Source: an uncultured Erythrobacter sp. (lineage in GTDB: Bacteria > Pseudomonadota > Alphaproteobacteria > Sphingomonadales > Sphingomonadaceae). Taken from it: DNA of 64,000 bases. The position numbers were made by a program, and so were the translations under genes. Below, one piece after another: positions 1 to 64,000 of this stretch (positions are counted from its first letter, which is position 1; the number at the start of each line of letters is the position of its first letter). Location: the NCBI GenBank assembly GCA_947493165.1, contig CANLPY010000002.1:186001-250000 (forward strand), in the 5' to 3' direction. The notes below the pieces were generated by a model. That model had not been told where the DNA came from. It saw only the letters and a list, made by a program, of their open reading frames with translations, and did not search any database.

Positions 1-1
1 A

Positions 2-3294
<3,293 letters not shown>

Positions 3295-3295
<1 letters not shown>

Positions 3296-4704
3296 TGAGC
3301 AAACCCCTCGCCCCTTCTGTCAAATGGGTCCAAGCGGCTGCCGCTTGGCTACCGTTTGCCGATGCGGCGAGCGCCGATCTGCCATTGTCGCGCCTGCTGC
3401 GCCTTGCGCTGTTTCAAGTGAGCGTTGGCATGGCAACTGTGCTGCTCAATGGCACGTTGAACCGCGTTTTGATCGTGGAGCTGGGCACGCCTGCTTGGGT
3501 CATCGCATTGCTGATCGCTGTGCCCTTGCTGGTCGCACCGTTCCGCGCGCTGATCGGCCATAAATCTGATACCCACCGCTCTGTGCTCGGCTGGCGCCGT
3601 GTGCCCTACATCTGGTTTGGCACAATGGCGCAATTTGGCGGTCTGGCGATTATGCCGTTTGCTCTGCTGCTGCTGGCCAAGCCAGAAACATTCACGCTGG
3701 GCCTCATCAGCGCGGCTGCGGCGTTCCTGCTGACCGGCGGCGGCATTCACACCACGCAAACCGCTGGTCTTGCGCTGGCGACTGATCTTGCACCTGAAGA
3801 CAAGCGGCCCCGCGCGGTCGCGCTGCTTTATGTCATGTTGCTGGTCGGCATGATGCTGTCCGCCTTTGTGATCGGCGGATTGCTAGTCGACTTTTCTGAA
3901 ACGCGCCTTGTTCAAGTGATCCAAGGTGCAGCCGTGCTCACACTGTGGCTCAATGTTGTAGCCTTGTGGAAGCAGGAAGCGCGCAACAAAGAGCTTACCG
4001 CGCCTGATCGTGAAACCCCTGCATTTAAAGACTTGTGGCGCGCATTTGTGCGTGATGGCCGCAACGCCCGGCTGCTGACCGCCATTGGTATCGGCGCGGC
4101 CGGTTTTGCCATGCAAGACGTGTTACTTGAACCCTATGGCGGCGAAATTCTTGGTCTGTCAGTCGGCGCAACCACCGCGCTTACCGGTGCATGGGCCGCA
4201 GGAGCCTTACTCGGCTTTGTTGTGTCGGGCCGCTGGCTATCGCGCGGGGATGATCCCTTGCGCGTCGCAGGCGCTGGCCTTGTCACCGGGGTCGCAGCAT
4301 TCCTGCTGATCCTGTTTGCCGCGCCCTTTGCCTCGGTTGCTATGTTGTATGGCGGCGCCTTTGCCATCGGGCTTGGCTTGGGGCTGTTTTCGGTCGGCAC
4401 GCTGATTGAAGCGATGAGCATCGCCAAAAGCGAAACGGCAGGTCTGGCACTGGGCGCATGGGGCGCGGTGCAAGCAAGCTGTGCGGGCCTAGCGGTCGCG
4501 CTGGGCGGCGCAATCCGCGACATTGCCGCATGGGCATCAGGCGGAACCGAAGCTGCCCGCGCAACCGGCTATACCGCCGTCTATTCTATCGAAATCCTGC
4601 TGCTGCTGATCGGCCTTGTCGCCATCGGGCCGCTGGTCGGTCGTAACCGTAACGCTGGGAAGAACGCGCCCGCTCCGTTTGAGCTGCGCGAATTCCCGAC
4701 CTGA
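3295..4704 (+). CDS. lhaA: LhaA/PucC-family light-harvesting complex 1 assembly factor
   Basis: Major-facilitator-type membrane protein of the BCH2/PucC family, thought to help insert and assemble light-harvesting complexes in the intracytoplasmic membrane. The 469 residues include about twelve hydrophobic segments and family blocks such as LNGTLNRVLIVEL, GHKSDTHRSVLGWRRVPYIW, TQTAGLALATDLAPE and LGAWGAVQASCAGLA. Its place between bchM and puhA marks it as LhaA rather than a puc-operon PucC; sequence alone does not cleanly separate the two. The ATG shares one base with the bchM stop codon. Confidence 0.94.
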
Positions 4705-4726
4705 ATTTGAATGAGAGGAGTGTAAG

Positions 4727-5521
4727 ATGAATGCGACATACATAGTGGGCACGTTTGACGTGGCCGAATTGGTCTTTTTGACCTTCTTCGTGTTCTTCAT
4801 CGGTCTCGTGATCTACCTTAACCGCGAAAGCCGCCGTGAAGGCTATCCGCTTGAGGAAGAGCTTGGCGGCCGGGTTGATCCTTCGGGCAAGAAGTTAAGC
4901 GATGGCCCCGATAAGGTGTTCAAGCTGCCGCATGGCCGCGGTGAATACATTCCTGAAGCTGTGCCGCGCGATGCAGTTGATGTGCCCGGCACGCGCACAT
5001 TCGGTTCAGCCGGTGCGCCGTATCAACCTGATGGCGATGCGATGAAATCAGGCATGGGTCCAGGCGCTTACGCAAAGCGTGCAACTTATCCTGATCTCAC
5101 CGACGATGGCCGTCCGCGGATCGTGCCAATTGCCGCTGCGCATGAAATTGCGATCGCTCCAATGGACACCGATCCCGTTGGCCTTCCTGTTTATGACGCG
5201 AACAAGAAACTTGCCGGGAACGTCAGTGATGTGTGGGTTGATCAGTCCGAGCACATCATTCGCTATCTCGAAGTGACAACCAATTCAGGCAAGAAAGTGC
5301 TCGCGCCGATGTTCGTCGCCAAGGTCCAAGGCAAAGGCTTGCTGCTTGGTGATCTCACCCCGCTGATCGACATTGATGCGATTACCGCTGAACAATTCGA
5401 TGATGTGCCAACGCTTTCCACGCCGGGTCAGATCACCCGCGATGAAGAAGAGCGTGTGCAGGCGTATTACGGCGGCGGCTACCTCTACGCTAAGCCAGAG
5501 CGCGCGGAGCCTTGGATATGA
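4727..5521 (+). CDS. puhA: Photosynthetic reaction centre H subunit
   Basis: H subunit of the type-II reaction centre, which caps the L/M core on the cytoplasmic side and guides proton transfer to quinone QB. The 264 residues consist of one amino-terminal membrane helix (VAELVFLTFFVFFIGLVIYL region, about residues 9-30) followed by a soluble PRC-barrel-like domain. Family signatures are YLNRESRREGYPLE, DTDPVGLPVYDA, VWVDQSEHIIRYLEV and the terminal YYGGGYLYAKPERAEPW. The start at ATG 4727 follows a good ribosome site (GAGAGGAG). The core pufL and pufM genes lie outside the window. The stop overlaps puhB by 4 bp. Confidence 0.97.
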   Translation: MNATYIVGTFDVAELVFLTFFVFFIGLVIYLNRESRREGYPLEEELGGRVDPSGKKLSDGPDKVFKLPHGRGEYIPEAVPRDAVDVPGTRTFGSAGAPYQPDGDAMKSGMGPGAYAKRATYPDLTDDGRPRIVPIAAAHEIAIAPMDTDPVGLPVYDANKKLAGNVSDVWVDQSEHIIRYLEVTTNSGKKVLAPMFVAKVQGKGLLLGDLTPLIDIDAITAEQFDDVPTLSTPGQITRDEEERVQAYYGGGYLYAKPERAEPWI

Positions 5522-6174
5522 GCGAGATAACCCAAGTGCCAGCCTACCCATCGGCACAAGATGATCCGATGGGTACGCCAGCGGCTGATGAGCGCGTGCT
5601 GTGGCAAGGTCGCCCTGATCTGCGCGTGCTTGCACGTACCGCGTTCCACACCCGCGCGATTGGCATTTACTTCGCCGTACTGGCTGCCATCGCATTGGCG
5701 GTTGGCAGCATGGATAGCGCAGCGCTGGTCGTTGGCTTTGGGGCATTCGTGCTCGCGATACTCTATGCTGCGGCATGGTTGACCGTGAAGAACACGCTGT
5801 ACATCATCACCGATGCCCGCGTGATGATGCGGATCGGTATGGCGGTTGATAAGCGCATCAATGTACCGCTCAAAAAGGTGACTGCAGCCCATCTTGCCTC
5901 GCGCGGCAAAGGGTATGGCGACATCGCCCTTGAGCTTGGCGGAGAGCGCACTGTGCTTGGCTTTTTGCTTCTCTGGCCGCATGCTCGTCCGTGGCAAATC
6001 TCTCGCCCGCAACCGATGCTGCGCGCGATTGCCAATGTAGATCAAGTGGCAAGCGAGCTGGCGAATGCCTCCGCCCAATTCAACGCGATTGAGCGCGGTG
6101 ACTTTACGCCGCAAGCCAGTGCAGTCAGCACCGGCAATGCCGACACAACCGGCCTAGCGGGAGCCGCAGCATGA
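5518..6174 (+). CDS. puhB: Photosynthetic complex assembly protein PuhB
   Basis: Membrane protein required for normal reaction-centre assembly in Rhodobacter-type bacteria. The 218 residues begin MSEITQVPAYPS; I choose ATG 5518, which overlaps the puhA stop as ATGA, instead of the in-frame TTG 6 bp upstream. A segment starting ERVLWQGRPDLRVLARTAFHTR leads into two close hydrophobic helices (about residues 45-85), then a bacterial PH-type domain (NTLYIITDARVMMRIGMAVDKR). The family and gene order are characteristic. It overlaps puhC by 4 bp. Confidence 0.94.
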   Translation: MSEITQVPAYPSAQDDPMGTPAADERVLWQGRPDLRVLARTAFHTRAIGIYFAVLAAIALAVGSMDSAALVVGFGAFVLAILYAAAWLTVKNTLYIITDARVMMRIGMAVDKRINVPLKKVTAAHLASRGKGYGDIALELGGERTVLGFLLLWPHARPWQISRPQPMLRAIANVDQVASELANASAQFNAIERGDFTPQASAVSTGNADTTGLAGAAA

Positions 6175-6662
6175 GCGCACCTGCCCATTACGAATACGAT
6201 CATGAACATGGCGATATTCACAAAGCCCCGATCATTATGATGGGCGCTGTAATGGTAATTTCGGTCGCGCTCGCGGCGTCGGTCAGCTTCGGCATCTTCG
6301 ACCGCGTAGCCGTGCCCAGCGAAGTCCGCGCCGAAGCGGGCACACAGGCAAGCGCCAGCCGCCAGCTCAATTTCTTTGATGCAGAAGCCGGCGCGGTCAG
6401 CATCGTCGATGCCACCACCGGCGAAGAAATCGCCCGTTATGAACCAGGTACAGGCGGCTTTATTCGCTCAACCGTGCGCAGCCTTGCGCAAGCCCGCCAA
6501 GTGCGAGGCATCGGGGCTCAGCCGCCATTTGATCTAACTCAATGGGATGATGGCTCACTCTCGCTGACCGACACCACGACGGGAAAATCCGTGGAACTGG
6601 GATCATTCGGCTCGACCAATCGGGCCGTATTTGCCGCATTGCTGGAAAGGGATCAAAGCTAA
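6171..6662 (+). CDS. puhC: Photosynthetic complex assembly protein PuhC
   Basis: Small single-pass membrane protein needed for efficient assembly of the reaction centre-LH1 complex. The 163 residues have a short cytoplasmic, His-rich amino end (YEYDHEHGDIHKAP), one membrane segment (about residues 20-42) and a periplasmic domain with RQLNFFDAEAGAVSIVDATT and FIRSTVRSLAQARQVRG, both typical of PuhC. It is linked by ATGA to puhB and shares one base with the next small gene. No separate promoter is apparent. Confidence 0.92.
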   Translation: MSAPAHYEYDHEHGDIHKAPIIMMGAVMVISVALAASVSFGIFDRVAVPSEVRAEAGTQASASRQLNFFDAEAGAVSIVDATTGEEIARYEPGTGGFIRSTVRSLAQARQVRGIGAQPPFDLTQWDDGSLSLTDTTTGKSVELGSFGSTNRAVFAALLERDQS

Positions 6663-6949
6663 TGCCAAACCAATCATTCGAGACGCCTTGCCGAATATCG
6701 GTCGAGCAAAGCTCAGACCATTTTCACGCTCATGTCGAACTGGATGGCGATTACGCCATCGAACCCGGCGATAAAGTGCGCGTGCATGGCGACCCGATCC
6801 AGATCCCATTTGGCCACAGCGCCGTTTTTGAGCGCGCAGCGACCGTCACTCGCGCAGGCCCGCTTGATCGCGCGATTACGCGGATCGCGGCCTATTTCGA
6901 TTTGAAAGAACTTTACGAGGTTAGCTTCAATCCCGGGAGGATCAAATGA
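6662..6949 (+). CDS. Small conserved-position protein between puhC and acsF, function unknown
   Basis: A 95-residue acidic soluble protein without a signal peptide or membrane segment. A gene of this size between puhC and acsF is found in other aerobic phototrophs, but I know of no assigned function. The middle ([16 protein letters not shown]) and end ([12 protein letters not shown]-like, actual [14 protein letters not shown]) suggest a small beta-rich fold. Its ATG shares one base with the puhC stop, and its stop overlaps acsF as ATGA, so it is translated in lockstep with an assembly factor and the cyclase. An accessory role for the cyclase or for complex assembly is an inference from position only. 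Confidence 0.85.
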
Positions 6950-8007
6950 ACGCTCACGCCGCCATGACAACCGAAGACGCGATGGAGATCGCGACCCAGG
7001 ATACGATCCTCACTCCGCGTTTCTACACCACGGATTTTGATGCGCTGGATGCGATTGATGTGTCGCTGGTGCGCGAAGAATGGGACCAATTGATCGCTGA
7101 TATGGTGGGCGATCCCAACAAGAAGCACTTTAAGCACAATGACAGCTTCACCGGTGTGATCGAAAACCTTGAGCCAGAACTTCGTGCCGAATTCACTGAC
7201 TTTCTCGTCAGTTCAATGACGTCGGAATTTTCCGGCTGCATCCTGTATGCAGAGATCGCTCGGCGCACGAAAAACCCTGATGTAAAACAGCTGTTCAAAT
7301 TGCTCGCCCGCGATGAAAGCCGCCATGCTGGTTTCATTAACGAGTCGCTGAAAGATGCAGGGATCGGCGTTGACCTTAGCTTTCTAACCAAGACCAAGAA
7401 GTACACATACTTCAAACCCAAATTCATCTGGTACGCGGTTTATCTGTCTGAAAAGATCGGCTATGCGCGATATATCACGATCTACCGGCACCTCGCGGCC
7501 AATCCAGAAAACAAATTCCACCCGATTTTCGATTGGTTCGAAGAATGGTGCAATGACGAATTTCGCCACGGCGAAGCGTTTGCCATGCTTCTACATGCTG
7601 ATCCAAAGCTGCTGAAAGGCTATAACAAGCTGTGGATCCGTTTCTTCCTACTGTCGGTCTACGCCACCATGTATGTGCGCGATCACGCCCGCCCCGTCTT
7701 CCACAAGGCGCTGGGCGTTGATCCGACCGAATATGATTATGAGGTCTTCAAGGTCACGAATCAGATCAGCCGTCAGGTGTTCCCGGTTGAGCTGGACATT
7801 GATAGCCCCGCCTTCCGCAATAATATGGAAGCGCTGCGTCAGGCGGCTCTGCGGATCGAAGAAGGCAAAGCGCAAGGCGGCATCGGAGGCATGGCCAAAC
7901 GCATCAGCGGCGTCGCTGGGGCAGGCTGGAACTTTGCCAAGATGTATTTCCAGCGGACCAAAACGAATGAACTTCCGCAAACGATCCGGCTCCAGCCTGC
8001 GTGGTAA
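6946..8007 (+). CDS. acsF: Aerobic Mg-protoporphyrin IX monomethyl ester cyclase
   Basis: Di-iron oxygenase that forms the isocyclic E ring of (bacterio)chlorophyll from Mg-protoporphyrin monomethyl ester using O2. The 353 residues match AcsF length. The two carboxylate-histidine iron motifs are DESRHAGF (near residue 124) and [10 protein letters not shown] (near residue 204), with the earlier glutamate in [11 protein letters not shown]. Family stretches are [12 protein letters not shown] and [11 protein letters not shown]. The presence of AcsF indicates bacteriochlorophyll synthesis under oxic conditions; the anaerobic BchE is not seen here. The start overlaps the preceding small gene by 4 bp. 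Confidence 0.97.
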
Positions 8008-8849
8008 GTTGGAGCGGACATATCGTCCCCTTCGCGGTGACACTGCTGATCTGGTTCTTTGCAACCGGGCTAATCGCTTGGGCAGATAACCGCGACCGGG
8101 CGACCTTCACCACCAGCTTGGTGGTGGCGGGCGGCGTTGGCATTGCCGGTCTGATCGCTATTCTGATCTCTTCCCAATCGACCTCTACCCTGTCGGTCTA
8201 TCTCGCTTTTGTCGGCGCGCTAATGGTGTGGGGCTGGCATGAAGTTGGCTTTCTTACAGGCGCTGTCGCTGGGCCGCGGCGCGAGGTAAGCGACCCTACT
8301 CTACGCGGCTTTGATCGCTTCGCGCAGGCCAGCGCGACTGTAATCTATCATGAGATTGCGCTGGCGCTGACCGCGCTGACGCTGATTTCGCTCAGCTGGA
8401 ATGCTTCGAATCAGATCGGCGCGACGGTGTTTGTGCTGTTGTTCGTCATGCGGTTGTCGACCAAGCTCAATATGTTTGTTGGCGTGCCCAACACCAGCTT
8501 AGAGATTTTGCCGCCGCACCTTCACTACTTGAAGACCTATTTTGGCCGCAACCGGATGACGGTAATGCTGGCGCTATCCACGTTAGCAATCGCGGCTATC
8601 GCCATATGGTTTGCCTCGCTCGCTATGGCCGCGCCCGTTGGCAGTGCAGCGATGATCGGCGCCAGCCTGTTGTTCGCTCTGTGCCTGCTGGGCGCAATCG
8701 AACACGTCTTTCTCGCCCTGCCATTTCGCGACGGCGCGCTGTGGGGTTGGGCATTGCCAAAACGCATGGCCGCGCAGGCGAAAGTAGGCGGCGCACCTTC
8801 AAACACTCAGAATTCAATACAAGCAGAGGGATCGACCCATGGACTATGA
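8001..8849 (+). CDS. puhE: Photosynthetic complex assembly protein PuhE (DUF3623)
   Basis: Polytopic membrane protein of the PuhE family, which affects bacteriochlorophyll and reaction-centre levels in Rhodobacter. The 282 residues are mostly hydrophobic, with about seven membrane segments, and carry family stretches such as [38 protein letters not shown] and [12 protein letters not shown]. The best start is GTG 8001, which overlaps the acsF stop by 7 bp and opens directly into the first membrane helix. It overlaps hemA by 11 bp. Confidence 0.92.
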
Positions 8850-10059
8850 GGGCTATTTCAAGAGCGAATTGGACAGCGTTCGTGAAGAGGGCCGGTATCG
8901 GGTGTTTACCGATATCAAGCGGCATAAGGGTTCATTCCCTCATGCAACGCGCTTTATCGATGATGAAACGCGCGCGGTCACCGTGTGGTGCTCCAACGAT
9001 TACCTCGGCATGGGCCAACATCCTGATGTGATCGATGCGATGCACAACACGCTGGAGGAATGCGGCGCGGGCGCAGGCGGCACGCGCAATATTTCTGGTA
9101 CGAACCACTATCACGTGGAATTGGAAGCCGAACTTGCCGATCTGCACGGCAAAGAGGCCGCGCTGCTGTTCACCAGCGGCTATGTGTCCAACTGGGCCGG
9201 GATCGGGACGCTGGCCAGCAAGATTCCCAATTGCGTCGTATTTTCTGACGCGCTCAACCATGCGAGCATGATCGAAGGCATCCGCCATAGCCGAGCGCCC
9301 TATAAGATCTGGAATCACAATGACGCGGCGCATCTTGATGAGCTGCTGAGTGAATATGGTCCTGACGTGCCAAAACTGGTCGCGTTTGAAAGCGTGTATT
9401 CGATGGACGGCGATATTGCGCCAATCGCTGACATTCTTGACGTGTGCGAGAAGCACGGCGCGATGAGCTATATCGATGAGGTCCACGCGGTGGGCCTGTA
9501 CGGGCCTCGCGGTGGCGGCATTGCCGAACGCGAAGGGCTAATGGATCGGATCACGGTGATCGAAGGCACTTTGGGCAAGGCTTATGGTGTAATGGGCGGC
9601 TATATCGCCGGGAGCCGCAATCTGGTCGACTTCGTGCGCAGTTTTGCCAGCGGGTTCATCTTTTCAACCGCCCTTCCCCCTGCCGTAGCAGCGGGCGCGG
9701 CGGCAAGCATTCGTCACTTGAAACAAAGCAATGCAGAACGTGAATTGCAGCGCGACCGGGTGGCCAGCGTGCGCCGTTCGCTTGATACTCTGGGCATCCC
9801 GCATCTCGACAATCCGAGCCATATCGTTCCGGTGATGGTCGGGGATGCTAAAAAGTGCAAAATGATCAGCGATTGGCTGATGGATAATCACGGCATCTAT
9901 GTTCAGCCGATCAATTACCCGACCGTGCCGGTTGGGACAGAGCGTCTGCGCATTACACCTTCACCCGTTCACGACGACGGTGATATCGACCGGTTGGTCA
10001 ACGCATTGAGCGAAATCTGGTCGCAATGTGAGCTCGCGCGGATGGCGGTCGCCGCCTGA
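8839..10059 (+). CDS. hemA: 5-aminolevulinate synthase
   Basis: PLP-dependent enzyme condensing glycine and succinyl-CoA to 5-aminolevulinate, the entry step of the C4 (Shemin) tetrapyrrole pathway used by Alphaproteobacteria. The 406 residues match the family; blocks include [38 protein letters not shown] and [16 protein letters not shown], whose lysine forms the Schiff base with PLP. The ATG lies within the end of puhE and follows AGAGGGA. It is the last gene of the photosynthesis block, so its expression can rise with pigment synthesis. A terminator follows within 80 bp. Confidence 0.97.
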
Positions 10060-10135
10060 CGCTAGGCGTCCGGCGTCTGACGTTTGGTGCTCGCAAAGGC
10101 GCATTAGCCTGCCGAACTGGACTTACCCCATAAGA

Positions 10136-10168
10136 AAAGGGCGACGTGGCCTAACCACACCGCCCTTT
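10136..10168. terminator. Bidirectional terminator between hemA and the pseudoazurin gene
   Basis: Two 14-base arms (10136-10149 and 10155-10168) pair with two mismatches around the loop CCTAA. The arm ends are AAAGGGCG on the left and CGCCCTTT on the right, so both transcripts end in a short U run. It lies between two convergent genes and would serve both. Confidence 0.75.
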
Positions 10169-10189
10169 CTCGTAGTGCTCTAAAGCGGC

Positions 10190-10765
10190 TTAGAGGCCAG
10201 CTTCGGTGAACAGTTCTTCGAAGACCCGGCCAGCGAGGCCAGGGTGGCTGACCGCTTTCGCAGCTTCGACGTTCGCATCCTGACCTTCGCCTTCGACAAT
10301 GATCATGCCGACCATGCCTGCCGCGTAGTGCGGAACGCACTGATAGCCGTACACGCCTGGTGTTGGCAGAACGTAAGAAACCGATTGGTTGATCTCACCT
10401 TCCCAGCCGCGAGCGCCTTCTGGGATCATGCCTTCGATAGAAGAAGACTGGTGGGTTGGATCGGTCGGTACGAAAGTAACCGTGTCACCAACCTGCGCTG
10501 TGAGCAGCTTTGGCTTGAACACTTGCATGCCGGTTCCGCCATCTGGATCGCGCGTGTACATTTGAACTTCGATGACCGTGCCGTTGGCTTCAACCTCTGG
10601 CTCAGCCGGAGCAGCAGCTTCTGCTGGCGCTTCTTCAGCAACCGGCGCTTCGACTTCTGCTTCTGCAGGAGCAGCAGTTGTATCGTCAGCTTCGCGGCCG
10701 CCACATGCCGAAAGGGCAAACATGCCAACTAGGGCAATTGAGCCCATCAATGCGTTACGCTTCAT
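10190..10765 (-). CDS. Lipid-anchored pseudoazurin-type blue copper protein
   Basis: Periplasmic electron carrier of the pseudoazurin group. The 191 residues start with a lipoprotein signal (MKRNALMGS, lipobox LSAC with Cys near 21), then an Ala/Glu/Pro-rich linker of about 40 residues, then the cupredoxin domain. Pseudoazurin signatures are VGDTVTFVPTDPTH, IEGMIPEGA and YQCVPHYAAGMVGM. They supply the type-1 copper ligands His (in PTHQS), Cys, His and Met. Most pseudoazurins are soluble; the lipid anchor and long linker would tether this one to a membrane. It faces the photosynthesis cluster convergently. A role as electron donor to the reaction centre or a terminal oxidase is inference from position. 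The stop at 10190 and ATG start are clear. Confidence 0.9.
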   Translation of the reverse strand: MKRNALMGSIALVGMFALSACGGREADDTTAAPAEAEVEAPVAEEAPAEAAAPAEPEVEANGTVIEVQMYTRDPDGGTGMQVFKPKLLTAQVGDTVTFVPTDPTHQSSSIEGMIPEGARGWEGEINQSVSYVLPTPGVYGYQCVPHYAAGMVGMIIVEGEGQDANVEAAKAVSHPGLAGRVFEELFTEAGL

Positions 10766-11096
10766 AATTCGTATTCCTCTTCAACGCTAAACCTTCGTCG
10801 ATCCCATAAGCGATTGCTTAGACGAGAAATGCCGCCCTGCCTAGCCGCTGAAAAGACCAATGATAACCGATACAAGAACTGGCGCGCGATAGAGTTCCAA
10901 GAAAAACATCGCTTTGTGAGCCATGCATTGCCGTTTCGGCACAAACCTCACAGCCGCACCGCCCGATGATGCCAATAGCTCCGCTCGGGTTAGGAACTGA
11001 GCAAAATGGCTATTTCTCAAAGCCGCGCATTCTGGTAGCAATGTGCAACTGAATAACGCGCCCTAATCTCATGCGCACCCCGATGGAGCCAAACGA
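10766..11096. other. Intergenic region, divergent promoters, no assured gene
   Basis: This 331-bp gap separates the leftward pseudoazurin gene from the rightward molybdenum hydroxylase operon, so it must hold both promoters. I found no strong sigma-70 boxes. The only coding-like stretch is the short reading frame listed at 10841-10924. Confidence 0.5.
10841..10924 (-). pseudogene. Possible 27-residue membrane peptide or gene remnant
   Basis: A short frame beginning MAHKAMFFLELYRAP and ending in a hydrophobic VLVSVIIGLFSG before TAG. The pattern of a short charged start followed by LELYRAPVL and a membrane helix resembles the start of small sphingomonad membrane proteins, which makes a truncated remnant plausible. 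No convincing ribosome site precedes the ATG. It could equally be chance. Confidence 0.2.
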
Positions 11097-11582
11097 ATGA
11101 TCACTTTCACCATCAACGGCGAGCAGCAAAGTTTGGACGTCGATCCGGCGATGCCAATTTTATGGGTCGTGCGCGAAAAGCTTGGCATGACCGGTACGAA
11201 GTTTGGTTGCGGCATTGCACAATGCGGAGCCTGTACCGTCCATTTGGACGGAGAACCGATCCGGTCTTGCTCCATGCCGCTTGCCGCAGCAGAGGGCCGT
11301 GAGATTACAACCATCGAAGGCATATCGGGCGAAGATGGCGGCATCAACGCGGTCCAGGAAGCTTGGATCAGCGAGCAAGTTCCGCAATGTGGATACTGCC
11401 AGTCGGGTCAGATCATGGCGGCCACGGCTCTCCTACGTGACAACCCCAGCCCCGGCGATGCCGATATCGACGCTGCAATGAGCGGTAACATCTGCCGCTG
11501 CGGAACCTACAAACGCATCCGTCAAGCGATCAAGGTTGCCGCCGGTATTGAGCAGCCCTCATCTGAGGAGACAGCAGCATGA
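11097..11582 (+). CDS. (2Fe-2S) subunit of a periplasmic molybdenum hydroxylase (IorA-like)
   Basis: Small electron-transfer subunit of a two-subunit xanthine-oxidase-family enzyme of the isoquinoline 1-oxidoreductase/aldehyde dehydrogenase type. The 161 residues contain a plant-ferredoxin-type cluster motif ([16 protein letters not shown], closing cysteine in RSC) and the second cluster domain with [10 protein letters not shown] and [12 protein letters not shown]. It has no signal peptide; such subunits are exported bound to the Tat-carrying large subunit encoded next, with which it overlaps by 4 bp. No cytochrome subunit gene is seen nearby. The substrate cannot be told from sequence. Confidence 0.93.
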
Positions 11583-13855
11583 GCGAGCTGGAAACCAAAA
11601 AGTCAGAGCGCAGCGCTGCTGCGAAATGGAGCCGGCGCGGTTTCATCGGTGCAGGCGTGTTGGCAGGCGGTGCATTGCTTATCGGTGTAGGCGTTCGCCC
11701 GGGGAACCCGGTTGGCAAACTTGCACCACTCGTGGCGGGCGGCGAAGGCGAACAGCTGGTCAACAGCTGGGTCAAGATCGGCGCTGACAATATTATCACC
11801 GCGATTGTCCCGCACTGCGAGATGGGCCAAGGCGCGCATTCAGTGCTCGCGCAGATGTTAGCGGATGAACTGGATGCGGACTGGTCAATGGTCGAGGTGA
11901 TGCAAGCACCAACCGACGGCAGCTACATCATCAGCGATACGGCTCGCTTGTTCGCAGCACCCTTCACAATGAACGCGGCCGATTGGTTAGAACCGACTTG
12001 GGACGGCCTGTTTACACAGCTTGGACGACTGGCTGATGTCATGATCACTGGCGGCAGTTCCTCTATTCGTTCCACCGGCCAATATCAGATGCGTATCGCA
12101 GGCGCTGCGGCCCGCAAAATGCTTGTAGGAGCGGCGGCAGATGAATGGGGTGTGCCGCCCGGCGAAATCGTGACGCGCGACAGCACATTGATCCACGAGG
12201 TAAGCGGAAAATCAGCGCCTTATGCGCAGTTCGCAGCAGCAGCTGCTGAGCAACCAATGGACAGCTCGCCTGCGCTCAAAGACCCCAAAAATTACAGACT
12301 TATGGGCAAGAGCAAGCGCCGCACCGACATCCCAGCCAAGGTAACAGGCAAGGCGGATTTTGGGATGGATGCGAAAATTCCAGGATTTGATCCTGCTGAT
12401 CTGTCCTACGCCGCTGTGCGCCGTCCACCAGTTCCGGGTACGAGCGTTACGGCAATGGACGCAGAGGCTGCCAAGAACATGCCAGGCGTGCAGCAAATCC
12501 TCAACATGAGCAGTTTCATCGCGGTCGTCGCCGATGGTTATTGGAATGCAAGCCAAGCACTCAACGCGGTCACGGCTGAATACAGCCAGTCGAAAAGCCC
12601 GATTAAGACAACCGCCGATCAGTTCGCCGCCTTCGCAAAAGCGTTGGACGACGCGGGCGATGATGGCGGCGATATGGCGGCATCACGCGGAGATGCTGCA
12701 AGCACTTTTGACAATGCTCCGACAAAGTTGGAGGCGGAGTACAAAGCGCCTTTCCTCGCTCATGCACCCATGGAGCCGGTCAATTGCACCGCATGGGTAC
12801 GCGACACCGACGAAGGTGCAAAATGCGACATCTGGACCAGCACGCAAGTGCCACTGATGGCGCGCAGCGCGGCGGCCGGTGCGCTCGGCATTGATGCCGA
12901 CGACATTACCGTGCACCACCCATTCTTGGGCGGCGCATTCGGGCGGCGTCTTGAAAACGATTATGTGACGATGGCTGCGCGGATCGCCAAGGCCACGGGT
13001 TATCCTGTCAAGATGATCTGGTCGAGAGAGGAAGACACGCAAAAGGCGCTCTATCGCCCGGCCGATCTCAGCCGCTTCAAAGGCGGACTAGACGCTGACG
13101 GAAAGCTGGTGGCGTATAACAACGTGTTTACCCAGCGGCACGATCCAGCAGAAGCAAGTGTACCGGGCATATACAACATCCCAAACACGTCTGTGCGCGT
13201 AGCACCGGCAGAGCTGCATTTGCCGTTTTCAGCATGGCGATCAGTCGATCACTCACAACAAGGCTTCTTCATTGAGAGCTTTATTGATGAGGCCGCACAT
13301 GCAGCAGGCGCTGATCCACTGGAATACCGCTTAGCAATGTTAGGCGACAATACCGAACGCCATAAGGCGGTGCTCGAAAAGGTCGCTGAGATGAGCGATT
13401 GGAACGCACCGCGCGCCAAAGGAACTGGCAAGGGCGTAGCTATCGTAGAAAGCTTTGGAACTGTCGCTGCCGAACTAATCGAAGTGGATTTGACCTCTGG
13501 CAAGCCAAAACTCCTTAATGTCTGGACGGCGACAGATGCAGGCTATGTCATGAACCCCGATGGCTTTCGCAACCAGATCGAAGGCGGGATTGTCTTTGGC
13601 CTAACAGCAGCGCTTTACGGAGAAATCGATCTCGTCGACGGCGCGGCCAAGCAGAGCAATTTCCATGATTACAAGATGCTGCGCATGGATGAGACGCCGG
13701 CTATCGAAGTCGCCATCATTAACAGTGGGGCAGTGCCGGTAGGCGGAGCAGGCGAACCGGGTACACCGCCAGCTGCCCCCGCTCTCGCCAATGCAATCTT
13801 TGCAGCAAGCGGAAAGCGTTTGCGCGAAATGCCATTTGCGAAGCAATTCACCTAA
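11579..13855 (+). CDS. Molybdopterin-binding subunit of a periplasmic aldehyde/N-heterocycle dehydrogenase (IorB-like)
   Basis: Catalytic subunit of the molybdenum hydroxylase, 758 residues. It begins with a Tat-type signal ([18 protein letters not shown]), so the complex is expected in the periplasm. Family elements are [22 protein letters not shown] near the amino end, [38 protein letters not shown] and the terminal [18 protein letters not shown], whose glutamate is the expected active-site base. It is coupled by ATGA to the Fe-S subunit and followed by a lipoprotein, XdhC and MocA genes, which fits a self-contained unit of enzyme plus cofactor maturation. Aldehydes or N-heterocycles are the family substrates. 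Confidence 0.92.
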
Positions 13856-13879
13856 GCGACCGGATTGGGGACGAATATC

Positions 13880-14056
13880 ATGCGAAATATCTCTATTGCC
13901 GCACTCGCTATCAGCACACTAGCACTTTCGGCGTGCGGATCAGAGGTCGAAGAGCCAGTTGAGCAAATCATCGTCGCTCAGCCGGGCGAGGCAGCCAGCT
14001 ATGCCACGCCCGATAAGACGCCGGCGGGTGATGCACCTGAGCAGGCGGCTGAGTAA
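13880..14056 (+). CDS. Small putative lipoprotein
   Basis: A 58-residue peptide with a clear lipoprotein signal (MRNISIAALAISTLALSAC, lipobox LSAC) and a short acidic mature part. I choose ATG 13880 over an in-frame TTG at 13865 because the signal begins there. It lies 24 bp after the molybdenum hydroxylase gene and just before xdhC, so it is probably co-transcribed. It may tether or shield the enzyme at the membrane, but nothing in the sequence proves this. Confidence 0.7.
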   Translation: MRNISIAALAISTLALSACGSEVEEPVEQIIVAQPGEAASYATPDKTPAGDAPEQAAE

Positions 14057-14065
14057 TACCGCCCG

Positions 14066-15010
14066 ATGGACCGCGACCGGGTCTTCGCTTTTCTAGCAGA
14101 ATGCCAGCGCGCAGGCCGAGCCAGCGTGCTGGTGACAGTAATGGCGGTTGAGGGTTCCTCGGTTCGTAATCCTGGCACGCATATGGGTGTGTGCGAGGAC
14201 CGCAGTTTTGCTGGTTCGCTATCAGGCGGCTGCATCGAAAATGCGGTTGTTTCAGAAGCGCTGGAGGCGCTGCGCGAAAAAGCACCCCGTGTTGTTCGCT
14301 TCGGCAAAGGCTCCCCATTTATCGATATAGCACTGCCCTGCGGCGGCGGCATAGATGTTCATTTTCAGCCGCTTTCTGACACTGGTTTTGTCGAACAGTG
14401 CAACGCCTCCATCGCAGCGCGCGCACCCTTTACTGTCGCCATCGATAAATCGGGAATTGAATGCCTCGATGGCTGGCAAGCCACAGTCGCCGATGTGTCG
14501 GCTGGAACCGGCATATTCGGCCATCACCCTCATCCCCAATTGTCGATCATCGGCCATGGCGCGAGCGTAGAGGCGCTCGCCAAACTTGCTCGCGCGATGG
14601 ATCTTGGTAGTTCAGTTCACACACCCGACGCCGAATTGTGTGAGCGGATGGCGGCAGATGGTTTCGCCGTTCATCTTTTACAGCGCACCAGCGATACGCA
14701 CCTGCTCAAAAGCGACGCTTGGACGGCCTTTGTATTCCTGTTTCATGACCACGATTGGGAAGTGGAATTGCTCGCGCGCGCGCTGGAATTGCCGCATTTT
14801 TATTGCGGCGCGATGGGAGGCCACAAAGCACATATCTGGCGCAGCGAGGCGCTGACACAGGCGGGTGTTAGCCAGCCGGCAATCGCTTCTATCCATGCCC
14901 CGATTGGACTGTTTCATTCCTCGCGCGATCCAGAAACTCTTGCGCTCTCTACCTTGAGTGAAATTGTCAGCGTCTATCAAACAACCGACTTTGTAGCAGG
15001 CGATGCCTGA
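14066..15010 (+). CDS. XdhC/CoxI-family molybdenum-cofactor insertion protein
   Basis: Chaperone of the XdhC family that binds the molybdenum cofactor, supports its sulfuration and delivers it to a molybdenum hydroxylase. The 314 residues include the XdhC motifs AVEGSSVRNPGTHMGV, GSLSGGCIEN and CGGGIDVHF in the amino half, and a Rossmann-like carboxy half (LSIIGHGASVEALA, FHDHDWEVELL, CGAMGGHKAH). The client is almost certainly the IorA/IorB-like enzyme encoded just upstream. The gene overlaps the mocA-like gene by 8 bp. Confidence 0.92.
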   Translation: MDRDRVFAFLAECQRAGRASVLVTVMAVEGSSVRNPGTHMGVCEDRSFAGSLSGGCIENAVVSEALEALREKAPRVVRFGKGSPFIDIALPCGGGIDVHFQPLSDTGFVEQCNASIAARAPFTVAIDKSGIECLDGWQATVADVSAGTGIFGHHPHPQLSIIGHGASVEALAKLARAMDLGSSVHTPDAELCERMAADGFAVHLLQRTSDTHLLKSDAWTAFVFLFHDHDWEVELLARALELPHFYCGAMGGHKAHIWRSEALTQAGVSQPAIASIHAPIGLFHSSRDPETLALSTLSEIVSVYQTTDFVAGDA

Positions 15011-15569
15011 ATCCGGAGGCCTCGCCGTAGCGATACTGGCCGCGGGGCAATCGCGCCGATTTGGCGCCAAAGATAAGCTGGCGGTTATTCTCAATGGCCG
15101 CATGTTGGGCTTGCACGCGAGCGAGGCTTTGCATGGCGTCGCTGCAAGTAGGCGCTGGGTCATCGCTTCCGCGCCAGACCATCAGTGTTGCGGAGGCTGG
15201 CGTGAGGCAGGCTTTGAAATCGCGGTGAACTTTGATGCTGCACAAGGACTCGGTACGTCGACGGCAATGGCGGCCACACTGGCTGACGACGCCGGATCAT
15301 CTGCGCTGCTAATCGCACTGGCTGATATGCCGTTTGTTACATTCGAGCATTTCCAAGCGCTTGCAGCCATGGTCGCTCCAAACGCTTTGGTCGCTTCGCA
15401 CAATGGCCTAGCCCCTACCCCGCCCGCATTATTCGGCCGCGAGCATTTTAGTCAACTGATGCAGTATACCGGAGATCGCGGCGCTGGCGGCCTGCTCAAG
15501 CGCGCCGAAATCATCACATGTCCACCCGATCACTTGCGCGATGTGGATGTACCAGGCGACCTGCACTGA
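15003..15569 (+). CDS. Molybdenum cofactor nucleotidyltransferase (MocA/MobA-like)
   Basis: NTP transferase that adds CMP (MocA) or GMP (MobA) to molybdopterin. The 188 residues open with the nucleotide-binding motif LAAGQSRRFGAKDKL and carry ALADMPFVT, the metal-binding region of this family, and the ending RDVDVPGDL. Coupling to xdhC and a xanthine-oxidase-family enzyme favours a MocA-type cytidylyltransferase, since these enzymes normally use molybdopterin cytosine dinucleotide. It ends only 3 bp from the convergent transporter gene, with no visible terminator between them. Confidence 0.88.
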   Translation: MPESGGLAVAILAAGQSRRFGAKDKLAVILNGRMLGLHASEALHGVAASRRWVIASAPDHQCCGGWREAGFEIAVNFDAAQGLGTSTAMAATLADDAGSSALLIALADMPFVTFEHFQALAAMVAPNALVASHNGLAPTPPALFGREHFSQLMQYTGDRGAGGLLKRAEIITCPPDHLRDVDVPGDLH

Positions 15570-15572
15570 GCC

Positions 15573-16790
15573 TCACATCAAGCCGGTTGCGCGCAGCACC
15601 AGTCTTAGCCCCAGGCCGCTTGCGATCAGCAAGACGCCAGCACCCAGCACATTGGCAAACAGTCCGTTGGCATGATCGCCAAGGATCGCCTTTTGGTTCA
15701 TCACATAGAGCAAAAACACCGCGACAATCGGCAACAACAATCCATTGGCAAATTGCGCTGCGACGATCACTTCAATTGGCTTGATGCCTAGCAATGAGAT
15801 ACCGGTTCCGATCACAATGACGCTCAGGGCAACGCTGCGAAACGCGATTGATTTTTGACCGCCTTTAAGTCGCAGAATTTCAGTCATGGCAAAGGCTGTA
15901 GCAAGCGGCGCGGTGATCGCGCTGGTAAGGCCAGCTGCGAATAAACCAATGCCCAGTAAATACTTGGATGACGAACCAAACAATGGTTCGAACTGGCTCG
16001 CCATTTCAGCGGCGCTCTCTACATTGATGCCAGCTGCAAACAGACTGGCAGCGGCGGTTGAAACGATCAGGATCGCAATGACCCCGCCGATGCCTATGGC
16101 AATGCTGGTGTCGGCGCGCGCGGCGCTCAAATCATCGGCTCCATTCCAGCGCGCTTTGGCGGCTGACGCGTGAAGGAAGAGATTGTAGGGGACGACGGTC
16201 GTACCGATCAGCGCAATTACAGTAAGCAGTGCATCGCCTGGAATGGAGGGCGCAAACATTCCTGATAGCATCGCCCCCATGTCTGGCTTGATAATCACGA
16301 ATGTCGCAGCGAATGCCAGCGCCATTGTCGCGACCAATCCCAGCAACACCCGCTCGATCTGCTTGTAAGTGCCAGCCAGTAAAAGCGCCGCAGCCAGAAC
16401 CGCAATGGCCAGCACAGCCGCCTTGAATACGCCATCGCTCTCCCCAGCAATCGCTGCAATACCCAAAGCCGCGCCAGATAGATTGCCCGCTTCATATGCG
16501 GCATTGCCAGCATAGAGCGCCGTTCCCACAAGCAGCACCAATGGCCATTTGAGAAGCGAGTTTTCGAACGACTTGGCGATGGACTCGCCCAGCCCTTGCT
16601 GAGCGACGGTGCCAAGGCGTGCCGACATTTCTTGAAGTATGATCGTTGCGACGGTCGCGAAGACAAGCGCCCAGAGGAGTGCATAACCAAAACTCGCGCC
16701 AGCGATTGTACACGCTGTTACCGTTCCCGGCCCGATAAATGCCGCCGTGACCAGAGCCCCCGGCCCGATATTGCGTATGCGGCTGATCAT
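15573..16790 (-). CDS. NRAMP-superfamily transporter with altered substrate-site residues
   Basis: A 405-residue membrane protein with about eleven hydrophobic segments and the NRAMP/APC-type fold pattern. In true NRAMP metal carriers the first helix has DPGN and the sixth has MPH; here they read AFIGPGTVTA (GPGT) and GTTVVPYNLFLHASAAKARW (VPY). The metal-ligating Asp, Asn, Met and His are therefore missing. The gene start overlaps the stop of the 5-oxoprolinase gene as ATGA, so the two are translated together. I infer transport of an organic substrate of the oxoprolinase, for example 5-oxoproline, instead of Mn2+ or Fe2+. Automatic pipelines would label it a divalent metal transporter. Confidence 0.85.
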   Translation of the reverse strand: MISRIRNIGPGALVTAAFIGPGTVTACTIAGASFGYALLWALVFATVATIILQEMSARLGTVAQQGLGESIAKSFENSLLKWPLVLLVGTALYAGNAAYEAGNLSGAALGIAAIAGESDGVFKAAVLAIAVLAAALLLAGTYKQIERVLLGLVATMALAFAATFVIIKPDMGAMLSGMFAPSIPGDALLTVIALIGTTVVPYNLFLHASAAKARWNGADDLSAARADTSIAIGIGGVIAILIVSTAAASLFAAGINVESAAEMASQFEPLFGSSSKYLLGIGLFAAGLTSAITAPLATAFAMTEILRLKGGQKSIAFRSVALSVIVIGTGISLLGIKPIEVIVAAQFANGLLLPIVAVFLLYVMNQKAILGDHANGLFANVLGAGVLLIASGLGLRLVLRATGLM

Positions 16791-19700
16791 TGAGGATTGC
16801 TTCCTTTGCGCTCGCCCAAGGGGCCAAACCCGCCGCCAGTTGGCGTTTCGATGACGATCTGCTCGCCCGCCTTCATCACTGTCTGGGCGCAGCCGCCTAG
16901 ATCCTCGACGCTACCATCCGCCCGCTCAACAAAATTACGCCCCAACCGGCCATCCATTCCGCCCATCAATCCGGGCGCTGCAACGCGGCGCCGCTCTGAT
17001 AGGATTGCGCATTGCATGCCCTCACGAAAGCGGATCACTCGGCGCACCCCGTCACCTGCATTATTTGCGCCCTTGCCGCCAGAGCCGCGCTCAATCCGAA
17101 ACTCGTCAAGCACCACAGGATAGCGCTGTTCGAGTATCTCAGGGTCAGTCATCCGCGTGTTGGTCATATGTGTGTGCACTGCTGCTACCCCGTCAAAGCC
17201 CGGCCCAGCTGGCGCGCCTGAACAGATCGTTTCATAATATTGCACATGGTCATTGCCGAAAGTCAGATTGTTCATCGTACCCTGCCCCGTGCCCAACCTG
17301 CCTAAGGCGGCAAACAGAGCGTCTGTCACGGCCTGACTCGTCTCAACATTGCCCGCAACCACCGCTGCTGGAAATGCCGGATTGAGCAAAGAGCCATCCG
17401 GAATGATCACATCAAGCGGCTTCATGCAGCCCGCGTTCAAGGGGGTTTCATCATCTATCAGGCAGCGAAACACATACAGGATAGCCGCATTGGTGACTGC
17501 GCGCGGCGCGTTGAAGGCGTTATCCATCTGCTCGCTTGTCCCGGTGAAGTCGATAGTCGCACGGCCAGCAGTTTTGTCCGCTCGCACGACAACTTTGATC
17601 ATCGCCCCGTTATCGAGTTCTAGAGCAAATTCGCCATCATCCAGCGTAGCAATGGCGCGTTTGACCGCTTCCTCAGCAGCATCTTGAATGAATCCCATAT
17701 AGGCGTTGACCTTAGCCTGGCCGTAGCTCTGAAGCAGTTTGGCAAGCTCATTCGCACCAGCGTTATTGGCAGCGACTTGGGCCATTAAATCGGCAATGTT
17801 TTGAGAGATGTTGCGCGCAGGATATGGTCCATCGCTTAGGATGTGTTCCAGTCTTTCGCTTTGAAACGCGCCGCCTTCGACCAGCCTAACGTTATCTAGC
17901 AGCACACCCTCTTCATGTATCGTGCGCCCGAGCGGAGACATGGAACCCGGAGCAATCCCGCCGATGTCCTCATGATGCGCACGCGATGCGGTGAAGAAAA
18001 GGATATCGCCGGATGCTTCATCGAACACCGGGGTAACAACCGTGATATCTGGGAGGTGAGAGCCCCCTTTATGCGGGTTGTTGTGGACGAATGCATCGCC
18101 GGGTTGGATGACCTGCCCGCTTTCAATGATCGTTTTCACAGACGCATCCATTGAGCCAAGATGGACGGGAACATGCGGTGCATTTGCAACCAGATTACCG
18201 CCAGAATCAAAGATCGCGCAGGAAAAGTCGAGCCGCTCTTTCACATTCACAGATTGCGAGGTGTTGCGCAGAACTATGCCCATTTGTTCAGCGATGGACA
18301 TGAAGAGATTGTTGAAAATCTCTAACGTTACGGGGTCGCGTTCAATAGCGCTGTCAGACGCGCCAACTGCGCTTTTATCCGCGCTCTCAGCGCATACGAT
18401 TAGATGCCCATATTGGTTAAGTGCCGCCGTCCACCCAGGCTCAACAATCACCGTCCCAGTTGGCTCGGTTATAATGGCTGGCCCAGCGATTGTGTCACTC
18501 GCACCAAGGCTTGCGATGTCGAAAATCGGGGCAGTGCGCCATTCGCCTTTGGTAAAGACCTGCCCGCTGGCAATCGGCTCAGCCAAAGCACTATTGCCCG
18601 TCGCAACCAGGCTTTCCAGCGGCGCTGCGCGCTCCTGCCGCGTCTCCACAATTAGGGTATCAAGCAACACATCTTTGCCTGGCGCTAAAAAACCAAATTG
18701 CCGACTGTGATTCTCGTCGAAACTCTGACGCATGTCCGCCGTGCGAGCAAATGGGACTTTGATAACCGTGTCTGTCCCTCGATAGCGCAGCAGGGCTGCC
18801 ACTTCGTGATGCAGATCTGCATCTGGCACACCTTGACTTGCCAATTCGCCCGCGTTCTCAGCTTGCAATTGAGCGATGGTGGATGACAGTTCTTGCGGCA
18901 ACTCATCACATATTTCGCGATCAATGACCTGTTGGCGCTCAGTTTCGATTGTCGCGAGCCCCATACCGTAGGCTGAAAGAACCCCGGCAAACGGGTGTAG
19001 CATGATGGTGCGAATACCTAGCCGCTCTGCCACCAAACAGGCATGCTGTCCGCCAGCCCCGCCAAAACAATTGAGCACATATTCCTGAACATCATAGCCG
19101 CGCGCAATCGAGATTTTCTTGATCGCTTGGGCCATGTGTTCAACCGCAATGTTAAGGAAACCCTCGGCGACTTGCTCTGGTAAGCGTCCATCGCCGATCT
19201 CATTTGCGATCGCAGCGAAGCCCATTCTCGCTGCATCGTCATCCAAAGGCTGATCTTGCTCCGGCCCAAATATCTTTGGGAAATGATCGGGCCGCAACTT
19301 ACCTAAGCAGACGTTGATATCGGTGACGCTTAACGGCCCGCCGCGTCGATAGCTCGCGGGTCCGGGGTCTGCACCGGCTGATCCTGGCCCAACACGCATT
19401 CGCCCATCTTCGTAGCGGAGGACTGATCCGCCGCCCGCCGCCACGGTATGAATATGCAGCATTGGTACGCGCATCTGCACACCAGCCACTTTGGTCTCGT
19501 AGACTTTTTCAAACTCATCGGCGTAATGCGAAACATCTGTTGACGTGCCGCCCATGTCAAAGCCGATGACTTTGTCAAAACCGGCCAATTTTGCAGTATG
19601 GACGCAGCCCACGATGCCGCCCGCTGGGCCCGAAAGGATCGCGTCACGACCGCGAAACTGCGCTGCGTCAATTAGTCCGCCAGAACTTTGCATAAACAGC

Positions 19701-20422
19701 ACTTGGCCAGCGGCCGCATCGCCTCCAAACGCATCCGCAATACGATCAACATAGCGCCGCAAAATTGGCGTAAGGTAAGCATCGACAATGGTTGTTTCGC
19801 CGCGCGGCACAATCTTGCTTAGCGGGCTGACATCATGGCTAGCTGATACTTGCGTGAAGCCAATCTCGTGGGCGATCTGGGCAAGCTGCCGTTCGTGCTC
19901 TGGAAACTTAAAGCTGTGCATCAGAGCAATCGCAACAGATCGTAGACCGCTGTCATATGCGGCCTTCAAGAGCTCGCGCGCTTCCTCAATATTCAGCGGA
20001 ATTTCGACAGTGCCATCAGCCAGCACGCGTTCACCAATTTCGCCCACCTCGCTATAAAGCAAATGCGCCTTCTCAATATTGAGAGCAAAGGTATGTGGCC
20101 GCGATTGATAGCCAATTTCGATCACATGGCCGAAACCGCTGGTGGTGACCAGCAATGTGTCTTCACCCTCGCGCTCTAGCAGGGCGTTGGTGGCGATTGT
20201 TGTTCCCATCTTGATCGCGGCGATACGGTCAAGCGGGATCGGTTCGTCCTGCGCCACTGCAAGAGCCTCACGAATCCCGTGCAAGGCGGCATCGTCGTAA
20301 TGCTCTGGGTTTTCGGACAGATATTTGTGGGTTGTCAAATGGCCATCAGGCCCACGCGCCACGATATCGGTAAAGGTCCCGCCGCGATCGATCCAGAACT
20401 GCCAAGTCTCAGCCTGCGTCAT
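16787..20422 (-). CDS. 5-oxoprolinase, ATP-hydrolysing (fused HyuA-HyuB)
   Basis: A 1211-residue protein combining the two hydantoinase/oxoprolinase halves in one chain, as in eukaryotic 5-oxoprolinase; it would open 5-oxo-L-proline to glutamate with ATP. The amino half (about 1-690) has WIDRGGTFTDIVARGPDG, KMGTTIATNALLERE, GFDMGGTSTDVSHY and NCFGGAGGQHAC. The carboxy half (about 700-1211) has DPVTLEIFNNLFMSIAEQMG, NAPHVPVHLGSMDAS, NNPHKGGSHLPDITVV and ETPTGGGFGPLGER. Related hydantoinases and acetone carboxylases share the fold, but the fused single chain favours oxoprolinase. It is coupled to the NRAMP-like transporter. Confidence 0.88.
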   Translation of the reverse strand: MTQAETWQFWIDRGGTFTDIVARGPDGHLTTHKYLSENPEHYDDAALHGIREALAVAQDEPIPLDRIAAIKMGTTIATNALLEREGEDTLLVTTSGFGHVIEIGYQSRPHTFALNIEKAHLLYSEVGEIGERVLADGTVEIPLNIEEARELLKAAYDSGLRSVAIALMHSFKFPEHERQLAQIAHEIGFTQVSASHDVSPLSKIVPRGETTIVDAYLTPILRRYVDRIADAFGGDAAAGQVLFMQSSGGLIDAAQFRGRDAILSGPAGGIVGCVHTAKLAGFDKVIGFDMGGTSTDVSHYADEFEKVYETKVAGVQMRVPMLHIHTVAAGGGSVLRYEDGRMRVGPGSAGADPGPASYRRGGPLSVTDINVCLGKLRPDHFPKIFGPEQDQPLDDDAARMGFAAIANEIGDGRLPEQVAEGFLNIAVEHMAQAIKKISIARGYDVQEYVLNCFGGAGGQHACLVAERLGIRTIMLHPFAGVLSAYGMGLATIETERQQVIDREICDELPQELSSTIAQLQAENAGELASQGVPDADLHHEVAALLRYRGTDTVIKVPFARTADMRQSFDENHSRQFGFLAPGKDVLLDTLIVETRQERAAPLESLVATGNSALAEPIASGQVFTKGEWRTAPIFDIASLGASDTIAGPAIITEPTGTVIVEPGWTAALNQYGHLIVCAESADKSAVGASDSAIERDPVTLEIFNNLFMSIAEQMGIVLRNTSQSVNVKERLDFSCAIFDSGGNLVANAPHVPVHLGSMDASVKTIIESGQVIQPGDAFVHNNPHKGGSHLPDITVVTPVFDEASGDILFFTASRAHHEDIGGIAPGSMSPLGRTIHEEGVLLDNVRLVEGGAFQSERLEHILSDGPYPARNISQNIADLMAQVAANNAGANELAKLLQSYGQAKVNAYMGFIQDAAEEAVKRAIATLDDGEFALELDNGAMIKVVVRADKTAGRATIDFTGTSEQMDNAFNAPRAVTNAAILYVFRCLIDDETPLNAGCMKPLDVIIPDGSLLNPAFPAAVVAGNVETSQAVTDALFAALGRLGTGQGTMNNLTFGNDHVQYYETICSGAPAGPGFDGVAAVHTHMTNTRMTDPEILEQRYPVVLDEFRIERGSGGKGANNAGDGVRRVIRFREGMQCAILSERRRVAAPGLMGGMDGRLGRNFVERADGSVEDLGGCAQTVMKAGEQIVIETPTGGGFGPLGERKGSNPQ

Positions 20423-20490
20423 CTCGTCTCGCTGCGCACCCGATTTTGATATGAGGCATGGGTTTGCGCGAGCATGTGCAGCTTTGCAAG

Positions 20491-21123
20491 CTAGCCTTTG
20501 GCGATAGCCACGGCCTCGCTGGCTAGCTTCGTGATCGCAGCGTAGTCACCGCCTTCGGTCGCACCCTTCGGTGTCAGCCAACTTCCCCCGCAAGCAAGCA
20601 CATGATCAAGCGCGAGATACTCGCTCAAATTAGCCGCCGAAATACCGCCAGTTGGCATGAAGCGCATTTCGCGGAACACCGATCCAAGCGCTTTGAGCAT
20701 TGGCACACCTCCAGCGAGACTTGCGGGGAAAAACTTCACATCGCGCAGACCCATTGCATAGGCGCGCTGCACCTCACCCGCAGTCATCGTACCGGGAAAA
20801 ATCGGAACGTCTTGTGCAAGGCAGTATTCCGCGATTTCATCAACCAATCCAGGCGAAACGATGAACTGGGCGCCGCTGTCCAAAACCGACTTTGCTTGGT
20901 CTAGTGTGAGAACTGTCCCTGCGCCGACAATCAAACCCTCTGTTTTCGCAATGATCGCTTCCATCCCTTTTTGCGCATCGTCACTACGCATGACAACTTC
21001 GATGACAGATAGTCCGCCAGCAGCAAGTGCTTCAGCCGTATGGACGGCGACGTCAGGATCGTTCTCTCCGATAAGAGGCACTACCGGAGCGGCGGAAAGG
21101 CGTGATGAAAGTTCGGTGGTCAT
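20491..21123 (-). CDS. eda: 2-keto-3-deoxy-6-phosphogluconate aldolase
   Basis: Class-I aldolase of the Entner-Doudoroff pathway, cleaving KDPG to pyruvate and glyceraldehyde 3-phosphate. The 210 residues match the family; motifs are VIEVVMRSDDA (glutamate of the active site in place of the usual EVTLR), IVGAGTVLTLDQA, FIVSPGLVDE, PGTMTAGEV and the Schiff-base lysine in DVKFFPAS, followed by MPTGGIS. It stands apart from the rest of the pathway; edd and zwf are not in the window. It would receive the 6-phosphogluconate made by the gluconokinase at 58657-59157 after dehydration. Confidence 0.93.
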   Translation of the reverse strand: MTTELSSRLSAAPVVPLIGENDPDVAVHTAEALAAGGLSVIEVVMRSDDAQKGMEAIIAKTEGLIVGAGTVLTLDQAKSVLDSGAQFIVSPGLVDEIAEYCLAQDVPIFPGTMTAGEVQRAYAMGLRDVKFFPASLAGGVPMLKALGSVFREMRFMPTGGISAANLSEYLALDHVLACGGSWLTPKGATEGGDYAAITKLASEAVAIAKG

Positions 21124-21262
21124 AATTGCTCTCTAACCCAATTCATTTTTCGCTATTGCTGCACCTAGCGCCAGCGATATACGCAAAGCCAATGAAATAC
21201 GTATCCAGTGCATATTGCCTGACGCAGTTGCGTCAATTGATCGCCGCGCTAAAGACACGGTC

Positions 21263-22057
21263 ATGATAAAAAATCCTTGGCATACTCGCGCTGTCCTATT
21301 CCTAGCATTGCTGCTGCCGGTCTATTTCGCCGTCTCTGCATTGGGCACAAAATTCGGTCTGTGGAGCTGGCAGTTCAGCCTCGGCACTCTGATCGTGAAA
21401 GTTGGGCCAATGCTACTCGGCGTTGTGGCGTTTGCCGCGTTGATTTCATTGGTAGTCGCTGCGCTGAAGAAACCGCGCAAGGGCTGGCTCCTGTCCATGA
21501 TCGCCTTGTTCATTCCGATTTGCGCATTCGTGATGCTCGCTATGGTGCGCAGTCAGGCGGGCGCGGTTCCGGCGATCCACGATGTGTCGACTGATACCGC
21601 GAATCCACCCGGCCTTTCAGCCAGTGCAATGGCGGATCGCGCGCAGAGCGCAGCCAATCCAATCAGTGATTATCAGACACCGCTGGGCGAACTTGAGCCG
21701 TGGGCTGACGGCGATCCAGAACTGACATCAAAGTCGCACGCTCAAATCATTACCAGCGCTTATGCTGACCTTGCTCCGCTGCCACTCGGCGGTGCAAACC
21801 AAGCCGATGCAGTCGCAGCAGTTGCTGCGGCGATGGAAGACATGGGTTTTGCCGAAGTCAGCGCTGACACTGAAGCAGGTCGGGTAGACGGCGTTGCTGA
21901 GACGTTTTGGTTCGGATTTAAAGATGATGTGACAGCCCGCGTCGGAGAAACACAGATCGACTTTCGCTCGGTCAGCCGAGTTGGTCTGAGTGACCTTGGA
22001 AAAAACGCCGAACGGATCGACGAACTGCGCGAAAATGTTGCAGGTCGGCTGCAATAA
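21263..22057 (+). CDS. DUF1499 membrane protein
   Basis: A 264-residue protein of unknown function with three amino-terminal hydrophobic helices (about residues 10-100) and a carboxy-terminal DUF1499 domain (from about residue 130). That domain has DVTARVGETQIDFRSVSRVG and the ending NAERIDELRENVAG, both usual for the family. I prefer ATG 21263 (MIKNPWHTR) to an in-frame upstream start because the first helix follows directly. It converges on the phosphatidyltransferase gene with only 6 bp between stops. Confidence 0.8.
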   Translation: MIKNPWHTRAVLFLALLLPVYFAVSALGTKFGLWSWQFSLGTLIVKVGPMLLGVVAFAALISLVVAALKKPRKGWLLSMIALFIPICAFVMLAMVRSQAGAVPAIHDVSTDTANPPGLSASAMADRAQSAANPISDYQTPLGELEPWADGDPELTSKSHAQIITSAYADLAPLPLGGANQADAVAAVAAAMEDMGFAEVSADTEAGRVDGVAETFWFGFKDDVTARVGETQIDFRSVSRVGLSDLGKNAERIDELRENVAGRLQ

Positions 22058-22063
22058 ATCGGG

Positions 22064-22669
22064 TTACTTTTTGAACTGTTGAACCGCCATTGCGCTGCGT
22101 TGAATCACGGTCACTAAGCACAGACCTGCATAGACGTATGCGAGCACAGCAAACCATGTTGGAAACACGCACATTGCGATAAAGACCGCAATAGTTTCAG
22201 TGCCTTCCGCCAGTCCCGTAGAATAAAAGAAGCTTTTCTTGCCGTGTGCGTCTGTCTCTAACCCGCGCGCGCCTGCAATGGTCGCAAAAGCTAGAAAACT
22301 TGTGCCGGTCAAAACGAAGCTCGCGGTCAGCAACAGAGCGGGCAAAGTGTTCGCCGGATCAAGTACGCCAAACCCCACCGGGATCGACACATAAAACGCA
22401 AAGTCTGCAACAATATCGAAATAGCCGCCCAAATCCGTCGGCTCTGTCGCGCGCGCAACCGCCCCGTCCAGCCCATCAAGCAGACGGTTCGCAAGCACCA
22501 GAGAAAGACCCAGCCACACCTGCCCGAATCCGATCGCGATCGCCCCGCCCAGCCCCAGCGCCAGCCCAGCGAACGTCAGCATATTGGCTGTGACACCCAT
22601 GCCCGCCAATCCTGCGCCTAACCGGTTTAGTGGCGGGTCAATAAGCGGGCGGATCTTGGCATCAAACAT
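22064..22669 (-). CDS. CDP-alcohol phosphatidyltransferase family protein
   Basis: Integral membrane enzyme of the CDP-alcohol phosphotransferase family, which transfers a phosphatidyl group from CDP-diacylglycerol to an alcohol. The 201 residues contain the family signature DGLDGAVARATEPTDLGGYF followed by DIVAD, giving the four metal-binding aspartates, and about six hydrophobic segments. The acceptor alcohol cannot be assigned; it is shorter than typical PssA and does not sit with known phospholipid genes. It ends a possible short leftward operon after the nucleoside transporter, 12 bp away. Confidence 0.9.
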   Translation of the reverse strand: MFDAKIRPLIDPPLNRLGAGLAGMGVTANMLTFAGLALGLGGAIAIGFGQVWLGLSLVLANRLLDGLDGAVARATEPTDLGGYFDIVADFAFYVSIPVGFGVLDPANTLPALLLTASFVLTGTSFLAFATIAGARGLETDAHGKKSFFYSTGLAEGTETIAVFIAMCVFPTWFAVLAYVYAGLCLVTVIQRSAMAVQQFKK

Positions 22670-22681
22670 GGGCAGCAGGCT

Positions 22682-23974
22682 CTACGAACCAAATGTCACA
22701 AGGCCAATCCACGCGCCCGTCATAGCGGTGGCCAAATTGCCTGCGATCCAGCTTTTCATACCCAGTCCAGCGGCCTCCGCGCGGCGTTCAGGGCATAAAG
22801 TGCCAATCGTTGAAACCAACAGACCAATGCTGGCAAGGTTCGCAAATCCGCATAGAGCATAGGTGACGATCAACAGGCTGCGCGGATCAAATGTATCAGC
22901 AGGCAGGGCGGAAAGCTCAAGGAAGGCCACATATTCATTCAATATCGCCTTGGTCCCCATCAATCCGCCAGCATCCTGCGCTTGCTCCCACGGGACCCCG
23001 ATGATCCACATCAGTGGCGCGAACAGCCAGCCAAAAATGCGGCCCAAAGTCAGCGCTTCACCGCCAATAAGGGGCAGCAACGACAACGCCTGATCGACCA
23101 AAGAAACCAGCGCGAACACTACGATAATCACCGCAATCACAGCCAGAAACAGCTGCATCCCGTCCATCGTACCTTTCACGATGGCGTCAATGCTGCCTTC
23201 GTATTTGAGGCCCGGCTCATCGCGATCAACCTCAGTTGCATCGTCATCGGCTTTATCCGCGCTCGGGTTTCCCGGCACCATCAGCTTTGCAATCAGCAAA
23301 GCCGCGGGAAGCGACACCAGCGATGCTGAGATCATATGGCCCACCGCATTTGGAACGGTTTGCGACAAAGTGGAAGCATACAGCACCAGCACAGCGCCGC
23401 TTATGGTCGACATGCCTAGCACCATCACTTGAAACAGTTCCGCCCGGCTCATCCGCGCGAAATAGGCACGGATCACCAGCGGGCTTTCAACAACACCCAG
23501 GAACATGTTTGCCCCGCCAGCAAGGCCGACAACACCGCTGACCTTCAGCGTGCGGCGCAGCACATAAGATAGACCATTTACCATCCAGCGCAGCACGCCC
23601 CAATGCCACAGCAGAGCGGATATCGCGGACAGCACAATCACTAGTGGTAATATCTGAAAGGCGACAACCAGCGGCGCGTCCGCGCCTTCTTTCAGCTCAA
23701 AGGGCAGCGGCGCGCCGCCCAAATATCCGAACATATAAGACGAGCCATCAAGCGCCGCCTGCTCAATCGCCCGCACCCCCGAATTGGCCCATTCCATTGC
23801 GCTCCACACAAACGGGACGCGCACAATCAGCAGGGCTAGCGCGCCTTGCAATGCAAGTGCACCAGCGATCCATTGCCACGTTGGGCGGCCTGCGCGGTTT
23901 TCAGATAGGCCCCAAGCAACAAACACGAGCACCACAAGGCCAAGGACGCCGCGAAATTGATCGAAAAATTCCAA
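22682..23974 (-). CDS. Concentrative nucleoside transporter (NupC/CNT family)
   Basis: Proton- or sodium-driven nucleoside importer of the inner membrane, 430 residues. CNT signatures are GGANMFLGVVESPLVIRAY, LGMSTISGAVLVLYA, GTKAILNEYVAFLEL and the terminal ALCGFANLASIGLLVSTIG. The amino-terminal helices and long periplasmic segment agree with bacterial family members. The start appears to be TTG 23974, preceded by GAGGGGCGAG. Confidence 0.92.
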   Translation of the reverse strand: MEFFDQFRGVLGLVVLVFVAWGLSENRAGRPTWQWIAGALALQGALALLIVRVPFVWSAMEWANSGVRAIEQAALDGSSYMFGYLGGAPLPFELKEGADAPLVVAFQILPLVIVLSAISALLWHWGVLRWMVNGLSYVLRRTLKVSGVVGLAGGANMFLGVVESPLVIRAYFARMSRAELFQVMVLGMSTISGAVLVLYASTLSQTVPNAVGHMISASLVSLPAALLIAKLMVPGNPSADKADDDATEVDRDEPGLKYEGSIDAIVKGTMDGMQLFLAVIAVIIVVFALVSLVDQALSLLPLIGGEALTLGRIFGWLFAPLMWIIGVPWEQAQDAGGLMGTKAILNEYVAFLELSALPADTFDPRSLLIVTYALCGFANLASIGLLVSTIGTLCPERRAEAAGLGMKSWIAGNLATAMTGAWIGLVTFGS

Positions 23975-24059
23975 ACTCGCCCCTCAGGCTCACAATCAGA
24001 CTGCCGCGCAATCTTTCACAGCCTTGTCGCTGAAAACGCTGGGCAAAGCCAGCGCGCAA

Positions 24060-26198
24060 TCAGCCCCGTCGCCAGTCGTGATATTTCTCGACAAAGCCCA
24101 ACAGTTTTTCCGGCTTGTTGGCCTTTTTCCAGTTTCCGGCAGCAAACTTGTTCGCCTCTGCCATCGTCGGATAGGGGTGAACCGTACCGAGGATTTTGTT
24201 GAGGCCCAGCTTGTGCTTCATCGCCAGCGTGTACTCGGCCAGCAACTCGCCGGCATGGCTGCCGACTATGGTGGCGCCCAAAATTGTGTCTTTGCCAGGC
24301 GGGGTCAACACTTTGACAAAACCCTTGGTCTCGCTCTCCGCGATTGCCCGGTCCAGATCATCAAGGTCATAGCGGGTAACCTCATACTCAATGTCCTGCT
24401 CTTTCGCCTCAAGCTCGTTTAGGCCCACGCGCGCCACCTCTGGATCAAGGAAAGTGACCGCCGGGATGACCCGGTAATCCGCTTTGAACCGCTTGAACTG
24501 GCCGAACAGTGCGTTGACGCTGGCAAACCATGCCTGATGGCTGGCAGTGTGCGTGAATTGATAAGGTCCGGCGACATCGCCAGCGGCGTAGATATTGGGG
24601 AACTTGGTCGCCAGAAACTCATCAGTGTTGACGGTTTTGTTGGTGTCGACGCCTAAGTCTTCCAGACCATATCCGGTCAGCCGCGCAGAACGCCCGACGG
24701 CGACGATCAATGCATCATAGGCAATGGTTTTCTCGCTGCCGTCATGCTCAACCACGATAGCGCCGCCTTCGACCCGCACCGCATTGTGATTTGTAAGGAC
24801 GTTAACCCCTGCCTCCTCTAGTGATTGCTGGGCGAGCTCTGACACTTCTTCATCCTCACGGCCCAGCACGCGCTCTGACCTCTCAATCTGTGTCACTTTA
24901 GAACCAAGCCGCGCAAGCGACTGGCTGATCTCACACCCAATCGGGCCGCCGCCAAGCACAGCGACGCGGGCAGGCGCCTTATCCATTTCAGCAAACGCAT
25001 CCCACATCGTATCCGAAGTGAGGTAATTGCTATTGTCTAGGCCATCGAGCGGCGGCACAAATGGCTCAGCCCCAGCCGCAATAACGATGCTGCGCGTGGT
25101 AAGCCGCTGGGTCTCACCATCATTACGGGCAATTTCGACAGTCCAGGGATCGATGACCTTCGCATAGCCTTCGACCACATCGACACCTAGGCCGGTGTAG
25201 CGTTCAACACTGTCATGCGGCTCAATCGCTTTGATTGCACCCATGACGCGCGCTATGGTGTGTTTGAATGGCACCTCTGGCTCATGCGCGGCGAGGCCAT
25301 ACTTATCAGCATTGCGCATGGTCGCGGCGACTTTCGCGCTTTTGATCAGCGCTTTGCTGGGCACGCAGCCTGTATTGAGGCAATCGCCGCCCATTTTATT
25401 GGCTTCAACCAGTGTCACCTTTGCCTTCACCGTGGCAGCAATCAATGCGGATACGAGGCCTGCTGAACCGGCGCCAATCACCACCATATTTCGGTCATAG
25501 CTTTTGGGTTTGGTGAAGCCCTTATATACCTTGCGGCGCTTGATCGCCCCGATGATGCCTTTGGCGATCCAAGGGACGATGCCTAAGAGGACAAATGAGC
25601 CGATAATCACAGGTGTGAATATGCCGCTCGGGCTTTCAAGCGAGGCCAACTGCGTGCCAGCATTGACGTAAACAGCCGTTCCGAGCAGCATACCAACTTG
25701 ACTGACAAGCGCGTAGGTTAGCGTCTTGATCCGCGTGAGACCCATTACAAGGTTGATTACGAAGAACGGAACTGCCGGGACCATGCGGAGCGTAAATAGA
25801 TAGAACGCTCCGTCACGCTCCAAACCATCATTGATACCTTTCAATCTGTCGCCAAACTTGGCCTCTATCGTGTCCCGCAGAACGAACCGCGACGCCAAGA
25901 ACGCCAAAGTCGCGCCCAATGTCGACGCGAAAGATACAACGATGAGGCCTGTCGCAAATCCGAACAGTGCGCCACCTGCAAGAGTAAGAAACGCCGCGCC
26001 GGGAAAGGAAGCGGCGGTGGCAACGACATAGATCGCAAAGAACACCGCGATAACTTTGATCGGATTTTCCGCGTAAGTTTGCTGCGCGCCCGCGACCTGC
26101 TCCTTGATAGCTTCAAAAGTCAGATATTGGCCCAGATCAAAGATGAAATAGGAGGCGACCAGCGCACCGAGCGCAAGTAGGATGATGATCTTCTTCAT
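24060..26198 (-). CDS. Fusion of TVP38/TMEM64 membrane domain and FAD disulfide reductase
   Basis: A 712-residue two-part protein. Residues 1 to about 225 form a TVP38/TMEM64 (SNARE-associated/DedA-like) membrane domain with ATAASFPGAAFLTLAGGALF and LRMVPAVPFFVINLVMGLTR. From about residue 232 it is a pyridine nucleotide-disulfide oxidoreductase like mercuric reductase or dihydrolipoyl dehydrogenase: VVIGAGSAGLVSA for FAD, the redox pair GGDCLNTGCVPSKA, VLGGGPIGCEI for NAD(P)H, and a terminal HPYPTMAE catalytic dyad. No mercury-binding HMA domain or carboxy-terminal Cys-Cys is present, so it is not a mercuric reductase. The substrate is unknown; a membrane-tethered thiol redox function is likely. 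Confidence 0.9.
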   Translation of the reverse strand: MKKIIILLALGALVASYFIFDLGQYLTFEAIKEQVAGAQQTYAENPIKVIAVFFAIYVVATAASFPGAAFLTLAGGALFGFATGLIVVSFASTLGATLAFLASRFVLRDTIEAKFGDRLKGINDGLERDGAFYLFTLRMVPAVPFFVINLVMGLTRIKTLTYALVSQVGMLLGTAVYVNAGTQLASLESPSGIFTPVIIGSFVLLGIVPWIAKGIIGAIKRRKVYKGFTKPKSYDRNMVVIGAGSAGLVSALIAATVKAKVTLVEANKMGGDCLNTGCVPSKALIKSAKVAATMRNADKYGLAAHEPEVPFKHTIARVMGAIKAIEPHDSVERYTGLGVDVVEGYAKVIDPWTVEIARNDGETQRLTTRSIVIAAGAEPFVPPLDGLDNSNYLTSDTMWDAFAEMDKAPARVAVLGGGPIGCEISQSLARLGSKVTQIERSERVLGREDEEVSELAQQSLEEAGVNVLTNHNAVRVEGGAIVVEHDGSEKTIAYDALIVAVGRSARLTGYGLEDLGVDTNKTVNTDEFLATKFPNIYAAGDVAGPYQFTHTASHQAWFASVNALFGQFKRFKADYRVIPAVTFLDPEVARVGLNELEAKEQDIEYEVTRYDLDDLDRAIAESETKGFVKVLTPPGKDTILGATIVGSHAGELLAEYTLAMKHKLGLNKILGTVHPYPTMAEANKFAAGNWKKANKPEKLLGFVEKYHDWRRG

Positions 26199-26271
26199 AA
26201 AAGTCCCTGTCAGGCGGGCTATCGCCGCTGTGCTATTTTCGTCATCTTCTTCGTTAGATCGCGGCGCTTGG

Positions 26272-27381
26272 TTACATTTTTCCGCTTAATCGCGCGTAGG
26301 ATGCAAGCCAGCGTTTGTCGATCCAACGTTTCAGCTTTCCTGCCCAGCGCCCCTTGGCAGCGATAGGACCATAGGTCGCAACGGCCGCTCCATCCCCGGT
26401 TGAGAGCAAATAAAGGCTGGCGGGGCGCGGGCGATACGATTTGCTTGGACAATTGCCTTGCGCAGCTGCACGGATGTTCGCAGCGACGATTGGTCCGGCA
26501 TGAACCGCGTGGACGCCAGAGCGCGGCACTTCGCGATCTTGCCGAGCGGCGACATCCCCGACGGCGAAAATATGCGGGTGGGAAAGTGAGCGCTGGTAGC
26601 GGTCAACCGCGATAAAGCCAGCGTTGTTCGTCGCAAGTCCGCTTACATGTGGCCAATCAGGAGCAGCAGTGCCCAGCGCGGCGATGATTAGCTCCACGTG
26701 TTCAAGCGGCTGCTTACCGGCAAACAGCACATCATCGACAAAGCGCGCGTCACCGAAAAGCGTGGTGATGCCCTGCGCGGTGAGCTCTGCCTTTACCAAC
26801 CGCCGAGCCGAGGAGCCAAAGCTGGGCAGCAGGCCGCCTGCGCCTTCAATGACCGTGAGTCTGGATGCGCCGGTGCGGTTGCGCAATCCAAAAGCAAGCT
26901 CCACCCCGCCTGCCCCGCCGCCAATGACTGCTATGTTTTGCACGGCCTTGCTCGCAAGGCGCCTCGCGACCTCATCAACAAAGCCATCAATCGGGCGCAC
27001 GTCAATTACGCGCGGGTCGTCTCCCAGCACGCTCCCTGCTCGTCCAACGCCTCCAGTATCAATCGACGCGATCTCAAATTTCTGCACGCCATTGTTCTGG
27101 GTCAGAACTGTGCGAGTGTTCGCGTCTAGGCTGACACAGCGGTCCAAAATAAGTTGCGCCCCAGCAGCCTTCGCCAACCCCGCAACATCAACCAGTCCTT
27201 CATCGCGGGCATATTCGCCTGCGATCCAGCCGGGAACCGTGCCGGAATAACGCAGATGCGGTGATGGGGTGAGGATGGCAGCATCGGGCGAAGGCAGACC
27301 GTTCTTGATCCAGTCAGCCAGCACCGCAAGATGCGCGTGCCCTCCCCCAATTAACAGTGTTCTTGGCTCGCTCGTATCCAT
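26272..27381 (-). CDS. FAD-dependent oxidoreductase, SelD-N-terminal/NDH-2-like family
   Basis: A 369-residue flavoprotein of the pyridine nucleotide-disulfide oxidoreductase group that is fused to the amino end of SelD in some bacteria and stands alone here. The FAD motif LLIGGGHAHLAVL near the start is distinctive for this family; a second dinucleotide motif is NIAVIGGGAGGVELA and the distal FAD motif is HIFAVGDVAA. I use ATG 27381 (MDTSEPR), one codon inside a GTG. It follows the same strand as the fusion reductase 73 bp downstream, so the two may share a transcript. The electron acceptor is unknown; quinone reduction as in type-2 NADH dehydrogenases is possible. Confidence 0.85.
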   Translation of the reverse strand: MDTSEPRTLLIGGGHAHLAVLADWIKNGLPSPDAAILTPSPHLRYSGTVPGWIAGEYARDEGLVDVAGLAKAAGAQLILDRCVSLDANTRTVLTQNNGVQKFEIASIDTGGVGRAGSVLGDDPRVIDVRPIDGFVDEVARRLASKAVQNIAVIGGGAGGVELAFGLRNRTGASRLTVIEGAGGLLPSFGSSARRLVKAELTAQGITTLFGDARFVDDVLFAGKQPLEHVELIIAALGTAAPDWPHVSGLATNNAGFIAVDRYQRSLSHPHIFAVGDVAARQDREVPRSGVHAVHAGPIVAANIRAAAQGNCPSKSYRPRPASLYLLSTGDGAAVATYGPIAAKGRWAGKLKRWIDKRWLASYARLSGKM

Positions 27382-27828
27382 CACCGGCCAATCGCCGCAA
27401 TCGCAAAGCCTGTCAAAGGGAACCCGCAGCTGCTCCGCCTACCGCTGGCAATGCACGGTTTGTTGGCACGACTCGGGACAATCTTGAACGGCTGGATCAC
27501 AGCTCATCGTGCGTAAGCCTGTGTTAGCCGCAAGTAAGCTAACGCAGTGCCAGCAAACCAAAAGACGCCCGATCAGTCTTTGCCACCAAATACCTAGAAA
27601 GATGCGCTAACTTTCGGCTGCTCAGTGCCCAAACCAAGCTGAGCCGATTTGCTCAGCCGGTGACAATTTAGAAAATGTTCGGACAATCGCGGTAGTTACT
27701 TCAGCCCTGAAGTTATGAAAACCACGTTAGCCTTTATATTTAGGAAATGGTTTCATCGCCGCTGATAGGAAAGTGACTAACTTGGACCAAGCTCCGCTGA
27801 ATAGCGGGAAACCTGGAGTGCAGCCAGT
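27382..27828. other. Intergenic region holding divergent promoters
   Basis: This gap of nearly 450 bp contains no credible gene. It carries the start regions of the leftward flavoprotein and the rightward DUF1800 gene. I see a near-consensus -10 (TATATT, 27735-27740) and two small palindromes (27698-27713 and 27781-27791, CTTGGACCAAG), but no strong -35. Confidence 0.5.
27698..27713. promoter_or_regulatory. Perfect 7-bp inverted repeat ahead of the DUF1800 gene
   Basis: ACTTCAG and CTGAAGT flank a CC spacer. The repeat ends 21 bp before a TATATT box and about 115 bp before the DUF1800 start, a suitable place for an activator or repressor site. No matching second copy was noticed in the window. 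Confidence 0.35.
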
Positions 27829-29673
27829 ATGAGTGACGACGTTATAGAAGTCCCAACGCTCGACAAACCTGTCGACGCAGAGGCCATCACACCTCTGGCC
27901 GATGACGCGGGCAAAACGGCGAAATTAGGGCTGGTCTCCACTCTAGCGGTGGCCACCGCGGCATGCGGCGGCGGTGGCGGCACAGGAAGCTCATCAGGTG
28001 GCGGCACAGCGGCAGGCGGAGGCGGCACAGGAAGCACACCAGCCCCAACCGTCGTTACCCCGCAAACCGATCAAGAGGCCGCTCGCTTCCTGCTTCAGGC
28101 CTCACTTTCAGCATCAACAGCGGAAATCGCCTCTGTGCGTTCTGACGGTTATGAGCCTTGGCTTGATCGCCAGATGAGCCGCAACAACGATCAGACCGCG
28201 CGGCAATATTTCGCCAGCAACGGCTTTGATGTGGTCAATAGCGAGCGGTATTACTTCAATTCCACCTTGGCTGATAACATGCTGTGGAGCCAGCTTTTGC
28301 AAGGCGGAAGCTCTGTTCGCAAACGCGTGGCGCTTGCGCTTTCAGAATTTTTCGTAATCTCCATCAACAGCATCAACAACACCTGGCGATCCCAAGCGGT
28401 GGGCGAATATTGGGACATCCTCAACACCAATGCATTCGGCAATTTCCGCGATTTGCTGGAAGGCATAACGCTCAGCCCGGCAATGGGTATTTTCCTGAAC
28501 ACTCTTGGCAATCGCAAGGCAGACCCGAATTCAGGCCGCGTGCCGGATGAAAACTTTGGCCGCGAAATCATGCAATTGTTCACGATTGGCCTGTTTGAAC
28601 TCAACAATGATGGCACCGCGCGAACCACCGGCGGTGAGCCGATTGAAACCTACGACAACGACGATGTGACCGGGATTTCAAAGGTCTTCACCGGGTATGA
28701 TTATGACTACACTGGTATTGGCTTCACCCGGGATGGCGGAGGCGGCAATTTCGATGTGCCTGATGCCGATTACACCCGCCAGCCGATGACGGCCGATCAG
28801 ACCAAATGGCGTTTCCCGCGTAATGAGAGTTTTCATTCTGACGCGGAAAAATCATTCTTAGGCACCACAATCCCGGCCAATACCGGCGCACAGGAATCGC
28901 TGCGGATCGCGCTCGACACCCTGTTTAACCACCCCAATGTTGGGCCATTCTTTGGTAAGCAGATGATCCAGCGGTTGGTCACCAGCAACCCGACACCTGC
29001 CTATGTCGACCGCGTTGCGAGCGCGTTTAACAACAATGGCAGCGGAGTGCGCGGCGATTTGCGAGCCGTATTCAAAGCGATCCTGCTCGATGATGAGGCC
29101 CTATCCAGCACCAACATCGCCAACGCCAATTTCGGCAAGTTGCGCGAACCCATGCTGCGTTTCATCCAATGGGGCCGCACCTTTGGCGTTCAATCAGCTG
29201 ATGGCCTTTTTGACCTGCGCAACACGTCAGATACCGTCAATCGCCTTGGCCAGTCGCCAATGCGATCACCGTCGGTCTTCAACTTCTTCCGGCCCGGCTA
29301 TGTGCCGGCCGGATCGCAAGCGGCCGACCGCAATCTGCTCGCACCAGAATTTCAACTGGTGAATGAAACATCGGTTGCAGGCTATGTAAACACGATGGAG
29401 CGGGTCATCGATGGCTCGGTCTTTTGGCTCCGCAATGTCGCTGCGCAATACACCGCTGAAATCGATTTGGCGGACGACAGCACGGCTCTGCTCGATCATC
29501 TCGACCTTGTTCTCACGGCGGGCCAGCTGAGCGAGAACACGCGCTCCATCATTCAGCCAGTTCTGGATGAGATCGAAGTCACCGCCACCAGTGACACCGA
29601 AACGAAGCTCAGCCGCGTCCACCTTGGCGTGCTGCTGATCATGGCTTCCAACGACTACCTCGTTCAAAAATAA
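27829..29673 (+). CDS. DUF1800 family exported protein
   Basis: A 614-residue protein of the DUF1800 family, which is almost always paired with a DUF1501 gene as here. Function is not established. The amino end has a hydrophilic region of about 30 residues, a hydrophobic stretch LVSTLAVATAAC and a Gly/Ser-rich linker, so it is probably a lipoprotein with an unusually long leader. The domain carries RFLLQASLSASTAEIASVRS, RVALALSEFFVIS, GREIMQLFTIGLFELN and SPSVFNFFRPGYVP, all typical. It ends 10 bp before the DUF1501 gene, so the pair is co-transcribed. Confidence 0.9.
   Translation: MSDDVIEVPTLDKPVDAEAITPLADDAGKTAKLGLVSTLAVATAACGGGGGTGSSSGGGTAAGGGGTGSTPAPTVVTPQTDQEAARFLLQASLSASTAEIASVRSDGYEPWLDRQMSRNNDQTARQYFASNGFDVVNSERYYFNSTLADNMLWSQLLQGGSSVRKRVALALSEFFVISINSINNTWRSQAVGEYWDILNTNAFGNFRDLLEGITLSPAMGIFLNTLGNRKADPNSGRVPDENFGREIMQLFTIGLFELNNDGTARTTGGEPIETYDNDDVTGISKVFTGYDYDYTGIGFTRDGGGGNFDVPDADYTRQPMTADQTKWRFPRNESFHSDAEKSFLGTTIPANTGAQESLRIALDTLFNHPNVGPFFGKQMIQRLVTSNPTPAYVDRVASAFNNNGSGVRGDLRAVFKAILLDDEALSSTNIANANFGKLREPMLRFIQWGRTFGVQSADGLFDLRNTSDTVNRLGQSPMRSPSVFNFFRPGYVPAGSQAADRNLLAPEFQLVNETSVAGYVNTMERVIDGSVFWLRNVAAQYTAEIDLADDSTALLDHLDLVLTAGQLSENTRSIIQPVLDEIEVTATSDTETKLSRVHLGVLLIMASNDYLVQK
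27976..28035 (+). repeat. Direct repeat coding a Gly-rich linker
   Basis: The 15-mer GGCGGCACAGGAAGC occurs at 27976-27990 and 28021-28035, with related GGCGGCACAG between. It encodes the Gly/Ser/Thr linker after the lipobox cysteine of the DUF1800 protein. Such repeats can change in copy number by slippage, altering linker length. Confidence 0.7.
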
Positions 29674-29683
29674 GGATCGCATA

Positions 29684-31114
29684 ATGTATATTGGCAAAGG
29701 AAACGAACTTTCGCGCCGCGCATTCATGCGCCGGTCCAGCCAGCTCGCCGGTGCGGGCGTGGCGTCATCTTATGCCTTGGGCCTTGCTGGTATTGGAGAG
29801 GCTGCGGCTTTCTCTTCTGCGGGCGGGTACAAGGCGCTGGTCTGCGTGTTCCTCTATGGCGGAAACGATCACGGCAACACGCTGATCCCGTATGATGCAA
29901 CGAATTATGCCCGTTATGCGGATATTCGCGGCGGGCAAGGCGATCAAGGCGGCGGCATTGCCCTGTCGCGCGGCAACCTTGCTGGTACCGTGTTGAACAC
30001 GCCGAACGATCAAACCCTTACCGATGATATCCAATATGCGCTGGCGCCGACAATGCCGCGTATGAAAGCCCGGTTCGACCAAGGTGCGATGGCGCCGCTG
30101 CTGAACGTTGGCCCCTTGGTCGTGCCGCTTACGCGCGCGCAATATGACAGCGACAACAATTCGCAGTTTCCGCGTCCGGCAAAACTGTTTTCGCACAATG
30201 ATCAGCAATCAACCTGGCAAAGCTCGCAGCCAGAAGGCTCCACCACCGGTTGGGGCGGACGCATGGGCGACCTTGCTCAAGGCGGCAACACAAACTCCAT
30301 GTTCACGCTGATCAACGCCACCAACAATGCGGTGTTTATGACCGGTGAGAACGCCGCGCCGTACAAAGTCTCTAACAACGGGGCGACATTGTTCCGCGGT
30401 CTGGACCGGGGCCGGGTGTTCCGATCTCAATCGGCATCGGGCGCGCTCGATAGCTTGCTGCGGGCCAGCAATGGCAATGTGCTGGAGGCGGACTATTCGA
30501 TGATCAACGCCCGCTCGATTGAATATGGCGGCTTCATCAGCGACGCGCTGGATAACACCACCTTGAGCACCGATTTTGGCAGCGGCAACGGCCTTGCCGC
30601 GCAATTATCCGTCGTCGCGCGGCTGATTGCCGCACGCAACCGGCTGGGCGTAACCCGCCAGGTATTCATGGTCGGCATGGGCGGTTTTGATCACCATGAT
30701 GGTCTGATCGGCAATCATGATGAGCGCTTGTCGCAAGTAGATTTTGCACTTGACCGTTTCTATCAGGCGACGCTTGATCTTGGCATTCAGGATCAGGTGA
30801 CGACCTTTACCGCATCAGATTTTGGCCGCACATTTGCCTCTAATGGCGATGGCTCAGATCATGGCTGGGGCAGCCATCACTTTATCATGGGCGGCGGCGT
30901 CAATGGCGGGCGTTTCTATGGCACTGCGCCGCAAGTCTCCGTCGATAGTGATGACCAAGTTGGCCGTGGCCGCTTACTACCGGCTGTGTCCGTCGATGAA
31001 TATTCTGCAACATTGGCGCGCTGGTTCGGCGTCAGCGCCAGCGAGCTGCCGTCAATTTCGCCAAACATTGGCCGGTTCGCCAGCCCTGACTTGGGCTTCA
31101 TGCAGACGACATGA
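29684..31114 (+). CDS. DUF1501 family protein with Tat signal
   Basis: A 476-residue protein of the DUF1501 family, related to the alkaline-phosphatase/sulfatase fold. A Tat signal is visible (SRRAFMRRSSQLAGAGVASS), so it is exported folded. Family elements are CVFLYGGNDHGNTLIPYD, RLIAARNRLGVTRQVFMVGM with GGFDHHDGL, and FTASDFGRTFASNGDGSDHG, which supply Asp and His residues that could bind metal. It is the partner of the DUF1800 gene upstream. A role in the envelope or with an extracellular polymer has been suggested by context in other genomes but is unproven. Confidence 0.9.
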   Translation: MYIGKGNELSRRAFMRRSSQLAGAGVASSYALGLAGIGEAAAFSSAGGYKALVCVFLYGGNDHGNTLIPYDATNYARYADIRGGQGDQGGGIALSRGNLAGTVLNTPNDQTLTDDIQYALAPTMPRMKARFDQGAMAPLLNVGPLVVPLTRAQYDSDNNSQFPRPAKLFSHNDQQSTWQSSQPEGSTTGWGGRMGDLAQGGNTNSMFTLINATNNAVFMTGENAAPYKVSNNGATLFRGLDRGRVFRSQSASGALDSLLRASNGNVLEADYSMINARSIEYGGFISDALDNTTLSTDFGSGNGLAAQLSVVARLIAARNRLGVTRQVFMVGMGGFDHHDGLIGNHDERLSQVDFALDRFYQATLDLGIQDQVTTFTASDFGRTFASNGDGSDHGWGSHHFIMGGGVNGGRFYGTAPQVSVDSDDQVGRGRLLPAVSVDEYSATLARWFGVSASELPSISPNIGRFASPDLGFMQTT

Positions 31115-31120
31115 TAAAAA

Positions 31121-31146
31121 GAGGCCCAGCGACCATGCTGAGCCCC
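31121..31146 (-). terminator. Terminator of the acyl-CoA dehydrogenase pair
   Basis: Read on the minus strand, GGGGCTCAGC and GCTGGGCCTC pair with two mismatches around a 6-base loop and are followed directly by TTTTT. It lies just past the acyl-CoA dehydrogenase gene that stops at 31174 and between convergent genes. Confidence 0.65.
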
Positions 31147-31173
31147 TTCGTATCTGTTCGTGCGAGCGCGAGG

Positions 31174-32310
31174 TCAGGCGTTGGCAAGCGTCATGTGCCG
31201 CTTCATGTGATGATCAACATTGCCGAACTCACTATCGAAGATGGTGAGGCGCTTGAAATAATGGCCGATGGCATATTCATCGGTCATTCCATTGCCCCCG
31301 TGAATCTGGATCGCTTCCTGCCCGATATGATGCGCGGCTTGGCCAATCCGCACCTTGGCCGCTGATACGGCGAGCTTGCGCTCCGCCTCCGGCGCATCCA
31401 GCTTTAGCGTGGCGAGATAGGTCATGGAGACCGACTGCTCATACTCGGTGTACATATCAACCATGCGGTGCTGCAGCACTTGAAACGATCCAATGGGAAC
31501 GCCGAATTGTTTGCGTTCGCGCGAATAATCAACCGTCATCGTGTGAGCGACCTTCATCGCGCCGCAGGCTTCGGCGCATTGCGCAGCGATAGCTTCATCG
31601 GTCACACGCTCAATCAGCGGCAGGCCGCCGCCTTCCTCACCGATCAGGGCTTCAGCGGGGATCGAGGCGTTCTCAAAGAAGACCTCCGAAGCGCGGCGGC
31701 CATCAACCGTGGCATAATCGCGTGTCACCACGCCGTCTGCGCTTTTGTCGATGACAAAGACTGAAACGCCTTGCTTGTCGCGCCGTTCGCCCGATGTGCG
31801 CGCGGTAACGATCAAATGCGTTGCCCACGGCGCGCCGATCACAACCGCCTTGTGGCCATTGAGGATATAGCCCGAACCGTCTTTCTTCGCGGTCGTTTCA
31901 AGATCGGCATAGTCATAGCGGCCGCGCGGCTCGGCATAAGCAAATGCGAAGATCTGGCTGCCATCAACGATGCCGCCAATGTGCTCTTCTTTTTGAGCCG
32001 CCGTGCCAGCGTGCTTTAGGAAACCGCCCGCGCAGACTACGGTTGGCACAAATGGTTCAACCACCAGTCCTTTGCCGAATTCTTCCATCACGATCATTGC
32101 ATCGACCGCCCCGCCGCCAAAACCGCCGTCCTCTTCGGCAAAAGGCATGCCGAACAAGCCGAGCTCAGCCAATTGCGCCCAAGTACCGGGGTTTAGCCCG
32201 TTTTCGCTGTTGATCGCCGCCATGCGCGTTTCCCAGCCATAGTTTTCGCGCACCAGCCGGGTCAGGCTGTCGCGCACCATGTCTTGTTCTTCAGTGAAAT
32301 TGAAATCCAC
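31174..32310 (-). CDS. Acyl-CoA dehydrogenase, second of a pair
   Basis: FAD flavoprotein oxidising an acyl-CoA to the 2-enoyl-CoA. The 378 residues show MDFNFTEEQDMVRDSLTRL at the start, FAYAEPRGRYDYADLETTA in the mid domain and QIHGGNGMTDEYAIGHYFKR near the end. The carboxy end reads TIFDSEFGNVDHH, lacking the YEGT glutamate of medium-chain enzymes. The start is GTG 32310 after GGAGAAAC. It is 27 bp downstream of a second, different acyl-CoA dehydrogenase gene; paired genes like this often form a heteromeric enzyme for large or polycyclic acyl-CoAs. That pairing is an inference. Confidence 0.9.
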   Translation of the reverse strand: MDFNFTEEQDMVRDSLTRLVRENYGWETRMAAINSENGLNPGTWAQLAELGLFGMPFAEEDGGFGGGAVDAMIVMEEFGKGLVVEPFVPTVVCAGGFLKHAGTAAQKEEHIGGIVDGSQIFAFAYAEPRGRYDYADLETTAKKDGSGYILNGHKAVVIGAPWATHLIVTARTSGERRDKQGVSVFVIDKSADGVVTRDYATVDGRRASEVFFENASIPAEALIGEEGGGLPLIERVTDEAIAAQCAEACGAMKVAHTMTVDYSRERKQFGVPIGSFQVLQHRMVDMYTEYEQSVSMTYLATLKLDAPEAERKLAVSAAKVRIGQAAHHIGQEAIQIHGGNGMTDEYAIGHYFKRLTIFDSEFGNVDHHMKRHMTLANA

Positions 32311-32337
32311 GTTGTTTCTCCTGCGCGTTTTCGCGCT

Positions 32338-33534
32338 TTATAGGCCGAGGATCATCTTAGTGATGATGTTGCGCTGAATTTCGTTCGACCCGCCGTAGAT
32401 CGACGTTTTGCGCATGTTGAAATAGCTTGCCGCTGAATGTTCGGCATAGCTTGGACCAACCGGATATTCGTTCGAGCCTGCATCCGACACACTCGGATAG
32501 AACGGCGTGCCATAATGGCCGACCGCCTCTAGCGTCAGTTCGGTCAAGCGCTGCTGAATTTCTGTGCCCTTGATCTTTAGAATGGAGCTTTCCGGCCCCG
32601 GACCCTTGCCGGCCTGCTCGCCCGCGAGCGTGCGCAATTCGGTGATCTCAAGCGCTGACAGGTCAATTTCCAGCTGGCTGACTTTACGCGCGAAATCGAA
32701 ATCGCTCATCAAAGGCGCTCCGTCCAATTGTTCTGACTTGGCGATACCGCGCAGCTGCTCAACACCTCGTTTGGAGCGAGCGACACCAGCAATCCCGCTG
32801 CGTTCATGCGCGAGCAGGAATTTGGCATAGGTCCAGCCCATGTTCTCTTGCCCCACAAGGTTTTCGACCGGCACGCGCACATCATCGAGCCATGTCTCGT
32901 TGACCTCATATCCGCCATCAATCAGCTTAATCGGGCGCACTTCAATGCCCGGCGTTTTCATATCGACAAGGATGAAGCTGATGCCCTGCTGCGGCTTCGC
33001 GGCATCGGGATCGGTGCGGCACAGGAAGAAACCCCAATCGGCGTGCTGCGCCAATGTGGTCCATGTCTTCTGCCCGTTGAGCACATAGTGATCGCCATCA
33101 CGAACGGCTGTCGTCTTGAGCGAGGCAAGGTCAGACCCTGCGCCCGGCTCACTATAACCCTGACACCACCACACATCGCCGCTGCGAATGCCGGCCAAGT
33201 GCTGAGCCTTTTGTTCGTCACTGCCAAAGGTGTAGATCACCGGGCCAACCATCGAAGTGCCAAACGGAAGCGGCATCACCGCATTCACGCGCGCGTTCTC
33301 CTCTGACCAGATATAGCGCTGGGTCGGGGTCCAACCCGTGCCGCCATATTCTTCCGGCCATGCAGGAACCGACCAGCCTTTCTCGCCCAGCACCTTGTGC
33401 CAAGCGACCATATCAGCCGGGTCCAGATCGTCGCGCTGCGTCAATCCTTCCAGCTGCTTGGGGTAATTTTCTGCGATAAACGCGCGCACTTCGTCGCGGA
33501 ATGCAATCTCTTCTGGGGTGAATTCCAGATTCAT
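32338..33534 (-). CDS. Acyl-CoA dehydrogenase, first of a pair
   Basis: A 398-residue acyl-CoA dehydrogenase. The family segments are QGYSEPGAGSDLASLKTTAV (flavin domain), NGQKTWTTLAQHADWGFFLC, LVGQENMGWTYAKFLLAHER and the end YGGSNEIQRNIITKMILG. In the last motif Gly replaces the Glu that is the catalytic base of medium-chain enzymes, so the base must come from another position or from the partner subunit. The start ATG 33534 has a good AGGAGA site. The gene leads a two-gene operon with the 378-residue enzyme. Confidence 0.9.
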   Translation of the reverse strand: MNLEFTPEEIAFRDEVRAFIAENYPKQLEGLTQRDDLDPADMVAWHKVLGEKGWSVPAWPEEYGGTGWTPTQRYIWSEENARVNAVMPLPFGTSMVGPVIYTFGSDEQKAQHLAGIRSGDVWWCQGYSEPGAGSDLASLKTTAVRDGDHYVLNGQKTWTTLAQHADWGFFLCRTDPDAAKPQQGISFILVDMKTPGIEVRPIKLIDGGYEVNETWLDDVRVPVENLVGQENMGWTYAKFLLAHERSGIAGVARSKRGVEQLRGIAKSEQLDGAPLMSDFDFARKVSQLEIDLSALEITELRTLAGEQAGKGPGPESSILKIKGTEIQQRLTELTLEAVGHYGTPFYPSVSDAGSNEYPVGPSYAEHSAASYFNMRKTSIYGGSNEIQRNIITKMILGL

Positions 33535-33554
33535 GGCCTAGCTCTCCTGATCAA

Positions 33555-33588
33555 TCCCTCGCGATCATAGTGACAGCACTGCGAGGGA
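33555..33588. promoter_or_regulatory. Inverted repeat upstream of the acyl-CoA dehydrogenase pair
   Basis: TCCCTCGC (33555-33562) and GCGAGGGA (33581-33588) form an 8-bp perfect dyad with an 18-bp centre, 21-54 bp before the ATG of the first dehydrogenase. A heptamer GCGTCAC is also repeated just upstream. This could be a TetR-type operator for fatty-acid genes, or a leader hairpin. Confidence 0.4.
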
Positions 33589-33666
33589 CTGAAAAGGGGT
33601 GACGCAACGGCAAGTGACGCGATTTTTTGCAACTCGCGCGCACTTGCCTGCCATATTGCCGCTAGT

Positions 33667-35250
33667 TCACCACAGCCAGACGTACAGTCCGATCAGGATT
33701 GCAACTGTAAGGGCGCTCAATGTGTTGAACAAAGTGCTTGTCGCAAAGGCAATATCGCGAAGGTTCACTGTACGCTCTTCATCGGGTGCTGGCGTAAAGC
33801 GCGATACGATGGCCGCCGCAACCAGCGACACCAAAAACACAATCCAGATACGGATGATGAATTCGAGGTCTGGCGCGCCAAACTTCAGCAGGAAGTTGAG
33901 CCCAACCGAACCGAACAAAGCGGTGAAGGCTCCGGCTGCATTGCTGCGCTTGTCGAAGAACCCCAGCAGGAAGACCACGACCACGCCCGGCGCAATAAAG
34001 CCGGTGTATTCTTGAACAGTCTGAAACGCGCTTTCGAAGCTACCCTGAAATGGTTCAGCGAGGATAAGCGCGATGATCATTGCGCCAAACGCGGAAAGAC
34101 GGCCAACCGTCACATAATGCCGTTCGGCCCTTTCCGGGCGCCAGCCGCGATAAAGGTCCATCGTAAAGATGGTGGAGATAGAATTCATCATTGAGGCAAG
34201 CGAGCTGACCACAGCCGCGATCAGCGCGGCGAACACAAGCCCGCGAAGACCCGCCGGGGCAAAACCCATTAGCTGGCCGTACGTCTGGTCAGAGCGTTCG
34301 TTCAAAACATCGCCGTCCAGCATGCCTTGTTGAGCAAGGATAACCGCTGCGATCCCCGGGATCACAACAATGAACGGAACAAGCAATTTCAGAAAAGATG
34401 CAAAGGCCAATCCCTTTTGCGCCTCGCCAAGGCTTTCTGCCCCCAGCGCGCGCTGAATGATATATTGGTTAAAGCCCCAATAGCTGAAGTGCAGCACCCA
34501 TAGCCCGCCCAGCAGCGTCCAAATCCCCGGCAAAGCGTCATAGCCAGCATCGCCGGGCTCTAGGATCATCTCAAAATGCTTTGGCATTTCCTGCATCAGG
34601 AAACTGAACCCGCCAAGCGCACCGTCCGCCGGCAAAGCGTCCAGCGCAAACCACGTAATCGCGAACCCGCCAAGGATCAGGATCACGACCTGAATAATAT
34701 CGGTCAGGGCCACCGCTTTCAGTCCGCCATAGAGCGAGTAAAGAGATGCAAATCCAGCCAGTGCCATCATGGAATACAGCACTTCCCACCCAGTAAGCGT
34801 GCTGATCGTGAGGCCGCCCAGCCATAAAACACCGGTGAGGTTGACCGCTGTGTAAAGCGCAACCCAATAGACGCTCATCACGTTCTTCACGCCGTGCCCG
34901 AACCTTTGATCGAGGAATTGCGGCATAGTGTAGATTTTGCGCTTCAAGAAAATCGGCAGGAAGTATTTCGCAACAATCAAAAGAACAATCGCGGCCTGCC
35001 ATTCATAGGCCGCAATCGCGATACCTATGGCAAAGCCCTGTCCTGATTGCCCGACGATCTGTTCGGCTGAAATATTGGAAGCAATCAGCGAAGCGCCAAT
35101 GGCCCACCACGGCAGCGCGCGGCCAGCCAGAAAATAATCCTCAGTGTTTTTATCATGGCCCGCAGGCTCGCGGCTGACCGCCAAGGCAATGCCCAGCAAA
35201 GCGACCGCATAAGCGGCGATGATCACGATATCGATCGTCTCAAGCGTCAC
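33667..35250 (-). CDS. Sodium/solute symporter (SSS family), probable sugar importer
   Basis: Inner-membrane sodium-coupled transporter of the SSS family, 527 residues with about fourteen hydrophobic segments. Segments such as EDYFLAGRALPWWAIGASLI, SNISAEQIVGQSGQGFA, the conserved run ending KRKIYTMPQFLDQRFG and GGLKAVALTDIIQVVILI are close to the sugar-transporting SglT group. The start is GTG 35250, preceded by GGGAGAGAA. It follows the TonB-dependent receptor on the same strand but after a terminator, so it may have its own promoter. The solute is probably a mono- or disaccharide released by the locus. Confidence 0.88.
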   Translation of the reverse strand: MTLETIDIVIIAAYAVALLGIALAVSREPAGHDKNTEDYFLAGRALPWWAIGASLIASNISAEQIVGQSGQGFAIGIAIAAYEWQAAIVLLIVAKYFLPIFLKRKIYTMPQFLDQRFGHGVKNVMSVYWVALYTAVNLTGVLWLGGLTISTLTGWEVLYSMMALAGFASLYSLYGGLKAVALTDIIQVVILILGGFAITWFALDALPADGALGGFSFLMQEMPKHFEMILEPGDAGYDALPGIWTLLGGLWVLHFSYWGFNQYIIQRALGAESLGEAQKGLAFASFLKLLVPFIVVIPGIAAVILAQQGMLDGDVLNERSDQTYGQLMGFAPAGLRGLVFAALIAAVVSSLASMMNSISTIFTMDLYRGWRPERAERHYVTVGRLSAFGAMIIALILAEPFQGSFESAFQTVQEYTGFIAPGVVVVFLLGFFDKRSNAAGAFTALFGSVGLNFLLKFGAPDLEFIIRIWIVFLVSLVAAAIVSRFTPAPDEERTVNLRDIAFATSTLFNTLSALTVAILIGLYVWLW

Positions 35251-35324
35251 AAATTCTCTCCCTAGCGATCACACGGTATTTATCCGCCAATTCGCCGTGA
35301 CCTTTCGATCCCAAAAACTCAAAA

Positions 35325-35351
35325 CCCCCGGATGGGAACGCCATCCGAGGG
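35325..35351 (-). terminator. Terminator after the TonB-dependent receptor gene
   Basis: On the minus strand CCCTCGGATGG and CCATCCGGGGG form an 11-bp stem with one mismatch around a GTTCC-like five-base loop, followed by TTTT. It separates the receptor from the SSS symporter gene. Confidence 0.75.
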
Positions 35352-35387
35352 TCTTAAAAGTTACCAATCAGAGGCTGCCGCCTCTAA

Positions 35388-38300
35388 TTAGAAGCTTGCA
35401 CGTGCAATAAACGTAAAGCGTCGATCATTGCGGAAGGCGTTGCGCAAGGTGCGCTGGCCTGTCGCAGAAACTGACTGCTCAGTCTCAGTGATATCATCGA
35501 GCAAGTTCACGCCTTGGACGCCCAGTTTGATGTTATCCGTCACATCAAAGAAGATTGATGCGTCCAACTGGCCTGTTGCCGGTTGATAGATCGAGGCGAA
35601 TGGGAAAATCACATCGCGTTCGGTCAATTGGAATTCACTGCGCCAGTTGTATGCAAGACGGGCCTGTACCGGGCCTTTTTCATACAGACCAACGAGGTTA
35701 ATCGTGTGTTCTGAAATGCGCGGGAAGATCCCGTCATCAATGTCAAAACGCGCTGTTGGCGGATCATCACTGGCAAACGCCGGATCAATCTCGTTCGAGA
35801 CGCCCCTTGCATCGATATACGTGTAGTTAAACTGCATACCCAAGCCACTGAACGCGCCCGGGAGGAAGTCGAAGAACTGCTGGTAAGCAAGTTCCACACC
35901 CGTAACCGAGCCATTCTGATCGGTGTTGACAACAGTGTTACGCTGAACCTGAAGATCGACACCTTCGAATGAGATCGGAACGGGAACCGGCTGAGTCGCG
36001 ATAAAGTTCTCAATTTCCTTATGGAAACCAGTCACCGTAATCGAACCAGCGCGAGCGAAGTACCATTCCCAAGCAATGTCGAAGTTCCAAGCGAGCTGCG
36101 GCAATAGCGCGGCATTACCGGTTGCGCTGCCTTGGAACCCGCCAAATGTATTCACCGTGCCGCCGACGCCGTCTGGAATGACAGGGCCAGGCAATTGCTG
36201 AATATCAATCCGCTCATTCAGCTCATCAACACCGGGACGCGACAACGTCCGCGAGATAGCGAGCCTGAGCAAGTGAGAGTTTGGCAGGTCGAGTTTGAGG
36301 TTCAAACTAGGAAGCCATTCTTCATAAGACGTATCGACCTGCGTTTCTACGAACCGGCCATCACCAAACGCAGCTTCAAATCCAGCCAGATCAAGCGAAC
36401 AGGCAGCCGGAGGTGTAAAGTTCGGTTGTTGTGCCGCCGGACTGGTCGGATCACACTGAGCGATGAGGGATGGCGGGAAGAACGTGTCGAATGGATCAAC
36501 CGTGACAGATGTATCCACTGTCCGTTCTGTGCGAACATAACGCAAGCCGACATTACCGCTCAGCTTGATGCCGTTATCGCTTTCCGGCCCTCCGAAATCG
36601 AGCCGTACATAGGCCGCGATATTATCACGCGTAATGCTGCCGATTTCGCTGGGCAAGAATGGCGTTCCAGCGATCACGCCAGGACGTTCTGACACCACGT
36701 TAGCGCCCGATGGGCTGCCGCCCAATGTGGCAAGAATGTTTGAAACCGCAGCCTGGTAACCGGCAAAATCGGTTGCATCAATCCCGTTCAATGATGGGAT
36801 TGTGCCACCCGGCACAGAAACATTACCACGTTGGAAATTGTCGAACGCGAATGAGCCAAGAAGCGGCGCAACAAGCGCATCCAATTCCGGGTTCGGGTTG
36901 CCAGCAAACAACAGCACCGATTGGAATTGGTTGAAATCACCGCCTGAAAGACCCTGAATATCGCGGCCTGTCCAAACTTCGGAGATGTTGCCCCAGTTAA
37001 AGTCTGACTGGCGCAACTCCAAATCTTGTTGATTGTAGCGAGCACCACCGCGAACCGATTTCAACCAGCCATCACCGGAGAAATCATATTCGACATCGCC
37101 GCGGAATGCGAGCGAATCGCCTTCGTTCTGGCTTGTTTGGTCAAGGAAGGCGCGCAGGAAGAAATTGCTTGGATCGTTAAAGAACCCATCTGGACCGATA
37201 AAGTTCACGTCCGGCACAGTCCCAACTGAACGATCGATCGCCACTGGTGAGAAGAATGAGCCGAACAGCGAGAGATCAACAATCTCTGCTTCGGTTGCAA
37301 TGTACTGCGCATCAAAGTTGAAGCGCAGGTTATCTTGCGGGGCAAACTTCAGGTTGAAGCCGTAATCTTCCGTCCGATCTTGCTCACGCCGCGTGCGGAA
37401 GGTGTTCAGCTGCTGACCACCATTCGGTCCAGCACCGCTAACCAGCGCTGCAGTTGCGTTTGGCCCGCGCCATTGTGAGTTATCGGTGATGGTCCCGCTT
37501 TGAAAAATGCCCTCATCGTCAAAAACGAAATCGCTGCGGTCAAGGCCCGTACGCGGCCCTGCGTTATCAGCGACAGTTTCAATGACATTCTCACCCCAGA
37601 CCAAGTCTGAGTCTGAACGGAAGAATTGTGCCGTGGCGAGCCAGCGACCATCAAGGCTTTCAAACTGTGCGGCGGCCGCGATAGTCAGACGCTCACGGTC
37701 AAATTCTTGCTGCCGAATGCTAGCACCTGATGGGATGAATAGGGGATTCCCGCTTGCATCGGTAATCAGATTATCATCCGCGTTAAACAGCGTGCCGTCA
37801 GGACCGGCATCGCGATCAAGCGGATCACCAAAACCGGTACCGTCAGCGCGCGATTGCAGTTCCGAATAAGCGACATTGGCGAGGAAGCCGAATGTACCAG
37901 CACCGGTTTCCCAGTTGTTTGAGTACAGAGCAGAGAGTGTTGGCGAGGCCTCTTCACGAATATCGCCATAGTTCAGTTCCGCAGAAACTGAGAAAGTCTG
38001 ACCAGCCGAGTCCAATGGCAGTCTGGTGCGAAGATCAATCGTACCAGCAGCGCCGCCCTCGATGAGGTCAGCAGAGGAGTTTTTAAAGACGGCGACGCTG
38101 GCTAGAAGCTCAGGCGACACATCATCAAAACCCAGAACCGCACCAGAACTGGCCCCGAATACATCGCGGCCGTTCAGCTCTGAACGAACGAGCGGCAAGC
38201 CACGGATAACCGCGCCAGCACCTTCAATAGCGAAGTGATCGGGATCGTTTGGACCAGCAAAGCGAATGATCGAAACGCCAGGAACACGTTGCAAAACTTC

Positions 38301-38570
38301 GGAAACAGAGCGGTCTGGAAGCGCGCCAATATCGGAGGCGGTAACAACATCGACAACAGTATCAGCATCACGCTTTAGGTCCTGCGCGCTCTCCAATGAT
38401 GCGCGAATGCCAGTGACGATAATAACTTCTTCGTCTTCAGCAACCTCTTCACCTGCATCCTGCTCTTGCGCAGCAAGCGGAGCCGCTGCCAAAAGGCCAA
38501 GTGTAGAAACACCCGAAAGCAATGTTTTAGAAATAACGCCAGCGCCGACGCGTGTGCGAACCTGTTTCAC
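35388..38570 (-). CDS. TonB-dependent outer-membrane receptor, carbohydrate type
   Basis: Outer-membrane active transporter of 1060 residues. A signal peptide (KTLLSGVSTLGLLAAAPLAAQ) precedes an acidic stretch and the TonB-box-like EEVIIVTGIRASL. The plug follows (VVDVVTASDIGALPDRSVSE, VLQRVPGVSI, GLPLVRSELNGRDVFG) and then a long beta-barrel ending in RRFTFIARASF with the terminal Phe needed for barrel insertion. Plug and barrel length match the large TonB receptors of Caulobacter and sphingomonads that sit beside tryptophan-halogenase genes and serve oligosaccharide uptake. I place the start at GTG 38570, 7 bp after GGAGG; TTG 38573 is the alternative. The promoter overlaps the LacI-type operator at 38640-38655. 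Confidence 0.93.
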   Translation of the reverse strand: MKQVRTRVGAGVISKTLLSGVSTLGLLAAAPLAAQEQDAGEEVAEDEEVIIVTGIRASLESAQDLKRDADTVVDVVTASDIGALPDRSVSEVLQRVPGVSIIRFAGPNDPDHFAIEGAGAVIRGLPLVRSELNGRDVFGASSGAVLGFDDVSPELLASVAVFKNSSADLIEGGAAGTIDLRTRLPLDSAGQTFSVSAELNYGDIREEASPTLSALYSNNWETGAGTFGFLANVAYSELQSRADGTGFGDPLDRDAGPDGTLFNADDNLITDASGNPLFIPSGASIRQQEFDRERLTIAAAAQFESLDGRWLATAQFFRSDSDLVWGENVIETVADNAGPRTGLDRSDFVFDDEGIFQSGTITDNSQWRGPNATAALVSGAGPNGGQQLNTFRTRREQDRTEDYGFNLKFAPQDNLRFNFDAQYIATEAEIVDLSLFGSFFSPVAIDRSVGTVPDVNFIGPDGFFNDPSNFFLRAFLDQTSQNEGDSLAFRGDVEYDFSGDGWLKSVRGGARYNQQDLELRQSDFNWGNISEVWTGRDIQGLSGGDFNQFQSVLLFAGNPNPELDALVAPLLGSFAFDNFQRGNVSVPGGTIPSLNGIDATDFAGYQAAVSNILATLGGSPSGANVVSERPGVIAGTPFLPSEIGSITRDNIAAYVRLDFGGPESDNGIKLSGNVGLRYVRTERTVDTSVTVDPFDTFFPPSLIAQCDPTSPAAQQPNFTPPAACSLDLAGFEAAFGDGRFVETQVDTSYEEWLPSLNLKLDLPNSHLLRLAISRTLSRPGVDELNERIDIQQLPGPVIPDGVGGTVNTFGGFQGSATGNAALLPQLAWNFDIAWEWYFARAGSITVTGFHKEIENFIATQPVPVPISFEGVDLQVQRNTVVNTDQNGSVTGVELAYQQFFDFLPGAFSGLGMQFNYTYIDARGVSNEIDPAFASDDPPTARFDIDDGIFPRISEHTINLVGLYEKGPVQARLAYNWRSEFQLTERDVIFPFASIYQPATGQLDASIFFDVTDNIKLGVQGVNLLDDITETEQSVSATGQRTLRNAFRNDRRFTFIARASF

Positions 38571-38626
38571 CAAATTTCCTCCCCAATAGAGCCTCCTATA
38601 CGGAGGTCACTCCAACTTATCTCGCA

Positions 38627-38655
38627 ATAGGACCCCAAATTGACAACCTTGTCAA
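38627..38655 (-). promoter_or_regulatory. Promoter of the TonB-receptor gene overlapping the operator
   Basis: On the minus strand TTGACA (38655-38650) and TCCTAT (38632-38627) are 17 bp apart, about 55 bp before the start codon. The -35 hexamer is one half of the palindromic operator, so a bound repressor would block polymerase. Confidence 0.5.
38640..38655. promoter_or_regulatory. LacI-type operator (site 1)
   Basis: TTGACAACCTTGTCAA, a 16-bp near-perfect palindrome identical to site 2 at 55983-55998. A further half-site TTGTCAA lies just upstream of it with respect to the receptor gene. The likely regulator is the LacI-family protein at 52433-53485. Confidence 0.75.
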
Positions 38656-38706
38656 CTGCAATTGTCAATTCTTGTGGATTGCGTGTCATCCATGACACGT
38701 CACTCC

Positions 38707-40224
38707 TTAACTAACTGTTCTTGCTTGACAGTTTTCTTCGATAAACTGCTGATGTGTCGGCATATCACTGGCCGCGTTATCGATTGTCTCGCCAATCCGC
38801 CTCACAATCGAATCAATTCGCTCTGGCGCGACCTTGGCAATCAACGGGTTACTCGCCTGCGGCACAATTCCCTGTCCATACATCACGGCAAGCCAGCTGG
38901 CGGTGCCAAAGACATCATTCGGCTCCTCAAAAATCCGCCCACCCTGTTCAAACTGCGCGATGCGGCGGCGCAATTCGTCGGGTTGTTCAATCTGCTGGCA
39001 ATGCCGCCAGAACGCAGTGTCATCGCGCTTAGTCGCTGTATAATGCAGCACAAGAAAATCCCGAACGCGGATGTATTCCCGCAAGGTTCGCGCGTTGAAC
39101 GCGTCAATGTCTGGCTGGCTAAAACGCTTGTCAGGAAAATGCGTCAGCAACCTAGCGATGCTGGTTTGCACCAGATGGATGCTGGTCGATTCTAGCGGCT
39201 CCATAAAACCTGCCGCCAGCCCCAGTGCAAGCACATTGCCCTTCCAAAACTCTTTGCGGTGACCGGTCACAAAGCGCAGGCGATTAGCATCGGCAATCGG
39301 TTCACCATCAAGGTTTGCGCGCAGCGTCGATTCGGCATCATCATCGTCGAGAAATTCGCTGCAATAGACATAGCCGTTGCCAGTGCGATGTTGCAGAGGG
39401 ATGCGCCATTGCCAGCCCGCCTCCCTCGCTGTTGCACGGGTGTAGGGAATGGGAAAGGCGTCGCGCGAACACGGGATCGCGACGGCCCGGTCACACGGCA
39501 GCCATTTGCGCCAATCCTCATAGCCTGATTGCATCGCCTGTTCGATCAACAGCCCACGAAAGCCCGAACAGTCGATAAAGAAATCGCCTTCTATGCTCTG
39601 CCCAGAATCCAATTCAACCGATTGCACATGGCCGCTTGCGCTATCTTGCGCCACATTGCTGATCCGCCCCTCAATCCGCTCAACGCCTTTTCCTTCAGCA
39701 AACCGGCGCAGAAACGCAGCATAAAGCGAGGCATCGAATTGAAACGCGTAATTGATGCCGGCATAGGCCGATTGCGGCCTATCAGTGATCGGCCTCATGA
39801 ACTTTTCGCGACGGCATGCCTCCACCATTAGCGAGTATGAGAACAGGTCATCCTTCTCGCCGTTCAGATTGCGCTGCAACCAATATTGGTAAAATGGAAT
39901 CGCATCGAAATCTCGGCCAAAATCACCGAACGGGTGGATGTAGCTGTGCCCTTTTTCCAGCCAGTCTACAAACTCAATGCCCAGTTTGAATGTCGCATTG
40001 GTTTCCCGGACAAATTCGTCCTCATCAATGCCCAGCATCGTGTTGAACGCGATGATCGGTGGGATCGTTGCCTCGCCCACGCCAACGGTTCCGATGGCTT
40101 CGGATTCGACTAAAGCGACCTTGGTTGGTGACCCTTCAAGCAAATGACCCAGCGCCGCCGCCGTCATCCAACCGGCGGTCCCGCCGCCGACAATCACAAC
40201 TCGATTGAGTAAGTGGGGGTTCAT
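38707..40224 (-). CDS. Flavin-dependent tryptophan-halogenase-like protein, copy 1
   Basis: FADH2-dependent halogenase-family protein, 505 residues. The FAD motif VVIVGGGTAGWMTAAALG starts near residue 9. The catalytic lysine of this family is in NATFKLGIEFVDW (Lys80). The signature GWQWRIPLQHRTG and the glutamate in EPLESTSIHLVQ are intact, so the active site looks functional. I choose ATG 40224 (MNPHLLNRVV), which overlaps the upstream gene stop as ATGA; an earlier in-frame start lies inside that gene. Homologues near TonB receptors in Xanthomonas, Caulobacter and Brevundimonas exist, some of which halogenate free indole; the natural substrate is not known. It is the last gene of a four-gene coupled operon. 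Confidence 0.92.
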   Translation of the reverse strand: MNPHLLNRVVIVGGGTAGWMTAAALGHLLEGSPTKVALVESEAIGTVGVGEATIPPIIAFNTMLGIDEDEFVRETNATFKLGIEFVDWLEKGHSYIHPFGDFGRDFDAIPFYQYWLQRNLNGEKDDLFSYSLMVEACRREKFMRPITDRPQSAYAGINYAFQFDASLYAAFLRRFAEGKGVERIEGRISNVAQDSASGHVQSVELDSGQSIEGDFFIDCSGFRGLLIEQAMQSGYEDWRKWLPCDRAVAIPCSRDAFPIPYTRATAREAGWQWRIPLQHRTGNGYVYCSEFLDDDDAESTLRANLDGEPIADANRLRFVTGHRKEFWKGNVLALGLAAGFMEPLESTSIHLVQTSIARLLTHFPDKRFSQPDIDAFNARTLREYIRVRDFLVLHYTATKRDDTAFWRHCQQIEQPDELRRRIAQFEQGGRIFEEPNDVFGTASWLAVMYGQGIVPQASNPLIAKVAPERIDSIVRRIGETIDNAASDMPTHQQFIEENCQARTVS

Positions 40225-41777
40225 GATTTTTCCATCGAAAATGAAGTGGGCGCCGCTTTGCAAAAGCGCTCAATATAAGCCTGATGCGTGGGCATTGCGG
40301 CTGCCGCTTTGGCATATGTGCTGCGCATATTGGCAAGGCTTTGACAGACGTTTTGATCCGACAAACCACCTGCCACCGGATTGTACCCTTGCGGTCCCCA
40401 CCCTTGCCCTTCCGCAACCGCCAGCCAGCTGGTCACATCAAACAGTTCAGCATCATATTTGAAGAACCGACCACGCGATTGCATCAGGGCCATTTTCTGA
40501 GCAAGACTTTCAGGAATTTCCATCTCGCGCACGTAATCCCAAAACGGCGCATCATCGCGCTTTGTCGCCTTGTAATGCAGGATCAGGAAGTCGCGCACAT
40601 GGGTAAAGTCATCGCGCATAAGACGGTTGTATTCCGCCCGCTCTACCGCCGCATCGCGGCTTTGCGGAAACAGCGCGATAAGTTTTGCGATGCCCATTTG
40701 AATCAAGTGAATGCTGGTCGATTCAAGCGGCTCAAGAAAGCCGGACGCAAGCCCTATGGCAATGCAGTTTCCGGCCCAGAACTGCTCACGATGGCCAGTG
40801 CGAAAACGCAAATGATTAGGCGATGAAACTGGCGCACCGTCAAGGTTCGCAAGCAAGGTCTCTTCCGCCTGTTCAGCGGTTAGATATTCATCGCAATAGA
40901 CATGGCCATTGCCGGTGCGATGCTGCAATGGGATGCGCCATTGCCACCCCGCTTCGCGCGCGGTTGAGCGGGTGTACGGCACTGGATCGGCAATCTTCTC
41001 ACACGCCACAGCAACAGCGCGGTTGCACGGCAGCCAATGGCTCCAATCGATATGTTTGGATGCGAACGTGCCGTCGATCAGCAAGCCTCTAAAGCCGGTG
41101 CAATCGATAAACAAATCGCCTTCAATCCGGCGGTCGCTATCAAGGTCAAGTGCGCTAATCAGTCCACTTTCACCGTCCTGCTCTACCCGCTCAATCCGTC
41201 CTTCAATCCGGGTGACCCCCAAACTCTCAGCGAGGCGGCGCAGAAACGCAGCATAAAGCGAGGCATCAAAGTGATAGGCATAGCCAAGCTGGCCAATCAC
41301 TGCGCCGTGATCCGGTTCCGGCCGAAGGAACTTGCCAGCATAAGCTGCGCGAATGTTGATCGAATACTCGTCCAAGCCGTGCGTCTCACCCTGAGATTTC
41401 AGCCGCGACCAATATTGGTGGAAATCAATTCCCTCTAGATCAAAGCCATAGCGGCCAAAGGGGTGAAAATACGCCTGATTGAGGCCGCCCCAATCAACAA
41501 ATTCAATACCGAGTTTATAGGTCGCCTGCGTCTCTTTAACAAAAGTGTGTTCATCAATCCCAAGCTGGGTGTTGAATTTCATAATCGGCGGAATGGTCGC
41601 TTCGCCAACGCCGACTGTGCCGATCGCCTCGGATTCGACCAGCGTGATGGCAACACCTGAAGGACTGACAATTTTGGCGAGCGCGGCGGCCGTCATCCAG
41701 CCAGCGGTTCCCCCGCCAGCAATGACTACGCGCTTAACTGCACCGCCAGCCAGATCATCTACAAGATCATCCATCAT
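40221..41777 (-). CDS. Flavin-dependent tryptophan-halogenase-like protein, copy 2
   Basis: A 518-residue paralogue of copies 1 and 3. It has RVVIAGGGTAGWMTAAALAK for FAD, the catalytic lysine in QATYKLGIEFVDW (Lys88), GWQWRIPLQHRTGNGHVYC and EPLESTSIHLIQMG. All family catalytic residues that I can identify are present. It is joined by 4-bp overlaps to the genes on both sides. The three intact copies are clearly different in sequence, so the expansion is not a recent duplication. Confidence 0.92.
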   Translation of the reverse strand: MMDDLVDDLAGGAVKRVVIAGGGTAGWMTAAALAKIVSPSGVAITLVESEAIGTVGVGEATIPPIMKFNTQLGIDEHTFVKETQATYKLGIEFVDWGGLNQAYFHPFGRYGFDLEGIDFHQYWSRLKSQGETHGLDEYSINIRAAYAGKFLRPEPDHGAVIGQLGYAYHFDASLYAAFLRRLAESLGVTRIEGRIERVEQDGESGLISALDLDSDRRIEGDLFIDCTGFRGLLIDGTFASKHIDWSHWLPCNRAVAVACEKIADPVPYTRSTAREAGWQWRIPLQHRTGNGHVYCDEYLTAEQAEETLLANLDGAPVSSPNHLRFRTGHREQFWAGNCIAIGLASGFLEPLESTSIHLIQMGIAKLIALFPQSRDAAVERAEYNRLMRDDFTHVRDFLILHYKATKRDDAPFWDYVREMEIPESLAQKMALMQSRGRFFKYDAELFDVTSWLAVAEGQGWGPQGYNPVAGGLSDQNVCQSLANMRSTYAKAAAAMPTHQAYIERFCKAAPTSFSMEKS

Positions 41778-42811
41778 GCCGCCTGCACCTGCCCCGTAAT
41801 TTCTTTGGTTATCTGCCCAATTTGAGTTCGCAATTGCTCCATCCAGTCGATCAATTCTGCCTCAACCATATTGTCTGCCATGCGGTGATAGCGGCGCGGC
41901 CTAAGTCCGCGGAACCATAACGCAGCGAGCCATTCTGACTGAGTGAACACCTCATAATCCTCGCTGGGGATACGGCCACATGCGCCAAAAACTTCAACCT
42001 TGCGGCGTAGCGCCAGACGTTCCGTTGCCAAGGGATCATCAATCGAAAGCAGTTCCAGCATATCGCCCATGCGCTCAGATTGCGCAGCCGCCAACCGGTT
42101 CCATTCATCCCGCTCAGGATTGCTGGCAGCCAATGGCGCAGTAAGCCCAACCAGGCGCTGCACCATGCTACTCAAAATATGCCATTCCATGCCTGGCAAT
42201 TGCGGAATTTGACCAACCGAAATTGCATCGCCAGTCCATTGCGGGGCGCCACCTGCATCGCTGCAATCAATTGTCAGGCAGCCCCCTTCATCGCCAATGG
42301 TCCGCGCGCCGCATTCCTCAGCAAAAGCGATCAAAGCACCGCCATAAAGCGCCCGGTCAAGCCGCACGCCGAATTCCACTGGCAATTGCGCGATGCGTGA
42401 AGCAGGTGCAGGACTTGCCGCACGATCGAGCGCCAGTGATAGGGAAAACTCCATCAACTCTGGTTGATCGCAAATTTGATCGGCACGCAGCCAGTATTGG
42501 TGGAAGTCGACCCCGCGATTGGCGAGCCCGATGGCAGAAAACGGCAGATTAGTCGCGCCATCGGCACACTCTGCCGGCGTACAAAATGCAGGCGCGCCGC
42601 CACATCGCTCCATGACTTTTTCAATCGGCAGTCCAATCTCACCGTGAAAGCGATGCACGTTTGGCCGTGTTAAAAATTCGCCGTGCTCTTCTTCTGGCTC
42701 AGGGCTTAATTCCAAAATTCGGCCCGGCTCCAGCCAGCGCGCCGCTAAATACGCCCCAACAATCCCAACCCGCAAGCGCGGCCCGACCACACGAATGCAC
42801 TCACCGCTCAT
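41774..42811 (-). CDS. Degenerate halogenase paralogue, probably non-catalytic
   Basis: A 345-residue protein flanked by two intact halogenase genes and overlapping both by 4 bp. Local stretches align with them by eye: NRGVDFHQYWLRADQ, VEFGVRLDRALYGGALIAFA, LTIDCSDAGGAP and SEWLAALWFRGLRPRRYHRMAD. It lacks the GGGTAGW dinucleotide motif, the catalytic-lysine segment, GWxWRIP and EPLEST. The reading frame is uninterrupted and tightly coupled, so it is not a decaying pseudogene. It may be a partner subunit, scaffold or regulator of the neighbouring enzymes. The function is unknown. Confidence 0.8.
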   Translation of the reverse strand: MSGECIRVVGPRLRVGIVGAYLAARWLEPGRILELSPEPEEEHGEFLTRPNVHRFHGEIGLPIEKVMERCGGAPAFCTPAECADGATNLPFSAIGLANRGVDFHQYWLRADQICDQPELMEFSLSLALDRAASPAPASRIAQLPVEFGVRLDRALYGGALIAFAEECGARTIGDEGGCLTIDCSDAGGAPQWTGDAISVGQIPQLPGMEWHILSSMVQRLVGLTAPLAASNPERDEWNRLAAAQSERMGDMLELLSIDDPLATERLALRRKVEVFGACGRIPSEDYEVFTQSEWLAALWFRGLRPRRYHRMADNMVEAELIDWMEQLRTQIGQITKEITGQVQAA

Positions 42812-44334
42812 GCGGCGGCGCTCATCATCTTGTTGCGCGCAAGGTAGCTTGCGTGATCTTCCATCGACGCTGCCGCTTTTGCCATATGGCCTTTTAACCC
42901 TTGCAGGTGACGCATAATCTCGCCGTCAGCTTGGCGAGAGGCGCGGCTATCATAGCTGTCAGGTATGATCCGCTGGCCGATCAGCACCGCGATCCAGCTG
43001 GGGATCAGAAACAGGCCGTGATCATAGGATGACACGTGGCCGTGAGCGCGGAACAACTGTAGCCGATCACGCAGGCTATCAGGCACGTTCATCGTGCGCA
43101 TATGGTTCCAAAATTCAGAATCGTCGCGCTGTGTCGCGTTGTAATGCAGGATCAGAAAATCGCGCACACGCTCAAACTGCAAGTCCATCGCGCGGTTGTA
43201 TTCCTCAACTTCAACATGGTATTTCTGGTCTGTCGGAAAGAGTTCGAGCAGCTTGGTTATGCCTTCTTGTATCAGATAAATACTGGTCGATTCCAATGGC
43301 TCCAGAAAGCCGCCTGACAGCCCAATCGCAACAACATTGCGGTGCCACAATTTGCGCCGTTTACCCGTGACAAAGCGCAAGAAACGCGGATCAGCCAAAC
43401 GTTCGCCTTCAAGCCCGCCCAGCAAGGTATCACACGCGGCATCATCGCTTAAAAACTGGCTGGAATAGACGTGGCCGTTGCCGGTGCGATGCTGCAGTGG
43501 GATGCGCCAACTCCAGCCAGCCTCATGCGCTGTGGCGCGCGTATACGGCAGCAGCGGCCCGGCGCTTTTACAAGGCACAGCTACCGCGCGGTCAGCCGGC
43601 AAATAATTGCTCCAATCGTCATATCCAGTTTTCAGGGCCTTTTCGATCAACAGGCCGAAAAAACCAGTGCAATCAACAAACAGATCGCTCTCTATCACCT
43701 GCCCATCATCAAGCGTCATGTGCGATACGCGTCCGCTTTCCGCCTCTAGGGCAACATCCACCACTTTCCCTTCTATCCGGGTGACGCCGCGCGCTTCGGC
43801 ATGTTTGCGCATAAAGGGCGCGTATTGAAGCGCATCAAACTGATACGCATAGCGATAGGTCGACATCACTGAGCGGGGATCTTCGCTAGGCGGCTGAAAT
43901 TTACCCATGCGCGCCGCGATCACTGGCAGTGAGTATTCGTCCAGCGCCCCAATACCCGGCTGATCTGCGAATTTGCGCCAATATTGGTGAAAAGCTACAC
44001 CATCATTTGGAAGTCCAAATTCACCGAATGGGTGGATGTAGCTGTCGCCCTTGCGGCCCCAATTCACAAACTCAATACCCAGTTTGAAGGTGGCTGAGGT
44101 TGCTGCCATGAACTCCGCTTCGTTGACGCCAATTGTGTCGTTGAAGTTCTTGATATGCGGCAGAGTCGCCTCGCCTACGCCGACAACACCAATCGCTTCG
44201 GATTCGATCAACGTAATTTGCAAACCGCTAGGGCCGAGCATGCTGGCCAGCCCGGCCGCAGTCATCCAGCCAGCTGTTCCGCCGCCAACCACAACCACGC
44301 GGTTGATCGCATATTGCCCCTCATTCGCGCTCAA
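42808..44334 (-). CDS. Flavin-dependent tryptophan-halogenase-like protein, copy 3
   Basis: A 508-residue protein, first gene of the leftward operon. It has VVVVGGGTAGWMTAAGLA for FAD, the catalytic lysine in SATFKLGIEFVNW (Lys84), GWSWRIPLQHRTGNGHVY and EPLESTSIYLIQEG. It diverges from the Gfo/Idh operon across a 177-bp region that contains operator-like site 4, so both directions may be controlled together. Downstream genes are linked by ATGA-type overlaps all the way to copy 1. Confidence 0.92.
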   Translation of the reverse strand: MSANEGQYAINRVVVVGGGTAGWMTAAGLASMLGPSGLQITLIESEAIGVVGVGEATLPHIKNFNDTIGVNEAEFMAATSATFKLGIEFVNWGRKGDSYIHPFGEFGLPNDGVAFHQYWRKFADQPGIGALDEYSLPVIAARMGKFQPPSEDPRSVMSTYRYAYQFDALQYAPFMRKHAEARGVTRIEGKVVDVALEAESGRVSHMTLDDGQVIESDLFVDCTGFFGLLIEKALKTGYDDWSNYLPADRAVAVPCKSAGPLLPYTRATAHEAGWSWRIPLQHRTGNGHVYSSQFLSDDAACDTLLGGLEGERLADPRFLRFVTGKRRKLWHRNVVAIGLSGGFLEPLESTSIYLIQEGITKLLELFPTDQKYHVEVEEYNRAMDLQFERVRDFLILHYNATQRDDSEFWNHMRTMNVPDSLRDRLQLFRAHGHVSSYDHGLFLIPSWIAVLIGQRIIPDSYDSRASRQADGEIMRHLQGLKGHMAKAAASMEDHASYLARNKMMSAAA

Positions 44335-44441
44335 TCACTGCTCCTCTATCCCCTGGCCAAGATCGCATGTGGATGCACGCTGTCAATCGCAAGAATTGCA
44401 ACATTCGTTTCTGATCAATGGTGACCAAACCGCACAATCAC

Positions 44442-44470
44442 TTGACGCCTTTGCTTAAACAGTAATACAC
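44442..44470 (+). promoter_or_regulatory. Candidate promoter of the Gfo/Idh operon
   Basis: TTGACG (44442-44447) and ATACAC (44465-44470) are 17 bp apart, with TAATAC as an alternative overlapping -10. The predicted start of transcription falls on operator-like site 4. Confidence 0.4.
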
Positions 44471-44471
44471 A

Positions 44472-44487
44472 TTGACAACGTAAGACA
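44472..44487. promoter_or_regulatory. LacI-type operator, imperfect (site 4)
   Basis: TTGACAACGTAAGACA matches the left ten bases of the regulon palindrome but only weakly the right half. It lies between the divergent halogenase and Gfo/Idh operons, just downstream of a candidate promoter. Confidence 0.45.
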
Positions 44488-44511
44488 AGATCAGTCTTGG
44501 GGAGGGACCTC

Positions 44512-45711
44512 TTGAGCTACGCGAAAGTGCGAATGGGAATGGTTGGCGGCGGTGAAGGATCCTTCATCGGTGCGGTACACCGGATGGCTGCCGCCCTTGA
44601 TCAACGCCTTGATCTGGTTAGCGGTGCATTCAGCCGCGATTTTGCGAACAGCCTTGCCACTTGCACCGCATTGGGCCTGCCCGATAACCGCTGTTATCAA
44701 GACTTAGGCACAATGTTGAGCTGCGAACAGGAACTCGCGGCAACCGGTGCTCGTAATGCTGGCGCGATGGAAATGCTGTCGATCGTAACTCCGAATGATA
44801 CCCATGCTCCGATGGCCAGCGCGGCTGCGAAGGCGGGTATCCATGTAATGTCTGACAAGCCAGCGGGCATTAGCCTTGCAGAAATTGAAGACTTGGCCGC
44901 CACGATTGAGCAAAGCGGCGTGCATTACGGCCTGACCCACACTTATCTTGGTTATCCGATGGTATGGCAGGCGCGGCATCTCGCAGCGCATCCAGACTTC
45001 GGCCCGATCCGCAAAGTTCTCGTCAGCTACACGCAGGGCTGGCTGGCGAGCGAGACTGAACGCAGCGGCAACAAGCAGGCTGAATGGCGGGTCGATCCAA
45101 AGCGTTCTGGTCCCGCAGGCGGCCTCGGCGACATTGGCAGCCACGCTCACTCTCTGGCGGAATTCGTCGCGGATTCGCGCATGGCGAGGCTATCTGCGCG
45201 GTTGCGCAGCCATTACCCGACAAGGCCGCTTGATGATGATGGCGAAATCAGCTTCACGTTAGACAATGGCGCGACCGGTCAGCTTGTTTCCAGCCAGATT
45301 TGCGCTGGCGATGAAAACGATCTGCGCATCCGTGTTTATGGAGAGCACGCCAGCCTTGATTGGCGGCAGATGGAGCCAAACACGCTGACTGAACGGCGCG
45401 CTAGCGGTCAAAGCATCGTCCACCGCGCAGGCGTTGATAAGCCCTTGTGCGAGGCGGCGCTCAAACGCTGCCGCCTGCCATCCGGTCATCCTGAGGGATA
45501 TGTTGAAGCCTTTGCCAACCTCTACAGCGGGTTTGCGCAAGCGATCCGCGAAGACGTTATGCCTTCGACGCTGGGCGTGCCCGGCATTGCAGAGGCTTTG
45601 CGCGGCATGGCCTTTTTGGAGGCAGCGATTGCCAGCAATGCCGCCAACGGCGCTTGGCATGAAATCAAACCACCCAGCGTTGGACCAGACACAAAAGGAT
45701 TGCTGTCGTGA
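44512..45711 (+). CDS. Gfo/Idh/MocA-family NAD(P)-dependent sugar dehydrogenase
   Basis: A 399-residue cytoplasmic oxidoreductase that would oxidise or reduce a sugar or polyol. The Rossmann motif is [17 protein letters not shown] and the family motif [12 protein letters not shown] carries the catalytic-lysine region (EKP in most members, DKP here). The C-terminal domain has [20 protein letters not shown] with the usual catalytic Asp and His. I choose TTG 44512 because GGAGGG lies 5 bp before it; a TTG 15 bp upstream lies at the edge of that site. It begins a six-gene operon running to 51352 and overlaps the next gene by 4 bp. Confidence 0.88.
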
Positions 45712-46766
45712 AAGAGATAAAAGGCCCGGCCATATTCCTCGCACAATTCATGGGCGATAAAGAGCCTTTCAATTCGCTCGATAATATTGCCGAATGGGTC
45801 GCGGGGCTTGGGTATAAGGGCATTCAAATTCCGTCCAATGATCCGCGGTGCATTGATCTTGATCTGGCCGCAGAAAGTCAGGATTATTGCGATGATTTGG
45901 CTGGCCGCTGCGCCGAGCATGGCCTCACCATCACAGAATTATCGACCCACATCCAAGGGCAATTGGTGGCAGTCCACCCAGCTTTTGATGATCTGTTCGA
46001 TGGCTTTGCGCCTGAGCATTTGCACGGCAAGCCTGATGCCCGCCAAGAATGGGCAGTTGATCAGGTCAAAAAGGCCGCAATCGCCTCGCGCCGGCTGGGT
46101 TTGAAGGCGTGCGCCAGCTTTTCCGGAGCGTTAATGTGGCACTTGGTCTATCCCTGGCCGCAGCGCCCAGCGGGCCTCGTCGAGGCCGGTTTTGCCGAGC
46201 TTGCCAAGCGTTGGAAGCCAATCCTTGATGTTTATGAGGATAACGGCGTTGATGTCGCTTATGAAATTCACCCCGGTGAAGACTTGCATGACGGCGCCAG
46301 CTTTGAGGCGTTTCTGGACGCTGTCGATAATCACCCGCGCGCCAATATCCTGTTCGATCCCAGTCACTTCATGCTGCAACAGCTTGATTACCTAGATTTT
46401 ATTGATCGCTATCATGACCGCATCAAAGCATTCCATGTGAAGGACGCAGAATTCCGGCCCAACGGGCGCACCGGGGTCTATGGCGGTTATCAGGGATGGC
46501 AGGACCGCGCCGGCCGGTTCCGCTCGCTGGGCGATGGGCAAGTCGACTTCCGCCAGATTTTCACGAAGCTCACCCATCATGGCTTTGATGGTTGGGCCGT
46601 GCTGGAATGGGAGTGCTGTTACAAGCACCCGGAACAAGGCGCCGCTGAAGGCGCGCCATTTATCGCAGACCATATTATCCGGCCGACCGAATACGCGTTT
46701 GATGATTTCGCGGGCGGCGATGTGGATGAGGCCATGATTAAACGCGCGCTAGGCATCGATAGCTAG
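45708..46766 (+). CDS. Sugar phosphate isomerase/epimerase family TIM-barrel protein (cytoplasmic)
   Basis: A 352-residue xylose-isomerase-like TIM barrel without a signal peptide. Likely metal ligands are the Glu in AYEIHPGED, the Asp/His in ILFDPSHFMLQQ, the His in KAFHVKDAEF and the Glu in AVLEWECCY. The start is GTG 45708 overlapping the Gfo/Idh stop. In other bacteria genes of this type beside Gfo/Idh dehydrogenases isomerise or cleave keto-sugars. A role on 3-keto-glycosides is an inference. Confidence 0.85.
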   Translation: MKEIKGPAIFLAQFMGDKEPFNSLDNIAEWVAGLGYKGIQIPSNDPRCIDLDLAAESQDYCDDLAGRCAEHGLTITELSTHIQGQLVAVHPAFDDLFDGFAPEHLHGKPDARQEWAVDQVKKAAIASRRLGLKACASFSGALMWHLVYPWPQRPAGLVEAGFAELAKRWKPILDVYEDNGVDVAYEIHPGEDLHDGASFEAFLDAVDNHPRANILFDPSHFMLQQLDYLDFIDRYHDRIKAFHVKDAEFRPNGRTGVYGGYQGWQDRAGRFRSLGDGQVDFRQIFTKLTHHGFDGWAVLEWECCYKHPEQGAAEGAPFIADHIIRPTEYAFDDFAGGDVDEAMIKRALGIDS

Positions 46767-46789
46767 ATGCGATTTGGAGAGGGAAATTC

Positions 46790-48202
46790 ATGGAAGCTGT
46801 AGCAATGGGCGCGCGAGCAGAGCCGGGAATAGATCGCAGCCGGCTTTTCTGGCTAAGCTGTATCTCGCTGATCGTCACTGCCATGACCTTCGCCATACGA
46901 GCGGGGATCTTGACTCAACTGTCGGATGAGTTCGCGCTTAGCGATACTCAACTTGGCTGGGTGAACAGTATGGCCTTTTTGGGCTTTCCCCTGGCGATGG
47001 TCGTGTTCGGGTTCCTTTACAACAAGCTTGGCCCACGCCTCATTATGATTTTGGCGTTTGCCGGCCATCTCTTAGGCCTTGTCCTCACCATTCTTGCTGA
47101 TGGGTTCTTAGGCTTGCTGATCTCCACGTTCTTCATCGGTTTCGCCAATGGCTCAGTGGAAGCCGCGTGCAACCCATTGGTTGCAGACCTGTATAAAGAG
47201 CAAAAAACGAAATGGCTAAACCGCTTCCATGTTTGGTTCCCTGGGGGAATAGTGATCGGAGCGGTCGTCTCCTACGTCATGACCAATGCGGGAATTGGTT
47301 GGCAACCTCAAATTGCGGTGATGCTAATCCCTACAGCAATTTATGGCGTCATGATTTTCACTACGCGCTTCCCGGATGTACCTGAAAGCGAAAGGATCAT
47401 CGATTTGGACGCAAAAGGCGTGTTGTTGATGAGTGCGATCCTCGGTCTTCTTATCCTTATCGGCACGCCAAACAACTTGATCGCTGGTCTGCCAGGAACG
47501 TTTGTACTGCCGCTGCTTCTGGTGCTCGGGCTGACTTTTGTGATGATGCTGTGGCGTGCAGGACGGGCGCGCGATGCGTTGCTCTTGATTGTGTTTATGG
47601 CGATCATGAGCATCACAGCCACTTCAGAGCTAGGAACTCAGCAATGGGTTGATCGCATCCTTGGTGCACAGCTTGGAAACCTTCCGGGCCAAGCGATGAT
47701 AGTGCTCGGCATGGTGACAGGCATCATGGCGGTCGGGCGGTACTTTGCCGGGCCGCTGATTCACGCGCTTAACCCTATTGGCGTTTTATTGATGAGCGCC
47801 ATACTGACCACGCTGGGACTGTTTTTGATGTCTTCGGCAAGCGGGGCCATGGTCTATATATCGGCCATCATTTTTGCGGTCGGCGTGTGTTACTTTTGGC
47901 CAACGATGATTGGCGTCACAGCGCAGTATGTGCCGCGCTCCGGCGCTCTAGGAATGAGCCTGGTCGGGGCTGCAGGTATGTTTGCATTGACGATCTGGAA
48001 CCCGATCATCGGTGGGTGGATCGACAGTGCGAGAGCAAGCGCTGAGGCAAGCGGGCTTGAGGGCACCGCTGTTGAGGTGGCAGCGGGACAAGGAGCGCTC
48101 TCTCAATTGGTCTACTTCCCAGTGGTGCTGATCGGTATCTTCGCCTTGCTCTACCTCACCCGAAAACAGCTCGAAAACTCCGCCGAGGATGCTCAGCCAT
48201 GA
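46790..48202 (+). CDS. Major facilitator superfamily transporter
   Basis: A 470-residue inner-membrane carrier with about twelve hydrophobic segments. MFS loop motifs are visible in GFLYNKLGPRLIMILAFAG and ADLYKEQKTKWLNRFHVWFP. Its resemblance to the sugar-porter/fucose-permease side of the MFS (IGFANGSVEAACNPLVADLY) suggests import of a mono- or disaccharide. ATG 46790 follows GGAGAGGG. The stop overlaps the next gene by 4 bp, so it is part of the redox operon. Confidence 0.87.
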   Translation: MEAVAMGARAEPGIDRSRLFWLSCISLIVTAMTFAIRAGILTQLSDEFALSDTQLGWVNSMAFLGFPLAMVVFGFLYNKLGPRLIMILAFAGHLLGLVLTILADGFLGLLISTFFIGFANGSVEAACNPLVADLYKEQKTKWLNRFHVWFPGGIVIGAVVSYVMTNAGIGWQPQIAVMLIPTAIYGVMIFTTRFPDVPESERIIDLDAKGVLLMSAILGLLILIGTPNNLIAGLPGTFVLPLLLVLGLTFVMMLWRAGRARDALLLIVFMAIMSITATSELGTQQWVDRILGAQLGNLPGQAMIVLGMVTGIMAVGRYFAGPLIHALNPIGVLLMSAILTTLGLFLMSSASGAMVYISAIIFAVGVCYFWPTMIGVTAQYVPRSGALGMSLVGAAGMFALTIWNPIIGGWIDSARASAEASGLEGTAVEVAAGQGALSQLVYFPVVLIGIFALLYLTRKQLENSAEDAQP

Positions 48203-48756
48203 CGACAGTTACCCCATCCATGTCGCGCCGCTCAATGCTGCGCGGGACGATAACGATAGCAGGCGCAGCAATAGTTTTGCCAAGCATGGCGGGGCTTGCC
48301 GGGTGCAGCTCCGCCCCTGCGTCGCTTGACACGCACAAGGATATGATTGCCGCGCTAGCAGATCGGATCATCCCGGCTACCGATACGCCCGGCGCATCGG
48401 CTGCGGGCGTCCCACAATATATCGCTGATGTGTTCGCAGACTTCTTCACCGAGGATCAGCAAAGCGAGTTTGCCGCCGGTCTGGATGGCCTTGCAAGCAC
48501 CTTGGACGAGATTGGCGGCGGTGATTTCGCCGCCCTTAGCCCGGATAAACAAGACGCAGCGCTTACCAAATTCGTTGATGATCAAGACGCCGCTGGACAA
48601 TTCGAGTGGCAGCAAATCCGCGATATGACGATCTTTGGGTATTACACCTCTGAAATCGCCACCCAAGAGCTTTCATTTGAGGAAGTACCAGGCCGCTATG
48701 AGGCCTGCATTCCGCTCGCCGAGGTCGATAGAGCCTGGCTCAATCGCGGCGTGTGA
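48199..48756 (+). CDS. Tat-exported small subunit of a GMC dehydrogenase (gluconate 2-dehydrogenase subunit 3 family)
   Basis: A 185-residue protein with a twin-arginine signal (SMSRRSMLRGTITIAGAA) and a possible lipobox (LAGC). The mature part has DMIAALADRIIPATDTPGA and FEWQQIRDMTIFGYYTS, the hallmarks of the small subunit found with FAD-dependent sugar dehydrogenases. Such subunits carry the signal for the large subunit, which has none, so both go to the periplasm together. It lies directly before the GMC gene. No cytochrome c subunit gene follows. Confidence 0.9.
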   Translation: MTTVTPSMSRRSMLRGTITIAGAAIVLPSMAGLAGCSSAPASLDTHKDMIAALADRIIPATDTPGASAAGVPQYIADVFADFFTEDQQSEFAAGLDGLASTLDEIGGGDFAALSPDKQDAALTKFVDDQDAAGQFEWQQIRDMTIFGYYTSEIATQELSFEEVPGRYEACIPLAEVDRAWLNRGV

Positions 48757-48782
48757 CCTCTACCCAATCAGGAAATACAACC

Positions 48783-50495
48783 ATGTCTGGTGCTGAAGAT
48801 TTTGATGTAATCGTGGTCGGATCGGGAATGTCCGGCGGATATGCGGCGAAAGAGTTCTGCGAAAAGGGTATGAAAACCCTTGTGCTGGAGCGCGGCAAAA
48901 TGACCGAGCACAGCGTCGATTACGTCGGTGAGAATAAAAACCCGTGGGATATGAAACACCGCGACCAGGTCGATCCAAAGCTCGCGGATGAAGAATATGC
49001 AGTCCAGCAGACATGCTATGCTTTTCGGGAAAGCACGCGCGGCTTTTTCATCAACGACAAGGAAAATCCCTATTCGGTTGAGGATGGTAAAACCTTTGCT
49101 TGGCTAAGAGGCGATCAGGTTGGCGGCAAATCGCTCATGTGGGCGCGCCAAAGCTATCGCTGGAGCGAGATGGATTTCAGCGCCAACAAGGCAGACGGCC
49201 ACGGGACAGACTGGCCGATCCGTTATGCTGATGTTGCACCGTGGTATGACAAGGTCGAACAATTCGTTGGGATCAGCGGATCTGCCGAAGGGCTACCGCA
49301 GCTGCCAGACAGTATTTTTCAACCAGCGATGGAGCTGACCTGCGTTGAAAAAGACGCCAAAGCCAAAATCGAAGCCGCCTTTCCCGGACGCAACCTGATA
49401 CCGGGCCGTGCCGCTCACCTGACAAAACCGACGGACGAGCAAACATCTCTGGGCCGCGGCACGTGTCAGTTCCGCAACCAATGCGAACGCGGCTGCTCGT
49501 TCGGTGGCTATTACTCCAGCGTTTCCGGTTCGCTACCCGCGGCCAAACGCACTGGCAATATGACCTTGCTGTCTGACATGCTGGTTGAGCGCGTCTTGTA
49601 TGACGACCAAACGGGCAAAGCGACCGGTGTGCGCACGATCAACCGCAAGACCAAGGAGACGGCAGATTTCCACGCCAAAGTGATCTTCCTGTGTGCATCA
49701 ACGCTGGGCACAGTTCAGATCATGCTCAACTCCACCTCAGCCGCCCATCCAAATGGCTTTGCTAATTCCAGCGGCACTTTGGGCAAATATCTGATGGACC
49801 ACCACACTCGGATTGGCGCTCAAGGCTCTTATCCCGGTTTCTCGGACAAATATTTCGCCGGGCGCAGACCAAACGGCATCTACATTCCGCGCTTTCGCAA
49901 TCTGAGCAATGAGACCGATAATGAATTTGTGCGCGGCTATGGCTATCAAGGCACCAGTTCACGGGCATCATGGACCCGCGCTTTGGGCGGCAATGATTTC
50001 GGCGAAGGGCTGAAACAGCAGCTGCGTCAGCCAGCGGACAATTGGCATTTCCGCATTCAAGGCTTTGGCGAGATGCTGCCTGTGGCCGAAAACCAAGTCA
50101 CGTTGCACAAGACCAAAACCGACAGTTACGGCATCCCGCAAATTCATTTGAACGTTGGCTTGTCTCAAAACGATCGCAAGATGCGGGTCGCAATGAAACG
50201 CGATGCTGTGGCGATGCTGGAAGCGGCCGGTTGCACCGGTATTGAGGCCTTCGAAGAAGAGCCAGTGCCCGGCCACTGCATCCATGAAATGGGCGGCGCG
50301 CGCATGGGCCGCGATCCCAAAACATCAGTGCTGAACGGCTTTAACCAATGCCATGACGTGCCTAATGTTTTTGCCACAGACGGCTCCGCCTTTGCATCAG
50401 AAGCCTGCCAGAACCCATCGCTGACATTCATGGCGCTGACCGCGCGCGCGGTCGATTACGCCGCCAAGCGTATGCAAGAAGGAAACCTGACATGA
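48783..50495 (+). CDS. GMC-family FAD sugar dehydrogenase with Fe-S type cysteine motif
   Basis: A 570-residue flavoprotein subunit. The FAD motif is VIVVGSGMSGGYAAKEF. A Cys-x5-Cys-x3-Cys motif (Cys228, Cys234, Cys238, in CQFRNQCERGC) matches the 3Fe-4S site of bacterial FAD glucose dehydrogenase catalytic subunits. The C-terminal active-site region is HEMGGARMGRD followed by NPSLTFMALTARAVDYAA. The ATG at 48783, with AGGAAA 7 bp before it, is preferred over GTG 48753, which overlaps the previous stop. Candidate reactions are glucose to gluconolactone, or C3 oxidation of glucosides; the sequence does not decide. Confidence 0.9.
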   Translation: MSGAEDFDVIVVGSGMSGGYAAKEFCEKGMKTLVLERGKMTEHSVDYVGENKNPWDMKHRDQVDPKLADEEYAVQQTCYAFRESTRGFFINDKENPYSVEDGKTFAWLRGDQVGGKSLMWARQSYRWSEMDFSANKADGHGTDWPIRYADVAPWYDKVEQFVGISGSAEGLPQLPDSIFQPAMELTCVEKDAKAKIEAAFPGRNLIPGRAAHLTKPTDEQTSLGRGTCQFRNQCERGCSFGGYYSSVSGSLPAAKRTGNMTLLSDMLVERVLYDDQTGKATGVRTINRKTKETADFHAKVIFLCASTLGTVQIMLNSTSAAHPNGFANSSGTLGKYLMDHHTRIGAQGSYPGFSDKYFAGRRPNGIYIPRFRNLSNETDNEFVRGYGYQGTSSRASWTRALGGNDFGEGLKQQLRQPADNWHFRIQGFGEMLPVAENQVTLHKTKTDSYGIPQIHLNVGLSQNDRKMRVAMKRDAVAMLEAAGCTGIEAFEEEPVPGHCIHEMGGARMGRDPKTSVLNGFNQCHDVPNVFATDGSAFASEACQNPSLTFMALTARAVDYAAKRMQEGNLT

Positions 50496-51352
50496 ACCCG
50501 CTTGCAAACCGCCGTCATTTTATGCTTGGCGCAGGCGCGCTCAGCCTTGGTTTGGCTGCTGGGTGTTCACCGGCAGACGTCGCGGAGGGTGAGAATAAGA
50601 GCATTGTCCCACCCGTTTACGGCGATGTTTTGGGCGTGCAGCTTTACACTGTGCGCGATCTGTTTGAGGCAGATGCACAGGCGACGCTTAAGGCCTTGGC
50701 TGAGATTGGCGTAAAGGATTGCGAGACGGCGGGATTGTTCGACCATAAAGCAGGCGATGTTCGCGCAATGATGGATGATCTTGGCCTTATCAGCCGTTCC
50801 GGCCACGTCCGCCTGCCAGCACTGCGTGAGGGTTTGAGCACTGATCTGGAGATTGCCGGCACGCTAGGGCAGGACAAGCTTTATTTGGGCTGGATCCCAG
50901 AGGAAGAGCGCACGCCTGATGGCTACCGCGCCCTAGCCGACCTGCTGAACGAGCGCGGTGAGCAGACCAAGAAAGCGGGCGTTATGCTAGGCTATCACAA
51001 TCACGAATTTGAATTCGATGAGGTTGATGGCGAAGCCGGTTATGACATTCTGTTAGAGCGGACGCAGGCTGATCTGGTGACGATGGAACTTGATTTCTTC
51101 TGGGCGGCAGAAGCCAATGTCGATCCGATCGCATTGTTTGAAAAAGCACCCGGACGCTTCACATCGTGCCATATCAAGGACCGCGCCAGAGATGGTGAAA
51201 TGGTGTCCGTTGGCGACGGCGTCATCGCCTTTAAAGACATTCTACCAGCCGCCGCACAGGCGGGCATTGAGCGGTTCTATGTCGAACATGACAATCCTGC
51301 TGATCCGCTTGTCTCAATCGGGCGCAGCTTCACGCATCTCTTGCCAGCCTAG
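50492..51352 (+). CDS. Exported sugar phosphate isomerase/epimerase-like TIM-barrel protein
   Basis: A 286-residue protein with a signal combining a Tat-like start (NRRHFMLGAGALSLG) and a lipobox (LAAGC), so it is probably a periplasmic lipoprotein. The barrel shows LGVQLYTVRDLFEADAQATL, MLGYHNHEFEFDE, TMELDFFWAAEANVDP and FYVEHDNPADP, with acidic and His residues placed as in the metal site of the family. An exported isomerase-like enzyme next to a periplasmic GMC dehydrogenase suggests it acts on the oxidised sugar outside the cytoplasm. It ends the operon, and a hairpin overlaps its stop. Confidence 0.87.
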   Translation: MNPLANRRHFMLGAGALSLGLAAGCSPADVAEGENKSIVPPVYGDVLGVQLYTVRDLFEADAQATLKALAEIGVKDCETAGLFDHKAGDVRAMMDDLGLISRSGHVRLPALREGLSTDLEIAGTLGQDKLYLGWIPEEERTPDGYRALADLLNERGEQTKKAGVMLGYHNHEFEFDEVDGEAGYDILLERTQADLVTMELDFFWAAEANVDPIALFEKAPGRFTSCHIKDRARDGEMVSVGDGVIAFKDILPAAAQAGIERFYVEHDNPADPLVSIGRSFTHLLPA

Positions 51353-51373
51353 AGGGGCCCAAAGCCCCTCTAG
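51349..51373. terminator. Hairpin between convergent operons
   Basis: CTAGAGGGGC and GCCCCTCTAG form a perfect 10-bp stem around CCAAA. The left arm includes the stop codon of the isomerase-like gene. There is no U run on either side, so termination may depend on a factor, or the hairpin may protect the transcript ends. Confidence 0.6.
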
Positions 51374-51384
51374 CTAGCCGTCCG

Positions 51385-52410
51385 CTAATCAGATGTGAGC
51401 GCTTTCAACATATCGGCGTCCCAGCCATTCTCATCGCTGTAGAGCGCAAATGTATTGCCGTATGACCAAAGGCACCACGGAATGTCGGCCTCTTCCATCG
51501 CGGTTTTGACAGCGCCAGCCCATTTGACCCGCTGTTTGTTATCAACCGGTCCGTTCACGCCAAATTCGCCAAGGAAGACCGGGCGCTTTACCGCATCGCG
51601 GAAAGCCGTCGCAATCCCAATTGCATTCGCCAATTCAGCTTTGTCTTCGCTGGATCCCCAACCGCGCTTACCCTTGGGCATATCATCACCCAGCCAGGTT
51701 GCTTGCTGGTGCGTGAAACCGAACGGATCGTAATAATGGAAGGTATAAACGACATTGGGATCGTCGCTGGCGAGATTTGTGGCAAGCGAGTTGATGCCCG
51801 ACCATTCTTCTCCCCCTAGCATGACGATGCGGTCAGGGTTGTCGCGGCGAATAGTAGCAAGGGCGAGAGCCTGCATCTGGCGCATGACTTTGCCCTTCAA
51901 CTCTTTGTGCGGCTCATTCAAAACTTCAAACCAAACACTCTTTGGCAGCTTGGAATAGCGCAGCGAGATCTGATCCCAAAGCTTGCCAAAGCGTTCCATC
52001 TGCTCTGCTGGGTTCTCCATGAGTTCGTCAAAATGGTGAATGTTGAGAACAATATTGAGGTCGTTTGAGAGCGCCCATCTGATGTTGTTATCAACCACTT
52101 CTGCAAAATCAGGGTGAATGCGATATTCCGGCGCTGGTCCGGTGTAATCATTCCAGCGAACAGGGATGCGCACAGTGTCAAAGCCAGCCGCCGCGATCCT
52201 TTCGTAATCTTCCTTTGAATAGAGCTTGCCCCATGTCGCTCCATTGGGAGCTTCAAGCGCATTTCCCATATTGACGCAGCGCTTCATTCGAAAGTCGGCA
52301 GCAAACTCAGGCTCTGCAACCGCATCTTGTGCCTGTGCGGCCATAGGGACCGAGAAGGAAGCGCCCATTATTGCAGCTAGGGCGAACACGGCTTCGGTTC
52401 TCAATTTCAC
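51385..52410 (-). CDS. Glycoside hydrolase family 5 endoglucanase-like enzyme
   Basis: A secreted GH5 enzyme of 341 residues. The signal peptide runs from the start to MAAQAQ. Family elements are CVNMGNALEAP near the mature start, FDTVRIPVRWNDY, the acid/base glutamate in FEVLNEPHKE, HYYDPFGFTHQ and the nucleophile glutamate in VFLGEFGVNG. I start it at GTG 52410 after GAGAGAAAC, because the longer frame extends into lacI and the signal begins here. It is the last gene of the lactonase-transporter-repressor operon. Beta-1,4- or beta-1,3/1,4-glucan is the probable substrate type. Confidence 0.9.
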   Translation of the reverse strand: MKLRTEAVFALAAIMGASFSVPMAAQAQDAVAEPEFAADFRMKRCVNMGNALEAPNGATWGKLYSKEDYERIAAAGFDTVRIPVRWNDYTGPAPEYRIHPDFAEVVDNNIRWALSNDLNIVLNIHHFDELMENPAEQMERFGKLWDQISLRYSKLPKSVWFEVLNEPHKELKGKVMRQMQALALATIRRDNPDRIVMLGGEEWSGINSLATNLASDDPNVVYTFHYYDPFGFTHQQATWLGDDMPKGKRGWGSSEDKAELANAIGIATAFRDAVKRPVFLGEFGVNGPVDNKQRVKWAGAVKTAMEEADIPWCLWSYGNTFALYSDENGWDADMLKALTSD

Positions 52411-52432
52411 GTTTCTCTCACTTTCAGTTGAT

Positions 52433-53485
52433 TCAAGTTTCAGGGTGCGGAGCGGTGGTGTCCCGTAGGACGAATTCATGGTCGAGAACGATGCGTTTTG
52501 CGCCGTCCCCACGAGCGTCTGTAACGCCTTCAACCAGAACTCTGACAGCAGTCCCGCCAAGGTCGCTCAATGGCTGGCGGACAGTCGTTAGAAACGGGCG
52601 CATACGCGTTGCGATATCGGCATCATCAAAGCCAACCACAGACATTTCCTGCGGGACCTTGATCCCAGCTTCATGCAATGCTGCGACAAGGCCCGCAGCC
52701 ATATCATCATTGGAAGAGAACACAGCCGTGGGCCGGTCTTCCATGCCCAAGAAATGCCGGCCCGCTTCATAACCGCTTTCGAAATCAAATGCGCCGGGAC
52801 GGATCAAATCCGGGCTGAGATCGAGGCCAGCTGCTTCCATCGCTACAGTAAAGCCAGATTGGCGAACGTGCGAGGCGCGTTGATCATCGCTGCCGCGAAT
52901 AAAACCAATTCGCTTGTGACCTAGATTGGTTAGGTGACGAACCACTTCGATTGCGGCTTGATAGTCGTCAATCTCGACCATCATGCCGTGGCTTTGCAAA
53001 TCGACCGGGCCGACCCTAACCACAGGGATGCCCATGTCTTTCAGCACAAAGCCGATCTTTTCGTCATTGGCATAAGGCGCGAGCAAAACCACGCCATCAG
53101 GGCGACTGCGCCGCACCAGCACTTCAAACGCAGCGCGAATTTCTGGTATGGTCTTGCCAGAAAGGTTTTCAAGCAAGCTAATTGACAACTGATAGCCAAG
53201 CTCTTGGCAGGCAATCACCGCACCAAATTGAATGGCATTCACGTAATTACTACCGGCCAAGTGGCAAATTAAATTGATGTTGTATGATCGGTTGCCGCGC
53301 AGCGAGCGTGCTGACTGACTCGGCACATAGTCCAGCTCTTGAGCGGCTTCACGCACCTTACGGCGCAGTTTCTCTTGCACATGTGGTTCATTGTTCAAAA
53401 CGCGTGAAACGGTCTTGATCGAAACTCCGGCCAGATCGGCCACATCCTTCATTTTTGCTGACTTTTCAGTTTTTACGCTTGCCAT
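52433..53485 (-). CDS. LacI-family transcriptional repressor
   Basis: A 350-residue regulator. The helix-turn-helix and hinge are clear (MKDVADLAGVSIKTVSRVLN, DYVPSQSARSLRG), followed by a periplasmic-binding-protein-like sensor (GVVLLAPYANDEKIG, RIGFIRGSDDQRAS, TAVFSSNDDMAAGL, SVVGFDDADIATRM). The class typically binds 14-18 bp palindromes and releases on sugar binding. Sites of this kind occur at 38640, 55983 and 62834, with a weaker one at 44472. One lies before its own operon, so it is probably autoregulated. The inducer is likely a sugar released from the target glycan. Confidence 0.93.
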   Translation of the reverse strand: MASVKTEKSAKMKDVADLAGVSIKTVSRVLNNEPHVQEKLRRKVREAAQELDYVPSQSARSLRGNRSYNINLICHLAGSNYVNAIQFGAVIACQELGYQLSISLLENLSGKTIPEIRAAFEVLVRRSRPDGVVLLAPYANDEKIGFVLKDMGIPVVRVGPVDLQSHGMMVEIDDYQAAIEVVRHLTNLGHKRIGFIRGSDDQRASHVRQSGFTVAMEAAGLDLSPDLIRPGAFDFESGYEAGRHFLGMEDRPTAVFSSNDDMAAGLVAALHEAGIKVPQEMSVVGFDDADIATRMRPFLTTVRQPLSDLGGTAVRVLVEGVTDARGDGAKRIVLDHEFVLRDTTAPHPET

Positions 53486-53493
53486 CCCGCCCC

Positions 53494-54885
53494 CTATTTC
53501 GACAACTCGTCGACGATCCGCTCATGCAACCCGCGGGTTAGTGGCATAAGCAGCAGCGTAATTGAAGCAATGACCAAAAGTGCAGCTGGAACGAGAGCTA
53601 GAAAATTGCCCAAGGAGATTGCTGTTTGCGCCGATTGCACTTCACGTTGCGGATCGTAATCAATGCCTGAAAGGAAATAGCCAATTCCTAGCCCTGCGAG
53701 CGCGCCAGAGGCCTTTTGCACAAATAGGCTGGCACCAAACACGGGACCTTCATCTCGCCGCCCATGCGCGTATTGTCCGTATTCAACCGTGTCCGGGATC
53801 AACGCCCAAATTATGATGGCAAAGGCAGAATTGCCAAATCCGAACGCAACGATTTGTAAGGGCACGCCGTTCATTAAGACCGGACCAAGGATAAGCATCG
53901 AGAGGCCAGATGCCACCATCAGGCCTGTCGCGATAATCCAGCATTTGCGCTTACCAAGAGAGCGCGCAACTAATGTCCAAACCGGTGTTCCAGCAAGCGT
54001 GGCGATCGCAAATGCGGTAAGGACCACCTCCTTATTGGCAAATTCTTGCGCGTTCGATTGAATATAAAAAGCCATTGGAATGTTTAGCGCTGCCCCAGCT
54101 GCGGAATTCACGAACAAAACTAGGAGCAGTAAGCGCAGAGCATCGTTGTGCCTGAAGGCATCGATGAATGAATGCAGATCCCAGCCCCGCGCAATCACTT
54201 CACCGCCCAGCGGCGGCTTCTCCTTGGTCGCGAAGAAACACCCAGCCAACGCCAACGTGGCAAGTCCAGAGCCGATTATGGCAGCAAGAAAGAACCCTTC
54301 GGCCGAATATTGCGCATCGTCTGACAAAGCGCGGCTGAGAGGGAAAAAGAAGGTTGTTACGCACAGCATTCCGCAAAATGCGAAAAACATCCTCACACCC
54401 GAAAGCTCTGCCCGCTCCACAGACCTGAAGGTCAACCGCGCCGAAAGCGCCGAATACGGCACAGCGACAATGGTGTAGCATGTGCGGAACAACATGCCTG
54501 CTGCGACAAGGGCAACGAGCAGCGCAACGCCTTCGAATGGCGGCTTCCAAAACAGCAAGCAGAAACTAGCTGCAAGAGCGAAACTGCCAAACAGGATGAA
54601 AGGGCGATAGACGCCATACCGGCTGCGATTGGCAGCAGCAAAGGTCGCAACTAGAGGATCAGAGATAGCATCCCAAAGCAAGCCAGCAGCATAGACCCAG
54701 CCAGCAACCTTTGGATCAAGGCCCACGACGTTTGTGTACCAAAACACCAATATCAACGAAAGACTGTGCCAATAGATGTTCAGTCCAAAATCACCAATGC
54801 CGTACCCGGCCAAACGTTTGGCTTTCGCGCCTTTCATTGCAGGGAAAGGCCGCATCGCTTGGTTCGCTGGCAAAGCTGTCGCCAC
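53494..54885 (-). CDS. GPH (MelB-type) cation-sugar symporter
   Basis: A 463-residue inner-membrane transporter of the glycoside-pentoside-hexuronide family. Motifs include GYGIGDFGLNIYWHSLSLIL, LLWDAISDPLVATFAAANRS with the conserved Asp of helix 2, ALIPDTVEYGQYAHGRRDEG and FVQKASGALAGLGIGYF, all typical. It would import a disaccharide or glycoside with Na+ or H+. The GTG at 54885 is one base from the end of the lactonase gene; ATG 54855 is an alternative. It is followed by lacI after 8 bp. Confidence 0.9.
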   Translation of the reverse strand: MATALPANQAMRPFPAMKGAKAKRLAGYGIGDFGLNIYWHSLSLILVFWYTNVVGLDPKVAGWVYAAGLLWDAISDPLVATFAAANRSRYGVYRPFILFGSFALAASFCLLFWKPPFEGVALLVALVAAGMLFRTCYTIVAVPYSALSARLTFRSVERAELSGVRMFFAFCGMLCVTTFFFPLSRALSDDAQYSAEGFFLAAIIGSGLATLALAGCFFATKEKPPLGGEVIARGWDLHSFIDAFRHNDALRLLLLVLFVNSAAGAALNIPMAFYIQSNAQEFANKEVVLTAFAIATLAGTPVWTLVARSLGKRKCWIIATGLMVASGLSMLILGPVLMNGVPLQIVAFGFGNSAFAIIIWALIPDTVEYGQYAHGRRDEGPVFGASLFVQKASGALAGLGIGYFLSGIDYDPQREVQSAQTAISLGNFLALVPAALLVIASITLLLMPLTRGLHERIVDELSK

Positions 54886-54886
54886 G

Positions 54887-55945
54887 TCAAAACCTGCCGA
54901 GGCCTACGGCTTTGGTGCGCACCGCGACCAAACTGTCCTTGGCTGTGATAAACACAGTCCTGCCATCCTCGCCAAAGGCGCAATTGGCGCTTGCTCGGCC
55001 GGTGTTGATGCGACCAAGACAGCGCGCTTCTTGGTCGATCACCAGCACGCCCGCCGGTCCAGCCAGAAATACGTATCCGTCCTGAGCTAACGCTAGACCG
55101 TCGGGCAGACCACCCGCTTCGTGCATGAATGGCTGGCAGTCGAACCACACCTCTCCCCGGTCTATTGCAGAACTGCTTGGCGACGGTGTCGCGATGCGCC
55201 GGATCAGCGGCGCTGCTGTATCTGATTGCGCTACATACAGGAACCGCTCATCAGGAGACAATGCAACGCCATTGGGGAAGGTCATATCGTCCACAATCAG
55301 GGTGACTTCGCCGTCCGGATGCAGCCGGTACACACCATTGCGGTCCAACTCTTTTAATGGCGAGTTGTTTAGCCCGTCCAATCCATAGGGTGGATCCGTG
55401 AAATAGATCGTTCCATCGCTGGCTTGGATCAGATCGTTGGGGCTGTTGAAACGTTTACCCGCAATGCTGCCAGCAAGGGTACGCCTTTGGCCGGTGTCAA
55501 AATCCAGCGCTTCGACACAGCGCTTGCCGTGATTGCAGATCAGCAATTCGCCTGAGTTACCGATCAGCAATCCGTTGGCACCTAGGTCGCCCTTGCGTTG
55601 GGCTTGTTCAGGCGCAATACCGGATGGATCAAGGAACGTTGAAATCCCAGTCTCGCGCTTCCACGCATAGGCACGATTGCGGGGCACATCGGTAAAATAT
55701 AGGCTTTGTCGTTCGCTGTCCCAAGCCGGGCCTTCCGCCCACCAATGTCCCTTTGATAGCCAACGCGCCGGCGCATCAACATCCACTATGTCGGAGAATT
55801 TGGGATCGAAAACGTCAAAAGTAACTTGCGCTTCATCGCTGGCTTCAAGCGCAGCGATGGATGATCCAACCCCGCGCGGTCCGGCGCAAGCGGCAACTAA
55901 TCCCAGTGACAAACCCGATAATGTTGTCCGACGCGACAATTCCAT
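54887..55945 (-). CDS. Exported SMP-30/gluconolactonase-family lactonase
   Basis: A 352-residue six-bladed propeller hydrolase that opens sugar lactones. It has a Tat-type start (LSRRTTLSGLSLG) and a lipobox-like LVAAC, so it acts in the periplasm. Family residues are WAEGPAWDSERQSLYFTDVP (metal-binding Glu), RFNSPNDLIQASDGTIYFTD and GVALSPDERFLYVAQSD. It leads the operon with the transporter, repressor and GH5 genes. Its location agrees with a periplasmic dehydrogenase producing lactone, the GMC enzyme of the neighbouring operon. Confidence 0.9.
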   Translation of the reverse strand: MELSRRTTLSGLSLGLVAACAGPRGVGSSIAALEASDEAQVTFDVFDPKFSDIVDVDAPARWLSKGHWWAEGPAWDSERQSLYFTDVPRNRAYAWKRETGISTFLDPSGIAPEQAQRKGDLGANGLLIGNSGELLICNHGKRCVEALDFDTGQRRTLAGSIAGKRFNSPNDLIQASDGTIYFTDPPYGLDGLNNSPLKELDRNGVYRLHPDGEVTLIVDDMTFPNGVALSPDERFLYVAQSDTAAPLIRRIATPSPSSSAIDRGEVWFDCQPFMHEAGGLPDGLALAQDGYVFLAGPAGVLVIDQEARCLGRINTGRASANCAFGEDGRTVFITAKDSLVAVRTKAVGLGRF

Positions 55946-55968
55946 GCGACTCGATCCCTCTCTAACCC

Positions 55969-55998
55969 GTGATATTCCAATATTGACAACCTTGTCAA
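55969..55998 (-). promoter_or_regulatory. Promoter of the lactonase-transporter-lacI-GH5 operon
   Basis: On the minus strand TTGACA (55998-55993) and TATCAC (55974-55969) are 18 bp apart, about 24 bp before the ATG. The -35 is half of operator site 2, the same arrangement as at the receptor gene. Confidence 0.5.
55983..55998. promoter_or_regulatory. LacI-type operator (site 2)
   Basis: TTGACAACCTTGTCAA, identical in all sixteen bases to site 1. It lies between the divergent lactonase and GH3 operons, 38 bp before the lactonase start and 80 bp before the GH3 start, and can control both. Confidence 0.78.
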
Positions 55999-56078
55999 AA
56001 AACGCTGGTTAGATACCAAGCTTGGACAAAATCGGGGATTCGCGAGCCAAAGGCCGCGATTGGAGAGAGAAGATCATA

Positions 56079-58637
56079 ATGCGCACTCAATCGATCAAAT
56101 CAGCTGCGGCGCTGGGCGCCAGCCTTATAGTTATGGGCTGCACGCAAAGCACTACCGCTGATCGCGTGCAATCTGTTGCGTCATCGGCTTCGCAAGCTGC
56201 GGCCCCGCAAGCAGAAGTCACAGCGGCCACCATCAACCCTGAAATCTGGCCCAAACTGACGCCTGCCCCGCTTGATCCCGCGATTGAGGCGCGCATTGAT
56301 TCAATCATGGCGCAAATGACGCTGGAACAGAAAGTCGGTCAGACGATCCAAGCCGATTCTGCCTCTGTTACGGTCGACGAGGTCAAGCAGTATCGTTTGG
56401 GATCAGTGCTGAGCGGCGGTAACTCTGCGCCAGGCCCCCTGCCCTATGCGGCAACGCAAGAATGGCTGGAACTGGCTGACGAATATTGGAACGCGTCAAA
56501 CGATCCTGAGGGGGTGGAAATCGCCATTCCTGTGATCTGGGGCATTGATGCCGTTCACGGTCACGCGAACCTTTTGGGCGCAACCATCTTTCCGCATAAC
56601 GTTGGCTTAGGGGCAGCGCGCGATCCCGATCTGATTGAACGGATTATGGCCGCGACAGCCCGCGAACTGGTAGTTTCGGGCCATGACTGGACGTTTGCGC
56701 CGACCCTTGCGGTACCGCGAGATGATCGCTGGGGGCGCGGATATGAAGGGTTTTCGGAAGATCCAAAGATCGTCGTCTCATATTCGGATCGGATCGTAGA
56801 GGGCCTGCAAGGCTCCTATGGCGAAGCTGACTTTATGGCCCCAGGCAAAATCCTTTCCGCCGCAAAACACTATATCGGTGATGGCGCAACCGATGACGGA
56901 CGCGATCAAGGCGATGCAAGCATCAGCGAAGAGGAATTGCGCGATATCCACGCGGTTGGCTATCTGCCCGCACTCGATGCACAAGTGCAAACCGTCATGG
57001 TGTCGTTCTCCAGCTGGCAGAATATCAAGATGACCGGAAACAAAGCGCTGATCACAGATGTGTTGAAAGGCCGGATGGGTTTCAACGGCTTCGTCATCAG
57101 CGATTGGAACGCGCACGGCCAAATCCCAGGTTGTTCTAACTCTGATTGCCCAGAGGCATTCAACGCAGGAATAGACATGTTCATGGCGCCTGATAGCTGG
57201 CGCGGTCTGTACGAAACCACGCTAGCCCACGCGAAATCTGGCCGCATCCCAATGGCAAGGCTGGATGATGCGGTGCGCCGCATTCTGCGTGTGAAGCTGA
57301 ATTACGGATTGTTCGATCGCGGCGCGCCAAGCACCCGCGCAGATGCGGGCAATGTCAGTCTGCTCGCCAATGCTGAACACCGCGCTATTGCGCGTGAAGC
57401 CGTGCGCAAATCGCTGGTCCTACTTAAAAACAACGGTTCTGTTCTGCCATTGAGCGGCGCGCAAAAGGTGCTCGTCGTTGGTGATGGGGCCAACAGTATC
57501 GCCAAATCCTCTGGCGGCTGGACCTTGTCATGGCAGGGCGGCACACACACCAATGATGAATTTCCCAACGGACAAACAATCTTGTCGGGCATTCGCGAGG
57601 CTGTTGCCAAAGCTGGCGGCGAAGTGATTTACGATACCGATGGCACTGGCAACCACGATGCGGATGTTGTGATCGCGGTTTATGGCGAAGATGCCTATGC
57701 CGAATTCCAAGGCGACCGGCCGCATGTCGGTTTTATCGATCAGGGTTTCGACACCGGCCTGCTCAAAAGCTATCAGGATAAGGGGATGCCGGTGGTTTCG
57801 GTGTTTCTTTCCGGCCGCCCAATGTGGACCAATCCGCAAATCAACGCCTCTGATGCATTCGTGGCCGCATGGCTGCCCGGCAGCGAGGGGGCGGGCGTAA
57901 GCGACATGCTGTTTGAAAGCGAAGCGGGCTATGATTTTACCGGCAGGCTTTCTTTCTCGTGGCCAAAGCTGGCGACTCAAGCGACGATTAATGTAGGCGA
58001 TGCTGACTACGATCCGCTGTTCGCTTATGGTTACGGCCTCAGCCTCTCAGATACGAGCACGCTGGCGCAGCTTTCTGAGGATGCGGGTATTGATTTGAAC
58101 GGTAACGCGTCTGCCGATGTTCTTTTCGCAGCGGGCAGTTCACCTAACCCATGGTCGCTCTATGGCGTGATCGCGGGAGCGCAAACGCGCTTAAACTCCA
58201 CCTCATGGGATGGCGGCGCGCTGAATGTCAGCGGGACGGATCGTTTGGCTCAAGAGGATTCGCTGGCAATCCGCTGGGCCTCCGCTGAACCCTATATGCG
58301 TATCGGATCGCAGGCACCTGTAGACTTCACACGCCAATCGAACGGCGCGATGGAACTGGCGTTTTTCGTCCGCAATCTTGGCGAAGCTCCGGCGCAAATG
58401 CGGGTCGCGATGGGCTGCGAAGATGGCAGCGAATGCGGCGCTGCCCTGCCGGTAACAGTGCGTTCGAGCGAATGGCGCGAAGTGCGGTTGTCGCTTGCAT
58501 GTTTTGCTGATCTTGGCGCTGATCTCAGCACGCTCAGCACGGGCATGGTACTACGTTCGAGTGGCCCGGCAAACATCGGCATTTCCGACATCCGTTTGGC
58601 ACCTGATATAGATGCGACCCGCACTTGCTCATTCTAA
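56079..58637 (+). CDS. Glycoside hydrolase family 3 lipoprotein (beta-glucosidase/exo-glucanase)
   Basis: An 852-residue exported enzyme releasing glucose or short units from beta-glucans. ATG 56079 follows GGAGAGAGA and starts a lipoprotein signal with lipobox VMGC (Cys near 21). Domain 1 has GIDAVHGHANLLGATIFPHN and GRGYEGFSEDPKIV; the nucleophile is the Asp in GFVISDWNAHGQIPG. Domain 2 has VRKSLVLLKNNGSVLPL and DGANSIAKSSGGWTLSWQGG. The last 190 residues form an extra beta domain, as in the 1,4-beta-D-glucan glucohydrolases of Caulobacter-type bacteria. The upstream in-frame start codon has no signal peptide, so I reject it. It is followed by gluconokinase. Confidence 0.92.
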   Translation: MRTQSIKSAAALGASLIVMGCTQSTTADRVQSVASSASQAAAPQAEVTAATINPEIWPKLTPAPLDPAIEARIDSIMAQMTLEQKVGQTIQADSASVTVDEVKQYRLGSVLSGGNSAPGPLPYAATQEWLELADEYWNASNDPEGVEIAIPVIWGIDAVHGHANLLGATIFPHNVGLGAARDPDLIERIMAATARELVVSGHDWTFAPTLAVPRDDRWGRGYEGFSEDPKIVVSYSDRIVEGLQGSYGEADFMAPGKILSAAKHYIGDGATDDGRDQGDASISEEELRDIHAVGYLPALDAQVQTVMVSFSSWQNIKMTGNKALITDVLKGRMGFNGFVISDWNAHGQIPGCSNSDCPEAFNAGIDMFMAPDSWRGLYETTLAHAKSGRIPMARLDDAVRRILRVKLNYGLFDRGAPSTRADAGNVSLLANAEHRAIAREAVRKSLVLLKNNGSVLPLSGAQKVLVVGDGANSIAKSSGGWTLSWQGGTHTNDEFPNGQTILSGIREAVAKAGGEVIYDTDGTGNHDADVVIAVYGEDAYAEFQGDRPHVGFIDQGFDTGLLKSYQDKGMPVVSVFLSGRPMWTNPQINASDAFVAAWLPGSEGAGVSDMLFESEAGYDFTGRLSFSWPKLATQATINVGDADYDPLFAYGYGLSLSDTSTLAQLSEDAGIDLNGNASADVLFAAGSSPNPWSLYGVIAGAQTRLNSTSWDGGALNVSGTDRLAQEDSLAIRWASAEPYMRIGSQAPVDFTRQSNGAMELAFFVRNLGEAPAQMRVAMGCEDGSECGAALPVTVRSSEWREVRLSLACFADLGADLSTLSTGMVLRSSGPANIGISDIRLAPDIDATRTCSF

Positions 58638-58656
58638 GCGGGCTTTGCCGCCCAGC

Positions 58657-59157
58657 ATGACGACACAGCGCTTGATCGTCATCATGGGGCCAAGCGGCTG
58701 CGGAAAATCCAGCGTCGCAGCGAGTCTGGCAGAAGCACGGCAACTTACCATGCTCGAAGGGGATGACTTTCACCCGGATGAGAATGTCGCAAAAATGGCC
58801 GATGGCATCGCGCTGAATGATAGAGATCGCGCAGCGTGGCTCGATAATCTAATGGCGGCGATCAACACCTCTACTGCCACCACGCTTGTGCTCGCTTGCT
58901 CTGCATTGACGTCTTACGTGCAGCGGCGCCTAACATCAGGGACGCCGCGCCAAGTGATATTCGCCTTGCTCGATGCGCCTAAGGATGTTTTGGCGGAGCG
59001 ATTAACAGGGCGCGCCGATCACTTCATGCCTGCCAGTCTTCTGGATAGCCAACTTGCAGCGCTGAGCCCGCCCGTTAATGCAATCCGCATCGATGCAACC
59101 GGAACCGTTGAGGCAATCACTGCGCACTTGCGCGAGCGGTTAAACCAGCAGACCTAA
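58657..59157 (+). CDS. gntK: Gluconokinase
   Basis: A 166-residue P-loop kinase phosphorylating D-gluconate to 6-phosphogluconate. The motifs are VIMGPSGCGKSSVA, LEGDDFHPDENVAKMADGI and ALNDRDRAAWL, then CSALTSYVQRRL and RADHFMPASLLDSQ, all diagnostic for GntK. ATG 58657 gives the standard length; the longer frame begins inside GH3. It is 19 bp after the GH3 gene, so gluconate use is coupled to glucan cleavage. The 3' end overlaps the convergent gntP gene by 18 bp. Confidence 0.95.
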   Translation: MTTQRLIVIMGPSGCGKSSVAASLAEARQLTMLEGDDFHPDENVAKMADGIALNDRDRAAWLDNLMAAINTSTATTLVLACSALTSYVQRRLTSGTPRQVIFALLDAPKDVLAERLTGRADHFMPASLLDSQLAALSPPVNAIRIDATGTVEAITAHLRERLNQQT

Positions 59158-60474
59158 CGCTAAGACCATCACAAACCCGACAAGTCCGACCAGCGTTGAG
59201 GCGATTGTCCATGTGCGCAAAGTTTCCCCTTCGCTCAGGCGGAAATAGCGCGACACCAGCCAGAAACCGCTGTCATTGACATGGCTGACCACGCTGGCAC
59301 CTGCCGCAATCGCAATGACCATGCGCGCAAGATCCCAGCCTTCAAGTCCAGCAGCAACTGCCAGCGGCGCGCTTAGACCCGCTGCGGTCAACATCGCGAC
59401 CGTGGCTGAGCCTTGCGCTACTCGTACAATCGCAGCCAAGGCAAAGCCTGCAATGATCGGCCCAATGCCAAAACCTGCAAAGCTTTCCGCGAGTATCTTT
59501 CCCGCACCGGTATCCACCAGCACTTGCTTGAATGCGCCGCCAGCACCTGTCACCAACAGGATTACGGCAGTGGGTTCAAAGGCGCGCGACAAGCCCTCTT
59601 TCAAACGCAGCTGCCCCGCCGCATCATCCGCTTTCAGCGCAACAGCCGCCACTGCGCAGCCGATGAGCAGAGCGACAAATGGGTGACCGATAAAGGCCAG
59701 CAATGCAGGCGGATTGCCAAATTGCGCAGCCAATGCGGAGGCGACAATCAGCAGCAGTGGGATCGCCACAACCAAGGCGGCTTTCGTCGCAAGCGCAATG
59801 TTGACAGGTGCTCCTTCAGCAATCTGATCAAGCGATCCATCTGCTGATGGCAACCAGCCCAATTTCTCCGCAACGCGCGTGTAGTGCGGCCCGGCGATCA
59901 GCATAGCGGGGATCCCGGCGACCAGCCCGCAAATGATTACCAGCCCAAGATCTGCCGAAAGGATCTCGGCAACCGCCACTGGTCCAGGCGTAGGCGGGAT
60001 AAAGGCATGGGCGGTCGCCAAGCCGGCGAGCAAGGGCAGGCCGAAATATATCGCCGGTTTGCCCGCGCGCCGGGCTAATGCTTGAACCAGCGGGAACAGC
60101 AAAATCAGGCCAACGTCGAAGAATACCGGAATGGCGATCACTAAGCCGACAAAGCCCGTCGCAATTCCAGCTGGGCCTGCGGGCCTGTTGCCGATTACCG
60201 TGCGCGCCAGTGCCGCAGCGCCTCCGCTTGCCTCCAGATACACGCCCAACAACGCGCCAAGGCCAACAATTACCGCGATAAAGCCCAGCACCCCGGCAAA
60301 CCCATTCGTCACCGCCTCGATCACGGCTTCGGGTGACAGGCCGGCCATCAGGCCCGTTGCCAGCGCGGCCACCAACAAGGCAGCAAAGGCGTTTACGCGC
60401 CGCACCAAGATCAGGATCAAAAGCGCAGCTACGCCCGCAAATGTAGCGAGCAATGGGTTGCCGACAAACGTCAC
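59140..60474 (-). CDS. gntP: GntP-family gluconate permease
   Basis: A 444-residue inner-membrane gluconate:H+ symporter. Family segments include IGNRPAGPAGIATGFVGLVI, IPVFFDVGLILLFPLVQALA, GLATAHAFIPPTPGPVAVAE, FGIGPIIAGFALAAIVRVAQ and SATVAMLTAAGL. The start is GTG 60474, sharing one base with the stop of the lipoprotein gene upstream. It is the third gene of an operon beginning at operator site 3 and would import gluconate made in the periplasm by the GMC enzyme and the lactonase. Confidence 0.93.
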   Translation of the reverse strand: MTFVGNPLLATFAGVAALLILILVRRVNAFAALLVAALATGLMAGLSPEAVIEAVTNGFAGVLGFIAVIVGLGALLGVYLEASGGAAALARTVIGNRPAGPAGIATGFVGLVIAIPVFFDVGLILLFPLVQALARRAGKPAIYFGLPLLAGLATAHAFIPPTPGPVAVAEILSADLGLVIICGLVAGIPAMLIAGPHYTRVAEKLGWLPSADGSLDQIAEGAPVNIALATKAALVVAIPLLLIVASALAAQFGNPPALLAFIGHPFVALLIGCAVAAVALKADDAAGQLRLKEGLSRAFEPTAVILLVTGAGGAFKQVLVDTGAGKILAESFAGFGIGPIIAGFALAAIVRVAQGSATVAMLTAAGLSAPLAVAAGLEGWDLARMVIAIAAGASVVSHVNDSGFWLVSRYFRLSEGETLRTWTIASTLVGLVGFVMVLALGLLV

Positions 60475-62324
60475 TATTGCGCTCCGACCCGGCTTAACAG
60501 GAGCACTCGATCAGTCTCGCTCGGCTGTCCGAAAACCTGCTTTAAGTCGCTGTTTGGCGACAGTTCGATCTGCTGCGCCGCGTCATCCCAATTGCCCGAG
60601 ACCGGATCGAAGCTGCGCGCAATATAACGACCAGCAACAACCGCACCGGCTGCGATTTGCGGGGTCTCAGCGCTCCAATAGATCGCGTAGGTCCGCCCCG
60701 GATCAGCCAAACAATAAGCAGGCCCCTCGCATGGCTGCATCGCAGTGTATTCAAGCTCGCTGTCAAAGAAACCGAGCGCGATGCGCGTTTGCGACCACAG
60801 GTTTGCACGGCTGCGCCAATCCTCCGTCGTAAGATCATTGCCCTTTTGATGCGCGCCAAAATACCATTCCACGCCCGCGCCGCCTGCAAGCAAAGTGCCC
60901 CATAATGCGTGACGACGAAGGCTGTCATGCGCGGGATCATCCTCATCCGCACGCGCGCCAACCGGCCATTTGCCGATTTCGTCCATAGTGATCGCCCAAC
61001 TTTGCCCGGCGCTTTCAGATTGATTCATCCACTTGCGCACTTCGGCATTTACAGTCTCGCGCTCAGCCACCTGAAATGACAATCCATCAAGCGTTGGGTG
61101 ACCCAGCAGAGGTGTGAGAATAGCATCCTTATCAGCAGCTTCGGCATGGGTGTGGAGCAGAACGGGGTGCTGATAGGGATCATTGGCTGCAAAATAATCT
61201 GCCATCGCCATGCGCTGCGCATCTGTTTGCCCCTCGGGCCGCCAATGCACAGGGCCGTTTTCTTCGCCCAAATTCCAAAACAGCCCCGGATGATGCGCAA
61301 ACCGAGCAATCAATTCGTTGAAGTATAGCCCGCGCAGCCGCCCAGTGTCGCCGCCATCAAGCAGCAATTCGTTCTCAGTTTCCTGCACTACGATATGCAG
61401 CGCAATGCCGCGCGCTTGCATGTGCCGAAAGACAATCTCCCATTGCGCCAGCTTGCTCACATCGAACCGCGTGGGATCGTTGGGGTTGATCCAGGGCCAC
61501 ACGTCTTTGCCATCGCCATCGACGTTTAACGTTAGGAAGTAGGCCGCATTCATACCTTGATCGGCGAGGTAATTGATCGCCCCGATCAACCCCTTGCCCT
61601 TGGTGCCTTGCCATACGGGATCGCCAGCGCGCCAATCGCGCGCGTGCGGCGCAAAGCCATGGATCATGCCGCCTGCATCGGATTCGCCATCTCTGGCGTT
61701 GTCAGCCACGCGGTATGTGCCGTCAAAATCAACGAAGGCTAGCAGGTTTTCAGGGCTGTTCGCCCCGCCTTTAAGCCACGGCCTACCTGCGCCGCTGACG
61801 CGGAAATAGCGTCCGTCCTGCACGATCTTTCCATCAGCATAGAAACCTGTCGCATCATCAGCGGGAGGCGCGACAATAAAGCGGCCTTGCCACTCGCCAA
61901 GTGTTTCGGCGCTCGCTGGCGCGGCAGAGGAGATCGCTGCATCATCTGCTTGCACCAACCGCGCGCTGTAACGCCACTCACCTACCTCATCGGGCATAAA
62001 ACGTGCGCGCCAGATAGCGCCTGCATCAGCGCCTGTCTCCGCTGCATTGCCATCAGCGGCAAAGAACCCGCGAACGGCGACGTCACGCTCATCATGCGTG
62101 AACACAACCTCCAGCCGCATATCCGTGAACGGGTTAAGCGCGCCGTCTTCCCCCGCCTCAGGGCCTTCAAAATCAAGCGTCACCGGCTGCCATTGCTGAT
62201 GCGCAATTGCGCTCGCCGAAGACGCGCTTTGCGGGCTTAGGGCAGGATTTACGCAAGCGGACACCGCGAACAGGCCCGCCATCAGAAACGCGAATTTAGC
62301 GCCGATACCTTTCAATGTTTGCAC
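60474..62324 (-). CDS. DUF5060-type lipoprotein, putative glycoside hydrolase
   Basis: A 616-residue exported protein. The signal ends in a lipobox (AVSAC). The first 150 residues match the beta-sandwich DUF5060 type (WQPVTLDFEGPEAGEDGALN, FMPDEVGEWRYSARLV). The central part is a TIM-barrel-like domain with RPWLKGGANSPENLLAF, AAYFLTLNVDGDGKDVWPWI, LFWNLGEENGPVHW (candidate catalytic Glu) and WAITMDEIGKWP. The last part resembles the small C-terminal beta domain common in these proteins. The start is GTG 62324, immediately after the cupin stop. The substrate is unknown; activity on a glycan of the same regulon is an inference. Confidence 0.82.
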   Translation of the reverse strand: MQTLKGIGAKFAFLMAGLFAVSACVNPALSPQSASSASAIAHQQWQPVTLDFEGPEAGEDGALNPFTDMRLEVVFTHDERDVAVRGFFAADGNAAETGADAGAIWRARFMPDEVGEWRYSARLVQADDAAISSAAPASAETLGEWQGRFIVAPPADDATGFYADGKIVQDGRYFRVSGAGRPWLKGGANSPENLLAFVDFDGTYRVADNARDGESDAGGMIHGFAPHARDWRAGDPVWQGTKGKGLIGAINYLADQGMNAAYFLTLNVDGDGKDVWPWINPNDPTRFDVSKLAQWEIVFRHMQARGIALHIVVQETENELLLDGGDTGRLRGLYFNELIARFAHHPGLFWNLGEENGPVHWRPEGQTDAQRMAMADYFAANDPYQHPVLLHTHAEAADKDAILTPLLGHPTLDGLSFQVAERETVNAEVRKWMNQSESAGQSWAITMDEIGKWPVGARADEDDPAHDSLRRHALWGTLLAGGAGVEWYFGAHQKGNDLTTEDWRSRANLWSQTRIALGFFDSELEYTAMQPCEGPAYCLADPGRTYAIYWSAETPQIAAGAVVAGRYIARSFDPVSGNWDDAAQQIELSPNSDLKQVFGQPSETDRVLLLSRVGAQ

Positions 62325-62810
62325 TTACTGCCCGGGGTCAGGCGGCGTCGGCAGCCCTTGCGAATTCCATTTCCAAAACACGAATGTCAGCGGCACATCG
62401 CCGGTGTTCTTAATACCGTGCAGGTCCCATGCGGCGGCGTAGATCATATCGCCTTGAGTGGCAGGGAATGTCTCTTCACCGACGGTCCATTCTCCGCTTC
62501 CTTCAACCACCATCAGAAATTCTTCTTCGGCATGGCGGTGCGGGGGATGGATTTCTAAGCCCGGATTGATCGTCGCAGTACCGGAAAGCAGATCGCGCGT
62601 GCCAGCTGTCGCGCCTGCGAAATACTCTTTGAAAGTGCCCCATTCTTCGTCCGTGGCTGCGGCAGTTTCTGCGGTGATAACGGTGGTGGCGATATTGGCC
62701 TCAACCGCCTCAACATCATCGGAAACCTCTGCAGCAGGAGCCGCGCATCCAGCCAATAGGCCAACCCCCAACACATTGACCAAGCACACGCCTGCAATAC
62801 GAACTATCAT
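62325..62810 (-). CDS. Cupin-domain lipoprotein
   Basis: A 161-residue exported protein with a lipoprotein signal (lipobox LLAGC) and one cupin domain. The metal-binding motif is PPHRHAEEEFLMVVEGSGEW, with two His and one Glu, and the second motif is GDMIYAAAWDLHGIKN, whose His completes the site. The cupin may bind or isomerise a sugar acid, but this is unproven. It leads the operon with the DUF5060 lipoprotein and gntP. ATG 62810 follows GAGGAGGG, 23 bp from operator site 3. Confidence 0.87.
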   Translation of the reverse strand: MIVRIAGVCLVNVLGVGLLAGCAAPAAEVSDDVEAVEANIATTVITAETAAATDEEWGTFKEYFAGATAGTRDLLSGTATINPGLEIHPPHRHAEEEFLMVVEGSGEWTVGEETFPATQGDMIYAAAWDLHGIKNTGDVPLTFVFWKWNSQGLPTPPDPGQ

Positions 62811-62833
62811 AAACCCTCCTCAAACCCGCTGTT

Positions 62834-62849
62834 TTGATAACGTTGTCAA
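62834..62849. promoter_or_regulatory. LacI-type operator (site 3)
   Basis: TTGATAACGTTGTCAA, a variant of the regulon palindrome with one mismatch in symmetry and the central ACGT dyad intact. It lies between the divergent cupin operon and the acyl-CoA dehydrogenase gene, closer to the cupin start. Confidence 0.7.
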
Positions 62850-62938
62850 ACCACGCTTGCAAGTACAGACAATGGTATGCCGAGCATAGCTGCTTCTCGC
62901 CAGTGGTAAATCATCACGATTTGCGTAAGTTGCGCGCG

Positions 62939-64000
62939 ATGACAGACTGGATCTCTACCGCAGCCGAAACCGCAGCGAAGGCTCAAACCTATTGCGGCCG
63001 CGTTCACTCAAAAGTTGCCGCCAAAGTGCTAACCAATGGCAAAATGGACGCCGCACTCGCTGAGCAGGAACAGCGCGCGCTGCACGGTTATGCATGGATC
63101 GCCACAACGGCAGAAGCGCTTGTTTCAGCAAGCCGTTGGGCAAAGGCGGCAGCTGACAATGGCGAACTGCGTCCAATTGACGAACTATGCCTGAGGATCG
63201 GCTTTGGTGAATATTGCGCGCAGCTCGCCAGCGGTGTGAGCATGAGCGCAAACGAAGTCGTTCGCCCAGCAGAATTTGGTCTTGATGCAGACGCACGCAG
63301 CTTTGCCGAAAGCCCGGCTGCCGCGCGTTTTATGGCCGCTGGCAGCACAGCACAGACCCGCGCAGAGTTCGCGCGAAGGCTGGCCGATGGTGAGCGTCCT
63401 TATGAGAGCTTAGGGGATGAAACACTCGATCTGATCCGCGATCAGTTCCGCACTTTTACCGCAGACCGGATCACACCCAAAGCGCACCGGTGGCATCTGG
63501 ACGACGCGCTGATCCCGATCGAAGTGGTGGACGAAATGGCGCAGCTCGGCGTGTTTGGCGTCTGCATCGCTGAAGAACACGGCGGGCTTGGCCTTGGAAA
63601 GCTGGCCATGGCGCTGGTTTCTGAAGAATTGTCTCGCGGATGGATTTGCGCAGGCTCACTCGGCACACGCTCTGAAATCGCAGGCGAATTGATCGGTGAG
63701 AATGGCACGGATGAGCAAAAAGCGCGCCTTCTACCAAGAATCGCGGATGGTTCGATTCTGCCAACAGCTGTCTTCACTGAACCCGACACAGGCTCGGATC
63801 TTGCCTCTGTCCGCACCCGCGCAAGGCCGCAGCCTGACGGAACTTGGTCGATCGACGGCGCGAAAACCTGGATCACTCATGCCGCGCGCGCCGATTTGAT
63901 GACGGTGCTGTGCCGCACCGATCCCGACAAGCCCGGTTATGGCGGATTGTCCATGCTGCTCGCGGAGAAAACGCGCGGCACAGACGCTGCGCCCTTCCCA
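62939..64000 (+). CDS. mcd: Acyl-CoA dehydrogenase, probably methylsuccinyl-CoA dehydrogenase (cut by window end)
   Basis: The frame is open from ATG 62939 to the end of the window (354 codons), so the carboxy part is missing. A 150-residue helical amino extension (ALAEQEQRALHGYAWIATTA, IGFGEYCAQLASGVSMSANE) precedes the acyl-CoA dehydrogenase core (QLGVFGVCIAEEHGGLGLG, AVFTEPDTGSDLASVRTRAR, DGAKTWITHAARADLM). This extension with the EQEQ-ALHG and GEYxAQ patterns is what I recall from (2S)-methylsuccinyl-CoA dehydrogenase of the ethylmalonyl-CoA pathway for acetyl-CoA assimilation. The start rests on family length; no strong ribosome site is visible. The gene diverges from the cupin operon. 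Confidence 0.75.
   Translation, partial: MTDWISTAAETAAKAQTYCGRVHSKVAAKVLTNGKMDAALAEQEQRALHGYAWIATTAEALVSASRWAKAAADNGELRPIDELCLRIGFGEYCAQLASGVSMSANEVVRPAEFGLDADARSFAESPAAARFMAAGSTAQTRAEFARRLADGERPYESLGDETLDLIRDQFRTFTADRITPKAHRWHLDDALIPIEVVDEMAQLGVFGVCIAEEHGGLGLGKLAMALVSEELSRGWICAGSLGTRSEIAGELIGENGTDEQKARLLPRIADGSILPTAVFTEPDTGSDLASVRTRARPQPDGTWSIDGAKTWITHAARADLMTVLCRTDPDKPGYGGLSMLLAEKTRGTDAAPFP

Follow-up and report, generated by a model that had tools for sequence, protein, structure and literature searches.

A predicted local LacI-family regulon in a glucan/gluconate utilisation locus of an uncultured Erythrobacter sp.

The window, a stretch of 64,000 nucleotides of an uncultured Erythrobacter sp., carries genes for glucan and gluconate utilisation, and the same locus also includes halogenase-type flavoproteins together with an operon of sugar-oxidation type. 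This raises the question of which of its operons are served by a single LacI-family repressor acting on a shared palindrome, the original prediction having named six.

The locus and its LacI-family regulator

Based on protein families, the locus comprises a TonB-dependent receptor gene (35388..38573, minus strand; PF00593, PF07715), a tryptophan-halogenase-type operon with three full-length matches and one weaker match (38707..44334, minus strand), a redox operon (44497..51352, plus strand) for GFO/IDH/MocA, AP_endonuc_2, MFS, Gluconate_2-dh3, GMC, and AP_endonuc_2 proteins, and a tightly spaced operon for a lactonase (SMP-30), a GPH/MFS symporter, LacI, and GH5 (51385..55945, minus strand; Pfam/NCBIfam). 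It further contains GH3 and gluconokinase genes (56022..59157, plus strand; ORFs and Pfam/NCBIfam), whereby GH3 may start at an ATG near 56080 by reading of the sequence, and genes for a cupin, a DUF5060 protein, and a GntP permease (59140..62810, minus strand; ORFs and protein families).

The proposed repressor (52433..53485, minus strand) is encoded inside the lactonase operon, as was predicted originally, and displayed both domains of the LacI family above the cut-offs, namely the helix-turn-helix (PF00356, 70.2 bits; cut-off 27) and the periplasmic-binding-protein-like sensor (PF13377, 130.4 bits; cut-off 26.5). Its relatives of solved structure include RbsR-, CcpA-, and PurR-type chains. 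A further mark of the family, a palindromic operator upstream of sugar-use genes, was found as three palindromes that are kept in related loci. A class-wide search for this LacI (E<=1e-85) retrieved one of 385 genomes, being its own.

Palindromic sites and their conservation

The palindrome TTGACAACCTTGTCAA was present at 38640-38655 and 55983-55998, and TTGATAACGTTGTCAA at 62834-62849, sequences and positions all agreeing with those predicted. In the 2.97 Mb genome, TTGACAANNTTGTCAA occurred in two exact copies, both inside the window, and the sole one-mismatch place genome-wide was the third site, at 62834; frequent occurrence at unrelated genes, the finding named beforehand as speaking against a regulon, was thus not seen at zero to one mismatch. 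Allowing up to three mismatches, the window gave six strand-matches at three places, whereas 100 dinucleotide shuffles averaged 0.34 and never exceeded 3, indicating that the palindromes are real and exceed chance expectation. The genome scan at up to three mismatches (173 per strand versus 128 for a reversed-pattern control) was uninformative at such looseness. Similarly, no inference was drawn from a loose scan at up to two mismatches of 11 related genomes, most of which had counts above the control (for instance, 58/61 versus 19/21 in G063 and 46/44 versus 11/7 in G441), part of the underlying places being listed. Two further candidates were rejected. A distal site with two mismatches (C2:427710), before a 908-aa TonB receptor gene, was unsupported by orthologs, as this receptor was present in nine of the ten genomes queried, own included, and none of its eight orthologs had a match with zero to two mismatches, three having three-mismatch matches elsewhere in the locus. 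No site stood out at the symporter gene (33667-35250), where 138 (window), 262 (G436), and 245 (G439) of 300 shuffles scored equally well.

The comparison set consisted of the window locus and nine other Erythrobacteraceae loci with a 62-86% identical LacI. The predicted operator between the lactonase operon and GH3-gntK (55983..55998) was an exact palindrome in all ten loci, with 16 of 16 columns invariant versus none of 90 flanking columns; in G438, a gluconokinase gene takes the place of GH3 opposite this site. The predicted operator 5' of the TonB receptor gene (38640..38655) was found in all nine loci with the receptor, six times exactly, with one mismatch in G009 and G237 and two in G437, its upstream half TTGACAA being invariant. 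At the predicted operator 5' of cupin-DUF5060-gntP (62834..62849), a 14-base core, TGACAACGTTATCA, was kept in 9/9 loci, versus 0/90 invariant flanking columns. Around the sites in general, zero to one of 90 flanking columns was invariant, although shared descent of the loci contributes to site conservation despite these diverged flanks. The centre dinucleotide was CG at the cupin site (9/9), GG on the lactonase strand at 55983 (10/10), and GG (6/9) or CG (3/9) at the receptor site. The apparently degenerate operator at 62834 is, judging from the alignment, a fixed, promoter-specific form. On its other side lies a divergent acyl-CoA dehydrogenase gene (start near 62939) that was absent from the original prediction. 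All three palindromes of the window lie between genes assigned by protein families. The ORF caller placed some sites inside frames, which on the protein maps were not locus genes, barring one G009 site, located within a GH5 match (joined-stretch position 35013).

With respect to promoters, the lactonase direction could possibly use TTGACA (55998-55993) as -35 box and TATCAC (55974-55969) as -10 box; TTGACA was conserved in 10/10 loci and TATCA, 18 bp further, in 7/10. The earlier proposal that the -35 hexamer lies inside the operator fits these columns; at the receptor, the fit is weaker. For transcription towards the cupin gene, a -10 box may lie at TATCAA (62839-62834) and a -35 box at TTGCAA (62862-62857), so that the particular form at 62834 may build the -10 box of this promoter. 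An E. coli-type promoter scan returned no promoter at three of the four regions; at the receptor, its hit was weak and differed from the proposed promoter.

The exact palindrome occurred in six of 397 family genomes, including all four with a LacI ortholog; the reversed-pattern control was found in four of 397. The two remaining genomes, G208 and G266, have one exact copy each and no LacI ortholog; these copies, before a cytochrome P450-like gene (G208) and between aldehyde dehydrogenase-like and dioxygenase-like genes (G266), all as read from the sequence, were set aside as chance or sites of other regulators. Palindromes recurred in a Maricaulis and in a Hyphomonadaceae MAG near a LacI of 49-50% identity. 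In the latter genome, a GMC gene whose product is 64% identical to that of the window is followed after 54 bp by TTGACAAGGTTGTCAA. The recognition segment AGVSIKTVSRVLNNEPHV, shared by 12/12 orthologs read, is different in the genome's five LacI paralogs. Its recognition pair, IK, also occurs in L016 and L025 (LacI homologs of 40-42% identity), where no such palindrome was found within about 1.5 kb.

Since the same palindrome stands at four operons and is near-identical in relatives owning the same repressor, the arrangement is very probably a sugar-responsive repressor circuit of an ordinary kind. The LacI of 52433-53485 is accordingly proposed, with a probability of roughly 0.86, as a local, self-regulating repressor of the glucan/gluconate utilisation locus. 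The LacI dimer would bind the 16-bp palindrome TTGACAANNTTRTCAA at three places serving the receptor gene, lactonase-MFS-lacI-GH5 (thereby regulating its own operon), GH3-gntK, and cupin-DUF5060-gntP, and would repress rather than activate them by covering promoter elements and blocking RNA polymerase. An operator half would coincide with the -35 box of the lactonase promoter, probably also with that of the receptor promoter, and at the cupin promoter with the -10 box. The repressor would be released by a pathway product, either a sugar or a sugar acid. For the glucan locus, this amounts to a regulon open to testing, including its operator forms and conserved promoters.

A conserved element before the redox operon

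Of the six operons originally assigned, the four above are thus strongly supported by site conservation across genera and by co-occurrence with the repressor, whereas the redox and halogenase operons are not. TTGACAACGTAAGACA was present at 44472-44487, in front of the redox operon, and had been read as a half-site serving both operons from a promoter region. It turned out to be the start of a distinct, non-palindromic 17-mer, TTGACAACGTAAGACAA (44472..44488, plus strand), which was exact in 9/10 loci and had two differences in the tenth, G063. As a palindrome, it has only 3/8 (even) or 4/8 (odd) matching pairs; its layout is GACAA twice, 10 bp apart. The 17-mer accompanies the redox operon and was kept in G438, where no halogenase match adjoins. 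Upstream of the halogenase genes in nine loci, no palindrome match clearly surpassed shuffled sequence, between 29 and 286 of 300 shuffles reaching the best one, and this operon was not counted as a regulon member. G248 was rejected as a second locus, as its GFO homolog is 51% identical and no 17-mer was found within five mismatches.

It is conceivable, at somewhat less than even odds, that the redox operon, and perhaps that of the halogenases, is under LacI control as well, through the 17-mer being bound with one strong half-site. The 17-mer and the cupin operator have TTGACAACG in common, a Pfam scan of the locus genes named no regulator other than LacI, and GFO at E<=1e-110 occurred in five of 397 genomes, namely the four with LacI and G248, which has no 17-mer within five mismatches. 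However, the right part of the 17-mer is conserved as much as the left despite the poor symmetry, and both the halogenase upstream regions and the persistence of the 17-mer in G438 speak against halogenase control. A comparably tentative possibility is a second regulator that has its gene elsewhere, binds the 17-mer, and co-regulates the redox operon. Its direct-repeat layout differs from the LacI palindromes, and a one-mismatch copy precedes a chemotaxis-receptor-like gene in the same genome, a two-difference copy having similar surroundings in G435; yet no candidate protein was found, and the 17-mer tracks the LacI-bearing locus. A more elaborate arrangement, and an unlikely one, is that a single LacI recognises two kinds of site, the palindromes of four operons and, where the redox operon begins, the fixed non-palindromic element with its two GACAA copies 10 bp apart. 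Each promoter's fixed operator form would then double as -35, -10, or start-site element and thereby set an induction order. The conserved 17-base element can be used for a direct search of its binder.

Other readings of the palindromes and known LacI-family systems

For the palindromes themselves, binding by another LacI-family protein is improbable. Although the genome encodes five paralogs, their recognition pairs differ (KK, KK, AM, PG, and QS), none of them has a palindrome with zero to two mismatches within about 1.5 kb, and the exact sites of different genomes go with the locus LacI. The consensus -35 box, TTGACA, is present on both strands at 55983, which would fit a pair of -35 boxes placed back to back and retained for promoter strength, but 14-16 bases are invariant, exceeding the need of a -35 box, one side of the cupin form reads TTATCA, and exact copies in the 397 genomes accompany all four LacI orthologs and only two genomes without one, making this the least probable reading.

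The local LacI-family regulon proposed here is well supported by the sites and their distribution and is ordinary in kind. The Caulobacterales regulators BglR1-3 (beta-glucoside) described in PMC4052901 are such local sugar regulons; as in the window, an even palindrome lies 5' of sugar operons and the regulator gene in the locus, a likeness by description. In that compilation, even palindromes were given for 1251 of 1303 LacI-family regulators and a CG centre, the usual motif of the family, for 1173, unlike the GG/CC centre at two of the three window sites; its main text makes no mention of Sphingomonadales or TonB (PMC4052901). SucR of the Caulobacter suc locus, similarly of LacI type, represses an operon that includes a TonB-dependent receptor for a sugar, but it is reported to be expressed constitutively from upstream and acts on one operon (PMC11897816), whereas in the window one of the target operons contains lacI itself and sites occur at four. 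With the GntR/IdnR group of gluconate repressors, as presented in PMC4052901, the proposed regulon shares gluconokinase and a gluconate-type permease as targets, a likeness by targets, which in the window stand together with glucanases, a TonB receptor, and a lactonase.

Genes of the glycan locus and their predicted regulon

The genes of the locus, named by Pfam and NCBIfam, encode a TonB receptor (35388-38573, minus strand), three full and one weaker tryptophan-halogenase-type proteins (38707-44334, minus strand), a redox operon of GFO/IDH/MocA, two AP_endonuc_2, MFS, Gluconate_2-dh3, and GMC proteins (44497-51352, plus strand), an SMP-30 lactonase, a GPH/MFS symporter, LacI (52433-53485), and GH5 (51385-55945, minus strand), GH3 and gluconokinase (56022-59157, plus strand), and cupin, DUF5060, and GntP proteins (59140-62810, minus strand). 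A beta-glucan is the likely substrate, because the nearest solved structures are endoglucanases for GH5 and an exo-1,3/1,4-beta-glucanase for GH3. The GMC protein matched fructose and glucose dehydrogenase subunits, and the DUF5060 protein had zero solved relatives at E 0.01.

A well-conserved local regulon of the LacI family, ordinary in kind, is a well-supported prediction from sequence for four operons, namely those of the receptor, the lactonase, GH3, and the cupin. The original prediction had placed six operons under one palindrome; the redox operon has a separate 17-mer instead, and the halogenase operon had no site clearly above shuffles in nine loci (29 to 286 of 300 were as good). The palindromes themselves lie where they had been placed, at 38640-38655 (receptor), 55983-55998 (lactonase/GH3), and 62834-62849 (cupin). 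Allowing up to three mismatches, the window gave six strand-matches, representing these three places (100 shuffles: mean 0.34, maximum 3). Throughout the genome (2.97 Mb, three contigs; window at C2:186001-250000), TTGACAANNTTGTCAA occurred exactly at 38640 and 55983 only and with one mismatch at 62834 only, so that the feared frequency at unrelated genes is absent at this stringency. Looser matches are uninformative, since up to three mismatches gave 173 per strand versus 128 for the reversed-pattern control. The stretch from the receptor operator to the halogenase operon end contains a further palindrome (38683-38700), CGTGTCATCCATGACACG, which is perfect except for the two central bases; no counterpart was seen there in most of the other loci compared.

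Distribution and conservation of the proposed repressor and its putative operators

The locus is rare and patchy in distribution. A LacI ortholog was found at E<=1e-90 in 4 of 397 family genomes, own included, and at E<=1e-85 in one of 385 genomes of the class, again the own one. Among 40 relatives, genome G009 had an ortholog of 74% identity, the next best reaching 42-43%. A search of genome contigs yielded seven loci, five from Erythrobacteraceae (L047, G435; L048, G436; L049, G437, Erythrobacter longus DSM 6997; L050, G438, Qipengyuania proteolytica; L051, G439), one from Maricaulis, and one from a Hyphomonadaceae MAG. Ortholog identities ranged from 62 to 86%, and the Maricaulis and Hyphomonadaceae proteins were 49-50% identical. 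Gene order was mostly conserved in the ten Erythrobacteraceae loci (own plus nine). In the stretch read of Q. proteolytica, neither a halogenase nor a receptor match was found, and its GH5 and GH3 matches do not adjoin. No DUF5060 match was found in the loci of G009, G237, and G438, and the first MFS protein had only a 30-32% match in G435, G063, and G159.

All three operators stand out from their flanks. The lactonase site reads TTGACAAGGTTGTCAA on the lactonase strand in 10/10 loci (invariant columns 16/16 versus 0/90 flanking). The receptor site was present in all nine loci with a receptor, exactly in six, with one mismatch in G009 and G237 and two in G437; its upstream half TTGACAA is invariant (11/16 versus 1/90). 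Similarly, the cupin core TGACAACGTTATCA occurred in 9/9 loci (14/16 versus 0/90), the G437 contig stopping short of the site. Beyond the family, Maricaulis contains intergenic CTGACAACGCTGTCAA 5' of a GH3-like gene, and the Hyphomonadaceae MAG contains TTGACAACATTGTCAA 5' of the lactonase and TTGACACCGTTGTCAA 5' of a symporter. This MAG also encodes a GMC protein gene that shares 64% identity with the one in the window and is followed, after 54 bp, by an exact copy of TTGACAAGGTTGTCAA. In G009, a cupin-type operator with one difference (TTGACAACGTTATCAT; joined-stretch 35013, L055 15013) lies inside the GH5 match, directly behind lacI. In G237, the perfect palindrome TTGAGAACGTTCTCAA (joined-stretch 48044, L059 8044) lies near a second halogenase and a LacI homolog, perhaps as part of a sister regulon.

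The reversed-pattern control occurred in 4/397 family genomes and the exact palindrome in 6/397. The latter six comprise all four that encode the ortholog plus G208 and G266, which lack it and carry a single copy of the palindrome each. The chance of this overlap would be ~1.5e-8 for independent genomes, a guide only, as the genomes are related. The LacI segment AGVSIKTVSRVLNNEPHV is identical in 12/12 orthologs read. Its IK pair, which would contact DNA, is replaced by KK, KK, AM, PG, and QS in the genome's five remaining LacI proteins. Two points weigh against the link to the repressor, namely the 4/397 of the control and the sharing of IK alone by L016 and L025 (40-42% homologs), where no such site was found within ~1.5 kb. 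L029 and L030 (38% homologs), from another family of the same order, have the perfect palindrome TTGACAGCGCTGTCAA, close to the window operator, ~250 bp upstream (positions 2750 and 1235).

In PMC4052901, 1251 of 1303 regulators have even palindromes, 1173 with a CG centre, more than 75% of sites lie 30-140 bp upstream, and BglR1-3 are described in Caulobacterales; Sphingomonadales and TonB are absent from its main text. SucR (PMC11897816), also a LacI-type protein, represses a sucrose operon that includes a TonB receptor gene. Six operator strings, including the 17-mer, had zero occurrences in the open-access literature searched (RegPrecise and subscription papers lying outside it), and no title among the matches listed for Erythrobacter LacI or laminarin regulons concerned this locus.

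Putative promoters and proposed mode of repression

Aligned columns suggest promoter boxes at two operators. Towards the lactonase, 7/10 loci have a TATCA 18 bp after TTGACA. In the cupin direction, TTGC at -35 distance (7/9 loci; TTGA in G063, neither in G159) is followed, after a 17-bp spacer, by TATCA inside the operator. The variant base at 62834 may thus create a -10 box, which would account for its fixation. Of the four regions, an E. coli-type promoter scan came up empty in three, and at the receptor it picked out another promoter, a weak one. As is general for LacI-family regulators, the repressor would block transcription by occlusion, a sugar effector would act on it, and lacI, as third gene of its operon, would be self-regulated. 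A divergent acyl-CoA dehydrogenase gene (62939-64000) faces the cupin operator, with a homolog in the same place in G436 and G439.

The separate element of the redox operon

The element at 44472-44488 (plus strand) is distinct from the palindromes. It reads TTGACAACGTAAGACAA in 9/10 loci and TTGACAACGATAGACAA in G063 (invariant columns 15/17 versus 3/90 flanking) and contains GACAA twice, 10 bp apart. It belongs with the redox operon; indeed, Q. proteolytica retains it with an alpha-glucosidase-like gene, as read from sequence, upstream in place of the halogenases. Binding by LacI is conceivable at somewhat under even odds, and binding by another protein is a tentative reading of similar weight. 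The 17-mer was not found within five mismatches in G248, which has a 51% GFO homolog and no LacI at E<=1e-90. Its earlier designation as a LacI half-site does not hold, nor is it a decayed palindrome: only 3/8 palindromic pairs match, yet the right part is conserved as well as the left. Elsewhere in the genome, a copy with one difference (TTGACAACCTAAGACAA; L096, G000:C1:1322430-1322446) lies 5' of a chemotaxis-receptor-like gene, and ATGACAACCTAAGACAA occurs in similar surroundings in L107 (G435:C3:221785-221801).
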